In this document: positions 1 through 64,000 of the stretch, in pieces | Layout: every line of letters begins with the position of its first letter | How positions within the stretch are numbered: position 1 is the stretch's first letter | NCBI GenBank assembly: GCA_012845835.1 | Contig: JABAKD010000010.1 | Coordinates: forward strand, 14,672,734 to 14,736,733 | Direction of reading: 5' to 3' | DNA length: 64,000 nucleotides | DNA from: Undaria pinnatifida | Taxonomy: Eukaryota; Sar; Phaeophyceae; Laminariales; Alariaceae | Position numbers and translations under genes: made by a program | Notes under the pieces: generated by a model | Databases searched by the model: none | Seen by the model: the letters and a program-made list of their open reading frames with translations, nothing else | What the model was told of the DNA's origin: nothing

Positions 1-1330
1 ATCCAGTGACTCCAGTGGTCCCTTCCGATGCTGCTGATTCAGCTGCTGCTACGGTGATCCAACATGGTCATCCAGCGATCCCGAATGCAGTTGCTCTTGA
101 GGGTCCCAAAGCCTGCATTAAGCCAGCCAGTGATTGCTCCTCGGGGTGGCGCGTTCTTGACTCGCCGTGCCCAGCGATGGTAAAGTTATCAAACGAGGAT
201 CTAACCTCTCGGATAGGATGCGGCGCAAAGGTATCGTACAAGCGTGAAGCTGATATGGTGCATGAACGCTGATGGCGCAGCGGGGTATGTTCCAGTGGCA
301 AGCATTTTAGAGTACTGTGAGATATCTCTTTTGTTGGACGTTCAAACCCTATTGTTTCGTCATCATTCGTGTAGGCCCATGATGTGCTGATGGTCCACGG
401 TCCAGTGCTAAACCTCTCTGCTCCTCGTCTATTACTCCTCAAGTAGCTCTACGTTCATCTATCTGGGTAGCATTGGGCCCTGGCCCATCAGTTATCATGG
501 GTCTACACCACCGACGACACGAGAGAGCTTGTACTCTACGAACGGGTTCGTCTGGCAGCGAATTGAAGCGTTTCCCTTACAACCGTCCGCTTTATCTTCG
601 CCGGCCATCCACAAGTGGGCTAAACATTGCGTACATATCAGCATTGAGCTGATACACACGCAACCACATAAAGTCGAAGAAAACACTATACAGCTATGTC
701 GTGCGCCACTGGCAATGTACGCGTCGTTTCGAAAAGCATGCATACCCAGGAAAGACACTGCCTGCCCGAGGTTATGTGTGCAGAGCGCAGTTCGGACGTG
801 CGCTGTGAAGGTATATTGATGTATTATCCTAGAGGCCGACTGCTGCTATGCAATAGTGCCTCTGGCTCAGCCCTGGTCACTCATCCGAGGGTGGTTTTTG
901 CTGTTGTTAAGGCCTATCATAGGTCGACCAAGGAAGTGACCATTGGAGCGTTCATGGCGTTACCTGTAACTATTTGCAAATGCATTATGTTGGTGGGTCG
1001 TGAGGACGTTACTATTACCTCGCAGTAAGTGTCTTAGTGTCTGGCGTTCCTTTTTGTAGCGCAAGTGAGTTAATACCCATGGCGCAGTACGATGCAGTAA
1101 ACTAAGACGATACTAATCTATATAAAATAAAAAGACCAGCGTACCTCTGATGATTTAGGTGCTGTATCGCTCCAAAGCTGCGATCTATGTCCTGATGAAA
1201 TTAATGCTGCTGAGCTGGGCATCAAGCATGCATACAAATTCACGACAGGGGCACACGATAGAACACACGTGGCGTCGCACCTCCAACCGTTAAATATAGC
1301 GCTTAACAAGGTATTTTGCTCGCCGCACCG
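1..1330. other. No supported gene
   Basis: Open stretches exist at 68-442 on the minus strand (124 codons) and 696-1028 on the plus strand (110 codons). Neither shows a recognisable motif, a splice-site context or a second copy elsewhere in the window, so I do not call them genes. They could be exons or decayed transposon sequence. Confidence 0.5.
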
Positions 1331-1334
1331 CCGA

Positions 1335-1468
1335 ACGGTACCTATATAGGGCGATTCGCCTTATATAAGTATGGTGCCTGTTGTATAAAGCTTGCCTTAT
1401 ACAAGTACGGTGCCTGTATAAATCGTGTCGCCTTTATAGGCAAGATACCTGTATAGGGCGTGTCGCCA
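1335..1468. repeat. Degenerate minisatellite, period about 35 bp
   Basis: Three to four diverged units share the words GGTGCCTGT, CTTATA and GTGTCGCC. They are tandem and embedded in otherwise unique sequence. No coding or regulatory role is visible. Confidence 0.6.
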
Positions 1469-1469
1469 T

Positions 1470-2925
1470 GGAAAGGGACGAATCGACAATTAGGTGAGTA
1501 CCGCTATAATGTGCATCCAATCCGCTCGTCACTGGGTCGGATTATAACGGGGTCACCACTGCTGTACTGCAGCTGTATCGTGTTTTCTAGCCTCTTCCCG
1601 TAAAGAAAAAATCTCGCTTATTCCTTGCCACCCATTCCGCACCCTCGAAGGAACGAGCATAACGGGGAACATAATTATTGAAACCAAATATGGCTGTAAC
1701 AATACGGAGATATATGTTTTTTGGTTCTATGGTAGGTTCGGTTAACAGGTCGCCCGTAAATTGCTCGTAAACTCGGCGATGGCACAGAAGCGAGAAACCG
1801 CAATCCGAAACCAGGCTAGGCGTTTCAACCGTCATATGCACGCCGCGCAGCCAACCACCACATACCGGTAATATATCAATTCAATTCAAACATTGAAAAA
1901 TTGATGGGATAGGACCACAGTTATACCCAAGAGGGTGTAGGTAATGTACACCCTTCGCATATGTGGCCATTCCGAGCGTACAGCAGCTGCAGCAGTGTGC
2001 CCAAACTTTTCACGATATCATGGCAATCACATTCCAAAGATTATAGACGGAACCCTCTAGACCGTAGTTACCCAGCGTCCAAACCTTAGCTCATGCACTC
2101 TGCTTTCAATTGATATATTTCTTATCGCCCTAGGTTTACCATGTTATATCAAAGCGAAACCCTCTGGAAAATAATAGTAGACCAGTATTGCTACTTTCCG
2201 AGACAGGGTGACCTCATTATCTTGCGTTGTTTGAAGAGAGAAGAGTATGGATCTTAGCTAGCTCCTCTGACCATCGTATCCAGAATCCTGATTTATAGAA
2301 AAACCTCTGCGATTTTCTCTACGAGGCACCCAGCGCGTTGCTCGGCGATGTATATACACGACAGGTAGACGCGGGACCAGGAGCATATCGATTGACTCTG
2401 AGCATGGAAGTGTGTTTTTGGCCTTCTGCCTTCAAGAAAGGGAGTTCTTAGCAAACATCAGGTGTGTATGTTTTGCGGTTATACGGCTTTTTGAAGCATT
2501 TGAGGGCGTTCTCGTTTCGGGAATCCGCCCTTTGACCCTCTACTTCCACGACGACAGAGCCTTCCGACAGGGCGATCTCTGCTTTAACAATAGCCCCTCC
2601 GCGTGAGACTGGTCAGTCACCACGCATCATATCATTACCTAACCGTGCACGTCGCTGCAGCATTACTAGCTGTCAACCACAAAGGAAAAGGTATATCCCC
2701 CCTTTTTCTTCAATCTGTCGAGAGGTTCCCCGGGATGCAGGATTGTCGGTGTTGCGAAGCGTTCTCCTCATCATGGGGTCCGGTGTCTTTGTTCATCTCT
2801 CTTTTGGCTTGCTGCCTAGGCACAAAGCAGACATCACTCTAAAGAAACGCTATAGGACAGGCAGAGCAGAGCAGAGCAGTGAACGATGAGGGGTGTCCTG
2901 GCTGGACCATCACCGTTACGTACAT
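1470..2925. other. No feature seen
   Basis: Only short open stretches occur, the longest being 79-84 codons. I see no motif, tandem repeat or similarity to other parts of the window. Confidence 0.5.
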
Positions 2926-2929
2926 TCTT

Positions 2930-3229
2930 GCCCATTTATGATCGCCTTGATACGATCGTGGCATGTGTTATCACCTGGTTTCACCCCAATCATGGCATGG
3001 TTTCATGTCGAGTATATATAGTCTAGACTATCCATCTACGGAGAAAGCCCCATATCATTAGCCCACCCTTGCACAGCCGTAAATGCAGACCGCATGGCAA
3101 TCAAAGGATGTCAACAAAACATTCAGAAATTGGAAAGGGGATCGAAGATGCGGCTATTCAAAACAAACGAAAATGAGGGTAAAGATTTCCCCGCACCTCG
3201 TAATGAGGCTAAGACGCCTCATTGCAGAG
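2930..3229 (+). repeat. Dispersed repeat, copy 1
   Basis: The first part (about 2930-3060) matches 3735-3860, sharing GGTTTCA.GTCGA and GACTATCCATCT. The second part (about 3055-3225) matches 44230-44420, sharing ATTAGCCCACCC and GAGGCTAAGA.GCCTC. This implies one longer dispersed repeat with copies in different states of truncation. The MITE at 3230-3485 starts directly at its right end. Confidence 0.6.
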
Positions 3230-3485
3230 ACGTGCTACGATAGAGGTACACCTTTTTTGTCTAAGGTGTTCCTCAACTTGGGAGCTTAGGTCATTTCTTA
3301 ACCCAAAAACTAATTGGAAGAATAACAAAACTGCTACCGGGTGAAAATCCCATCTGGTCTAGGTATACAACGAGAATCATGAAAAAACGGCATATTTTTT
3401 TGCGACGATTTTGGGTTAAGGAGTTCCGTCATTCAGAAACCAGTTCAGACGAAAAGCGCTACCAGGTACCTCTATCGTAGCACGT
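3230..3485 (+). mobile_element. MITE with 20-bp perfect terminal inverted repeats (type copy)
   Basis: The element is 256 bp long. It opens with ACGTGCTACGATAGAGGTAC and closes with its exact reverse complement. There is no coding capacity. The interior carries the words AACCCAAAAACT, GAATCATG and GTCATTCAGAAA, which recur in the other copies at 13653, 15019, 19454, 20976 and 62568. It is probably a non-autonomous DNA transposon. No transposase source was found in the window and the superfamily is not assigned. Confidence 0.85.
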
Positions 3486-3734
3486 GTCTGCAAGAGATGC
3501 AACCGCGTGATGGAGCTCACAACCGCGGGAGCTCGAGGTCAGGAATATACCTACGGCATACTAGTAGCAACAGGCCTACGAAAACACGATGGGCGAGGCC
3601 ACTGAGCGCAAGGATGCGAAGGGGAACAGAAAAATGTCATAAGAGGCTAAAAGCTTGCCTTCGGAAGATGAGAGCACCAGAATGACCGGAGGGAGTCACG
3701 CGAACCCAAGTTTGACAGGTCCTGCCGTCGACGT

Positions 3735-3860
3735 GATGGCCTTGATGTGACTGTGACATCTACTATCACCTATTTTCGCCCGAAACATGACATGGTTTCA
3801 AGTCGAATATATGGACTATCCATCTCCGGAGAGCACTCCATAACAAATCCTCGTTGGCCT
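3735..3860 (+). repeat. Dispersed repeat, copy 2 (partial)
   Basis: This is a direct, diverged copy of 2930-3060. The two copies flank the MITE and about 250 bp of other sequence in the same orientation. They are too short and diverged to be called LTRs. Confidence 0.55.
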
Positions 3861-3869
3861 GCGGGTTGG

Positions 3870-5270
3870 CCTTGGAGCACACACAACGTAGACAGAGATG
3901 ATGGTGATACACAGGCTCGACGCGCATACAATGCCTTCAGTGCTAACCGTGGTCCGAGTTAGATTAGTATTGCGGGTCAGATATAGCTCGTTCTTCATCC
4001 CGGCTTTTTTGTAATATTCCGGTGTCGATTGGCCAACTTTCAGGACTAATGAAACTACACCGTGTAAAACGGTGGAATGGTTCCGGAACAGACCCCTTTA
4101 TTTGTCTTGCTGTTGAGTTATCTTTTTGTTTGATTCAACGCCCGCCTACGTTGCATTCACATCACATGCACGCATGCATGTAAATATGTGCGCACAGACT
4201 TCTTAGTCACTCAACACAGTGTACATGACAAAGTTATTCCAGAAAGAGGGACCATGAAACCTTGACAAAAGTGAATCACACTACATCCTGGGTAGCGGGT
4301 AGCGAATTGAACCTCTACCGTTCATGCCGTCTCTACAAGCTGACGTGAAGTGCCGTGACGGCCACCGAAACGCTCTAAAGCCGTAAGGTTGGGTCAGGGC
4401 CACGTCCTAATCAGAAGTGCGCATAGATAAACAAAATCGAGGCACTATCTTAAACAAGCAAACGTAATATTCGTAGAGGTGTCTACGATATTATAGTGTT
4501 CCCTCGCCTAGCTAATAGGTTGCGTACATATCATGCACAACATATACACAGCTGGTGACGATGGCACGTAGAATAACGAGACACACGCAGACAATTTACA
4601 GAGTTAAACGGTACCGTCTCCTCTAATTTAAGGGCCAACCTTGTCGGCAGTGTCTCCTTCCGTGTCCTCTTCCCTACCCTCTCCCTACTCTACGAAATGG
4701 ATGCACTCTCACGCCGCCATTGTGCTGAGCTGCTGTTGCCCCGCCGCGGCGCGCTGCGCACCCACCAGTTAAAATTGCGTATAAGCTCTGCTTAGACAAA
4801 AGTAATTAGGCAGTGCACCTGCCAGTCTGACACAACTATAAAAAATAAAACGGAAAAGTGTTCCGCCCTCCCATGAACACCTGCTTTCGCATGGGCGAGC
4901 GACATTGCCTGAGTATTCGCGGATAATCTCAACAACTCGTACTGACTTGTATACAACGAGGCTGCTGCCTTACGCCCTTTCAGGTTTGACACGGTTTTTA
5001 TACTGAGTTCAATGGGCTAGTGGCCTGATTTTCCTCGCCTTCCCCTACCCCGTGAGGGCGCATTGGAAAAAGCAGCCAAAATAATATAGCATGAAAACAC
5101 CTATGATACACCATTCACGTCAATCGTCGTGCCGAGTAAATGCCAGCTTGCTACAGTGTATGTCTACACGGTGAACGCTTGGCTGCTGCTGTGGCTCGCC
5201 GTCCATGCCGTACGAAACGACGTTTGGAGCGCCCTGGCATCCTGGCCTGAAGGGCCCCTCGCAAGCTCCT
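3870..5270. other. No gene seen; 3' flank of paralog P1
   Basis: This is unique-looking sequence downstream of the P1 stop codon on the minus strand. No polyadenylation signal could be assigned with confidence. Confidence 0.5.
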
Positions 5271-5275
5271 CCTCT

Positions 5276-5454
5276 TCATTGCTGAACTCGCGCCCTCGCA
5301 ACGGTGTTTGTGAGGAGCTTCGCCGTGAAATTTGGGGCATTAGAAGGAAGCGTGATGCCCGGGCCCTTGAAACGGGGGGCAGGGAGGGGTTCCGTCTTGA
5401 TACGGCGTTTTTTGGGACATCGGGATGGCGAGGATCGTGCTCGAGCGAAGAATT
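5276..5454 (-). CDS. P1 exon C: last coding exon with stop
   Basis: This 179-bp exon follows acceptor GGCAG and begins with two bases completing a codon. It then reads 58 codons to a TGA at 5276-5278. The reading is basic (CPKKRRIKTE), then PRFKG, then FTAKLL near the C-terminus. P2 exon C (54088-54263) aligns without gaps over the first 30 codons, shares RFKG, FTAK and VAR, and stops one codon earlier. Both acceptors are AG followed by AA, which supports the start. Exon B ends in phase 0 while this exon needs one preceding base, so a small exon in the 271-bp gap may be missing. Confidence 0.65.
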
Positions 5455-5725
5455 CTGCCCGAGTGGGTTGGGAAGGGGGAGGGTAAAAAAACCGGCGGGC
5501 GGGGCATCACAATGTAGACTTCACATCGTAGGCACGAATCCGTGGGCAACGGGTCCCCGGACGGTCGGATCCAGCGATGGAAGAGGCGACTCTTGTCATT
5601 GAGTTGTCGCTTGCCCCACGTTAATGTAAGGCTGTATGGTCTGCTACTGCACGATCCTAGGGAAGAAGAGTGCACTCAACAGAACCTTGCTAAACTGTAC
5701 GACCGCAACCAAACGCACTCATCAC

Positions 5726-5982
5726 CTGTTGTCCTTGAGCAGAAGCATCGGTAATTTCCCACGTGGGCCTTTCTTCGCTTGTTTCCGCTGAATTTCGTCT
5801 TCGGGATCGTCTGGCCAGTTCCTTGCGGCGCCTCAACGACAAGGGAAGGCAGAGCTGTTCGGATACACTCGCAACACGCTCCGACCCTCTCGAGGCCGAT
5901 TTTTTGAAGTTGCGAACCCTAAGGTGGGGGGGCTGGCGTGCTGCCGTCACAAAGAATACTGGCCACAATAACAGGAGCAAAT
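5726..5982 (-). CDS. P1 exon B: transmembrane segment and basic tail
   Basis: This 257-bp exon lies between acceptor CCGCAG and donor CAG/GTGATG. Its first two bases complete the Asp codon begun by exon A (GGFW-D). It encodes about 17 hydrophobic residues (LLLLLWPVFFVTAA), a PHL..RNFKKS patch, RGSERV, and a cluster of Arg/Lys (SLRRRKELARRSRRR), then an acidic end (TWEITDAS). P2 exon B (54860-55110) is two codons shorter and about 69% identical over the first 36 residues. Many of the codon differences are synonymous. The plus strand is also open here with its wobble positions aligned, so the strand choice rests on the splice junction to exon A and not on codon pattern alone. Confidence 0.8.
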
Positions 5983-7139
5983 CTGCGGCAAGGGGCACAT
6001 AGACAGGTTGCATTAGTTCCTTGAAGAAGCAGCTAGTTTTGTCGTAGCGAGCGACACCATAAGCAATACTGCAGTAATCTGGCCTGTTGGCATCAAAAAT
6101 TGTTGTGGTCAGAAAGAGACAGATCACTTTCATTTTTGCACAGCTGGGTCATTTCTTTGGTAATAGACAACGCAAAGTCTTTTCTAGCAAAATGCGCAGT
6201 AGAATGGAGTCCTACTCCAGTGTAATCGTACTGCAGCCGGTTGACAATATCACAGGGGAGAGCAGTTACCGCGGGCGAATAGTAAAGAGAAGCGATGCGT
6301 AATGACTGTCTGGAACTGTACCACGTTTCCCGGCATAGATACGACTTCCTGTGCTTGCGGGAAACCCTACATCCGCAATGTGGCGTTAATCTGTGGTCTC
6401 CTGAACACCACCCAAAGAAAAAAAATTGCACAGTTAAACCATCTGTGCACCTATCAAACGATTAGTCCGCCAGTCAATTGCCCACCTATCATGCACACGT
6501 ATCGTCTCAAAACGCTTGGTGCCTCGCTAACCCCTTCAAACTGCACGCAGTTTTCGGTACAAAATGCTTGGATGGTGTGTGGGATCATTGTTGCAGAAGC
6601 ATTAACCAACCGCGTTGCCCGTGCTAGCGACTGGAATAGTGAAACTCTCAGGGAATCTAGTGCTCTGAGGAGCGATCCTGGAAGTCACTCCAATCCTCCA
6701 TGGACGGACTTAATGCAGTGAGATGAGAGGCTCAGATGCAGTGATCCTTGTCTAATTTCAGTCCCAAGAGCCGCAACAGAAGGTCCGTCAGCTGCATCGA
6801 CCGTGCGGTACATTAAGTGTTAAAGCGTGCTTCTTGGACGTGTTTGCGGCGGTTGGTTGCGCCCGCATCGATCAGGTTCTATCTTTTATTCTCCTTTCGC
6901 AACTTGCGGTTCCTGCGCTACAAGGACGACAGCGGTATAGTCTTATGTATCGTTGTGCAAGGTGCATTACAGGACAAAAATAAAAATGTCAACGTTATTT
7001 CACTGCTGTCTCGGCAAGCTCGGTTATGTAGTTGATATCAAGCCAAGCCTTTGCAGGTACTCGTGGGTGTACACAATGTGTAGTCTACATCTACAACATC
7101 GTTTTTCTCTTGAAGGTCGCCGCAGCAACAAGGAGAAAT

Positions 7140-8390
7140 GTGTCTAGCTTCCTGTTCGACGCCGAGTTTTGCTGTCAATTACAACTCCTACGCTAAAGAG
7201 ACGCTACATGCGTTGTATGAGGAACAACAAAATTGCAGGGGGAAAAAAAATGGGCAATGTCCGAAATGTGTTTTCTTCGCCATACTTTTTCTGTCCCAAC
7301 TGCATGACACGCAAAAGGCGACTTCGGATGAGCATTCGAGAACATTATTAATATTCTCGACACCACCAACAACTACGACTGCGCGCGGAAAACCAGCGCC
7401 TGAAACCTCAAATCCGGACTGGCGGGTATCAAGGCAGCAGACACGTGATGATCGACACGCTTTCTCGTTTGTCCAATACGCCCGTCGCTGTCCGTATTGT
7501 CAGCCTTGTAAGTTGCGAGCGACAACGTCAGCGGCGTGCACAGCTTTAGCCGCAACAAGCGAGGGCACCGTTGCACTAGTGACATGCGCTCAACCTCAAC
7601 AGCAGCGACCACAAATAGGGGGCAATAAGAAAGCCGTGGAAGATACGTGGAGGCCACAGCAAAAGCCGAAGCGGTGCTCTCTTTGTCAAACGAAGAGCCG
7701 CAGAGACGAAAACTGCCTCAAGCCAGAGGGTGTGTTTTCGGAGCAGGAGGGCGGTACAACGCTGCTCCGGCAGTAGAGTCTACACAGCCAACGTTGCAGT
7801 CCTCTTAAACGTTTTTACGGGTTTCGCGATGGCGGAGGAATACAAGCCTTTGGACACGTCGGGAAATTATGTCTTCAAGCTCAGGCTCTCACCGGAGGAA
7901 ACGCTCAATGCAAATACCACGGGTACAATGAGGTTGTTTGCAGCGTTCGAAGACACCCTGAACGGAGGAAACTACGTGCGTTTATCGCAGGCTGTGGGGA
8001 AAGAATACGATACCAAGAGAGCGACATTAGCAGCAACGCCCACATGGACAGCGGAGCACCAGGCCACTATCTCAACAGCGAGCTTTCCTCCGCATTGCTA
8101 AGCAGTTTGACTTGCCACGTGGGGTTGAAAAAGCCCCATATCGGATTAGAAATTCGGGAAAACTCGTTATGTAACGTGACTTGCACCGTTACAGTACCGT
8201 CACCAACAATGGCGGCAGAAGCAAGACGTGTCACTACAGTACCAGGCATGAACATTTCCTGGTCTAGGGCGGTATATTCACGTTCTGTGACCACGGCATC
8301 AAACACGAAGCAAGTGCTAGGGCGTGAGTTTAGTTGTGTGTCGCGGTACATCGACAGCATGGCTATGCTCAACGGCACTGCAACTTGAAC
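7140..8390 (+). mobile_element. Remnant of a Ty1/copia-like LTR retrotransposon (gag-pro part)
   Basis: Fossil of an LTR element lying in the largest P1 intron, antisense to P1. Parts seen are a Gln/Arg-rich gag-like region with a zinc-knuckle-like Cys cluster near 7.66-7.72 kb, and an aspartic-protease-like region near 8.04-8.2 kb with a DSGA motif followed by GHYLN, as in stramenopile copia proteases. No integrase, reverse transcriptase or LTR pair is visible, so it is an incomplete, old copy. It is clearly broken, with more than one break. The protease-like motif could be coincidental because the rest of pol is absent. Confidence 0.5.
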
Positions 8391-8399
8391 TGTCAGCGC

Positions 8400-10050
8400 T
8401 CGCCCGCAACACGCCATATAGCTATTCTTCATCCATAAGCTCACGATAGAAGACAAAGCCAACATCAGCTGTGTGTCGGGAGATAATCAAACCCTCCAGC
8501 ATCGACACCAAACAGCGAAATAAACAGGGCCACTGATAAGCCATGCACAAAACCAAGAGTATCAGTACCAGAGAGACAAATGCAAGATCAAAGCGGACAG
8601 TCCCCATCAGAGGAGGGGGGCCAGCATCTGAGCTCCAAACAAAACGGCGGCGCCAATGTGGAATCATTTTTACGTATCAATAGGTGCTAAAAGCTCGGGA
8701 TGAAACTATTGTACCTGTAGCAGTGATGATGGGGAGGGCCAAGACTGACGTAGCGGGGCTACCCCTATTTTCATGGTTTTTCATTTCCGGGTTTGAGCGA
8801 CTTGGACTGGCGACTCTGTATCTCACGGAAAAATACTTCAGGTGGTTTCTTCGGCGGCGGTTAGCTGACGATTCCATTCCGGATTCGTATCCCTACACGG
8901 AAACAGCACCAACGGTTTAGGCAGCAAAAGAAACAGGGGATGGTCGCCCGCGGGGATGATCCCGAGCTACTGCAAAAGAAAGGGGCCCCTAAATCGGCCC
9001 TCCCACCGTAGCCTGGATCGGAGGCGAGGAAGAGCGCGGGGTCGGTTGGATGGAAGACGCACGTTGTTGCCAGGCCGTGACCGGGATGCCTGTTCAGCAC
9101 CGAAGATAGCTATGCTTCGTGAAGGGAGGGTACTACTGCAGTCTCCGCCAGAGAGAGGGTGTAATACGTCGATGCGTAGCTTACAGGGCCAGTACACGCG
9201 GAGGATTCATTGTGGAGGCGGGGATCGAGCTGCCGGAAATCTCTCTTCCGTGTCAAAGGAAGTTTTTCGAGGAATATTCCCGACGTGGGAAAGCATTCAT
9301 TTGATTAAATAAATTACTAAAACCGCCACCCAAACACTTACCAGATAGCAATTAGTGAACGCTACCCAAATATAAAAGAAAGGCCGAACCACCTTTGTCC
9401 AGTTTCAATCGATACGCCTGCGGTCGCGTGTCCACCTGTTTTGCATGTATGTTGCCACGCAACGCACTTGATGCTTCGCTACCCGACGCGTAGGCAATTA
9501 CGACGCCTGAAATCTGGAAACGGACTGAACCTGAAGTGCTGAGCTTGCCCGCCGCCGGGGTCAATTCTCCCATCCTCCTCTACTTGCACTCAAAGCACCA
9601 AACAAAGACGAGAATGTGTTGGGAGTAGAGATAAGACCCGGGGGGGTCGTCTCTTTCTAACATGGCGAACCCAAGGAGACTTTATCATACGATCGTTGCG
9701 GGAACTTTGGGTAATGCACCGAACCGGTCCGATAGACGAAAGTTACCGCATTTTGACTAACTCGTTTCGTATGGCATGGTATATCGCGTGTGTCAGGGGG
9801 CATGAGAGCTATAGACTAGTGCTTCCACGCATGTAACCAACTCCTTCGAGGGGGGGAGGGGTATCTACCGGTGGGCACTACATCGCCATAGTTCGTAAAT
9901 GCTCTACAGGAAGGAGCCCTATTCCAGCGAAACTATAAGTGGCAAATGCTTCGACGACATCGCGCAGTCTGGCTATATTGGCATGCCCACCAATTGAGTA
10001 ATATGTCCATACAGCACGTCACTCACAAATATATATATATAACGAAACGT
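8400..10050. other. P1 intron sequence, no feature supported
   Basis: The plus-strand stretch 8684-8920 (78 codons, with FERLGLATLYLTEKYF) and minus-strand stretches at 8861-9197 have no second copy and no recognised motif. I see no further part of the copia-like remnant here. Confidence 0.45.
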
Positions 10051-10059
10051 TTTCCGAGC

Positions 10060-10330
10060 CATCCCTCGGCAGGGGTGCAGCAAATTCTAAGAAATTTCTG
10101 AGCTTCTAACATGAGGAGCTCAATATCAAACCCGAAGTGTAACTGTATAGTGGCATTCGTTCGCGCGACCCGACCAACAATTACATGCGCTCTAGTCCTG
10201 AAAAGGGATGTATTCGTCAAAGTATCAGACTAACTGGTATAGTAGTTCTTGACTTGAAGAAGAGCTCAACCGGCCAGAAACGTTGAGGCTCGCGAAAAGT
10301 GCAACCCCTATATATCGTGGGATGGCTCAT
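10060..10330 (+). repeat. Dispersed repeat shared with 59050-59320
   Basis: Matches include GAGGAGCTCAATATC and CCCGACCAACA and extend over roughly 270 bp in the same orientation. The two copies sit in different introns of P1 (A-B) and P2 (e-A), so they are mobile or dispersed sequence and not conserved intron. Confidence 0.65.
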
Positions 10331-10958
10331 TTGTAGAGAGTGCAACACCGCGCTCGGTAACTCTGATTGTTGGTCTGTTGATTCGTGCATGGCGCGTGCA
10401 ACAAGATTCAAGAGCATTTGTCGCGATGCTGACAAAAGGCCAAAGTACGTGGCTAACTCGCCAGGATTAAAAGATCGAGTACACTGTTTGGGACCGGTTC
10501 GTTGAATGAGCACGATACACATCTGCTAATACCCGCAGCGTGGGCACGTGCAAGTTTGAGAAAGGACGGATGCGTCCACGTCAGCCACCTTATAGTTTCC
10601 CCCGTTGATACTCCCAATGCCCCTTCGGGGGTAGGCCTCAGCGACATTTGTCGCTCGTTTAGGGTTTAGGACACAAACAAATATTCGGTGAAAAAGAAGT
10701 ACAAATATATATATGAATGTCTCTATTGCACAAAAGGCAGTTTTAATGCAAAATCAGTTGTGTAATCGCTACCATGTCTACACCCAGTCCTTACCGCCAC
10801 TGCGGGCGCGCACAATGTTCGAAGCTAAAGCACGCAATGCCTTTATATTAATCACAAAGAATTAATGTCACAGGTGGTGTGTCAAGGTGAAAGAACATCG
10901 AAAACGGTGAGGCCTCCACCAGATTCCCCGATTCACTGTGCCGCTCGCTTGAACTCAC

Positions 10959-11100
10959 CCCAAAACCCGCCGACGTTTCCGAACATCTCAGCGATCTCAA
11001 GGGGGTCGATCTCCGTGATCTCCTCCAGCGAATTTGTTTCCTGGGCTACCTCCATAGACAGCCAGGCGTACGGGTGCACGACGTCTGCGACACTGTCTTT
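10959..11100 (-). CDS. P1 exon A: PYAWLSME / GNVGGFW exon
   Basis: This 142-bp exon lies between acceptor CTCCAG and donor TGGG/GTGAGT. It is phase 0 at its start and leaves one base (G) for exon B. It encodes an acidic stretch with YAWLSMEVAQE, EEITEIDPLEIAEM and FGNVGGFW. P2 exon A (58194-58338) is 33/38 identical from the shared Pro onward, the best conserved part of the protein, with one extra codon near its start. The junction with exon B restores Asp in both paralogs, placing an acidic residue at the start of the hydrophobic segment. Confidence 0.85.
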
Positions 11101-11494
11101 CTGGAGAGGACAAGGTCACGAGCGACGTATCTGGTTAAGGACAGAACCCAGCACGTTGTTTTCCTTCTCATGTTGGGAACGGGATTTTCCACGATTCACC
11201 GAGGCTGCGGCAGGGGGGGGGGGCACGTTTAGGACTCAACCGGGTGGCGAAGGAGAATTGTTACAGTGCTAACCCGTTTAGAACTGCACCCGCGTTTTGG
11301 GCAGAGACTACCTGTATTCGGAAATAGTATGGAATCATGTTTGCAGTGGATTTCGTTTTTTTTTTGTGATATGCACCGCCGCCAAGGAATTGTTTTTTGT
11401 TCTCAGCGCAAAACAATGTTTTTCAAGGTGTTTTTTTTTTCTAGCGAGGTACAGAGCTATTGACGTCGACGGCAGGGCCCAGTTATATATATAC

Positions 11495-12960
11495 AGTAAA
11501 TCATAAAAAATGAAAATACACTCCAGCTGTGAGATCGAAGATTTCGTCGAAACTCATCTTTGCAAGCTGTGTGTGATACTCCGATCGCGCGCATTACGAG
11601 TTGTGTGTCCTCATTAAGGATATAGGTCGGCGACTCCCCTACAACTACAGTATAGCTATCAGGGTCAACACGGTGATTTTAGTCAGTCTGTGCGCGGAAA
11701 CTAAAAAACCCGTTTCTGAGGGGGACAAAATCTGACAGCTGTGGAGGGAAATGTATCCTTTTATCAAGTGAATCTTGTAAGTCGAATAACCGGTGAGGGG
11801 GGGGGGGCGGAGTTTTGAAGGACGTGGGGGCCTGGTTTTGATCAAAAGCGAGCGGGTTTGGAGGGGGGGGGGGGGGGGGGGGGGAGGGGGGGGCAATTTG
11901 TGCATGTAAGCTATAAATCCTTTCAAGGGGATAAATCTGACGGTTTTGGCAGCAGTTTATTATTGGGGCGGGGGGGTTGGGCGGGGGGGGGGCGTGTGGG
12001 GCAGCTCAATATGTGCGTGGAAACTATACATTATTTTGAGGGGATAAATGTGACGGTGTTGGAAATAATGCATCAGTTTATCATGTATATCCTGGGGTAA
12101 GTCGTACAATCAGTGAGTAGAGAGAGGGTGGAGTGTTCGAGGGGGTGGGGTTGGGATGGGTTGGGGGGGGGGGGGGGGCGGAGGTGGGGGGTGGGGGCGG
12201 GGGGGGCGGGGGGGTGGGGGGGGGGGGGGGGAGGGGGCGGGGGGGGAGCGGGGGGGAGGGGGGGGGGGAAGGAAGGGTTTTAGGTGAGGGGTTTGTTATA
12301 CGTGTGGTGCTAGGTCTAGGCGATGGTGCGGGTGATGGGGAAGAAGGGGGCGTTCGGGGCGGGGGGGGCGGGGAAAGCAGCGGCATGGATGGATCTCGAA
12401 AGATAATGAGGTGATATCCTGTGCGTGAAGTGTTTATTAATCTGGCGGATTTCGATATTTGGTGGGGCGTTTGAGTAAGGGAGAACGAGAGGGGGGGGGG
12501 GAAGATTTTTTGCAGGTGTAGGTCACAAATAATATTCAAATACACTTCGGCTGTGAGATCAAAGATATGTAGGGGCTTGTTATACGCGTGGTGCTAGGTC
12601 TAGGCGATCGTGCGGGTGGTTGGAAAAGAGGGGGTGTTGAAGGGGGGGGGGGTGGAGGGAAAAGAATTGAAAACTACGTCATGGATGGTTAGAAAGATAA
12701 TGACGTAATCTCAACTGCGTATAGGTGTTTATTACTCTGGCCGATTTTGATTGTGAGTGGGGCGTTTGGACAAACTAGGCGGAAGGGGGGAGGGTTGGGG
12801 TTTTTCATGAACAAGAGGGATCAGGGGAGGGGGAGGGGAGGGGGGGGGGGGGCAGGGGGCGGGGCATTTAAATATGTGCGCGGAACCTATAACTCCTCAA
12901 AGGGGACAAACCTGACGATTGAAGCAATGAGACATCCCTTTATATCATCTGGCTTGTAAT
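11495..12960 (+). mobile_element. G-tract element, copy 1
   Basis: It starts with the shared terminal module (ATACACTCCAGCTGTGAG, then CTTTGCAAGCTGTGTG) and continues with several diverged subunits carrying GGGGATAAATCTGAC or GGGGACAAA. Long G runs and a block sharing GTGGTGCTAGGTCTAGGCGA separate them. No protein is encoded; the Gly- or Pro-rich open frames are products of the G runs. The copy lies in P1 intron e-A. The family recurs at 30.5, 32.5, 40.6, 48.5 and 61.7 kb. Confidence 0.75.
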
Positions 12961-13652
12961 GTTTACTATTCTAGAAGGTTTGATGTTCGATGCAGCATGC
13001 AACCCAGTGTTTAAGTGTAGTAAATAACGTGTTAAATCTTCATAATTTGTTATTATATATACCCGGCAGTGAAATAGGGGTATAGTACCGTAACCCCGTG
13101 TAGCCTCGGTCATGACGCTGTTAACGGCAGGAGGACTATATTGGGTGGACAGTCCTCCTTCGCATCCCTCTTACTAGAAGAGAAGAGCAGTCAATGCATG
13201 GAGTTGGTGGGTAATGTGCATCCTCTCTGTTCGTTCGTGTTGACCAATTGGTTGCGCCAGGACCTCGTGGCAAAGAGACACCGCTAAAACAAGGTATGGT
13301 AGTAGTTGTATTCGAAAACATTCAACATGGGGGTTTGTTTCCCCCGTCCGAAGTATCTCTCGGCTCACCACGCGTACCAGATTCGTTGTTAACATTTTCG
13401 CCATCACGGAATATGCAGGCATCATGAGCTTCAACATCAATCACCAACAAAAATCCCCCCCCCAAAAAAAAAACAAAAAAGAAAAGCAAAGGGAAACTGA
13501 AGAAGGAACCCTACAATACTGGCCCTCTCATGACAAAGAACCCCCGCATGAATGTCTACTGGTACACCGGACCTCTCACAAGAACGAACCCTCAAGAAAC
13601 CTCCTTCGAATAACCATTACGGGGAAATTATAAGAAATTGGACAACGGGTAG

Positions 13653-13917
13653 ACGCTTGCTACAATAGAGGTGCACACCACTTTTTTTTCTGAGGTTTCC
13701 TCAACGTGAGAGCTTGAGACCCCTCTCAAAAACTGGTGTGGAAAAAAATAAAACTGCTACAAGTACCGGATAACCATTCCCAAAGCCTACGTGTAGGACG
13801 AGAATCATGCAAAAAAAAAGGCCAATTTTCCGCCGATCTGGGGTTCAGGAGCCCCGTCATTCAGAAATAATTTTCGCCAAAAAAAGGTATACCTTATACC
13901 TCTATCGTAGCAAGCGT
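13653..13917 (+). mobile_element. MITE copy (same family as 3230-3485)
   Basis: This copy is 265 bp long. It opens ACGCTTGCTACAATAGAGGT and closes with the reverse complement bearing one mismatch. The interior shares GAATCATG, GGAGCCCCGTCATTCAGAAA and AAAACTGCTAC with the type copy. It lies in P1 intron e-A. Confidence 0.8.
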
Positions 13918-14102
13918 GGGGTATACTGGAAGCTAGTGTAGGGTACGCCCTTTCTCAAGTAAGACATTTACCCCAAAACCAATGTAGCACCCTTTTCGTA
14001 TAGGAGAGCCGGCACCGTACTCATGCACCCTAAGGCACCCTACAAGCCTAAACTTCTCGAGTGACGACCACACGATGGTGAAGGGAGAAAGAGTGGGCTG
14101 AC

Positions 14103-14163
14103 CTTGTCCTTGTATATAGCGGATGAGGTTGCTACAGCCTGGTACGATGCGGTGTCATCAGCG
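14103..14163 (-). CDS. P1 exon e: TASYQAV exon
   Basis: This 61-bp exon follows acceptor CAACAG with one base completing a codon. It encodes 20 residues (TASYQAVATSSAIYKDK) and ends at AAG/GTCAGC. P2 exon e (60270-60330) is also 61 bp, 11/20 identical, with synonymous differences at Thr, Val and Ser codons. The GTCAGC donor is weaker than the GTGAGC of P2. The exon needs two bases from the preceding exon, yet exon d ends in phase 0, so an exon between d and e is not yet found. Confidence 0.6.
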
Positions 14164-14616
14164 CTGTTGATGTGATTCTCCTTCGTTAGCCCAATCCCCT
14201 GAATGCATCACCACAAAGCACAGAGATATGGTGTATAAAATGTTGGTTCTTGCCTTTCGTTTTTTCTGGTATCCAGATATCCTTCCACTCCATAACTAAT
14301 GGGACTTAATCTTGTCGTATGACTTCCGTACTGGGGGAACAGCAACAACATTAGTGACGATCGTTTGCAGGGAACGGCGAGCGATCATGGACTGATAAGG
14401 CCTCGACCAGCTCATAGCTTTCAATTTCTCCCAGAGTCAGCTTCTTCGAATGAATACTGGAACTAGGCCGAACAAAAAAGGCAGCCACAAATACCAACCC
14501 GCATTACAGCGAAGACCTCATTGCCCTCGGGTTTCTGCCGTCTGCCGATGCGATCGTGAGGAGGGGGGCCTACCACGTGCTCGAAAAAACAGTTGACAGA
14601 AACTTTGAAATATACA

Positions 14617-14677
14617 TAACCCTAACCGTCTTAGCCTTATAGCCCTAACGCTAACGCTAACGCTAACGCTAAAACCC
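14617..14677 (+). repeat. Telomere-like tract
   Basis: It contains AACCCTAACC and five tandem CTAACG units ending in CTAAAACCC. It is an interstitial, degenerate relative of the CCCTAA telomere repeat. It lies inside a P1 intron, so it is not a chromosome end. Confidence 0.7.
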
Positions 14678-15018
14678 GGTCACACCCTATCAACCAATGA
14701 AACGACATGTCCCTTCGGCTCGTACACAGCAGTGCACATACATGCCTCAGCCATTTTCTCGAACACAAGTAAGTGCTAAGCTCGGCTGGTTGGTCCCGAG
14801 AGCATATTGTACAGCAGCATAGGTGCAGTTTTTTGTTTCTTCGTAATTTTGCTTGGCGTTTTGTCGCTGCGGAGGTGTCGTGAAGACTTAAGCAGATTCA
14901 TCAGCTCGTATCATAGATAGGGTGGTTGGTTGTTGATAGGCCCAGCGGTGTGCCTTTCGTCTCGTTGGGGGGGGAAGGGGGCGGATGGAAGGGGGCGGAG
15001 GGGAGCTTCAAAGATACC

Positions 15019-15300
15019 GACGCGCTTGCTCCGATAGAGTTAGCACATTTTAGCTGAAACAGTTTGTGAATGACGGTGCTCCTTAATCCAAAAGCGTCGG
15101 AATGTTCACAATTCTTGTCGCAGTGTTTTTTTTCATACTTGTTATATTATGCTATATAGGCCACGGGATTGATTGTCCGTCTTGGGTTGCGTTTTTCGTT
15201 TTTTTTCCTCAAAATCGTTTCTTGGGTGGGAAATAGAACCGCTTGAACCCTAGCTTGCCTCGGGAAAAAGATGGTGCACCTCTGCCGTTGCATGCGCGTG
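15019..15300 (-). mobile_element. MITE copy, inverted and diverged
   Basis: It begins CGCGCTTGCTCCGATAGAGTTA. It carries CTGAAACAG.TTGTGAATGACGG and CCTTAATCCAAAA, the reverse complements of the usual right-end words. It ends near GTGCACCTCTGCCGTTGCATGCGCG. The low match at its ends suggests an older insertion than 3230-3485. Confidence 0.6.
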
Positions 15301-15556
15301 TACCGTGTACTACAATCAGACCTGTCAAACTGATTGATCTCAACCTAACACAGCGGGATTAGAATGCAGGTTTCTCTATGACGCCGAAGAACCGTGTGCC
15401 GTGTTGTACCGCCGCGGTTCCGTATAAGACTATACGAAGAAACCACGTGATTTTTCACGAACACGTACTTGACGCCAGTCTACAGCGTTCCACACAGGCA
15501 CCTTGGAATGAATGTGACTCATACCAAGCGACTTGACGTCTGGTGTACGAACTCAC

Positions 15557-15671
15557 CACGTAGTTGAAGACATGGCTGGTGGACGCGTTCGTGACGCAAG
15601 TGTAAGCCACTTGGATACCGGCCGACGGAATGTTGCTGTCTACGTCGCGAAAATGGATGAATACGCTCTCG
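15557..15671 (-). CDS. P1 exon d: ESVFIHFRDVD exon
   Basis: This 115-bp exon follows acceptor TCACAG. Its first base completes a Ser codon begun by exon c. It encodes 38 residues with FRDVDS, SAGIQVAYTC and NASTSHVFNYV, and ends at GTG/GTGAGT. P2 exon d (60840-60954) has the same length and is 20/38 identical, keeping RD.D, SAGI, the Cys and SH.F.Y. The pattern of alternating hydrophobic residues suggests beta strands, which is inference. Confidence 0.8.
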
Positions 15672-15911
15672 CTGTGAGATGATGGCAGCGGCGGCAGAGG
15701 CGGCAGTGGTGGTGCCACGACGGTGTAGATGTGGCGGGCGGGCAGCCGGTGTGCGACACTTAAAATATTCGTGTGGCAGACATACAATTTCCAAGAAAAT
15801 TCTGCAGACTGGCGATGTGTTTTTGTCTACGTATACATACATATAGACTACCAGTATGGTTGTATTTATTTTATCAACCTAAAGAGTACAAAATTTGATC
15901 TTCCACTCACA

Positions 15912-16380
15912 GAAAAACGACGAAACTAAATCGCCTAAAAAGTAATACATGGTCTACATCAATTGAAACCCTACGCCAGGCTCATCCCTTCTGCTTCACC
16001 GACATGAACGCCCGACGCGAAGTAGATGCAGTAAAATAAAATCCACGCCCATTTGTTTGTGGATTATAGCTATTACTATTAATTGTTGATGCTCGCAATG
16101 TCACATAGACGTGTGAAGCGCCTACCTTTGAGATTCCCACGCGCCCTCCAAAAACGAGGAAACTAAATCGCCTGAAAAGTAATACATAGTCTACGTCAAT
16201 GAAAACCTACGCCAGGCTCATCCCTTCTGCTTCACCGACATAAATAAACGCACAACGCGGAGAGATGCAGTAAAATAAAAGCCACGCCCCTTTGTTTGTA
16301 GATTATAGCTATTGTTGATGCTCGCAGTGTCACATAGACGTGTGAAGCGCCTACCTATGAGATTCCCACGCGCCCTCTTC
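15912..16380. repeat. Tandem duplication of about 235 bp in P1 intron c-d
   Basis: Units 15912-16150 and 16152-16380 are near-identical, sharing GCTCATCCCTTCTGCTTCAC and CATAGACGTGTGAAGCGCCT. The first unit ends with a copy of the 3' end of exon c and its donor, so the duplication took in the exon border. Only the second unit lies beside the complete exon c. Confidence 0.85.
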
Positions 16381-16431
16381 GTTGATGCACGTATCCGAAC
16401 CGTTTGCGCTCCCGCCCGGGTACCAGTACAT
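16355..16431 (-). CDS. P1 exon c: MYWYPGGSAN exon
   Basis: This 77-bp exon follows acceptor CGCAAG. It encodes 25 residues (MYWYPGGSAN, then TCINEEG and WESH) plus two bases, with donor AG/GTAGGC. P2 exon c (61489-61565) has the same length and 22/25 identical residues. About 50 bp upstream of the acceptor are also alike in both copies and open in frame (YTALRL), so the true exon might start further upstream in both. Confidence 0.75.
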
Positions 16432-17071
16432 CTTGCGAGACAGAGAGTAGAGTCGCAGCGCGGTATAGCAACGATTAGCACCTACTTACTCCTAACGTAG
16501 TTCAGTGGGAAACGATGGTATTGATGTAAGACGAGTTATGTGTAGAGCTGTTTGACCCGACAGGGTTCCATGACTAGTCTACATGTAGTAACTAATCGGT
16601 AGGCGCTGTCAGCCAACTAATCGACCTTAATCGGCAACTCGTCAAGCAAAGCCGGCCAGCCGACTTCAGTCAGGCGAGCGACGCAAACCATGTCAGCTGC
16701 CCCCAGACACGGCCGAGGGAATCCTGTTCATAACTTAAAAATACATCCCGCACTAGACGTCCCTTGCTAAAAAACTGGGAATCGAATCGGTCCGATTGTC
16801 GGCATTTCTGACAAACGACTCGCACAAGCAATCCGATTAACAACTACAACAACAATAGATGACGGTTGGTGTCTTAAGTCGTGCTGACTCACAGCTCAAT
16901 AGTTATGCGTATTTCCCTGGCATCTACCGGCACAATAATGCGCGTCGCCGAGGTTATTGCCACAAGATGGCGTATCGCGCCAGATCATCTATAGACTATG
17001 TATGGTGGGTTCGCCCTCGACACATGTTATCTTGTGTGGGTCCAGACACTCTTGGGGGACAGGGCATGAAT

Positions 17072-17224
17072 GTTGGTTATGTAGCAGTACCCACTAAGTT
17101 ACTGAGTGTTATAGCACTAACCACTGAACTAGCTAGTCACACTGAGTAACTCAGTGGGTACTGCTACATAACCAACCAAGAATGTGTCGCGAGTTCGATT
17201 CTCACCGACTTCACATTTTTTTTA
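17072..17224. repeat. tRNA-derived SINE-like sequence with inverted arms
   Basis: On the plus strand an A-box-like TAACTCAGTGGGTA (17147-17160) is followed by a B-box core GTTCGATTC (17193-17201) and a T run (17216-17223), as in pol III units. The block 17072-17178 is a near-perfect inverted repeat starting TTGGTTATGTAGCAGTACCC and ending with its complement. A second minus-strand A-box-like word lies inside it. No complete cloverleaf can be folded by eye, so this is probably a tRNA-derived repeat and not a working tRNA. Confidence 0.5.
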
Positions 17225-17341
17225 TTTCGAGCGTGCGCGCGCGCTGGAGATACTATGAATGGTTATTATAGTGTGCTCCTGAATACTACTGACTGTAGTA
17301 CGTGGCGAGGCGAGAGCCCCGAAGATTCCTGATACGAAGTC

Positions 17342-17455
17342 GGCGAGAACCAATCACCGAATGCAAAAAGAAACGTTTTGTTGGTTGTATAGCACTACCC
17401 ACTGAGCTACCCAGTCACGTTTCTCAGTAGCTGAGTGGGTACTGCCATCTAACTA
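17342..17455. repeat. Second tRNA-like inverted block
   Basis: On the minus strand GGTAGCTCAGTGGGTAGTGC (17392-17411) matches a tRNA D-arm/A box, and a degenerate B-box word lies at 17342-17358. A facing plus-strand A-box-like word lies at 17427-17446. The layout mirrors the block 270 bp away. A fragment of the same family (TTGGTTATACACAGCACTAC) lies at about 42121-42165. Confidence 0.5.
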
Positions 17456-18036
17456 ACAGGTACAGGTTGCACCGCATACAGCTCGTTCGACGGCGCTCAT
17501 CATTTTTGTTGTGCTATTCGCTTGCTCATACTGTGTAGAATGTAGCACTACTCGGCGGCTAACGTAAAATAAAATGGCGTCCCAGACTACCTGGTAATTT
17601 GTTTTCGCTCTTTTGTTTTCTTGTACTTTCTGGGAACGCGTTATTATGAAAAATCGGCGTTGGAGCTCATTATGCTGCACATTCTCGGATTTCAAATATA
17701 ATCATGAGATCCAGGCTATACTGAATATGCTATATAGACTACACTATCTATACTGTACGGTAGGGCGGTCGCGCTCACGGTTTCCTTTTTTAGTTGCTCG
17801 GAACCACGTACTTGTAGTCTGCTCATGGGGCGATCGTGTTTTTGGGATTCGTGATCGATGTCACGGCCATGGAATTGCCGCTACGAGGCACGCTCCGCCA
17901 ACCCATAAATTCGAGGATCGGAGCCAGTCTGCGAGTGCTCTAAACTTTTCATCGAAAATGGCGGTAGACTACACCGTACGTAGTCGTTGGTATAACAAGC
18001 ACAATGTATTAGTGGCCGTTCTATTCGGTTGCTCAC

Positions 18037-18120
18037 GTTGAGTAGGATGTAGTCCTCTGGATTTCGTTCGCCCTCGGTAATGATTATCTCCGACGCAGCG
18101 AAAGAAACGCACCAACCTCT
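18037..18120 (-). CDS. P1 exon b: WCVSFAASEI exon
   Basis: This 84-bp, phase-0 exon lies between acceptor GCGCAG and donor AAC/GTGAGC. It encodes 28 residues with WCVSFAASEI, GERNPEDYILLN. P2 exon b (62970-63053) has identical length, 21/28 identical residues, and the same AAC/GTGAG donor. The flanking introns are not similar beyond the splice sites, a sign of selection on the protein. Confidence 0.85.
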
Positions 18121-18249
18121 CTGCGCCCAGAACCAGCCGTCATGCAGCACGACACAACACAAACGGACGTCGTTATGGGCGCGCCCATCAAGGGTACCGC
18201 AAGCGGACGAAGGTCGACAAAACTGCACAATTTGGCGTTATTGTGTATT

Positions 18250-18395
18250 TGACACGGTTTCCACGGGATTTCCCATGGGAGCTCACGGTACAACATGGGC
18301 TCCCGTGGGAATCCGTGCGAATTCCAATGGTCCCGACGTCTCACGGGACGCCACGAAAGCTCGCGGGACGCCACATTATACCGTGAGAGCGAGCA
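18250..18395. repeat. Block of CCCGTGGGA-type palindromic words
   Basis: Words such as TTTCCCATGGGAGCTCACGG, GGGCTCCCGTGGGAATCCG and CTCACGGGACGCCACG recur. Related words appear near 24960-25020 and 28100-28200. The function is unknown; it may be a degraded dispersed repeat. Confidence 0.4.
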
Positions 18396-18930
18396 GACAC
18401 GCCCATCGGGGGGGGGGGGAACACAGTACCTGATTGGGTTGGGGATGGAGTGATATGTATTCCGTCTTCAAAACGGACATCGATCAGTGTTTTAGTGCAT
18501 TGTGCACTCGACCGCCTGCGAACCATTTCTCTTCACATTGCCCCTGGTGAGTAAAACATCACGAAGTCGGTCAACAGGCGTCGACAGCGCGGTCGACAGC
18601 CTGCTGGTCTGGACGGGTGCTACGACAGGACAGGTGCGTAGCAAAGTTAGTGTCAACAACCGAGGAAGTGCAAGGTCCGTCATTGACGCAACACCAAGGA
18701 GCTACCGCATTGTAGCATCATACTCTACCATACCCCCCGGTTCTCACAACCGGGTTTGAGCCACTCGCACGAGAGTGACTCTGCACCTCACTGCTGTGGG
18801 GCAAGAGGACTTCTCGTCAGTCGATCATTCGGGTGAGGCGTAGCTTACCCTTCCATTGCGGATTCACATCACAAAAAAAAAACAAGAAAAAAAAAAAACG
18901 ATTGTGCTTAAGACTGCAAAGGAACGGGGG

Positions 18931-18948
18931 GTCACTCGCGCGAGTGAC
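18931..18948. repeat. Perfect 18-bp palindrome GTCACTCGCGCGAGTGAC
   Basis: The same perfect palindrome occurs at 28510-28527. A half copy lies at about 29276-29288 and a relaxed form near 18762-18778. It could be a protein-binding site or the end of an inverted-repeat element; nothing else decides. Confidence 0.5.
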
Positions 18949-19453
18949 CCCGCTAGAGTGACTGCAAAAAATTCCCCCAAAAAGTGAAGCCCCTACCATA
19001 CGATCGTAGCCTTCTTCGGCGGAGCAGCCAGTTCTAACCCCCCCCTGGAGTGCCCAACATCGTTGGAATAGCACCGTTCTTCCCTTGTTAAACATTTCGT
19101 TAGATAATTTTATGTTCCCATATAGGCCGGGGAAGAAAAAGTTCATAGGGGGCTGGATTTTCCTTTTTTTTTTTATCTACGACAAGGCGCCGTTAGAGTA
19201 GTAGTAGCTAATCGGATTGCGCTTCATGTTTTATAATCGCGAAGGTTTTAAAGCGAAGCAAATAGCTCCTCAAGTGTACGGTAGTAAGCGCCGTCGGCCA
19301 GTTATCAGCGAAAGTGAGGGCAGAAACACGCTACGGTGTAGACAGGCGCGCCCTTTTTATTTCTGGGGCTCCCAAGCACTTGAGGAGGAGGACCAGGTGT
19401 GCATATACCTTCCAAGAGGCAAAAAAAGCCGATTTCGGGAGTTAAACCGCAAG

Positions 19454-19733
19454 ACGCGCGTGCTACGATGGAGGTGCAGTAGCAATTTTTTTTTTCTAAT
19501 ACTACCCCTCACTTTGGGAGGAGGGTTGAAACATGCCATTCGTAACGCAAAAACTGATTTGGAGAAAAATCAAATTGCTACCCCGGATGAAAAAATCCCC
19601 ATGGCCCAGGTGTGTACAACGCAATGAATCATGCAAATACAAATTGCCCATTTTTGGGTCAAGGAACCCCTTTATTCCGTTCAGAAACCGTTTCAGGCGA
19701 AAAGTGCTATCTCTATATCATAGTACGACGTGT
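19454..19733 (+). mobile_element. MITE copy
   Basis: It opens with GTGCTACGATGGAGGTGCAG and ends with CTCTATATCATAGTACGACG, a diverged complement. The interior keeps AACGCAAAAACTGATTTGG, GAATCATGCA and TTCAGAAACCG. It lies in P1 intron a-b, and a further damaged partial copy follows at about 19740-19960. Confidence 0.7.
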
Positions 19734-20014
19734 CAAGCAAACAACCCGATAAACAAACCCATGGCCCTGTAAATTGTTGGTATACCTCAAGGAAAAATCA
19801 TACATATATATGTATAGACTATATTGTATATGGCAAAAGCAAAAATGACATTTTTTTCGAGAACGACGTCGGGTTGCGGAGCACCCGTCATTCAGAAAAG
19901 AAAAAGAAAAAAAGATGAGCTGAAAGTGCTATAGTCTATACGTCTATCAATAGAAGCCTAGAGTCATCCCCGCGGTAGGTGGTTGCACTGGTGTTTGGGC
20001 CACATATATATGGC

Positions 20015-20226
20015 GTTAATGTTAATGTTGATGTTGATGATGTGAATTCTGATGTTTATGTTGATGTTAATGTGAATGTTAATGTTGATGTTGATGTTGA
20101 TGTTGATCTTAATGTTAATGCTAATGTTAATGTTGATGTTAATATTAATGCTAATGTTAACGTTAATGTTAATGCTAATGCTAATGCTAATGTTAACGCT
20201 AATGTTAATGCTGATGATGTTAATGT
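20015..20226. repeat. Hexanucleotide array GTTAAT/GTTGAT
   Basis: About 200 bp of GTTAAT, GTTGAT, GCTAAT and GTTAAC units. The Asn/Val/Asp/Ile-repeat open frames on both strands are its translation and are not genes. Confidence 0.9.
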
Positions 20227-20304
20227 GTCCGGTTGAGCTTCTCAAGCAAGGAACTACCCGTTGTTCTCATACTTCTACGAACTCTCGTATATATATTTGC
20301 TTTT

Positions 20305-20395
20305 AGTACTTTTTAGCACTTCTTAGCACTTCTTAGCACTTCTTAGCACTTCTTGGCACTTCTTAGCCCTTCTTAGCTCTTTTTTAGCGTATGCT
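20305..20395. repeat. Decamer minisatellite TTAGCACTTC
   Basis: At least seven units of TTAGCACTTC or close variants in tandem. It lies in P1 intron a-b. Confidence 0.85.
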
Positions 20396-20524
20396 CGTAG
20401 AGGTGTTGGTCGGATTGCGCAAGAGAACTTTCCTTCGAAGCCACGCTCTTCGGGTGAGATGTTCAGCTCCTCAAAATGTTAGGAGCTCACACAAACTTTC
20501 CGCTGCACCTCTGCTGTGGCATGA

Positions 20525-20705
20525 GTCATCCTCTATCATCATCGTCATCCTTGGCCATCATCATCCTTCATCATCATCCTCTTCGATCACCATCTCCTCT
20601 ATAGTCATCCTCTATCATCATCATCCTCTGTCACCGTCCTCTACCATCGTTGTGTCTATCATCATCCTCTAGCATCATCCTCTGCCATTATCCTCCATCG
20701 CCAGC
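20525..20705. repeat. CATCATC-rich minisatellite
   Basis: Repeated ATCATCCTCT and CATCATC words in an irregular tandem array. Open frames here are low-complexity. Confidence 0.8.
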
Positions 20706-20975
20706 ACGCGTCAAGAGAGAAGAGACGCATTGAGCGCTGCGACTCGATACCAAGGATAGCAAAAGCTTTGGCCGAAAACATTTCTGGTCGGATGGACGGC
20801 ACCCTTGAAAATTGGAGCAACACTACCCAAAACAATCATCATTGTGTTTTACGGTGTGGCATTCGGTTTTGATCCTAGTATAGATAGGTGTGCCGCGAGA
20901 CCTCAATGTGCTACGTACGGCAGGGGTGCATCTATCTTGTTATTAATAGGACGGCCTTGTAACTTGAGGGGACCA

Positions 20976-21263
20976 AAGCTTCGATAGAGGTACCACTTTT
21001 CGTGTGAAGCGGTTTCTGAAAAAAATGTGCTCCTTAACCCAAAATCGTCTGTGAAAAACGACATTTTCTTGTTTGGCCTTAACTTACTGATTCTCGTCGT
21101 GTACCTCGTAGGCCATAGCATTTTTCATCCGCCGGGGTGTATTAATAGCGGTTTTATTTTTCTCCAAATTCAAATATGTTTTTCGGGAGAGATCTTTAGC
21201 TCCCAAATTGAGGGGTAGTATCAAGCAAAAAAGGGGTGCGCCTCTATATATAGTGGCACGCGT
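20976..21263 (-). mobile_element. MITE copy, inverted
   Basis: It starts with a terminal repeat (TCGATAGAGGTACCA), carries GCGGTTTCTGAA and CCTTAACCCAAAATCGTC, and ends at CCTCTATATATAGTGGCACG. The orientation is opposite to the copy at 3230. It lies in P1 intron a-b. Confidence 0.7.
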
Positions 21264-21707
21264 CGGGGCTCAACAACCTGAAACGCCCCAACACAAAAAA
21301 CACGGCAAAAAACGAGTATGAAACACGGTGAACAATGTCATTATGACCTGACGTGGACATAGGCATGTGCGCGCACAACGGAAGTTGCTGCGCCCCAAAG
21401 AAGAAAGACGTGCGCTCACGACATTGGCGCGTAAAGGAGCCCCGTCATTCAGGAAAAAAAAACAAAAAAAACGAAGAAACGAAAAGAGAGCACTACACCC
21501 TATTGTATAATATGCGTCGTGGGACGCTGTTCGTCGTGTTCTACACCTTCATTTTTTCGCCAAAGATGTCCAGTATTTCGGTGTGAGTACAGAGCTATTG
21601 ACGTGAGGTAAGAGCCTCGGGGGAAACTGTTTGTACCGCTATCATCCCACTATTTATATTAATGACAGTAGTATTAGAAGCATGCGTCGGAAGCACGGGG
21701 GGGTCAC

Positions 21708-21896
21708 CTGGCCCGTATGAAGCACGCCGACTTCGAGCTCTTGCCTATCGTCCCCGTCTTTATTGAAGATTGCCGTGGAATTTCCTCCCTCTGTGCTGTG
21801 CGCCGAGCGTGTGCAATTCTCCAGCAAGCTGTCGTCGTCACACCCGTAGAAGTTGTACGTGCACACATAGATGTCCGGGTATTTGTATGCGTCATT
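21708..21896 (-). CDS. P1 exon a: YKYPDIYVC exon
   Basis: This 189-bp, phase-0 exon lies between acceptor TTTGCGGCAG and donor CAG/GTGACC. It encodes 63 residues with YKYPDIYVCTYNFYGCD, HSTEGGNSTAIFN and four Cys. P2 exon a (63529-63717) has exactly the same length and is about 35/63 identical without gaps; all four Cys fall in conserved surroundings (YVC, GCD, E.C). The stop codons that close the frame lie outside the exon borders in both copies. Confidence 0.85.
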
Positions 21897-22881
21897 CTGC
21901 CGCAAAAGCCAACACGGAAGAACGAGAACGAGGGGAGACAGGCGAAGCGTCCGTGCGCACACAACGACATGCGATCTGTTTGCAACGGCCTTTTCCACGC
22001 GTTTGTGCGGCAACACGTCTCTCCATGTTTTGCTACACTAGATACTGAACCCGTGGGTCATGTGGTGCAACCAACTGCTGTAGCAAAGTTGAATTTAAAT
22101 TATCCGTTTCCCTTTACGCTCTGCTAAGAATGACGCAGCCTCAGCAAGGCCACACAACAATCTGTCCGAAAATCGTGACTCCAGGGAGGAACGCCCGTTT
22201 TTATTCCGAGCAGCGTATCAGGATTCGATGGCGGCGTAGTCTGCGAAACGGTGTGGAACACAAAGCAACAGGGTACAAGGAAGTTTCTCCCGCGCGAGTG
22301 TGACCCTGGGCCACCAATACAAATGCCATCAAAGCGTGTATCACCCCCCCCCTCCTCCCCCGGTGGCCTTGGTGTAAATGGGCTACCAAGGGGCGCTAAT
22401 AAGTTTTTCATGCTGATGCTGTATGTAGATTGTGGCAGCGCCTGCTTTTTAAAAGAGATTGAAAGAGCACCTGCCGCGAGGAAAGGTTTTTGTCGTGTGT
22501 TTCAGTGTATTGCGTGTTTCCGACGACGCACGCCCCGATTATGTGCATTGGCGCCAGTGTGGATGGGCGTGGACGTAGTACACGCAGTGAGTGCATTTAT
22601 TTGCGAAGCTCCTTGTCAAGACACAGGGTATCATATCCTACTCCTCGTTCCACTACAAACGTTGAAGAGGGGGAGAAGGTGATACTGCATACATAACACG
22701 AGTTTCTCGAGTCTTCTCTCTGGCAGGAACCGCATCCCAACACGACTCCCTGGCACAATAAAACGCAGTAGACGAGGGTCCTATTTTATCTATGTGGACC
22801 ATACCACTAAGCAAAACACTGGCAACTACGGTCATGCCTGGTAGCCCATAACTAACGTACTTTGTTTTTTATCAAGTGTAC

Positions 22882-23017
22882 CACGCGGCCCGTACGGGAA
22901 GCACGGGTGGGTGCTCTCTTCCACCATAAACATGACAGTCCAGTCAGCGCACAAGTCCAACTTAGTTGACAACATTTCCAGAAGACGAACCCTTTTGATG
23001 CTCCGCTCAGGTTGAGG
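22882..23017 (-). CDS. Tentative P1 upstream exon y
   Basis: The minus frame reads PQPERSIKRVRLLEMLSTK and then ends in STHPCFPYGPRG, a composition like the confirmed exons, between acceptor CCTCAG and a possible donor GTACAC. There is no paralog inside the window to confirm it, because P2 is cut off at the corresponding place. Its end phase does not fit exon a directly. It is an exon by look only. Confidence 0.35.
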
Positions 23018-23224
23018 CTGAGGACCCCCAGCTGTGGCATACCACTAGCCGCGTGCATGTGGACGTCAGAGGCCAGTGCCTATTACACTCTGGTGCACAC
23101 ACTTACACATAAAAAACACGCCCAGACTAACCCTTTTCTGTTGGTGCGCAAGTGCTACGACGACAAAGTAGCGGGGAAACGTTTACCTCGTACCTGGTAC
23201 CGGCATATATACTCCGTATATGTC

Positions 23225-23400
23225 TTTCGTCAAAAGTGAAAATACTCTACTACCACTGCGTGCAGCTGTGAGATCGAGGATTTCGTCAAACCCCATATAC
23301 TTAGGATACCTGGCCTACAGTTTCAAGCAGCGTGCGATACTCCGATCGCGTGTGGTACGAGGTGTGCGTGTCCTCATTTCGTGCGTTGCCTTTCTACGCT
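23225..23400 (+). mobile_element. Terminal-module fragment of the G-tract family
   Basis: It shares GCTGTGAGATCGAGGATTTC, GATACTCCGATCGCG and GTGTCCTCATT with the left module of the G-tract elements. There is no G tract beyond it. Confidence 0.65.
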
Positions 23401-23692
23401 TCATGGCCAAATTTCCTCACTTATTCAGTGTGCTTAGGGTCTTCTTGGTCGCGTAGTTTTGTGGCGACAGACGAGCTTGTTCCTGTCACTCTGTAGGCTG
23501 ATGAATCGCACGGGGGGGGGATGAAAACACACACAGTTTTTAATGTCAAGAACACATACGTACACACAAACATACACACATGCATGCATACCTACATACA
23601 CGCGACAGCAGCGCGACAGAAGCGCGTCGCAGTTTGCAATACGCCCCCCCTCCCCCCCCCCCCCCGCGCGCGCACGTATATAACCAGCTCAC

Positions 23693-23760
23693 CGATAACG
23701 CAAACGACGTGTTCGGGTTTTTGTAGGCCTCCACCGCCTGGTACACAAGGTGGGCGGAAT
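23693..23760 (-). CDS. Tentative P1 upstream exon z
   Basis: This 68-bp stretch lies between acceptor CGTACAG and a good donor TCG/GTGAGC. It encodes SAHLVYQAVEAYKNPNTSF. The YQAV word and the position of the donor resemble exon e (TASYQAVATSS), hinting that the outer region of the protein is built of repeated modules. No counterpart for it is available in the window. Confidence 0.4.
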
Positions 23761-23769
23761 CTGTACGAA

Positions 23770-25080
23770 GCAAAACAAGCAAAACACCCCATGGCGCGGG
23801 CGGGGGGTGGGGGGCAGGATGCCACCTTTTGGGGGTAAGGAGTAGAAGGTCTAGACTTGACCGTGAAAAAAGAGAGAGACGCAGGCTACGAAAAGGGAAC
23901 GTAGTACCCCCCGTCTTCACCGCCGAAGTTATAGGCCAGTCACGCCAGGGGCTCAGTATCTCCCTCAAAAACGGACTAGAACAACACGACGAACAACGAC
24001 GCGTGCTACGATAGCCGAAGCACGTTTGATGGAGGACTATTCTTGTTGACCACTGCCCCCTCTCTGCTACGATTACATAGGGGTGTGTCACAGCACTTTG
24101 TAGGTGAACTATTATCTATAATTCCATGGGGGGACCCTTGACCTATTTTCAAACTGCCAACATTTTTCACCAGTCTCTGCTAAGTCCAGGAGTTTTGTCC
24201 CGATGTCGGGAGCGCGGTGCGTTCACAAAAAAAGGGTTAACCCACACATCGTCGGAATGCAATTCATTTTTCATTGTTAGTATGATGCAATACATATGCA
24301 ATGTATGTACTTGATTTTTTACAACAAATACCTACACTTGAGTACATATTTGTATACTTGAAGGCCACTGGGATTGCTGGGTCGGGTTTGGAGGAACTAT
24401 TTCTGCAGGGGTGGACGCCTACCCAACTGAGGAAATCACCCAATACAACAATACCCTTCAAGGCCCGACTGAGCCGGTTGTGTTTCCTTTTTTCCAGTGA
24501 ATGATGTAGTTGTACGACTGTTTAGACACCTGCCCCATCCCACGGCAACATCGTTCATCGCCCGGGACAAAACAAAGTCGAGCATGGGATGAGGTCCATA
24601 CCTACCCATGTATCTATGGATGGACCGTCTCAACCCAGGAACCGACGCGTGGTTCGTACTAAAGACTAAAGTCTAAAGGTAATAAATATTACACCGGTAT
24701 ATTATAGCACTTTCGGCGAAAATACTTTCCGGATGACTATTAGTATTAGTATTAGTATTGGTATTAAATTAGCAGGGGGTTCGTTCTCCCAAAGTCGTCG
24801 GAATAATAAGGCCATTCTTATTTTACAACATTAACCTTCATATTTTACGAGGACACGGCGCGAGCGTAATTCTGCGAACGCATCATTGATTGTGCAAGCC
24901 CGGGCGGCAAAGCTTGGCATTACTACAATCTTGGCTTCTGCCGCGTTCTCGGCTGTGTTCCCGCAGGATTTCCGACGGGAGCCCCGCCCTATAATACCGT
25001 GGGACCCCGTGGGACTGTAAAACCATCACACCCTGAACAATGGGCACAACAATGGTCTACTGCGTCGACAATAATAGACG
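23770..25080. other. No feature supported
   Basis: A GTATTA-type short array lies near 24740-24770. Minus-strand open stretches at 24264-24633 (for example LSWVGVHPCRN) might be exon material, but no splice pair or second copy supports them. Confidence 0.45.
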
Positions 25081-25083
25081 AGG

Positions 25084-28065
25084 GGGGCAATCTATCGATA
25101 ACCATTGTCAGCAACAATAGATTGTGGAAGGTGGCTATCGATAGATATTGTCGTCCACAATAGATCGTCGGAGATGTCTATCGATAGATATTGTCGTCGA
25201 CAATAGATTGTGGAAGGTGTCCATCTATAGATATTGTCGTCGACAATAGATCGTCGGAGATGTCTATCAATATATACTACTGCTGTCGTCGACAATAGAT
25301 CGTCGGAGGTGTCTATCAATATATTATATACTACTGCTGTCGTCGACAATAGATCGTCGGAGGTGTCTATCGATAGATATTGTCGACACTGGAGGGTGCC
25401 CATCGATAGACGTTGTCGGCGACATTATATGTCAACCGTGTCCACCAATGATCATTGCCGCCCACAATAGAGTGTGCGGTATATCTATCGATGGCCATTA
25501 TCGGTCGTAGCGGAGGGTGCGACATGTCTATCGATGACCATTGTCGGCCGCAATGGATTGTGCAAGCTTTCCATCGACAGCCATTCCCTGCTGTGTGCGG
25601 TGGTGGACTTCGTGCTTTGGGGGGAAAGCAACGACAGTGCATTGTTGGATCAATAGTCTCTTGTATAGATGGCGGTGTACTACTGTTAGGAGATGAAGAA
25701 CAACAATGCAGAAGGGCAGAGTTCTTCCAACTGGGAGGGTGATTCTGAGGTACCGCTTTGAAGACATTCGTTGTTGAAGCATGTATGGGCTGCTGCCTAG
25801 CGTCCATGAGTCTCACCCGAGACACATTACCAACGCTACCGTCCATAGTAGTAGAAATTTAACGGGACAAAACACGTACACAACCGGCAATTCGAAAAAC
25901 TGCCTCTCAGCGTCAAGCGTACATGCAAAATGCAACTAACCGCCGTCGTCAACAAGTGACCATCGATATTCCACTCCACGATATACAATAGGTTCAGGCA
26001 ATAGGTGATCAATTATAGAGGAAACACCCCCAACAATCTACTCTGGGTGGCCAAACAATATGTTGTGGGTGGCGATGGGTATTGATAGACTCCATTGGGT
26101 ATCTATTGTTGGCGGCATTAGCAAACATCGGCGGTCGGCAACAATGACGATCAATGCACACCACTCCACGATATGCACAATAGGTTTAGACAATACTCTA
26201 TTGCGGAAATACGACCAAAAGTCTATCGTGGGTGTCGATGGCTATTGATGGACACAACTGTGCATGTCTATTGTAAGCGGGAATTGCTGTCGGTAGACAA
26301 CCTTGTTTGGTCCATTGTTCAAACAATGTCCCTCGCGGTTGCTTCCCCGATATATCTTGTGCAGGACAATAGCCATCTATTGACAACCATGGAACTCCAA
26401 TGTGACAAACAATATCTATCGCGCGCTTGCTTCCCCGCCGCCTATCGTTCAGGGCACTAGCCATCTATTGACAACCATGTTACTCCACTGCGACAAACAA
26501 TGTATACCGCGGTTGCTGCGCCGACATCTATTGTTCAGGACAATAATAGCCATTTATGGACAACCATGACAAACTCCATTGTTACAGCAACGGTGTATTG
26601 TGTGCCGAACATATATGGTTCCCTGACAATGCCTATCGATAGACCGCATTGCCAGACTATTGCGGCTAATACTGTCCATTGATACGCACTTTTCCGGGTC
26701 TACTGTAGCGACAACGTTCTACGAGGTATTTCCTTTCTATTGTCCAGCGTGTAAGCACGGAACACAAAATATACCCCTTGACGCCAACCGCCCATTGCCC
26801 TCAAAGTACCAAAAAAATGCATTGCTGCGGACAATGTTCATCGATAGACAGCGTTGCCAGTCTATTGTCGACGCAACAATAGATCATCGCCGTATGTCTA
26901 TTGTCCAGGATGTGATCTCTACTCGTAGGCGACTGGCGCCGCAAACGGGCGTGCATAGACGTACATTAACGGCCTTTGCGAAAGCTCTCAGGTTTGTGGG
27001 CGTGTGAGGGCTTTGGCCGGCTATCGGATGTCCCGACGACGACCCCCCCTCATGAAGCCTTAAAGGGTCAACGAGTACGCACGTAAAGGCGTATGTACAT
27101 ATGGCAACTCTTTGTGGGAGCTCTCAGCTTCCTGAAGGGTATCGGAACCTGGTATTCACAGTAGTATCAGTATATCGTATTAATAGGAGGTGCAGAAAAA
27201 AAGTAAAAATTTATGTCGGTGATTGATGGTGTCCATCGATAGACATTACCCACCACAGCAGTAGAATGAAAGCAAGAACGGTGACCATCGATAGTCATTT
27301 CCTGTCACAGTGATTAAGAAACGCATCTATCGATAGCCATTGCCGGTCACGATAGATTATGCAAGAGCTATCTATCGATAGACATTGTTGTTAAGATACG
27401 GCCTCCAAAGAAAGGCCTGCAGTTATCCGAATTTGAGATCATTTGGATGGGTTTGGCCGTGGGACTCGCGCCCCTCCCGGTCTCATTGTCGCGAATAGCT
27501 TCGCGAACGGCAGGAAGTGCCTCACCGAGCAAGCTTTTTCTCTCCCCTGGCATGGCATGGGTTGTTGGCCCCGGGGCCATCCGCCAACCCATCCAAATGA
27601 TCTTAAATTCGGATAACTACAGGCCTTTCGAGGCCGTATCTTAACACAAGCCCACCTTGAGGAGCCGCATCTTCGACTCATCATGGGTGTCGGTCACAAT
27701 AGATTTGGAAATGCATCCACCGATAGACATTGTCCGCCACACACAATAGATTGTTGTAAACGGTGACCATCGACAGCCATTTTCAGGCACAATTGTTTAA
27801 TAAATTTATCTTTCGAAAACCATTGCCGGCCGCAGTAAATTGTGCACGTTATCCACCGATAGCCATTGTCGGCGACAATATATAGCTTTCAATCAAGAAA
27901 CTTCAACACGCACTCCTGCCTAGTCAACACGTTGGGGAGTTAACCTATCGATAGACATCACCGACGACAATAGATCGAGAAATTTGCTAGTCGGTCTAGC
28001 CTTTACCGACGGCAATAGATCCGCCCAATGCACCATATTACATTGCTATAATAGCAGGGGCCATT
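25084..28065. repeat. Palindromic TATCGATA satellite, degenerate
   Basis: Units of roughly 55-75 bp carry a TATCGATAGA core beside a GTCG.CGACAATAGAT arm, each half being close to self-complementary. Copies are regular at 25084-25560 and looser at 25940-26930 and 27220-28065. Variants replace TATCGATA by CTATTG or ATCTATTGACAACCATG. No open frame is convincing. Single strands of each unit could fold into hairpins. The array is interrupted by a TTAA-flanked MITE at 27391-27644. Confidence 0.85.
27391..27644. mobile_element. TTAA-flanked MITE with about 55-bp terminal inverted repeats
   Basis: TTAA then GATACGGCCTCCAAAG opens it, and CTTTCGAGGCCGTATC then TTAA closes it. The inverted repeats continue through GCAGTTATCCGAATTT and ATCATTTGGATGGGTT with a few mismatches. 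Satellite sequence resumes on both sides. TTAA at both ends is the habit of piggyBac-type elements, so this may be a piggyBac-like MITE; no transposase is seen. A stray end (ATCGAGGCCGTATCTTAAC) lies at about 31827-31848. Confidence 0.75.
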
Positions 28066-30515
28066 GCCTATTGCCCAGGGTGTCAAACCATCTGAATAGT
28101 GCTCCCATACCCCGTGGGGCTCATGGGGCCCCATGGGTCTGTCAAACTATAGAAGGCATGTGCCAATGGGGGTCCGGAATATACCGCGGGGTCTCATGGG
28201 AACGCATGGAACCAACCGTATAACTTTTGAAGTATGTTATGTATATCCTGTACCACACGAGAAAGAAAGTTTGCTTGGCGCAAACAAGTCGACGAACGTT
28301 GGAAGAGCAGTGATGCGCCCGCGTAATAATACGCGATAACTGTAAAACGTAAGACATCTGGACAGATATCACAGGGCAGTTTTAAGAGAGTACTCCGTGT
28401 ATATGTATCAACCTAGTTCGGGTCGTACTGTCTGTGCAAAATACTAATGGTACCGTAGGGGGGGGGGGGATACCCCCTTTTGGGCACTTTTTTTTATCAG
28501 TGGCTCGGTGTCACTCGCGCGAGTGACTCCCCTGCTCCTTGCGGCCACAGCAATCCATCGTGCTGTTTGACAAAACACTCGATTGTCAGAATATGGTCTC
28601 TGCAGTCCATTAGTATCTATATTTGACTCTTAGTCACTGGCTATAGTGAGCTGAGCATCATTGTTCTATATGCGGGGATAAATACAAAATGCGGAGAAAT
28701 ACTCAGCAGTTTGTCCTATCTAGCTGGCACACTGTATAAGAACCAACCTACCTGTATCGGGAAGTTGATCGTATTAATAGTACAGGGCAATCAGCTTACC
28801 ACCGTAGTTATCAGAGGAACGTTTCAGAGAACGTTGCTTGTAGTATTGCAAGGACGTTACATCGAACGTTGCTCAGAACAGGACGGGCTGCCGTAGAGTA
28901 CACCTGCCCGTAGCTTGGATATGGTCTCGTGATCAGGTGAAGGCATCCCCCACCTCGATCACCCCTCTTCTCTCTCTTCTCTCTTTCTCCTCGCTCTCTC
29001 CTCTCTTTCTCCACTCCTCCTCTCTTCTCTCTTTCTCTAATTTTCTTTTCCTCCTTTTGGCCACATAAGCGCCCCTTTTCAAGCTATGTTTTTCTTTCTT
29101 TCTCCACCACAAGTGATCCTAACAGACAGTTCGGTGCCACCTCTGCAGCGCTTCCCACAGAGTCAGAGCCTCGGTACACATCATTCCAAAATCGATATCA
29201 ATACGAAAAGGGATGGTTATCTACGCGCTGCACTCAAACAAAACGCCGAACATGTTTTGGTCAGTGAGGTACAGAGTCACTCGCGCGGCTGGCTCAGACC
29301 CGGGGTAGTGAAAAAAGGGACTACCCTCCACGGCAGCCTTGATTAAAAGTTAGTTTCCGTTATTATTGTCGTCATACCCTTTTGAAAACGCCCCCCGAGC
29401 CGCAGAAGAACGGTTTTGTTGGAAAAGAACACCCCTGGGGTGTTCTCCGGGATTGGGGGTGAGATATTTCCATCAGAACAAAAACACCCCCCGCGGGGGG
29501 GGGGGGATCCCCATAATGAAGTAATATATAAACAACTGCGCCGACGCCGGTGCACTGCATGCAGGGGGCAGAGCCAACCTTCAGAATAGGTCGCAGATTG
29601 CACAACGCGCGCGTATCATGCAGCCAAAAGCAAACCCGAGGCCAAGAAGTGACCTCCTACGTGATACTCTCGTGTGTTATTGATAGTAAGCTGCCACTAG
29701 CAATCTAAAGGGATCTTTTCGCCAACAAACATGGCATTTTCCCCTGCCAATGCCTCAGGCGGGCCACCCTGTCCTGTCTCTTCTGCCCCACGTGCTATCA
29801 TGCACTACAACGTCTGATCGATTACACGACCTGCTGAGTTGCAGGTTACTCCCCGCATGTTTTCGTCCATATTCCGCCAACATACACGATGATGCACGTC
29901 TGCATGCGAGGGCTGTACGCTGATCGAACGGTGCCCGCTTGCAGTGCAACGAGTATATAGTCAATGGACAATCTGTCCAGCTATCATAGCGGCGGGACTT
30001 GAGAAGAGAAGGAAAGTGACGATAAAAATGAGAAACACCGCATCATCCACACCAAGCAAGGCAGGCTATTGAGGGTATAATAGGCATGAATGCCGGACTA
30101 TATACCCCAGATTGAACGCAAGAGTCCACTATTGATAGGTGTAAGACATGGGGAGCGTATCAAAGATAGTAGCATGCACTACATGGTATACCAAGTATTA
30201 TATCGTTTCAGCCTTAAAAGGCTGTTAACACATCCAGAACATCATTATCAATACCTCTATCTCGTAGCACGCGCCAATCGTCACTTAATCGTCATTTAAT
30301 CGCCACTTTTTGCTTTTAACGTGGTTGCCCTCGGAAGCCCCGAAGGGAGTTATGACTCGCTTTCGCTCTTCTTGTGTTACGAATAGACAGTTGAGGGGGG
30401 GGGCATCCCTATATAGTGCGGGTTGAATAGTGCCACTGCTCTCTATAGTGCCGTACACCGGGGTGAAATCGCTTGGCATGGCTTGGACTCTTTACAATGC
30501 CTCGATAGAAATATA
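28066..30515. other. No gene; scattered low-complexity sequence
   Basis: It holds CCCATGGG-type words (28100-28200), a perfect 18-bp palindrome at 28510-28527, a CT-rich tract at 28965-29055, and a near-palindrome around CACCCCTGGGGTG at about 29427. Open stretches up to 86 codons show no motif. Confidence 0.5.
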
Positions 30516-30519
30516 TTAT

Positions 30520-31075
30520 ACTAGTATAAATTAAAATACACTCCAGCAGCTTAGCTGTGAGATCGAATATTTTGTCGAAACTCATATTTGCAAGCTGCGT
30601 GTGATACTCCGATCGCGCGTATTACGGGTTGTGTGTCCTCATTAAGAATATAGGTCGGCGACTCCCCTTGCAACTACAGTGTAGCTATCAGGGTCAACAG
30701 GGTGATGTTAGTCAGTCTGTGCGCGGAAACTATAAGACCCGTTTCTGGGGGGGACAAAATCTGACAGCTAGCTGTGGAAGGAAATGCATCAGTTTATCAA
30801 TTGAATACTGTAAGTCGAATATCCGGTGAGGGGAGGCCGGAGTTTTAAAGGACGTGGGGGCCTGATTTTGATCAAAAGGGGGGCGGGAGGGGGGGAGGGA
30901 GGAGAGGGGACGGGTGGGGCAGGTCAATTTGTGCGTGGAAACTATGAATCCTTCTTGTGGGAGAGGGGAGGGGAATGTGCCGGGGGGGGCGGGGGGCGGG
31001 GGGGGAGGGCTTTAGGTCGCACAGATGTAGGGGTTTGCTATACGCGTGGTGTTAGGTCTAGGCGATGTACTATAA
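30520..31075 (+). mobile_element. G-tract element, copy 2 (short)
   Basis: The terminal module (ATACACTCCAGC, CTTAGCTGTGAGATCGAA, GATACTCCGATCGCG) is followed by one GGGGGACAAAATCTGACAGC subunit, G tracts, and the TACGCGTGGTGTTAGGTCTA block. It is shorter than copies at 11.5 and 32.5 kb, having lost subunits. Confidence 0.75.
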
Positions 31076-31289
31076 TAGTAACCCTGATCCGAATAGTGCC
31101 GGTGCCCTGAATAGTGCCGGTACGTTGGGCTGGCACACACCGGCATTTTTTGCAGCCCTCCACGGGCGCCGTAGTAAAGAAATGCTCGAAAACTATGGGA
31201 TGGACATATATATATATATGTAGTCTATATATATTCAATGCCGCGTATTCACACATCATAGCTCACATCCGAAAATGGCAAGAATTAGG

Positions 31290-31695
31290 CCGGAGAACAG
31301 GACGACAGCTCGGCACTTGTGCTGTGGCACCACCTCCGCCGGCTTCCTGTGATCGACACAGCAGCGAGCGGTGGTTACAAGGAGTATAGAAAGTGCAGTC
31401 AGCGAATTGACGCCTATCTCTCTAGGCTATGGTCACAACATCTGCAGCAATAACATCGGTTCGAAAAAAAGGCATAGACTACTCATTTCATCGCATGACA
31501 TTAAAATCTCAACAAAAATCAAACGTCGATGAAGGAAGGGCTTCCCGGCGCCTCGTTCGTGCTGTGCGTGGCATAATCTCCGCCCCGGTTTCCTCTATTT
31601 CCTGCATGGAAGCAGTTCATCGCGGCACGGCTACAACTAAGTGTTAATATACCGGTCAGCTTATAAGTAAATGCAGTGTCAGCGAATTGACGTCC
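31290..31695. repeat. Diverged direct duplication
   Basis: About 31290-31412 and 31560-31692 share GTGCTGTG.G, CTCCGCC and a closing AGTG.CAG.GTCAGCGAATTGACG. The interval is otherwise unique. Confidence 0.5.
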
Positions 31696-31699
31696 ATCC

Positions 31700-32470
31700 A
31701 CCATGCATAATGTAAAATCAAAAGCAAATAACTAGTCTAGTTACGTATTAATAACATGTATGTATGTATGTTCGGAATTGCCAAACGAAAAAGACCGCAA
31801 TCAAGAAATAGGCCCGTCTAAGAGTATCGAGGCCGTATCTTAACAGAATGCATAGATGGCAGGGCGACGACGACGGGATCAACAACAGCAATACAGTCTA
31901 GTACGCAAACCATATTATTATTTTTTTCGTAATATATTTAAAATATGGTATACAACTACTTACTGCTGTAGTTAGAATGTCTGTCTTGCAGTAGCAATTA
32001 TCCAACACGTACGGAGTATTATTGTTGTTGTTGTTCTCACGTTGACTCGCATAATCAAGTCCGTGGTCACAGGACACCCTCCAGTCACTCTGGAGCTGAG
32101 GAATACCCCAGGGAAAAACACAAACAAACCAAAGGTGGTACACGCATATATCACACCTGAGACGCAATCCATGCCTCCACCAGGAGTATTCCAGGTACCT
32201 GGTATAAAGAGAGTATACGCTGTACGTCGTACCAGCGGGTTGATCTCTCTGTCACCTTTTTTACTTGGTGTATACACTATACGTATACAAACCCATTTGA
32301 CGACCGACCGCATCCAAGCCTCGGGGGTAAATTGCGCAGAATTTTAGTGTGTCGTAATATTTCACGACAGGATTAGTATGCATAATATTCCAATTTTAGT
32401 GTGTCACAATATAGTATGCACCCGCCGCAAAACACGCGCGATCGAATTATTATTTAGTCTACAATATTAT
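31700..32470. other. No gene; holds a dispersed repeat at 32022-32115
   Basis: The repeat (TTGTTGTTGTTCTCACGTTG, then AAGTCCGTGGTCACAGGAC and GGAGCTGAGGAATACCCC) recurs inverted at about 35150-35245 and 60590-60670 and partly at 47030-47105. A TTAA MITE end lies at 31827-31848. Confidence 0.6.
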
Positions 32471-32477
32471 AAAAATT

Positions 32478-33802
32478 AAAATACACTCCAGCTGTGAGAT
32501 CGAATATTTCGTCGAAACTCATCTTTGCAAGCTGTGTGTGATACTCCGATCGCGCGCATTACGGGTTGTGTGTCCTCATTAAGGATATAGGTCGGCGACT
32601 CCCCTTACAGCTACAGTGTAGCTATCAGGGTCAACAGGATGATTTTAGTCAGTCTGTGCGCGGAAACTATAAAACCCGTTTCTGAGGGGGACAAAATCTG
32701 ACAGCTGTGAAGGGAAAGGGGGGCCTGGTTTTGATCAAAAGCGAGCGGGTTTGGAGGGGGGCGGGGGGGGGGGGGGGGGGGGGGGAAGGGGCAATTTGTG
32801 CATGTAAGCTATAAATCCTTTCGAGGGGATAAATCTGACGGTTTTGGCACCAGTATATTATTGGGGGCGGGGGGGGGGGGGGGGGGGGGGGGGGGGTTGG
32901 GGCGGGGGGGGGGGGGGGGGGCAGCTCGATATGTGCCTGGAAACTATACATTATTTCGAGGGGATAAATGTGACATTTTTGGAAATAATACATCAGTTTA
33001 TCGTGTATATCCTGGGGTAAGTCGTACAATCAGTGAGTAAAGAGAGGGTGGAGTGTTCGAGGGGGTGGGGTTGGGATGGGTTGGGGGGGGAGGGTGGGGG
33101 GTTGGGGCGGGGGTGGGGGGTGGGGGGGGGTGGGGGGGGGGAAGGGCTTTAGGTGAGGGGTTTGTTATACGTGTGGTGCTAGGTCTAGGCGAAGGTGCGG
33201 GTGATGGGGAAGAAGGGGGCGTTCGAGGCGGGGGGGGGGGGGGGGAAACAGCGGCATGGATGGCTCTCGGAAGATAATGAGGTGATATCCTGTGCGTGAA
33301 GTGTTTATTAATGTGGCGGATTTCGATATTTGGTGGGGCATTTGAGTAAGGGAGAGCAAGAGGGGGGGGGGGGGGATGATTTTTTAGGAGGTTTAGGTCA
33401 CAAATAATATTCAAATACACTTCGGCTGTGAGATCAAAGATATGTATCAGCTTGTCATACGCGTGGTGCTAGGTCTAGGCGATCGTGCAGGTGGTCGGGA
33501 AAGAGGGGGCGTTCGAGGCGGGGGGGGGGGGGGGGGGGAACACAGCGGCATGGATGGCTCTCGAAAGATAATGAGGTGATATCCTGTGCGTGAAGTGTTT
33601 ATTAATGTGGCGGATTTTGATATTTGGTGGGGCGTTTGAGTAAGGGAGAGCAAGAGGGGGGGGGGGGGATTTTTAGGAGGTTTAGGTCACAAATAATATT
33701 CAAATACACTTCGGCTGTGAGATCAAAGATATGTAGCAGCTTGTTATACGCGTGGTGCTAGGTCTAGGCGATCGTGTAGGTGGTCGGAAAAGAGGGGGCG
33801 TT

Positions 33803-33833
<31 letters not shown>

Positions 33834-34075
33834 AATAATTGAAACTTTCGTCATGGATGGTCAGAAAGATAATGACGTGGTATCAACTGCGTATAGGTGG
33901 TTTATTACTCAGGCCGATTTTGATTGTGAGTGGGGCGTTTGGACAGACTAGGCGGAAGGGGGGGGGGGGGATCGGGGGACGGAGTATATTACACTATTAC
34001 ACAAGGCTTGCAAAGCTGAGAATTCGTCTTGATCGTAATCATTTTTTGGTCGCAGCTGAATGGAGTGTATTTTTT
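32478..34075 (+). mobile_element. G-tract element, copy 3 (longest, both ends present)
   Basis: The left end reads ATACACTCCAGCTGTGAG and then CTTTGCAAGCTGTG. The right end (about 34005-34075) is the same module inverted, reading from the other strand ATACACTCCATTCAGCTG and then CAGCTTTGCAAGCC, so it has diverged terminal inverted repeats of 60-70 bp. Between them are GGGGATAAAT subunits, long G tracts, and three tandem units of about 295 bp (33155-34000) with the CGTGGTGCTAGGTCTAGGCG block. It is a non-coding, probably non-autonomous DNA element. Confidence 0.75.
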
Positions 34076-34425
34076 CATTTTGTGAACGTTTCTTGGCAGT
34101 TCTACAAGGCTTTTATACAAACAACCACTACAACCAAACTCTGGTACTAAATGTATGTAATTTTTGTCTTGGTTTCTTTCGTTGTTTCTCTCTTTTACAA
34201 GGTATTTTGGTTTAATGAGAAGAACACAAAGGGGGGAGGGGGGGAAACAGGAGGAGTAGAAGGAAAGCCGTCCAAGGGAATGGGGGCAGGGGGGGCAACA
34301 GGAGAAATAGAAGGGAGACCGCGGTGGACGAAGGCAGGAAGGAGATGGCAGACAGGGTAGCAAGGTACCAGGCCGACTAGTAGGTACATAGCACTTTTCG
34401 TCTTTTTCTGGGGTATTTTTTTCCC

Positions 34426-34914
34426 CTTTGTTCCCTCCTTGCGTGTCCAGGTTTTTGGCTCGTGTTCGGATTATCTTATTTTGGTTTTACTTTACTTTAT
34501 TTTATTTTATTTTATTATGTTTCTTTTCCGAGCTTTGGCTCTCCTTTCCGGTTGGGTTGTTTCTTCGATTTCCCCTTCATTTTGTTTGTTTCATTTTTTG
34601 TTTTATTTTTATCTTTGTTTTATTTGTTTTCTTATTATTAATTTGTTTTCGTTTTTGTTTTTGTTTTTGTTTATTTCGTATTTCTCTCTTCCAATGTATT
34701 TCTGTTGCTGACGTACAGCGTATGTATGTTGTGCCTGTCGTACCCAGTACTAGGGCATGACATTGCGTTGTCGAATGCATTACGATGCATTATCTGTGTC
34801 GTAGCTTGTGACCACAGAGCTGATCTTTCTAGGGTGAAGAATCAGCACGGACACTGGGTGTGCTGGATGTCGACGAGTAGAAGAACGGTTTAATGTGAAG
34901 AACACACACACACA
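34426..34914 (+). repeat. Left arm of a long inverted repeat
   Basis: This 489-bp arm starts CTTTGTTCCCTCCTTGCGTG and ends in a CA microsatellite. It is nearly identical to the reverse complement of 35358-35850. The arm contains a TTTTATTT-rich tract. Hydrophobic open frames rich in Phe and Leu arise from that tract on opposite strands in the two arms. Confidence 0.9.
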
Positions 34915-35149
34915 GTCTCTGACCTCTCAGTCTAACCCGCACGTTGACAAATAAAAGTCCACGTTTCAGGGACAAAAACTGCTTGAAACTAGAGTGTGTG
35001 GTCCCGGATCCATTTTGAAGTACGAGTAGAGTCTTGCTTGTACGCCAGTGTAGTATAGACTACATGGTTGCGTGTACCGCCTTTGGTTTGTTTGTGTTTT
35101 TGCCTGGTGTAGTGGTCCAACGGACTAATACCCCTCTAATACCTTAACA

Positions 35150-35245
35150 CTGGGGTATTCCTCAGCTCCAGAGCGACTGGAGCCTGTTCTGTGGTGACCA
35201 CGGAGGACTTGGTTGTGCGAGTTAATGTGAGAGCAACAACATGGT
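35150..35245 (-). repeat. Inverted copy of the 32022-32115 repeat
   Basis: It sits within the spacer (34915-35357) between the two inverted arms. It shares GGGGTATTCCTCAGCTCCAG, GTGACCACGGA.GACTTG and the Ser/Val-neutral tail GTGAGAGCAACAAC. The rest of the spacer shows no feature. Confidence 0.65.
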
Positions 35246-35357
35246 TCACACGAGAGTAGTTCTATACCTAATACACATACAAGTATATATACCAAAACCC
35301 GCCACTATAGTGAAAAATAAAAAAAATAAAATAATAATATAAAACCACCCCCAGCAG

Positions 35358-35850
35358 GTGTGTGTGTGTGTGTGTGTTCTTCACATTAAACCGTTCTTCT
35401 ACTCGTCGACATCCAGCACACCCAGTGTCCGTACTGATTCTTCACCCTAGAAAGATCAGCTCTGTGGTCACAAGCCACGACACAGAGATAATGCATCGTA
35501 ATGCATTCGACAACGCAATGTCATGCCCTAGTACTGGGTACGACAGGCACAACATACATACGTCAGCAACAGAAATACATTGGAAGAGAGAAATACGAAA
35601 TAAACAAAAACAAAAACAAAAACAAAAAACAAAAACAAAATAAGAAAACAAATAAAAACAAAGATAAAAATAAAACAAAAAATGAAACAAACAAAATGAA
35701 GGGGAAATCGAAGAAACAACCCAACCGCAAAGGAGAGCCAAAGCTCGGAAAAGAAACATGATAAAATGAAATAAAATAAAGTAAAGTAAAACCAAAATAA
35801 GATAATCCGAACACGAGCCAAAAACCTGGACACGCAAGGAGGGAACAAAG
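35358..35850 (-). repeat. Right arm of the long inverted repeat
   Basis: This 493-bp arm starts in a GT microsatellite and ends GGAGGGAACAAAG, the complement of the left arm's start. High similarity of the arms means recent origin or ongoing gene conversion. No transposase, target-site duplication or terminal motif was recognised. Confidence 0.9.
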
Positions 35851-35929
35851 AGTAGGTAGAGAAAACTTACTTACGCACTTACTTAATAACCACAAGGTCC
35901 AACAACCATGACCAAGCCATCCATCCGTA

Positions 35930-36735
35930 AACCGTCCACCACACACATGGTATTAATAGAGCAATATAGTGGAAACTGCAGAAGAAATAAATTTATATAA
36001 TAAATATGATAGATTACTCCAAAATTCCCCTCCTAAAAAAGTAAAAATAATAACACCAATCAATGTACAGTATAGTGTAGTGGAGAAAAACATTTGTTTA
36101 TAAAAAAAGAAAAGGACCCCTCCCCCAAAAAAATTCGCCCACATAGCATAGTACAAGTACCAGCGCAAGCAGATTCAAAATATGATTCCTGACTTGAAAT
36201 TCGTCGAACTCACACCTGGCGTCCTGAATATTATACCTGGTACAACATGTATTTAAATATTAGAGTAACAGCGAATCAATTTGGAACCGTGGGTTCGTGT
36301 CCCACAGAGTTTTTAATCCTTTTTGGGGTGGGAGTAGCTGACTTTAGTTCTCGAATGAATGCTGTATTAAGAGCGACATACAGATAACTAATACCAGGTA
36401 ATATTCTGTATTCGTACTCTTCCCGATATCAATAAAGCCGGGGGGAGAAAAAACAAAATAAACCGCCCACCATACATATATGATAGAGCAGAATAGTGGA
36501 ACTACAGTAAATAAATTTATAAAATAGATGTGATGTTTTACCTGGCTCAAAATTCCCCGCCTAAAAATTTAAAAGTATAAATAATAATATAACAATTACC
36601 ATTATAGTGGACAAATAATAGGACACCTCCCAATAAAAACTCACCCATATAGCGTATCACGAGTAGCAACAACGCAGCTTGCAAAGATGAGTATTGACCT
36701 GAAATTTGTCGAACTCACGGCTGACGTCCTTGAAA
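35930..36735. repeat. Diverged direct repeat, two units of about 280 bp
   Basis: Units about 35930-36230 and 36460-36735 share ACCATACA/CCACACA starts, AATAAATTTATA, CCAAAATTCCCC.CCTAAAAA and CACCTCCC. Each ends with a diverged G-tract-family terminal word (GAAATT.GTCGAACTCAC). Confidence 0.65.
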
Positions 36736-36834
36736 ATTAGATATAAAAGTATCTACTGCTGAGCTGTGCTGTTTTCTTCGTCGACTCCGAACGGTTTTTA
36801 ATCTATCTCAATCTAACGCACAGACTTGTCACCT

Positions 36835-36847
36835 ACACTACTACTAC

Positions 36848-36887
<40 letters not shown>

Positions 36888-36903
36888 GCTACTACTACTA
36901 CTG

Positions 36904-36961
<58 letters not shown>

Positions 36962-37002
36962 TACTACTACTACTACTGCTACTACTACTACTACTACTAC
37001 TG

Positions 37003-37033
<31 letters not shown>

Positions 37034-37034
37034 G
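36835..37034. repeat. TAC/GTA trinucleotide microsatellite, about 200 bp
   Basis: It is almost pure (CTA)n with a few CTG and TTC interruptions. The poly-Leu and poly-Val open frames are its translations, not proteins. Confidence 0.95.
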
Positions 37035-37039
37035 GACGG

Positions 37040-38900
37040 ATATAAAATAACCATTTTATCCGTACATTTATACCCTAGTGGTTGTTATATTTCTGTTCAA
37101 ATAAATTTAGTTTATAATATTATTACTACGTAGTCTAGTCTATTAATAATAGTAGAACCGCTTTTTACATGGCTGGCGGTTGCTCCGTGTTTCGAATCTC
37201 ATTATTTATTGATTTTCTCACGAACTTTGAAAAGTGCGACACACCAAGAACTTTTAATACCTATCTATGCGCGATAGAAACGAAAAAGCAGAGAGGCAGA
37301 AGTGTGGGATCAGAAGGAGCGACACATGTGGTCATGCACGGCTTACATCCTAAAAAAGACACCACGCGGTCGAGGTCGTGCGTGGTTGAGGTCGTGTGAC
37401 CTCTTCCACGAGTTGTGAGTTGTAAGCTGGGAAGAAGATAGATGATGGAGAAGTGACGACCAAATCAAGAAAAATTAGGAAAGCGAACCAAGGACAAAAA
37501 AGTAGCGATCTATTATTAGTCTAGACCACAACATTTGCGCCCTGGTGAACTACTTGGTGTAGTTGTACTTTTCCTCCTCCTGCTGTAGACTATGTACCCT
37601 GGTAGCTCTCTGACGGATGCCTGCTGCCATCTGCGATGGAAGAAGAAGGTACAGTATAGTATAGTTGTAGGGGTCCCCGAACAAGGCGGTCTGGGAAAGG
37701 CGATATCCCGATATAAAATATGGCGGTCGAAATCACTTGGCGCGACTGGGGAATCGCACTCACGACGTGGAACGAATGGGCGGGTTCCCCCAATAAGGCG
37801 GCCATATTGCTCTGGCTGGCTCACCATGGCCTTGCTGGCGGACTCCTACTGTGCCTGCGTCCTACTTCTTCGCAACACGAGCAAAAAGTGCTACGTAGCA
37901 GGTGCTTAGTTGTGGCCGTTCATATATATATATATCTTCTCGCGCCACGCGTCTCGAACCACCCAACAGCAGCTACTACTCGTCGTATAGACTACAGCCA
38001 CTTGTTTTTGCAACAAAACTCACCACATAGCGCCAAGCGGTGGGATTGATGTGTCCTCCGCACGGTTGCTCCTTTTGTGACGCCCAGAGCGTACGATCAC
38101 GACCAAGCTCGGCAAAACCTACAGTGGGGGGACTGGCTGCATGGTATTAATAGTAATACCAGTAGGTGTTTACCACCACACGGGAAAAAAATCGGGAAAA
38201 CGCAAGCGGCGGGCGACTGTTGGAGAAATAGGTAATAATGTACAGTAGTAGTCGGACACCTGCTGCTCGTATTATTCTTTGAAAAGAAAACAAATCATAA
38301 AAAAATCCGGTCTCTTTTCCGGAGAAAACCACAGTGCAACAGCGGGAGGGAGGAGCGGTTTCAGCGTAGCGGGTTTAAGACAAATCGACCGACTACCACT
38401 ACTACTGCTGCTGCTGCTGCTGCTGTGTATGTCCGTAACCTGTATGCGTGTTGTGCGTTTTTCACGTTAAACCGACGTTGCCACCCACCCACTATATATA
38501 GACTACAAGAACACAAACAAGCATAGTCTGTGCCTATTACAGTGCCGACGCCTCCTCCTGGGTAGACGAGCTCTGTGCTCACCAACTACGAAAACAGGTA
38601 TGTATACTGCGAATCCAGGTGATTTGGCCATGCTATGCCGAACGCTGTGAACGCCGTGGCGGAACATACTAAAAGCAGGCCAGCACACCGGACTACGTGC
38701 AAGGAAGAAATAAAAGAAGAAAGAGAAAGAAACAAGAAAAAAAGGAAGAAATAAAATATGGAAATAAATAGAAATAACACAGAAAAAGAGACGGGGACGA
38801 AGGAAGAGGTACTCTGGAGGAAAGACCAAACCGTTTAGTCTATTGTGTAACCCCAGGCATGGAACATGACGGAAAAGTAGACATTTTCTTTGTCAGCGTT
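37040..38900. other. No gene supported
   Basis: Open stretches around 100 codons on both strands (for example 37516-37827 minus, 37720-38049 plus) overlap one another and have no motif. A short CTG array lies at about 38395-38425. Confidence 0.5.
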
Positions 38901-38904
38901 ATAT

Positions 38905-39005
38905 TATAAAAATTAAATTACACTCCAGCTGTGATCGAAGATTTTGTCGAAACTCATCTTTGCAAGCTGTGTGTGATACTCCGATCGCGCGTATTACGGG
39001 TTGTG
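38905..39005 (+). mobile_element. Terminal-module fragment of the G-tract family
   Basis: It contains ACACTCCAGCTGTGATCGAA, CTTTGCAAGCTGTGTG and GATACTCCGATCGCG, then diverges. Confidence 0.7.
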
Positions 39006-39009
39006 TGTT

Positions 39010-40190
39010 TGTGAGAGCGTTACAATTAGGAATAACAGCGCATAAATATTATACATAAATGTGTATATATGTGGGTGAGACGTGTTGTATGATCCGAACC
39101 GGGGAGCAAGGAATGGTCCCAGACTTCCACAGCCAGCCGATATGATAAGGAGGCAGTATTGCGAGGAGTCTTTTCCCCGCGCCTCACTCAGTCAATCAAA
39201 CAATAACACTGCAAGCTTTACCAAGAAAAACAGAGAGAAGAGGGGGGAGAAACTGGAAAGACACCACCCGCCCACCCAACCACATACCCACACACCCACA
39301 CACACCAACCAACCACCCACCCACCCACCGACCCGTCAACAACGTTTGTTTCTGGGAGTGAACAGAAAGGTAGGTGCTGAGTAACCTCTCCTCGCGAACG
39401 TATGTCGCAGAAAAGATGTATGTACTCCAACACATGTATTTACATGATCATGCTCATCAATGCTCGAGGAAAAGGTCCTTTAGAGTGTATCCCTATACTG
39501 TACTCGCGACGGGTGGTTCCCACCACCCCCGACTACTGAAAGAAGAGAAAGAACCGACTCTAATTGCACTGCGCCGGCCGTGTATACCTTCGTTTAGCTT
39601 TTTTTTTCATCCTCCATCCAGCGGATGGGGAAAAATAAAGCTTTAGGTCACCACACTTCCACGTATTTTCATACGCGTCGTGTGTCGATTTAACTCAGTT
39701 TTTAGCATCATAATAAGATGTATTATGCTTTGCGCGCGCTTGGTACCCTGATCTCGTGCCGAGATCCGATCCGACCTAGACATACAATAGCCCTACCTAG
39801 CCAATGAGCCCTCCAAGCTGACCCTGGACATTGGCTGTACCCGCACCCACATGGATGGGTGAGGGCGGCGAGCAGGCTACAAGATACCGTTACAACTCCT
39901 GCATAATAAATGCAACAGACAAAATATAGTGGGTGAATACCAGACACGAGTATCGGAGTATGGTCCCAGAAGGCTAGGAAGGGGCACGGAGAGCGCGCGC
40001 GCGGGGAGGAGGGGGTGACAGACATATTCGTCACGTACATGGTGATGGAGCCTGAGGATGAGGCTTACTATAATAGGAGGATATGTAAGTAGTCACGATT
40101 AACATTCGTATGGAGGAAGTCATTCCGTGTTTTTCGCGTTATATGAATTCCGTCCTTCCCCAACACCCAACACGTGTGTGCAGGTATTTT
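39010..40190. other. No gene supported
   Basis: A CCCA/CACA-rich simple tract lies at about 39265-39335. The minus-strand open stretch at 39723-40040 (105 codons) is unsupported. Confidence 0.5.
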
Positions 40191-40191
40191 T

Positions 40192-40618
40192 TTCATGGAG
40201 TTCATGGAGGAGGCTGCCTGGAACAACAGCAAAAAAAGCAATTAATTAGCTACAGTGACGCACTTTCGATCATTTCTGTTTTTGCGCAAGAGCTTCCATC
40301 TGTAGAGGGCAGGGATCTGGAGTTTTGGATCCACGCTTTAGTTTGTGTATTCTCTGGTAGTGTGTGAGATGGGCGCTCGAAAAGCTTAAGGATCAAGCGT
40401 GCACCGCCCGACGCCTGATGCAGAACGCCAGATCTTACTCGTCGGTCTTCAATCGATCAATACAGGGTGTGAGTGTGCCTTTGCATTACATCAAGAGCAG
40501 GAGATCATGACACTTCGGAGCAGTAGCGATCAACGTCCACCGCATGTTCCATTATGACGCGACAGCAGAAAAAACGAGCATCAGGCCTGGACTGGACCTC
40601 TGCTGGCCTGCCACATAT
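40192..40618 (+). repeat. Segmental duplication, module X copy 1
   Basis: It matches 42558-42968 over about 420 bp, sharing CACCGCCCGACGCCTGATGC, TTTGCATTACATCAAGAGCA and TTGGATCCAC. In copy 1 a G/C-tract element (40619-41605) separates X from module Y. In copy 2, X runs directly into Y. Confidence 0.85.
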
Positions 40619-41178
40619 CCCCCCCCCCCTTTTTTTTTCCCGCTCTCTCTTGCTCAAACGCCCCACCTAATATCGAAATCCGCCAGAGTAATAAACACTT
40701 CCACGAACTGGATATCATCTCATTATCTTTCTAGAGCCATCTATGCCGCCGCTGCAATCCTCACCCCCCCCCCGCCCCCAACGCCCCCTCCCTCCCCACC
40801 ACCCGCACCATCGCCTAGACCTAGCACCACGCGTGTAGCAAACCCTTACATCTATGCGACCTAAAGCCCTTTCGCTCCCCCCCCCCTCCCCCCCTCCTCC
40901 CCCACCCCCCACCTTCCCACCCCCCAACCCCACCCCCACCCCCTCGAACACTCCGCCCTCTACTCACTGATTGCACGACTTACAGGATATACATGATAAG
41001 CTGATACATTCTTTCCAAAAACGTCACATTTATCCCCTTAAATGAGGTATAGTTTCCACGCACAGATTGAGCTGCCCCGCCCATCCCGCCGCCCCCCCCA
41101 TGATAAACTGGTGCATTCTTTCCAAAACCGTCAGATTTATCCCCTTGAAGGATTTGTAGTTTCCACGCACAAATTGAC

Positions 41179-41212
<34 letters not shown>

Positions 41213-41605
41213 CCCCCCCCTCCTCTCCGCCCCCCCACCCCCGCTCCCTTTTGATCAAAACCAGGCCCCCACGTCCTTCAAAACTCCGCCCTCCCCTCAC
41301 TGGTTATTCGACTTACAGGATTCACTTAATAAACTGATGAATTTCCTTCCACAGCTGTCAGATTTGGTCCCCCTCAGAAACGGCTTTTATAGTTTCCGCG
41401 CACAGATTGACTAACATCATCCTGTTGACCCTGATAGCTACACTGCAGTTGCAAGGGGAGTCGCCGACCTATATCCTTAATGAGGACACACAACCCGTAA
41501 TACGCGCGATCGGAGTATCACACACAGCTTGCAAAGATGAGTTTCGACAAAATATTCGATCTCACAGCTGGAGCGTGTTTTTATTTTTATAATATCATAG
41601 ACTAT
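40619..41605 (-). mobile_element. G-tract element, copy 4 (minus orientation)
   Basis: C tracts separate subunits carrying CAGATTTATCCCC and GATTTGGTCCCCCTC. It ends at 41520-41600 with the terminal module (CTCACAGCTGGAGCGTG). The junctions CCACATAT/C-tract and CATAGACT/ATACAGGG, compared with CCAAATATACAGGG in the other copy, fit an insertion into an AT-rich site. The outer end is worn, without its own terminal module. Confidence 0.75.
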
Positions 41606-41945
41606 ACAGGGAGTACACAGGAACTTGCGTACAAACCCGGTAGACCCAAGTAGCCCACTGCAAAAGCTAACTCACACTATCACATTTATTGTTTCATGCA
41701 TACTGCATTCTACAGATGTCTGGTTTTGTCCCCCTCACGCGGGTTATGCAGTTTCCGTGCGCAAGACAAGGCTGAACGTCTTAGTCCTGTTGACCCTGGC
41801 ACTAGCAGGAGAGTCCCCGACCTGTATCCTTCACGAGGGTACACACGCGCGATCAAAGTATCACACGCAGCTTGCAAAGCTGCGTTTTGATCAAAAACCA
41901 GTTTTGGTCGATCTCACAGCTGAAGTGTATTTTTCATACTTCAAA
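41606..41945 (-). mobile_element. Module Y copy 1 (relative of the terminal module)
   Basis: It starts ACAGGGAGTACACAGGAACT, carries GTTGACCCTGGCA and CACGAGGGTACACAC, and ends with GTTTTGATCAAAAACCAG then CTCACAGCTGAAGTGTA. Its last about 230 bp are a diverged form of the G-tract family's terminal module. Confidence 0.7.
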
Positions 41946-41949
41946 GTAT

Positions 41950-42557
41950 ATCCACCCGGCCGGAGAAAACATAAAACGCCCGAGATAAACAATGAACAGA
42001 TGACCTCTGCAAAAAAAGTGTTCAGTTACTGATGTCCGGATATCAATCAGTGCTGACGAGAATGGCGCTACGATATGATATGAGCCTCGGAATACCAGGT
42101 ACCAGGTACAGTATATATTAATTGGTTATACACAGCACTACCCACTAGAAGACCACGAAGTCAGCACTGAATGGGCGATTCCGCATGGTTTACATTATTT
42201 ATACGCAAAAAATCCTACCATTCTTCCCACTACACTGCAGCATAGATAGTCGAACAATAAAGCAGGCCGACAAGATGCAGAGCAGAGGGCATCACTCCAG
42301 GAGGAAAGCTGTTCGCATGACGCATTGCACGGTAGCTAGGTGCAAACTGCACGCAGGCACTCGTTGGCCTAGGAGAAACTGGGCTCCGTTTTCGAAGTCA
42401 TGTCACTTAAAAGTTGCCGACGAGAGCTGAACGCCGCGCTAGCAAGAGCGGAGAGTTATTCGAGGTTTTGCGGATGTGTACGCAAACGTTGGAAGATACG
42501 TTCCGGGGAGTGCTTCATACAAACACTACATAGGTCTATGCCAGGTACCATAAAATT
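41950..42557. other. Unique sequence plus a tRNA-like fragment and an open stretch
   Basis: A SINE-like fragment lies at about 42121-42165. An open plus-strand stretch begins at 42400 and runs through module X to 42777 (125 codons, with RRELNAALARAES and VCKECGDLAFWIH). Part of its start resembles 46850-46985 (AGAAACTG.GCTCCG), so it is probably repeat-derived. I cannot assign a function. Confidence 0.45.
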
Positions 42558-42968
42558 ATCCATGGAGGAGGCTGGCTGGAATAGCAAAAAAAGCAATCGG
42601 CTAAGTAAGGAGGTGACACGCACTTTCGATCATTATTGTTTTAGCGCAAGAGCTAACGTCTGTAAGGAGTGCGGGGATCTGGCGTTCTGGATCCACACTT
42701 TAGTCTGTATATTCCCTCTGGTAGTGTGTGAGAGCTCGAAGAGCTTTAGGATCAAGTGTGCACCGCCCGACGCCTGATGCCCAACGCCAGATCTCACTCG
42801 TCGGTCTTCATTCGATCAATACAGGTGTGTGAGTGTGCCTTTGCATTACATCAAGAGCAGAAGGGAGATCACCTCGGGGCAGTAGCGATCGACGTCCACT
42901 GCATGTTCCACCATGACTCCACAGCACTAACAACCCGAGGCCTGGGCTGGACCTCCGCTGGGCTGCCA
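42558..42968 (+). repeat. Segmental duplication, module X copy 2
   Basis: Partner of 40192-40618. It continues without a break into module Y at 42969, giving the arrangement without the G/C-tract element. Confidence 0.85.
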
Positions 42969-43330
42969 AATATACAGGGAATACACAGGAACTTGCGTTC
43001 AAACCCGGTAGACCCAAGTAACCCACTCCAAAAGCTAACTCACACACTATAACTCTTATCGTTTCATGCGTACTGAATTCCACAGACGTCTGGTTTTGTC
43101 CCCCTCAATGCGGCTCATACAGTTTCCGTGGGCAGAACAAGGTTGAACGTGTTAGTCCTGTTGACCCTGGCATCAGCAGGGAAGTCGCCGACCTGTATCC
43201 TTCACGAGGGTATACACACCCCGTAACACGCGCGATCGGAGTATCATGCGCAGCTTGCAAAGCTGAGTTTTGATCAAAAAAATATTTTTGGTCGATCTCA
43301 TAGCTGAATTGCATTTTTTCATTTTTAAAT
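42969..43330 (-). mobile_element. Module Y copy 2
   Basis: It shares CACAGGAACTTGCGT, CCCGGTAGACCCAAGTA, TTAGTCCTGTTGACCCTGGC and the GTTTTGATCAAAAA end with 41606-41945. Confidence 0.75.
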
Positions 43331-43334
43331 AATG

Positions 43335-44440
43335 CCAAACCTGCTGACGTACGCCCTTTCGATGCATGAAGAAGCCCCTCCGGGCTCCAGGCCAACAAGA
43401 TGCAAGGAAAGCGGCATCACCCGAGGGAAAGGGTTGTTCGTTGCTCACAGTGTTATAAGGTTTAGCTGAGGTGGAAAAATAGTTATAATTTTACTACGTG
43501 GTCGAACGGATTATTAGTAGTACTATAAAGGTGTGAACCTCAAAAGGGGACAGGTGTGTCTACCGCGAGACCCCAGCTGACAGTTGTATAAAGCCCAGAT
43601 ATGTAGTAGCAGATTGTCTTATTGTTATCGAGGAAGGCTTGCTGATTTAGGTCAGGATACAAGAGTGATCGGGAGGGGGAGGAATGGAGGGGGGGGGTGG
43701 AAGCTTGGCTCTGGCCAAGCTCTAAATACCGGCTCTCGTGCTGGCAAGGTATACAAAGCTTCATGCCAAACGTCACTCCCGAGTGCAAGCTACTAACTGC
43801 CTACGTCGGCCACTTCGACAAGGCCACGTGTGTGACTCGTTGCATACTTGAAGTGGGAGTCAGGACCAACTCACAACACAGTCAATCAAATCGAATCCTA
43901 GCGTTCTCCTAAGAACCATCCTACTCTTTACGCGAACGTGCAGCTACCTATTATAAGCCAATCGGCGCAGGGCGCGTAGCCCAAGGCAGGATGCTACCAT
44001 TGTTATGTTTCCTACATGCTCCGCAGGTCCTGTAATTCATTATACTATTGATCGATATTTAACTAAGTTCCGAATCCTGGATCGCACGACAGCCTTCCTA
44101 GACACTATTCATTCCGAATCTCACCATTCCGATTCCGAATCGCACAACAAACGAAATAACGGAAATCATACCTTATTTAATCAACAGGGATCGGCGGTTG
44201 ATCTATTGCTCATTTATACAAATGGCACATACGTAGTAGCACACCATAACATTAGCCCACCCTGAAAAGTCGCAGATGCAGATCACACGACGATATGGCG
44301 ATGGCTAACTAAGACATCAGGAAACCGGGAAGTGGATCGAAGATATTGCTATTCAAATCAACGAAAGCAAAAGAGGCTATAGACCAACCCACACCTCGTG
44401 ATTGAGGCTAAGATGCCTCTGGTAGGAATTAATCTGTGGG
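43335..44440. other. No gene; repeat copy at 44230-44420
   Basis: A short CGAATC/TTCCG-rich stretch lies near 44110-44150. The interval 44230-44420 is copy 3 of the repeat seen at 3055-3225. Confidence 0.5.
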
Positions 44441-44449
44441 CCTACCGTC

Positions 44450-46705
44450 ACTAAAGCGCTGGGCAGAAAATAAAGGTGCAAGGGAACGCAGGGAACAAAG
44501 GGAGGGGCTCCAGAAAAGGTGGCACCCGAACTGGGGAAGAGGAAAACGTGCACACTGCAGGATACCAACCAGCAACTGAATCTATGTGCTTAAGACGCAA
44601 TAGGCGTGGGTAATGGAGCACGAGAAAGGTAACATCTGAGCCAAGAACAGTCATGCACATTGCTGTATACCAGCCATCGATTAAAACGTTGTGCTTGGGA
44701 CGCATGGACGTGGGTAAAGACGCACCAGAAAAGGTAGCACCTGGACTGAAAACAGGACACGTGCACTGCAGGATACCAGCCAGCGACCTGAATATCTGTG
44801 CTTGGGACGCATGTGCGTGGGTAAAAGGTGCATCAGACAGGGGGTAACCGAAGCGAGATAACACGTAAGCAAAAAAAAACAAGGAGAGTGAAAGGCCATA
44901 CCGAATAATGAAAACGACAAAATTACAGCAACCCTGAGGGCTCCACAACTGAAACAACGAAATTATAGTACACCCTGAAGGTGGAAAAACTCATTAGGAA
45001 GACAAAAACACAGAAAAAAAACATAAAAAACTGAGCTGTGGTTGACGCTAGTGTACCGACATACGAAGGGGGGATAGAGGGAGCTCCGCAGGGCCCGTCA
45101 GCATTGCGTAGGGACACCGCGAGCCAGTCTCTCGGCCTGATGACGCTGAAGGTACCAGGACCCGTGGACACGCTCCGTGAAGTGGCGTAAAATGATGGCA
45201 GGAGGTCGATCTTAATCGGTCCGGGGTCATCGAGGAAGCAGACGATACAGAAGTTGGTGGAAGAATTGTCGGTCAAGGGCAATGGGCTAATTTGCCCAAC
45301 CACCAGAGACCGTCGCGGGCGTTGTACCAGAGGTGTGCTCCCGCGGGGAGGGTTGTGGAGCTGAAGCGTTAAAGCTAGCATGTGCGTGGGACAAGGCTGC
45401 ACCCGGGAGCGAGAAATAAATCGCCCAGGTTCCGCGCTAGTTCGTGGTGAGCAGTCCCGATGCGCATCTGTTGATATAAGGGGTTGGACTGGCGGTGTTG
45501 TGAAAGGGTGCCAAACCAACAGCGGAGGATGTGAAGCCGGTGGTGTCGTAGGTCTTGTTCGTGTTCCCATGAAAAGCTGAGCAGTCCGGACCAATGGGTC
45601 CGCGAGAAAGCCTCCCCGGCCGCGAACGAGTTGATGTCCCAAGATCTGGGCGACCTCGAGCCGTTCCGGCGGTGGAGAGATGTCGTCGAGGGTGACGTGG
45701 AAGGACGGAGAAGAAGGAGTTGAGTACGTACTTCATGAGGTCGGCCGGAAGGGGCTTTTGGTTTGTCGTGGATGTCGTCTGGGTTCCGGCATGGTTTGCA
45801 GCGGAGATTGGAGATACGAGGTTTGGAGTCGCGTCCGGGCATGTCGGACGAGAGGTCGACGTACAGAAGCTTATCGTGAAGGGGCCGACCATCCGGGGCG
45901 GCGGAGGCCGGTGCTGTGCCTACGGCGAGGATCTTGAAGGGGCAGATCCAGTTGAAGGATAGCTGGGTCTTGAGAACGATGGCGTCGGTGCCTTTCCTAG
46001 CGCCTTGGTGAATGATGGCGGCGGAGCTGTAGACCCACGCCCAACCGTTAACGGAGAACGGGGGTAATAAGCGGAGGGTGTCCATGAGGGGAGCGTTTGC
46101 GGCGGTCGAGACGCGATAGGTAGATGGCGTGTAGTTCCCGGACGGCGCGGTAGGCGCGTTATTAGCGGGCGGTGGCGAGTTCGATGTAAGCTAGCTGGTC
46201 CCGGTTGAGGCTTTGGTGTCCGCCGATGTTGGGGAGGCCAAAGACTGTAAGGGAGAGGCGGGGGAGGCGGCCCATGTGCACCTCGTTGGGCGGCAAGTCC
46301 GGTGCGGCTGCGCTGACGGAGTTGTTGCACGCGCTCTCGACCTGTGGAAGTTGAATATCCCAGTCAGTTTGTTGTCGTCGCCGACCATGGCGAGCATAAG
46401 GGCCAGGGTGTGGTTGACACGCTCGACACCGCCGTTGGTGCACTGGTGGTAGGATCTGGTGGCAATCTTATTGATGCCGAGGCGGTCGTAGAGGGCGAGG
46501 GAAAGTTTGGAGCAAACCTGCAGTCCATTCGCGGAAAGTAGAGTTACGGGGCATCCCCAGAGAGGGATATATCGGTCAACAAGGATGTCGGCCGTGCCGG
46601 AGGCGGTGAACTTACAACACCCTCTAGTACGTACCTTAAAAATGGCGTCGTCGGCTGAACTGAACCTGCGCGTGGAATCACAATGGGCATAGTTTGAACC
46701 CACGC
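44450..46705 (-). mobile_element. Remnant of a Ty3/gypsy LTR retrotransposon with chromodomain
   Basis: Fossil on the minus strand. Parts in order are an integrase core (about 46190-46705, with the typical TLLSANG and YHQCTNGGVERVNHTLA words), an integrase C-terminal region (about 45750-46090, NW..PFKILAVG), a chromodomain-like region (about 45480-45720, RGRGG and THWSGLL), and a downstream region with a tandem repeat. Reverse transcriptase, protease, gag and LTRs are not seen in the window, so it is 5'-truncated. It is broken, with several breaks, and of middle age: the domains are still easy to read. The chromodomain places it in the chromovirus-like branch of Ty3/gypsy. Confidence 0.85.
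44513..44846. repeat. Three tandem units of about 112 bp
   Basis: Units share CAGAAAAGGT.GCACC, CACTGCAGGATACCA.CCAG, TGTGCTT..GACGCA and GCGTGGGTAA. They lie downstream of the chromodomain part of the gypsy remnant and are probably part of its 3' non-coding region, though they could be an older host array. Confidence 0.8.
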
Positions 46706-46849
46706 CTCAAAAACCCATGGTATATCGACGGCGCCATCTGTTAAGAAACTAGAAGTTATTAGTGCATTTGACCACTGACAAAAGCTTAACTAAGTGTCTA
46801 CCAATACTGAGCCTTACATAAGCAGTGACTGGGGGCACCCTTTTCTGCA

Positions 46850-47105
46850 TGCAGGCACTTACTGGTGAAAGGAGAAACTGCGCTCCGAAATCGAATCGCG
46901 TCACCTGGAAAGTGTGTAAAGAAGAGCTCAATGCCCCAGCAAAAATCGATAGTCAAAAATTCGAGATATTGCGGTTGTGTACAAAATATTGTACTACACC
47001 AGTACGAAACCGTTGTAATTTGCATTTCGGTTGTTGTTGTTGTTGTTGTTGCTGTTGTTTTTCTCACATTAATTCTTGTCAAAACCTAGCGTCCGTGGTC
47101 GCACG
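46850..47105. repeat. Composite of two dispersed repeats
   Basis: 46850-46985 resembles 42350-42485, and 47030-47105 carries (TTG)n and TTCTCACATTAATTC like 32022-32060. It lies just upstream of the gypsy remnant. Confidence 0.5.
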
Positions 47106-48478
47106 CAGGTGCTGGAGCCCTAGGAATATCCGAAAAACAAATGAAATCAAAATTCGTCCGGGAAATACTACGCTTTCCCTCCTAAACGCACGATACGAAG
47201 AAGGGCGCACAAGTGAAAAGGTCCAATGTGCAAACTGAACTCACATGGCCGCGGGTGTCCACTCAACTACCAGGTACAGCATAGACTTCCCCCGTTCCCA
47301 CAACTAACCAACTCGCGGCTGCAAACTACAGCGGTTGGGCTGCCTGCACCGTACGAACCGCACGGTATCGTGAGCACAGACAAACGCACCTGCCGTCTGG
47401 AGTGCTGCCAGATTGACGACCCGCGGGCATGCAGTGAAACAAGAGCAATCGAACCAAAAACCACACTACAAACACCCGGTACCAATGATCACCCCGCCTC
47501 CCGAGTTATTTGTTAGGTTGCAGCGCAGCTACGACACCCGTGCCTGAAAATCGAAAATTGCGGGAGGTCGTTCCCCGTGAAGGGTATACAACCCTTCTAC
47601 CAAACTCTACAAAAATCAGTGACGTAAGAAACATGTTTTACTACTCCCTCGTTAAAAAACGCTGAAAAAAAGACGATCGTTGCCCTCGTGATGATGGTGT
47701 GCGTGCGGGTCGTGGGTCTCCGTGTGCCGTCCTCCTGCTGTGGTTCTCCATGGCCGCCTCATCGCCTTAGCTCACTCGGCCCGTTCCTTCGCACTTGCTC
47801 TCGTTGACACTCAATTCCAATCGGTTCCCCTTCTCCCCCGTCCCAAAAAACAAAATGCTCCACGCAGCTTGCGGTGCTGATCTGAGCAAAAAAAAAATCT
47901 CGCTCAGGGAGAATTCAATCCGTCTCTTCCCCGCCCGTCGACGGCCAGTCGCCCTCCTCCTTCGTCGTCGAATCCAGCCTCCTGCCGGCGCCGTTCCTTC
48001 CACGCAAGCCAAGACTGCGCCGTAGTGTGGCTCGTGGTTGCGCCTGCCTCCGCGCACGAGCATCTCGATTAAGCATTGCTGCTCCGCCGCTACTGCCTGA
48101 AAAGACGCGCGAATCGTAGGCGACCATGCCTAACGCACCACGTACGGCCCAACTCTACCGCCACGCCTAAGCCTCGCGGCCACATGCAGCAGCAAGAAGG
48201 TATCACCCCTTGAGGGTGAGTCCGGCCTTACACCCGCCAGAAAGACCCCCCTCACTCGCTACAAGCCTGCTAGGGCACGCTTCGCAGCATGCCTTACCGA
48301 GGCGGCAAGGGGAACAGAGGCAGTTCGGTATAATGCACCAAGTGTTTTGCTGAATATCGACCACTCAGACCATTCGAACTCGCAGATCGACGTATTCGAA
48401 AATGGTTCGATTCAATGCGAAATGCCGCCGAGACTGCTGGGGTTCATTCCTGCGTTATGTGTGGAGGAAGAGGCAGCT
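47106..48478. other. No gene supported
   Basis: Overlapping open stretches at 47767-48127 on both strands are Arg/Ala-rich on GC-rich sequence. No motif or repeat partner was found. Confidence 0.45.
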
Positions 48479-48479
48479 C

Positions 48480-49012
48480 AGCACCTATTTAGAGCGTGCC
48501 CCCCCCCCCCCCCCCGCCCCAACCCCCCCCCCCCCCCCCCCCCCCCCAATAATATACTGGTGCCAAAACCGTGCAGATTTATCCCTCGAAAGGATTTATA
48601 GCTTACATGCACAAATTGCCCCTTCCCCCCCCCCCACCCCCCCCCCCGCCCCCCTCCAAACCCGCTCGCTTTTGAATCAAAAAAACCAGCCCCCCCCTTC
48701 CCTGCACAGCTGTCAGATTTTGTCCCCCTCAGAAACGGGTTTAATAGTTTCCGCGCACAGACTGACTAAAATCATCCTGTTGACCCCGATAGCTACACTG
48801 TAGCTGTAAGGGGAGTCGCCGACCTATATCCTTAATGAGGACACACAACTCGTAATGCGCGCGATCGGAGTATCACACACAGCTTGTAAAGATGAGTTTC
48901 GACGAAATCTTCGATCTCACAGCTGAAGTGTATTTGAATTTTTATAATATTATAAAAAAATGAAAATAGAGTAAGATCGAAGATTTCGTCGAAGCTCATC
49001 TTTGCAAGCTAT
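48480..49012 (-). mobile_element. G-tract element, copy 5, with head-to-head ends
   Basis: C tracts and CAGATTTATCCCTCGAAAGG subunits lead to the terminal module ending CTCACAGCTGAAGTGTA (about 48935). Some 25 bp later a second, opposed module (GTAAGATCGAAGATTTCGTC, CTTTGCAAGC) follows to 49012. Two ends thus face each other. Confidence 0.75.
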
Positions 49013-49266
49013 TATATTAACAAATCGCAACCCGTCCGATGCGTTCGATGGACTCCTAAAACAGCGTTGTACGCGTTGCCGGGCGACGTCGCCGTTATGC
49101 TGGTCACGGTGATTTGATGGGATTCCGAGTCGGGTAGGTTTAATGGTTCAAACACATTATGTAATTTGTACAGCGGATGCCGATGTAGGAAGAGGTCGCA
49201 CCACCAACGCATGTCGATGTTACCAGACAAGTTTCTAGAGCCATGGGAGGTACTGAACGTAGACTA
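49012..49266 (-). CDS. Orphan open stretch, possible exon
   Basis: Some 84 codons are open with a protein-like mix (NIDMRWWCDLFLHRHPLYK, LNLPDSESHQITVTSI). The SESHQITVTS part faintly recalls exon d of the paralog pair (SESVFIHF). No splice sites are convincing, and one end abuts a G-tract element. It could be a stray exon of a related gene or chance. Confidence 0.25.
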
Positions 49267-49269
49267 AGA

Positions 49270-52200
49270 GCGGTTCCCCCAGCGCATCCACAAGGAACGG
49301 AGGTACACAAGGCCTCAAAGTTTCCCTTCGCATACCACCTCCCCCCCTAAAGAAGCGCACAAGGCGGCTTGCGTGCTCCTGCACCTACGCCCTATGGTGT
49401 CTTCGCGACGAAGCGTGACGAAGCGAGCCACCCTCCTCACCACACATGTACTCCTAAACTCAGCAGGAGCCCGAGGCCAGCGTCGCTGCAAACCCGGCTC
49501 GGCAATGGACCCGAATAAACAAAAAATAGAGAAACAGAGTGACATTATGTGCGCATTAGTCTGTTCCCACGCCTCTGAATCGCTACATGTTGCGGTTCGA
49601 GTAGAAAACACGCATATCTACCAGGGTGTATATCGGTTGGAAACCTCAAGGTCCGCCCGGATGGCTCCAGACGCCACAGCCCTCGCTCATTTGCGCGATC
49701 GGTGAGGGGAAATCACGGCTACTGTCATGGGCTTTGGCTGAATGGGCTTTGGCTGAATGCGCCGATAGTGTTTGGCCCGGCTGGTGACCCTAGGTGGAAG
49801 GGCGCGGTCTCGTCAGGTATTTGCAGTCGGTCGAGAATCAGCTCTCCGGCGCAGATGGTTTCGAGCAGCATGTGGACTACAACCAGTAATTCGAGCTGCA
49901 CGGGCTGTTCTTGTCGTACGGTAGTGCGAGTTATAGAATAGCGCCTAACACATTGGGCACTATCCACGATCAACTAGCTGGAGGTTCAAGCACAAGGGTA
50001 ACCTTACGCAGAGTAGATCATTTACCCTAGCAGTGTCAGCAGTTGTGTCTATCAAAGCTGTTTCAGCTCGAGGTCCACCCTCAGGCACTTCGTTACCGCA
50101 GTGTGCTGGAGTACAACAGCACAGGTGGTTCGTTCTCTTGGGTCGACAAACCGCAATGTCACATTGTCTTTATTATGTCGAGACGGTCGTAGTTTGTAAA
50201 ATTTCACTCACGTTGTTGTTCTCAACGTTTGTTCCGTCAGAGAGGCAGCCTCAGTTATAGGCCTTGGTAAGTGTAATCCAGTTTGATAATGCGTGGTCCT
50301 ACGGCAGCTCACAACCTCGTATTTTCTACCCGGTACTTTGTTGTCCGATATTATTTTCGGTCAATAGCATTCCCGGTCGCCTGGCCAGTATATAGTCAAA
50401 CGGTTCGATCATCGGAGGCTCTACATAAGCTCACAGAATTCCAGAGAATGTCTACCAGACCCTGCAAAAGTAGTGTCTTGGGTTCGTTGCTTGAGCTTGT
50501 CAAGACCGTGTTACAATTGGCTACAGGTCGTAGCACTTGCGGCGTATTCGAGGCTCATGACCTGTTCGCTGTATATATGACGGACTTGCACTAAATCGAA
50601 AGAGAAGGGTTTCGATTACTGTCAGTAAAGTCCGCTTGTGATATCAGCTAAGAAGAAAGGCGTTGATAGTTAAATCGCGTGCACGGGTCAGTACATGTGA
50701 CAATATGATTATATAGAGAGTACGCTCAGGACCTGCGCATGCTGAATTCGAACGAGGAACGCAGATCTGAAGACTTTACTCACCATTATCAATAAAAAAA
50801 GCTGGCAAAAGGCGGCAAACAGAACGACTGGTCGGGCGAGCTTCGCCGAATGCGGGTGCGTCATCTGCATAGATGACGGGAAAGCGCCGAGATAGGACGG
50901 ACCAGTTGGAGCGACACAGAGTTTGACAAAATTGGTGGGGGCATGGTCGCTAGGTCTGAGGTGTGCGACCATGAACCATCGTGATATGTAGTATACCAGA
51001 CAAACAAACAAAATCAATCACAATGTGAAGCGCAAGCATATCCTCCCAAGGCGCCCCTTTGGAGTACACTCTCCACGAATGAGTGAGTCTACCATCTACC
51101 GCAAGCCGGCGTGTTCTGCTGCTCCCCAATGGCCCAACATGTGTGGCTAGCGCGAGGAATAATGTTGGACCCTCCCTCAACTGGTACTCTGCCGATGATG
51201 CCAGGTGGTATCTGTACACATTTGTTTTCGACGTTTGTTCTCGTCGATGGAAATCACATGTCTATAGCACCATCGGCGCCCGGTGGAGTGTTTTAATGCA
51301 CACCCATCAGCAGCTTCATCTTATCCAGGGTGATCGGCTGTTCAACCTCTCACGCCGAACCATGACTTTGAGGTTTCCCAATTGCTTCACAGTCAGATTA
51401 GATTCCAGGGTCTGTTAGTCAGTAATTATCTTACAAAAGCAAACAAAATCAAACTAACGGAATGCAGCACACACATGATAAGAAACAGATTATCCCATGA
51501 CATTGCGTTAGTTTCTTGTATAATGGGTAATTACGTTCAGCCTGGATGTTTCTCGCTGCCCTCGTTGCTCTCTCATTGGTCCAAAAATTGCGTTGCTCTT
51601 ATGCCGCCATCGTGTTGAGCCATAGTTTCCCGAGTGCGGTGCGCATTGCATCCGCCCGTGGAACCCGGGGGGTAGCGCGAGCGAAAAAAACAACGAATTT
51701 GCTGTGCCAACAGTCAGCCTAAAATATACGTATAAGGCTCCCCTTCGGGATGGGGTTAACTCGATATCCCGGGGGCGTCGCGAGTCTAAGAAAGGGAACA
51801 CACAACCTTTCCGCTGACATATATGAGGGCCGTTCCTACCGATCACGAAAAAATGTGAGGAATCGTGACAAAAAAAGTGAGCTACTGCGTTTGCTGTATT
51901 GTTTGTGTAACTGGTATGAGGTCCGAATATTGTGTTTGGATTGTTGCATTGGAAGTGAAACTGTTGTTGTCGTCGTGGCTGGATATCTTGTTGTCCACCA
52001 ACCGCACACACATATAACCGGTGGCCTACTGGCTGTTGTCCACCAACCACACACATACACCGTATAACTACTGGCACAACTAACTGGCACAAGGTGAGAG
52101 CTTGAAACAAGGGTCCTGCTGTAAAACTGCTGCTGCTGTGTTGATCTTGAATACGTACCGATCTTGTGGCAGCACACATGCTACGCACACATACTACCTG

Positions 52201-52850
52201 ATACAGACAGAAGCGCACAAACATACGCATACACACAGAAACACCATCTGTATGGCTGTCACAAACGAGAGAGCTCACAGCGCGGCTGCTGTTGTACCGT
52301 GATTGCCCCAGTTACTGAGCCTGGAGGTCCATGTTTGATGCAGCAGCACAGCAGCACCGGAGCGTGACAAAACACTGGGTGGTGGAACCCGAGTAGAAGA
52401 GCCAACTCGTAGCAACTTATATTGATTGACATTCCAGTCTACATTCCCCACGATGGCGTCGCAGGCAGGCCGTGAAATTTGAAGAGTGAGGTGTTCGATT
52501 TTCATCTTCGTTCCAAAATCTACTTAAAAGGGACGGTTTCTCACGTGTCAAGAACTTGCACACTCACACACTTATGAAACACCAGGATGGCACGATGAGA
52601 GCAATGTGATCATTGCATACTGTGCCCAATGCCGAAATGGAGTCGGAGAGAAAAATTGGCAGAATGTCATCGAGGTTTCTGGCATAGTCCGAGATATAGT
52701 CTATGTCAGGTATATAGTGCGGGGGGGTGTGGTGGAACTCGAGTACAGAAGGGCCTGCTCGTAGTAGCTTCTGCCGATCGAAACTTTTAGCCTACCTTCC
52801 TCACAACTGACACATGGGTTCCTATGGGCCCTGCGCGGCTTGGCGAAACG
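49270..52850. other. No gene supported
   Basis: The longest open frame of the window lies here (51508-52278, minus, 256 codons) but is rich in Cys/Gln/His from CA- and CTG-rich DNA and has no motif. A minus stretch at 49725-49973 (VQLELLVVVHMLLET) is also unassigned. A short tandem word GTTGTCCACCAACC occurs twice near 51990-52045. Confidence 0.45.
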
Positions 52851-52856
52851 AGTTAG

Positions 52857-53225
52857 GCGGCAGTATGGGCCTTGGTTTTGGTTCTTGCTCGGTGCCACCA
52901 CCTCTTAGATGCGGTGCGGGAAGCGTAACAACTCGAGAACTAGAAGCTAGGTGCCAATCTCCCAGGGAGACGGGCGGAGGGAGGCCATTTTGTACGTATG
53001 ATGCTCGAGACTTGTGCTGCTGCTAATGGTGCTGGCTGTATATATGCGGCAGTATGGGCCTTGGTTTTGGGTCTTGCTCGGTGCCACCACCTCTCAGATG
53101 CGGTGTAACAACTCGAGAACTAGAAAGCTAGGTGCCAATCTCCCAGGGAGACGGGCAGAGGGAGGCCATTTTGTACGTATGATGCTTTAGATTTGTGCTG
53201 CTGCTAATGGTGCTGGCTGTATAAT
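52857..53225. repeat. Tandem duplication, two units of about 180 bp
   Basis: Units 52857-53042 and 53047-53225 share GGCAGTATGGGCCTTGGTTT, AACTCGAGAACTAGAA, CTCCCAGGGAGACGGGC and GCCATTTTGTACGTATGATG with few differences, so the duplication is recent. Confidence 0.9.
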
Positions 53226-54085
53226 ATGCAGCTGCGTCGTAGCCAACAGCAGAAGGTGTAAAAACAGTTGGAGGCTGATGTTGCACAGCGGGCGAAAGAT
53301 CGGAGCGGGTAAAAAAGAATGAGCTGAGCATGCTGTCGAAAAAGAACAACGAAATGTGGGGTTTTCTATCCACACCTACTGGATTCAATGAGGCAGAAAG
53401 CAACCCCGTGAAAACAAGAGCCAGTTCAGCGACGTTGAATGCTCAGAGCACCGCCACGGAGCTCAGCCGGGATCCCGACGTGCCTCATAATGTAGCGAAG
53501 TCCAATTTGATGGCCCCGCAGCCGAAAGTGCGATAAAAAACCTCGACCGCCGGAGAACATCATGTGCCTAAAACAAAAGCTGCATAGTTTACATAGAAAT
53601 ATAAATGCCACAGTGTTATTCGGTGTATACATTATCGGTGACAACCACGTGCGTGTCGGATCTTCTTGCTCGTCAACGGGTAATTCGCGCGACGAACAGC
53701 AACAACAACGGCAACAACAATCTTCCCGTGCCACATCGTCAACTCGCGCTGGCCTTTGCATGGTGAGGCCCTATTTTTACCCCTTCTTCAGCTTTGGTAC
53801 GTACGGTTGCTGTCTTGACACAATGGGCTGGTGCTTTCATTCCTCGTGCCTTCCCTTAAACTAAGAAAACCTGTGGGAGTAATAAAGCTACACGACGTAC
53901 CAGGGAAGTACGTAGCATCTACATCAAACACCGTGTCGGGAAGAAATCTCAACATGCTATCCCTGTTTATACCGTGAAAACAGCGGGCATTTGACTACTG
54001 TCAGCGCCTGCCGTCGGCGCCACACGCAGCAGTATTGGTGGCTCCATGGGGTTCCGATCAGGAGGTGCTCTCGCAAGCGGCTGCC
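53226..54085. other. No gene seen; 3' flank of paralog P2
   Basis: Open stretches on both strands (for example 53426-53761 minus, CAA/GTT-rich) have no motif. No polyadenylation signal is assigned. Confidence 0.5.
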
Positions 54086-54087
54086 CT

Positions 54088-54263
54088 TTATTGGTTGTTG
54101 ATTCTCGGGGCGATTCTGGCGACGACCTTAGCCGTGAAACTTGGGAGGGCAAAGGGAGACGCATCACCCCTGCCCTTGAAACGGAAGAGGAGTAGGCGCT
54201 CCGTGTGGATGATGCGTCTCTCGAGGCGCGCGGATAGCGAGGGTCTTGTTCGGGCGGAGGGTT
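54088..54263 (-). CDS. P2 exon C: last coding exon with stop
   Basis: This 176-bp exon follows acceptor TATGTAG and starts with two bases finishing a codon, as in P1. It reads PSARTRPSLS, ERRIIHTERLLLFRFKG, SFTAKVVARI and ends in TAA at 54088-54090. Its alignment with P1 exon C is gapless for the first 30 codons. Confidence 0.65.
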
Positions 54264-54859
54264 CTACATACATAAGGAGAGAGGGAGGAATGCAGGCACG
54301 CGGCGCGCCGGGGGGCAGGGGTGCATGTCTTAGGGGTGAAGCCATGGGCCATGGTTCTCCGCAGAGGCAGAGATGGGGATGGAAGAGGGTCGGTCTTCGG
54401 TCTTGGATATACTAGTGAATGAACACGAATTGTGCTGTATTGACAGTATTATGTTCGTAACGGTTAACTCCGCGAAGATCGCTTTGTTGTATAGAAGATA
54501 CATTGTAAGATTATAACGTTCCCTTCCGTACCTAGTTGGTAGGAAACAAATCACTGTTCGAGCACCAGGTATGACAAAGGTTTCCCATAAGTCCGGATAT
54601 GTGACCATGCGGGCCTGTATCATCTCTCTGGTGGGCCTACATAATCTTTGGCCCTCACCCCCCTTTACTACCTGGTATTAAGTTTCTTAGTTGCCCCTTT
54701 TGCTGTGTGTGTGGGAACGTGACAGTCATTGTCACCCACTGTCACGGTCCTTGAAACAACCGAAATCCTCACGCTGAGTTGGCACAAACGCTATGATTAT
54801 TTCAACACTGTGTGGCTTGCTGTACTCAAGGGGACGGGGACCAAAGAAATTACGCGCAC

Positions 54860-55110
54860 CTGCTGACGAGAAGAAGCATCGGTGTCCTCCCACGCAGGTC
54901 TTAGGTCGCCTGCAACCGTGGTTCGTTGCCGAGCCTGTGCGATCAGATCCCTGCGACGTCTCAAGGACAAAGACATGCGGACTGGTTGCGAGAGGCCTAC
55001 CACGCGCTCCGACCCTCTCGCTATTGACTTTCTGAAGCTTCGAGCCTTTAGATGGGGGTCCTCGCGAGTTGCCGCAACAAAGAATATTGGCCACAATAGG
55101 AGGAGCAAAT
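54860..55110 (-). CDS. P2 exon B: transmembrane segment and basic tail
   Basis: This 251-bp exon lies between acceptor CCGCAG and donor CAG/GTGCGC. It reads LLLLLWPIFFVAATRE, PHLKARSFRKS, RGSERV and SLRRRRDL, ending AWEDTDASS. Its first two bases complete Asp with the last base of exon A, as in P1. Conservative exchanges against P1 (V/I, K/R) fit a conserved membrane anchor with positive-inside flank. Confidence 0.8.
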
Positions 55111-56309
55111 CTGCGGTGGTAGGGGGTTAGATTGGCGGCGGCAAAGATTCCGTGAGAATCGTGATGAACCAAATACATCTGCCATCGTGAGAGATACTAT
55201 ATGCATATGTACCATTTTGATTTTTTTGCCTAGTCCGTCCCTTTTTCTCCGCCGGCGCAGAGTTTTTTGTGTGCTTTCTTCTGCAATGCGATCAGACTAC
55301 CCGTCGGTATATTATCAGCCGTGTGCCGGGCTCATGGGACGTCCGTGGCGCGAGCTATGGCCGCGGAAAGCCGCCGAGACTGGCTCTATTTTGCGGGGTA
55401 TGAGACGCTTCTGTCCCCGGGCAACCACACACTAGACGTATTTAAGCCTCGAGGTTAGGTCTTAAGTACTTCCAACTGGAAGAGCTAGGCCATTCGATAC
55501 TTCGACCTTAAACGCATAAAAAAAACACCATATGTCTAAAACTCGAAATAGTGGTCTCTTTCAGTACGCATAAAAAGAAAAGCCGAGGAAAGATCAAACT
55601 ACTTGAAAATATACTATGATATTTCTGCACTACTCCAGACAGACGCAGATGGCAAGACGAGGATTCATGTCATGAGTCAGCACATGAGTGGGTGGAAACT
55701 TCGAGAAAGACCCTCCCCTGCCCATGCTGTGCGAGCTTGAACAAACGGCCAAAACAAATAACTGGTGCCTGGCAAAAACATTGAGTGCTTCGTACTCCAT
55801 ACTCGCTTCATATGTAGGATACCTCGCAGGCGTCTGCCGCCTTCGGTGTGCCTCAGTGTGGCAGTCAGTACAGCAGCACAGCAGGACTGGCCCTCAACCC
55901 GGTTCAATTTCCACCCTCGAAATGTAGGCATCCGTCTGATGTTTCCTCAAGCTTTTGTCGTCTGAAATGCTGTTGTTTGCTGGAAAATACTCGGAAAATT
56001 GCTTCAAATATGCAGTTGGGCCAAAATGTGCCCAAGTGCATATTTTGGGAAAATCCATATCTCACCGTGGTCTGCCGTGGTCGTTAGGTCGATAAAATAG
56101 ACCTATTTTGTAGACATTTAAGACACGATAGGGCTTAATTTGGTTTAGAGCCAAAAATATAGGCATATCGCCAGGCTTAAATACGTCTACTACACACACG
56201 GTGGAACTTTAGTCCTCGCACGTACATCGGGGGGGCATCAAAATGTATTTGCGAGAGAATTTTCCCGCACTGCTAGACGCGGGCGCGGCGTATATGTACC
56301 CGCTGCAAC

Positions 56310-57372
56310 GACGTGAACTATGTCATTACTGTGAGTTCTCCCTCACCATTGACATGGTGGTTACCACACAGCAGTAGCGAAACCTGTATAAAGAGATATA
56401 AAGTAGCCACACAACCCAAGCAAAAGTAACGATGTGCACACAACAGACCATATCGGCAACAAACATCGGTATGAACTGTCTACGATCACAGCAGCAGCAA
56501 GCAACCGCAGAGAGCGGCAATAATATATAGATCATGAAAAATCAAATTTTATTGAGAACGGGATTTTTTTCTGGATGGACCGAGGAGAATAAATACACAA
56601 GACGTTTACTCTCATCAAAAGAACATACACAGCGGTTTTACAATAGAGCACCACCAGCAAGCAGCACGTAGTCCATAGACTCTAAGTTTACTGTGAGTGC
56701 TCCCTCACAATTGACACGGTGGATACCATACAGCAGTAGTAGCGAAACCTGTATAAAGAGATATAAAGTAGCAACACAACTCAAGCAAAAGTAACGATGT
56801 GCACACAACAGACCATATCGGCAACAAACATCGGTATAAGCACGCGGGGAAAAATACTGGACACAGAAAACAAACAACAAATTGACACCAATGATTCCTC
56901 TAACAGCAGCGACAGCAGTACAAACCCATCAGACAGCGAAAATGATCAAGACAACAATAGCGGCAACAATAACAATTCTGGTCAATGGTCCATTATTCCC
57001 GAGATTGGTGATGGTGCATGTTTATTAAGATGTATCTCGCGTCGTGTGCACAACAACCCAGCTTTACATCACATCGTCCGTGCACATATTATTGCCCACA
57101 TCACAACCAATTTGTACACCGTTATCCCAGGATCAGGTTTCAACACCTTCCACGACAGCATCTTAGCTGGAGCAAATCAAGGTCATGTAGATAATAAAGA
57201 ATCATTTGTCGGTGTAGACAATATATTTTTCTGAACGGAACAAACAACGCCAACGTGCCCGAAAAAGTTCCGTTTGTCTTGCAAAGTTCCGTCAGCAGCA
57301 CCACCAGCAAGCAGCACGTAGTCCATAGACTCTAAGTTTACTGTGAGTTCTCCCTCACAATTGACACGGTTT
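56310..57372. repeat. Partial tandem duplications around the OTU sequence
   Basis: A leader block occurs at 56327-56472 and again at 56691-56836 (CCTGTATAAAGAGATATAAA, GATGTGCACACAACAGACCA). A second block (CACCACCAGCAAGCAGCACG, ACTGTGAG.TCTCCCTCAC) occurs at about 56647-56720 and 57300-57372. Copies differ at few sites, so the rearrangement is recent. Confidence 0.85.
56797..57234 (+). CDS. OTU-like cysteine protease, copy 1 (first half of the domain)
   Basis: ATG at 56797 opens 145 codons. A leader with a stretch of Asn, Ser and Asp (NDSSNSSDSSTNPSDSEND) precedes GQWSIIPEIGDGACLLRCIS, the catalytic-Cys block of OTU deubiquitinases (D-G-x-C). RRVHNNPALHHIVRAHI and GFNTFHDSILAGANQ follow, after which the reading leaves the family and ends after about 15 unrelated residues. 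The C-terminal half with the catalytic His is therefore absent here. The segment after the break is the start of the second unit of a tandem duplication. OTU enzymes cleave ubiquitin chains; this copy is probably not active. It lies inside P2 intron A-B on the opposite strand, and is A/T-rich compared with the P2 exons. Confidence 0.7.
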   Translation: MCTQQTISATNIGISTRGKILDTENKQQIDTNDSSNSSDSSTNPSDSENDQDNNSGNNNNSGQWSIIPEIGDGACLLRCISRRVHNNPALHHIVRAHIIAHITTNLYTVIPGSGFNTFHDSILAGANQGHVDNKESFVGVDNIFF

Positions 57373-57374
57373 CT

Positions 57375-57839
57375 GGTCAATGGTCCATTATTCCCGAGAA
57401 TGGTGATGGTGCATGTTTATTAAGATGTATCTCGCGTCGTGTGCACAACAACCCAGCTTTACATCACATCGTCCGTGCACATATTATTGCCCACATCACA
57501 ACCAATTTGTACACCGTTGTCCCAGGATCAGGTTTCAACACTTTCCACGACAGCATCTTAGCTGGAGCAAATCAAGAACTTGTGGAAGAAGTCGCTGGAT
57601 CTCAACCTACTACATATTCGAGTGTCGAAGAGTATCTCCAGTTCATGTCACAGCCTTACGCATATGCTACAAACGTAGAATTAATTGCTGCCACGCAGTT
57701 ATACGGAGTGGACTTTCGAATAACTTATCACACCGAGCCTCAGCAATATCCCAACCCTCCTCCTCCAAATGTCTGTGATATCTTATATTATCCACATTCT
57801 TTCCACTACGCATCCCTCCGATATACACCTTCTGCATAA
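57375..57839 (+). CDS. OTU-like cysteine protease, copy 2 (full domain core, no own start seen)
   Basis: The frame repeats the Cys block (GDGACLLRCISRRV) and GFNTFHDSILAG with one or two changes. It continues through YSSVEEYLQFMSQPYAYA, NVELIAATQLYGVDFRI and PHSFHYASLRY to a TAA at 57837-57839. The DG.C block, the G/NVEL..A block and the HY.SL-type His block are those of OTU proteases, so Asp/Cys and His are all present over about 150 residues. No in-frame ATG lies before the Cys block; the leader seen in copy 1 has been replaced by duplicated non-coding sequence, so expression would need an upstream exon or an alternative start. No viral or transposon hallmark gene lies next to it. Confidence 0.75.
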   Translation, partial: GQWSIIPENGDGACLLRCISRRVHNNPALHHIVRAHIIAHITTNLYTVVPGSGFNTFHDSILAGANQELVEEVAGSQPTTYSSVEEYLQFMSQPYAYATNVELIAATQLYGVDFRITYHTEPQQYPNPPPPNVCDILYYPHSFHYASLRYTPSA

Positions 57840-58193
57840 ATACTTCATCATCAGTTGTAGTCATTCGACTTGCGTCGCCCCCGGGAGGCACGTGTCCACC
57901 TCCCGAAGGGGAACCTTGTAAGAAATACCACATGACAGCGTTTGACCTGGATCTCGTCGCCAACCATCGCTGCAGAATAACAAGACTGGTGTCACATTCG
58001 CCCTTCCCTCACTCTGCACACCTCGTACATGGCTTGTTGCGGCGTTTACTTTCAAATCGATACGCTGCGAGTATCGTGGTAGCCACCACATATCAGCACG
58101 CCAAGCCAAACGCATCCTCCTCAAGCGAAACAATACGAAATATCATCACGCCGGCGTCAACACACTATATATTCCGCTTCTCTCTTGACTCAC

Positions 58194-58338
58194 CCCAGAA
58201 CCCACCGACGTTGCCGAATATCTCGGCGATCTGAAGGGGGTCGATCTCCGTGATGTCCTCCAGCGAATTTTCTTCTTGAGCTATTTCCATAGACAGCCAG
58301 GCGTAGGGGCTCGTGATTCCTGTGATGCTGGCGTCCCT
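58194..58338 (-). CDS. P2 exon A: PYAWLSME / GNVGGFW exon
   Basis: This 145-bp exon lies between acceptor CCTTAG and donor TGGG/GTGAGT. It reads SPYAWLSMEIAQEENSLED, ITEIDPLQIAEIFGNVGGFW. It is one codon longer than P1 exon A, the extra residue lying before the conserved block. Confidence 0.85.
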
Positions 58339-58794
58339 CTAAGGACAACAGGGTTACGAGGGAGGGCTCTGGGTGAGGGATTAACACGGTACACTGATAT
58401 ATCACCAACGCTAAGAAGGAAATACAGTAGTACGCCGGTAGAGCCAAGTCGGATGAACCAGAGCATTTCGTTTTGGGCTGCCAGGCGTCCACAGTATCGC
58501 CCCGTGGACTAGCTGCAGTGCCGGCCATGGAGTGCGGTATTCAACCCTCCTTCCGGGTTGGCAGGAAGTTTCTCTTCACTGTGGTACATCGCGTCAAAAA
58601 TGTACAAGCGAACGCACAGGACTTTTGTTACGACGCTGGGGTTGGATCCACGAGAGTTTACGGCTGACGCGCGGCATCTTTGGTAAGGAAAAGAGGCATA
58701 ACGACCCCGGGTGAGAATACCTTCCAGGCGTTGAATGCTTGGGATACTTCCCGTCCCGGTTCGAGGGACTCGTTTCGTTGTCTGTCCCACTGTT

Positions 58795-59320
58795 TCCTCT
58801 GGTCTTATCTTAGACCACCAGAGCAGAGGGGCGCCGACTGGCTCAAGGATAGTAGATGGCCTAAGACATTTGCACGACGGTGACCGTGATGGGGTGGGAT
58901 GCTCGAGGCGTACCAGACGGAAACGAGATCAACGAATACCAAAGGTAGGTACGCCCTTGGGAGACACCATCAATGTCTTGGTACGAGAGGGATCTCCACT
59001 ATGCTATGTCAGGAGCTGTCTTGGAACGAGAGGGGTGTCCACTATACGTGGACAGCCATCCCACGCTAGGGGTGCAGCAAAAGATTCTAAGAAGTTTCTG
59101 GGCTTCTAACTTGAGGAGCTCAATATCTCACCCGAAACATGACTTCGAAGATGTTCGTTCGCGCAACCCGACCAACACTTCTATGCGCTGGCCCTAAAAC
59201 AAGTTCGCTCTTGAAAACATCATGCTAATCGATAGTTCGCATTTGAGGAACTAAACCGGCCACGTATACCTCTTCTTGGCTCAAATAGTGCCACCCCTAC
59301 CGGGGGGTGACCCTGGAGCA
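58795..59320 (+). repeat. Dispersed repeat in P2 intron e-A
   Basis: The right part matches 10060-10330. The left part (CAGAGGGGCG.CG.C.GGCT, then GATGTCTTGGTACGAG-like words) matches 59835-60110. No coding sequence was recognised. Confidence 0.65.
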
Positions 59321-59682
59321 CCTAGCGCGCACGTTCGTAGCACGGTGTCCAATCCGAGAACTGAGCTCGGGTTTCCACAGACTTTCGACGGGGGGGACTT
59401 ATGCGTTACAATGTACTTGTTTTGGGGCGAAGATGGAAAGCTCGATCCCGTGTGTATTCCAGCTTGTTTTTAGGATTGGTGTTTAGGTTGTTTTGGTTCA
59501 AGAGGGGGGCGGGGCCAATCGCGGCCCTTGTGGCCGGGGTCGACCTTGTACTTCGACTATTTTTCGGGAGGGTGAGAGAAAGGAACCCGATATCGTGTTT
59601 TGTCTGTCTTGCTTTGAGGGTGACGACGAGGCAGAGATCAACGCGGCATTCGGTTTTACCTTGGCGTGGGCCTGAGGGACGC

Positions 59683-59790
59683 GTGCTACGATAGAGGTAG
59701 CACTTCTTGGCGAAATATATTTTGTCAAATGACGAGGGCTCGTTACCCCGAGCAACCCACATTTTGTATCAGGAGCCCCTTGATTCATCT
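59683..59790 (+). mobile_element. MITE end fragment
   Basis: It begins GACGCGTGCTACGATAGAGG, as in the full MITE copies, and keeps a CAGGAGCCCC.TGATTCA word, but about half of the element is missing. Confidence 0.6.
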
Positions 59791-59834
59791 AAGACATAGG
59801 TTTGTTCAACGGGTGCAGTTCGACTAACTGCTTT

Positions 59835-60110
59835 TTCTGGTCCTAGATTGTGCCACCAGGGCAGAGGGGCGTCGGCGGCTGGCTTGAAGTTATAGAATGG
59901 CCTAAGGTGGTACACTGACTCGGTGAGCGTGAGCCTAATGGGAATGGAGAAGATGCTCGTGGTGTACCAGGCGGGAATGTAAATAATGAATAGTAAAAGT
60001 GGATGTGTAAATAATGAATAGCAAAGGTGGATACGTTTGTGGGGTTTAACACCGATGTCTTGGTACGAGGGTGATATCCACTATGCTTGCGCATGGAACA
60101 CGCAACGCGC
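59835..60110 (+). repeat. Second copy of the 58795-59060 repeat
   Basis: It shares CCACCAGGGCAGAGGGGCG, ATGGCCTAAG, GATGTCTTGGTACGAG and ATCCACTATGCT. A short internal doubling (GTAAATAATGAATAG) is present. Confidence 0.6.
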
Positions 60111-60269
60111 GCGTTCACAACAAGCCACCCCGAGAAAACGCTACATACAACAAGACACGATGTTGGTATCGTCCGGAAGAACCTTTGAAAGCACACCCAA
60201 CGGACAGAAGCTTCGCTTAGAGTCCTTGGGCCCTCAGCGTCGACCTAGCGATCTAGAACAACAGCTCAC

Positions 60270-60330
60270 CTTGTCCTTCTCAAGGGATGATGACATTGTC
60301 ACAGCCTTGTACGATGCCGTGTTGCCGCTC
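60270..60330 (-). CDS. P2 exon e: TASYKAV exon
   Basis: This 61-bp exon lies between acceptor AAACTCAG and donor AAG/GTGAGC. It reads SGNTASYKAVTMSSSLEKDK after one base completing a codon. It has the same length and phase as P1 exon e. Confidence 0.65.
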
Positions 60331-60839
60331 CTGAGTTTATTATCTTTTGTGAGTCCAATCCCCTGGATACACCATAGACGCATAGTTGAGTCGTAGCGGT
60401 AACCGTGAACTATTTCGGTGACTGCACCTTTTTTTTAAACACCTTTCAGTTGCAGCAGCTTTGAAGGGGGGGACACGAATCATGTTCTATACTATTATGA
60501 CACAAACACCTCTGTCATGTCACAATGAAGACTCAACATGCGCTAAGATACATGTAGCACTTCTTGAGTGTTCGTTTTTTCCTGAGGTAGCCTTCCATTC
60601 CTGAAGAACTTCTTGTGCTGTGACTACGGACTTGATTATGGCGATGGCGAGTTATTTTGAGAACAACAACAGCCACCCCGGGACAACGAGCCCTTCCATG
60701 TGAGACGCCGACTTTCTGTGTTTCTCGATGGGGTGTTCTGATTTCGAATGATCCCATTCAGAGTTACATCACCACCAACCCAAACATTAGGGAACGCCAA
60801 GAACGATGGTGTACTGAGTGAGTCGTACGGGTGGCTCAC

Positions 60840-60954
60840 CATGTAAGCGAAGGAATGGCTGTTGGACGCACTCGTTGCGCAGGAATAAGGCACTCGAATG
60901 CCGGCCGAATAGTCGCCTGTGTCTGCGTCACGCAAGGTGACCAATACGCTTTCG
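60840..60954 (-). CDS. P2 exon d: ESVLVTLRDAD exon
   Basis: This 115-bp exon lies between acceptor CGTGGCAG and donor ATG/GTGAGC. It reads ESVLVTLRDADTGDYSAGIR, then VPYSCATSASNSHSFAYM. The single Cys is shared with P1. Confidence 0.8.
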
Positions 60955-61488
60955 CTGCCACGGCGACATCAACAACGGAAGACACGAGATGATTCAGCTA
61001 ATGGACTAAACTCTCTAACTCGTGGGGTAGAGGTGTCATCTCACAGAACACTCTCCTGATGACCAAGGCTACGGTGTAGTGTTATACTAGTCACTTTTAG
61101 GGCCGTCCATTTCAGACATTCACGACCTCCCCCGTGAATGTCTACCCTGCAGTATTACTTTGCAAGTCGTACGTAACATCGTTGTGTCGTTGCTTTTATA
61201 ATATGCGCTGCGCCATGCCATCGTTTGTTAACAAATTTTCATGTTTTGTAGCAAGGTACAGCGCGGCCCATACCTGGTAGCCAAAATGAGTGTACTCCCT
61301 CTACCGCAGGTCGGGTTAGATGTGAATGAAATAAAACCCGCGCAGCCCCAGGTTTCTTCGAATGAGCTCTGCATCGCGTACACATATGCAAAGCCGTATA
61401 GCTACCACAACAGAATAAGCACCACACACACGTTGTAATGATGCTCGTATGTGCCACAAGGTTGGGAGCTGGGGAAAGCGTGTCGCAC

Positions 61489-61565
61489 CTGTGAGATTCC
61501 CACTCGCCCTCCTCGTTGATGCACGTGTTTGAAGCGTTTGCGCTCCCCCCCGGGTACCAGTACAT
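61489..61565 (-). CDS. P2 exon c: MYWYPGGSAN exon
   Basis: This 77-bp exon lies between acceptor TTCCGAAAG and donor AG/GTGCGA. It reads MYWYPGGSANASNTCINEEG and EWESH. The open frame also continues upstream (YTALRLRHLFRK), leaving the exact start uncertain, as in P1. Confidence 0.75.
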
Positions 61566-61714
61566 CTTTCGGAAAAGATGGCGGAGTCGCAACGCGGTAT
61601 AGCGACGATTAGCATGCACTTCGTCAAAAGTAGTAAACGCTCTATGGCAGAAGTGGAACGTATGATTTCCCGGCGTCTATCGACACCAAAATGCGCGCGT
61701 CATCGAGGTGGCGA

Positions 61715-62500
61715 TACACATATTTCATACCCCCCCCCCCCCCCCCCCGCTCCCTCTTGTTCAAACGCCCCACCTAAATTCAAAATCTGCCAGAGAAATA
61801 AACAAAACCAGGCAGTTGATATCACCTCATTACCTTTCTAGCCACCCATGCCGTAGCTCCAATGCATGCCCCCCTTACCACCCCCCAACGCCCCCTCCTT
61901 CCCCACCACCCACACCATCGCCTAGACCTAGCACCACGCGTATAGAAAGCTCCAAACTGATATACATCTAAGCGACCTGAAGCTGTTGGAAATCACCCTT
62001 CTCCCCCCCCGCCCTTCGAACACTCCGCCCTCTCTTCACTGGTTGTACGACTTACAGGATATACACGATAAACCGATGCATTCCTTCCACAACCGTCAGA
62101 TTTGTCCCCTTAAAGGAATTAGTTTCCGCGCACAGATAGAGTTGCCTCGCCTGTCCCCCCCCCCCCGCTCCCTCTTGTTCAAACCCAGGCCCCCACGCCC
62201 TTAAAAACTCCGCCCTCTCCTCACCGGTTATACGACTCACAGGATACTTGATAAACTGATACATTTCCTTCCACAGCTGTCAAATTTTGTCCCCCTCAAA
62301 AACGGGCTTTATAGTGTCCGCGCACACACTGATTAACATCACCCTGTCGACCCTGGTACAAGCTACACTTTAGTTCCAAGGGGAGCCGCCGACCTTTATC
62401 CTTCATGAGGACACATACCCCGTAATACGCGCGATAGGAGTACATCACACACAGCTTGCAACGAAGGATCTCACAGCTGGCGTGTACTTTTATTTTTATA
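61715..62500 (-). mobile_element. G-tract element, copy 6
   Basis: C tracts alternate with CAGATTTGTCCCCTTAAAGG and CAAATTTTGTCCCCCTC subunits and the CGCCTAGACCTAGCACCACG block. The terminal module ends at about 62440-62500 (CAGCTTGCAACGAAGGATC, CTCACAGCTGGCGTG). It lies in P2 intron b-c. Confidence 0.75.
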
Positions 62501-62567
62501 ATGTATGTTATAGATATCGATAGCACATCTCGCTTCCATGGAAGTGTTACAGTAGTGTTGGACACAC

Positions 62568-62832
62568 ACATGTGCTACGGCAGAGGTGCACCCATGTGTT
62601 TTCTGAGGCTCCTAACCATTTGGAGAGGTCTACATTATACCTTTCTTAACCCAAAAACTGCCTTGGGGGGCAAAAACGAAAGTGAAAATCGACTACCATG
62701 GCCTAGGTATGCAAAATATCTACATTGTGCAAAAAAAACAAAGAATGACATCGCGACGATTTGGAGTTAGTAGTCCCGTGTTTCAGACAACAAACTTGCT
62801 AAAAGTGATGCCTATTTTGGTATAGAGTGTTT
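62568..62832 (+). mobile_element. MITE copy, diverged
   Basis: It opens TGTGCTACGGCAGAGGTGCA and keeps CTTAACCCAAAAACTG and GCGACGATTTGGAGTTAG. The right end (GGTATAGAGTG) is worn. It directly follows a G-tract element in P2 intron b-c. Confidence 0.65.
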
Positions 62833-62969
62833 ATAGAACGGCGGCGAACGTCGACAAACCAATTGCAGATTCACCGCAAACGCGCGTGAAATCTCGCTCG
62901 TAGTTTTTCAAGCCCTTTGAACACGTACGCTACACCTGGTGTTTCTGTAGTATTGTTCGAGCTCCTCAC

Positions 62970-63053
62970 GTTTAGTAGAATGTAGTCTTCTGGATCCCGC
63001 TCCCCCCCGAAAACAACTATCTCCGAAGCAGCGAAAGAAACGCACCAGGCTTT
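62970..63053 (-). CDS. P2 exon b: WCVSFAASEI exon
   Basis: This 84-bp phase-0 exon lies between acceptor GTTGCAG and donor AAC/GTGAGG. It reads KAWCVSFAASEIVVFGG and ERDPEDYILLN. It has the same length and the same donor word as P1. Confidence 0.85.
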
Positions 63054-63528
63054 CTGCAACGAGGGACATGACGCAACACAACAGAGACGCGGTCATACGC
63101 ATGCACCGTGGGTGCTTCCTTAATCGAGGCAAAAGTGGGTGACTCGCTGCTTTAGGCGCGTTGTGGCAGATGCAACAACGCCCTCCCCGCGTTACTCGCC
63201 GAACATTTCACGGCGCTTCGCGTGGAGCACGCGATGACTGCCTAGTCGGTGAAAACCCGACGTGCTCCGTCCAGGCGTTGTACGGATGATGCTAGGGTCT
63301 ATGGTCATACGACTACGGATACGCATGAAATAACTAAATCTCCCCCCTCCACCACATTGCCGAGGCATTGGGCGCGAGCGCTGGCGTCGGGAGGGGGGTT
63401 CCAACTTTAAGTCACGTGTCTACCTATCCAACACTCCCTGCGAAGCATCTATCATCTATGCTGCGGTCAACCATTGGTTTACAACAACGTTTTCCGCCCG
63501 CACGACCAAAGGAGCAAGTGGGAATCAC

Positions 63529-63717
63529 CTCTTCCGAAAATACCGCGTCAACTTGAAGTATTTGCTCATCTTCCCGGGTCGGATTGTATATTGCTGTAGA
63601 CCTCCCTCCCTCCGTGCTGTGAGTGGAATCCCTGCACTTCTCCTCCAATTCCAGCGTGTCACACCCGTAAAAGCTGTACAAGCACACATAGATGTCCGGG
63701 TACTTGTACACATTGTT
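63529..63717 (-). CDS. P2 exon a: YKYPDIYVC exon
   Basis: This 189-bp phase-0 exon lies between acceptor CGCCACAG and donor GAG/GTGATT. It reads NNVYKYPDIYVCLYSFYGCD, EEKCRDSTHSTEGGRSTAIY and DAVFSEE. The distance to exon b is only 475 bp, against 3.6 kb in P1, where repeats have enlarged the intron. Confidence 0.85.
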
Positions 63718-63719
63718 CT

Positions 63720-64000
63720 GTGGCGGGCCACAGAACGCCGAAACGAGTAAAGACAGGGAGGCGACACGGTAACTTGACGAGTCAGCATGTATTGTGTAAG
63801 GACCACGATATCATCGTGGATTATTCGGGAATTCCCTCCGCCTAGATGCTACTGAAATAGCAGGTTATCGCGAAAAGCTTGCGCCATGTTCTTCGCAACG
63901 CATACTAACAGATGTACTGTACGGATGTTGTAGAATGCGCATACATTCGCAACTGTGCGATCTACCTGGTTGTAAGTGCGAAGCTCCGTGCCTTTGCTAT
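63720..64000. other. Edge of window; probably P2 intron
   Basis: No further exon was recognised on the minus strand upstream of exon a. Equivalents of the tentative P1 exons y and z would lie beyond the window. Confidence 0.5.

Follow-up and report, generated by a model that had tools for sequence, protein, structure and literature searches.

Two neighbouring paralogous genes, both on the minus strand and each split into many small exons, were found in a 64,000-nt window of the Undaria pinnatifida genome (GCA_012845835.1, contig JABAKD010000010.1, positions 14,672,734–14,736,733 of the forward strand). The proteins of these intron-rich kelp genes are predicted from structure models to have a fold like that of the DEG/ENaC-ASIC and PAC channels, and they are likely to form trimeric cation channels gated from outside the cell. 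Both genes are members of an uncharacterised brown-algal gene family, which is probably a divergent branch of the DEG/ENaC-PAC channel fold and a putative trimeric cation channel. By the ASC profile cut-off, the GxS filter and the HG motif, the family does not qualify as canonical DEG/ENaC.

Exon structure and paralogy of the two genes

Ten exons of gene 1 and eight of gene 2 were located in the window, with open frames throughout and GT-AG at every border. The introns of both genes are long and rich in repeats. P0001, a 467-aa protein encoded on a 2006-base contig and one of 50 related records, can be aligned collinearly with gene 1 over its whole length (74% identity). Two additional upstream exons encode the first membrane helix (TM1), so that the gene now reaches 31.3 kb: x2 (80 bp, 31267–31346, minus strand, as are all exons below) carries the N-terminus KPAEVVPQHKCRAVVLFSGLILAIFG and the beginning of TM1, and x3 (68 bp, 23693–23760) carries the end of TM1, YQAVEAYKNPNTSFALS. 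These exons match P0001 in 25 of 26 and 19 of 23 codons, respectively; both have AG acceptors and GT donors, and the phases of x3 are compatible with x2 and exon a. A mini-exon with ATG TG, expected upstream of position 31346, was not located.

The remaining exons of gene 1 are a (189 bp, 21708–21896), which encodes the YKYPDIYVC block and the first cysteines of the extracellular domain; b (84 bp, 18037–18120); c (77 bp, 16355–16431), with the MYWYPGG block; d (115 bp, 15557–15671); e (96 bp, 14103–14198); A (142 bp, 10959–11100), with PYAWLSME, GNVGGFW and the start of the second helix (TM2); B (257 bp, 5726–5982), with the remaining part of TM2 (DLLLLLWPVFFV) and a basic tail; and C (291 bp, 5164–5454). 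Their counterparts in gene 2 are a (189 bp, 63529–63717), whose peptide is identical in P0003; b (84 bp, 62970–63053); c (77 bp, 61489–61565); d (115 bp, 60840–60954); e (93 bp, 60270–60362); A (145 bp, 58194–58338), where TM2 begins; B (251 bp, 54860–55110), with the remaining part of TM2 and the basic tail; and C (297 bp, 53967–54263). The 5′ exons of gene 2 fall outside the window and its model covers exons a through C only.

The first-pass annotation had listed the same eight shared exons, and its order, strand and lengths for a, b, c, d, A and B (189/189, 84/84, 77/77, 115/115, 142/145 and 257/251 bp) were confirmed. Its splice borders held for the AG acceptors and GT donors but the phases given for e and C did not. 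Exon e, put at 61/61 bp, is extended to 96/93 bp by an in-phase acceptor 35/32 bp earlier; it runs from phase 0 to phase 0, and the added residues, including GIGLTKE, are found in P0001 and P0003. The 61-bp form, whose place we infer, the annotation having given its length alone, does not fit because exon d ends in phase 0, and it was rejected as breaking the phase chain. Exon C of 179/176 bp was rejected likewise, its frame being one that cannot be entered from exon B, and was replaced by one of 291/297 bp in the phase-0 frame. With these corrections, the frame is kept in both proteins, and each finishes with FTV-stop. A match between 10057–10191 and 59054–59189 was also rejected as an exon, being out of order and having an inverted copy at 20.4 kb.

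That these are two real paralogous multi-exon genes missed by single-frame ORF calling, as the annotation had proposed, is borne out by the collinearity of P0001 and by P0003, an annotated U. pinnatifida protein that is identical to gene 2 over the peptide encoded by exons a to B. After exon B, P0003 continues into sequence at 45–46.5 kb, skipping exon C. Exons A, c, B, b and a give collinear blastn matches between the copies (E-values from 5e-38 to 2e-12), and the likeness of exons d, e and C is detected by translated comparison only. Even similarity through the introns, which had been named as grounds for doubt, was not seen: there is almost none, with no blastn match at E 1e-3 in six of the seven intron pairs and two short matches (31 and 46 bp) in the b–c pair. 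The 50 bases preceding exons c and A are identical between the copies at 39 and 31 positions, respectively, and those preceding the other six exons at 13 to 24. Neither was a dN/dS ratio near 1 observed; it is 0.364 over 411 codons, ranging from 0.10 to 0.48 by exon. The possibility that the copies are pseudogenes or chance similarities and not expressed genes, to which the long, repeat-filled introns and the fact that none of the 50 related records is an annotated protein nearly identical to gene 1 might be taken to point, is negligible in view of the open frames over ten and eight exons, GT-AG borders everywhere, the dN/dS of 0.36, the FTV end common to both copies and the spliced-looking relative P0001.

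Protein architecture and profile searches

All of the 50 related records that carry an organism name are brown algal. No relative outside the brown algae is named among them, many of the records being without an organism name and the searches having relied on 5-residue words in common, with scoring confined to the top 6800 to 7997 candidates. As read from the sequence, the family proteins consist of a short start, TM1, a segment of ∼ 230 residues with six invariant cysteines, TM2 and a variable basic tail. The hydropathy profile of gene 1 has two peaks, fitting two membrane helices around one large domain, as in the models; the orientation of the helices would place this domain outside the cell. 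TM2, a hydrophobic stretch GNxGGFWDLLxLWPxFFV, is the most conserved part of the protein, and its Asp is conserved in 38 of 39 rows of the alignment.

This architecture of two membrane helices and one large cysteine-bearing extracellular domain resembles that of the DEG/ENaC/ASIC/FaNaC channels (PF00858), although the kelp domain is shorter than that of ASIC1 and has its own six invariant cysteines. After TM1, the family carries Y/F-P-D-x-x-x-C, a possible variant of F-P-x-x-T-x-C in which P, D and C are present in 31 of 31 rows; the kelp Tyr-Pro-Asp-x-x-x-Cys takes the place of Phe-Pro-Ala-Val-Thr-x-Cys of ASIC1 and ENaC, and the ASC profile match spans this segment. At TM2, G-N-V-G-G stands against G-D-I-G-G of ASIC1, and hhalign aligned the GGxxGL-like segment with GDIGGQMGLF of ASIC (31% identity over 35 columns). 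The local hhalign matches are weak (E 0.01 and 0.093, probability of at most 4%) and the global mode gave no meaningful alignment.

No family member reaches the curated ASC cut-off of 23.6 bits; the best is P0001 (20.5 bits, E 2.7e-4), and gene 1 scores 13.4 bits (E 0.039). ASC is the only recurring Pfam family, matched at E 10 or better by 11 of the 40 members and by none of the other 29. The A3 consensus matched ASC at E 0.0059, more weakly than P0001 by itself, the reversed consensus gave no match, and the a-to-C peptides of both genes, which do not include TM1, matched no Pfam family. Pfam also contains a TMEM206 model, for which no match was reported among the 40 members at E 10. A search of NCBIfam with five proteins returned a single weak match to an adhesin model (E 0.061), and sequence searches of the PDB found no channel, the matches being a Sulfolobus filament (E 2.3) and threonyl-tRNA ligase (E 1.4, 1 and 2.3).

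Unlike in DEG/ENaC channels, the G/S-x-S filter is not at the aligned place, where the ungapped hhalign register puts G-A-S on Leu-Leu-Trp. Of the 39 rows that include TM2, 7 have Ser-Ala-Ser eight residues deeper; genes 1 and 2 do not. Gene 1 lacks the His-Gly motif before TM1 (in gene 2 this part falls outside the window), and HG occurs within the first 40 residues in two of 40 rows, whose N-termini are both unusual. Its lack is not decisive because the centipede channel PDPNaC1 is also without a canonical HG motif; PDPNaC1 keeps a Gly-Ala-Ser motif, reported not to be its filter (PMC12714832). PDPNaC1 and BRTNaC1 of the centipede are animal channels; the kelp family is so far seen only in brown algae among the records carrying an organism name.

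Predicted fold and alternative readings

The family proteins are predicted to have the ENaC/ASIC/PAC channel fold. Two structure models, built on one common alignment and thus not independent, match the fold of the ENaC/ASIC extracellular domain and likewise that of PAC. The best match by VIA is PDPNaC1, and PAC (Z 11.6 and 11.4) is tied with ASIC/ENaC. The best Foldseek E-values are those of PAC/ASOR chains (7.1e-10 and 1.8e-9). The TM-scores of the Foldseek matches are low (0.25–0.49), with rmsd of 6–13 Å. None of the four fold lists contains a fold other than the ENaC/ASIC/PAC group among its 50 listed rows, and scores drop sharply below that group. P2X is found neither in the 50 rows given by each of these lists nor among the Pfam matches, an absence that carries no weight against it.

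These results make it very improbable that a beta-rich extracellular domain and two helices resemble this fold by chance, in a family unrelated to these channels: such a reading would suit the weak sequence statistics and the PDB searches by sequence, but not the uniform fold lists with their sharp drop, nor the presence of sequence signals at both ends of the protein in the right order. A PAC/TMEM206-like channel, which is of the same fold group, has a small domain outside the cell and conducts chloride on acid activation, is an unlikely alternative. The modelled proteins resemble PAC in overall fold, in their similarly short extracellular domain and in the top Foldseek E-values, and the VIA scores are level; against this stand the recurrence of ASC as the sole Pfam family, the alignment with the ASIC segment at TM2 and the conserved TM2 Asp, the anion determinant of PAC being a pore lysine. 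It is also rather improbable that the family has kept the fold but no longer conducts, its members acting as cell-surface subunits of a structural or receptor kind. The bulky Leu and Trp at the place of GxS and the missing HG of gene 1 would agree with this, yet the strong conservation of TM2 is hard to explain without a role in the pore or in assembly, and a centipede DEG/ENaC channel whose GAS does not act as the selectivity filter is reported to conduct without HG (PMC12714832).

Under the preferred reading of a cation channel, three subunits would form each channel with TM2 lining the pore, and the conserved Asp of GGFWD would favour cations. Selectivity is expected to differ from that of ENaC because neither the G-x-S filter nor the HG gating motif stands where it usually does. 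The extracellular domain may serve as the sensor, with protons, salt, stretch or a peptide as putative stimuli, and the paralogues might perhaps combine within a channel in the manner of ENaC subunits.

Implications for brown algae

In animals, signals of touch, acid, peptides and salt are conveyed by DEG/ENaC channels. Brown algae became multicellular independently. Externally gated channels of the sodium-channel type were hardly expected in this group. None is described for brown algae in the titles and abstract openings among the matches listed, subscription journals being mostly outside the coverage; in PMC7935092, the sole match to ENaC is the word 'enacted'. According to the accessible part of a 2023 survey, non-holozoan candidates come from one stramenopile and one alveolate species, no brown alga is named, and gene loss cannot be separated from lateral transfer (PMC10507113). 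The stramenopile candidates, Deg/ENaC homologues of Cafeteria roenbergensis, were reported to cluster with animal channels (PMC10507113); the kelp family, likewise from stramenopiles, would belong to the same channel superfamily. With a brown-algal family of many fast-diverging genes, an entire multicellular lineage would enter the question of loss versus transfer.

The present case also illustrates that exons of less than 150 bp, separated by long introns full of repeats, can lead to faulty gene models in kelp. Given the predicted sodium-channel-like fold of the family, seaweeds likely have their own expanded set of externally gated ion channels, and the family provides concrete candidates for how they sense their surroundings. 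We think there is a good chance that brown algae hold an unrecognised, repeatedly duplicated branch of the ENaC/ASIC/PAC group, with diversified extracellular sensors and its own pore signature, GNxGGFWDLLxLWP without GxS. If so, this fold would be older than animals, or would have travelled outside them, and brown algae would possess a sensory toolkit parallel to that of animals.

Exon structure and divergence of the paralogous genes

The two paralogous minus-strand genes, referred to here as gene 1 (5–31 kb) and gene 2 (54–64 kb), are real genes, as the first-pass annotation had claimed: over 411 aligned codons, the Nei–Gojobori method gave dS of 0.806, dN of 0.293 and a ratio of 0.364, which is not near 1. 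In the core, which extends to 25 codons past exon A, the ratio was 0.341. Differences at codon positions 1, 2 and 3 numbered 55, 49 and 89 in the core (258 codons), 26, 18 and 35 in exon B (84 codons), and 40, 35 and 41 in exon C (94 codons; dN/dS 0.477), and the nearly even distribution in exon C shows that this exon is weakly constrained.

The initial description of exons a, b, c, d, A and B held for both genes, and the rebuilt chain has phases of 0, 0, 2, 0, 0, 1 and 0 after exons a, b, c, d, e, A and B, respectively. The proposed 61-bp exon e had to be abandoned, as it brings an immediate stop after exon d in gene 1; in phase, it measures 96 bp in gene 1 and 93 bp in gene 2, using acceptors 35 and 32 bp upstream. 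Likewise, the frame proposed for exon C cannot be entered from exon B. The phase-0 frame of this exon (291 and 297 bp) ends in FTV-stop in both copies and is supported by the recurrence of like endings among other members of the family, namely FIV in P0001, FMV in P0028 and FTV in P0032, together with LTY or VTY at the ends of five Ectocarpus rows (8 of 40 rows altogether). These C-termini resemble PDZ-binding ends, a putative assignment.

With the related protein P0001 as a guide, gene 1 gains exons x2 (31346–31267, minus strand) and x3 (23760–23693, minus strand), which together supply the first membrane helix, TM1, and make the gene longer than first modelled, with a span of ∼ 26 kb. The mini-exon with ATG TG expected upstream of 31346 was not found in gene 1. 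ARAGORN detected no tRNA in this window of kelp DNA.

Identity does fall outside the exons: six of the seven intron pairs had no blastn match at E 1e-3, the exception being the b–c pair with two short matches. Directly before exon c, ∼ 50 intron bases are alike in the two paralogues (39/50; 16355–16431 and upstream to 16481; 61565–61615), as are 31/50 before exon A, and no other intron end is conserved to this degree. The bases before exon c form an open frame with it, yet are absent from P0001 and the annotated Undaria model P0003. A 229-bp tandem duplication (15913–16377) begins within the final 23 bases of gene 1 exon c, so that the splice donor is copied further down the intron. A dispersed repeat with G-rich runs, its copies 68 to 96% alike, occurs at 11485–12160 and about ten further places (e.g. 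30528–30953, 32471–33080, 40929–41588, 48508–49010 and 62006–62517), lying inside introns of gene 1 and gene 2 as well as in the DNA that separates them, and 67 CTA triplets run through 36833–37033.

Relatives in brown algae

Database searches yielded 50 related records (32, then 9 and 9 new ones), fragments among them. Those carrying an organism name, the remainder being unnamed, are all from brown algae (Undaria by model name, Laminaria, Ectocarpus, Scytosiphon, Hapterophycus, Pylaiella and Ascophyllum); P0031 of Ectocarpus siliculosus is labelled 'expressed unknown protein'. Besides gene 1, Undaria is represented by six models (P0002, P0003, P0008, P0013, P0017 and P0023), on scaffolds 10 and 17; we take the label Undpi1 to stand for Undaria pinnatifida.

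P0003 (jgi Undpi1 1052, HiC_scaffold_10.g04515) matches the gene 2 peptide exactly across exons a to B. After exon B (54860–55110), this model skips the true exon C and continues into segments of the window at 46.5 and 45.1 kb (45051–46523), which, with an integrase-like block, are presumably retroelement-like. P0001 (467 aa) is collinear with gene 1 over its whole length, with identical residues per codons of 25/26 (x2), 19/23 (x3), 55/63 (a), 24/28 (b), 21/26 (c), 33/38 (d), 28/32 (e), 38/47 (A), 60/86 (B) and 50/96 (C). Since its contig of 2006 bases holds the whole frame, for which gene 1 needs 26 kb, we interpret it as a probable spliced transcript from a related kelp. A tree built from 30 rows paired gene 1 with P0001 and gene 2 with P0003 (both 100/100); a Laminaria protein joined the latter pair (99/97), and these five formed a single seven-row clade with P0008 and P0002 (100/100).

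Several models show peculiarities of their own. P0008 (jgi Undpi1 1050), a neighbouring paralogue on scaffold 10, runs on as GGFWGES..., as if exon A had been read beyond its donor, and so is without the second membrane helix, TM2. The eukprot records P0034 and P0026 join family members to EsV-1-7 cysteine-rich repeats and a FUT8-like piece, respectively, either as fused gene models or as real fusions. At their C-termini, P0015 and P0029 of Ascophyllum extend into similar additional sequence, LLPAKT[FY]LV[KE]VPTN, that does not appear in the kelp genes.

Probable relationship to ENaC/ASIC/PAC channels

The hydropathy profile of gene 1 peaks twice, from residue 16 and from residue 281 onwards. 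In P0001 numbering, cysteines 63, 70, 79, 118, 157 and 193 are invariant in 31, 31, 31, 34, 38 and 39 rows, i.e. every row with letters at that place; in TM2, G279, G282, G283, W285 and L287 are conserved in 39/39 rows and D286, W292 and P293 in 38/39.

In Pfam, ASC (PF00858, DEG/ENaC channels) matched 11/40 members and every other family at most one; in single-protein scans, it matched 11/26 proteins. Matches with a printed place lay at the TM1 end (profile 15–106) in P0001, P0011, P0016, P0021, P0024, P0025, P0035, P0039, P0043 and gene 1, and at the TM2 end (394–442) in P0020 and P0034; P0001 matched along a further stretch too, for which no place is given. E-values ranged from 2.7e-4 to 0.13, with every score below the curated 23.6 bits. 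Local hhalign comparison with ASIC1 and ENaC alpha, gamma and delta placed the approach to TM2 first (E 0.01, 31% identity over 35 columns) and the TM1/FPAVTxC region second (E 0.093), with a score of 29.4 vs 13.1 for the reversed control. Searching PDB entries by sequence found no channel. Homology would not be settled by sequence alone; we judge it likely from the predicted fold, the topology and both end segments taken together.

The GxS selectivity filter was not found at its aligned place in TM2, nor the HG motif before TM1 in gene 1, and, with the sub-threshold ASC scores, the family is therefore kept out of canonical DEG/ENaC. PDPNaC1 is likewise reported to have lost HG and not to use its GAS as the filter, yet it conducts (PMC12714832). 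Non-animal Deg/ENaC homologues have been reported in Tunicaraptor and the heterokont Cafeteria roenbergensis, a search of many protist groups having yielded one stramenopile and one alveolate species (PMC10507113). In the accessible portion of a survey of diatom Ca2+-permeable channels that included U. pinnatifida, ENaC, DEG and ASIC do not occur as whole words (PMC11085791), and the matches listed in literature searches included no paper describing brown-algal channels of this kind.

Between the two sides of the group, Foldseek preferred PAC (the TMEM206/ASOR proton-activated chloride channel), VIA gave a tie, the profile preferred ASC and the conserved TM2 Asp suggests cations. From the predicted models, we place the family in the wider ENaC/ASIC/PAC fold group. 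Its members probably work like a channel of this group.
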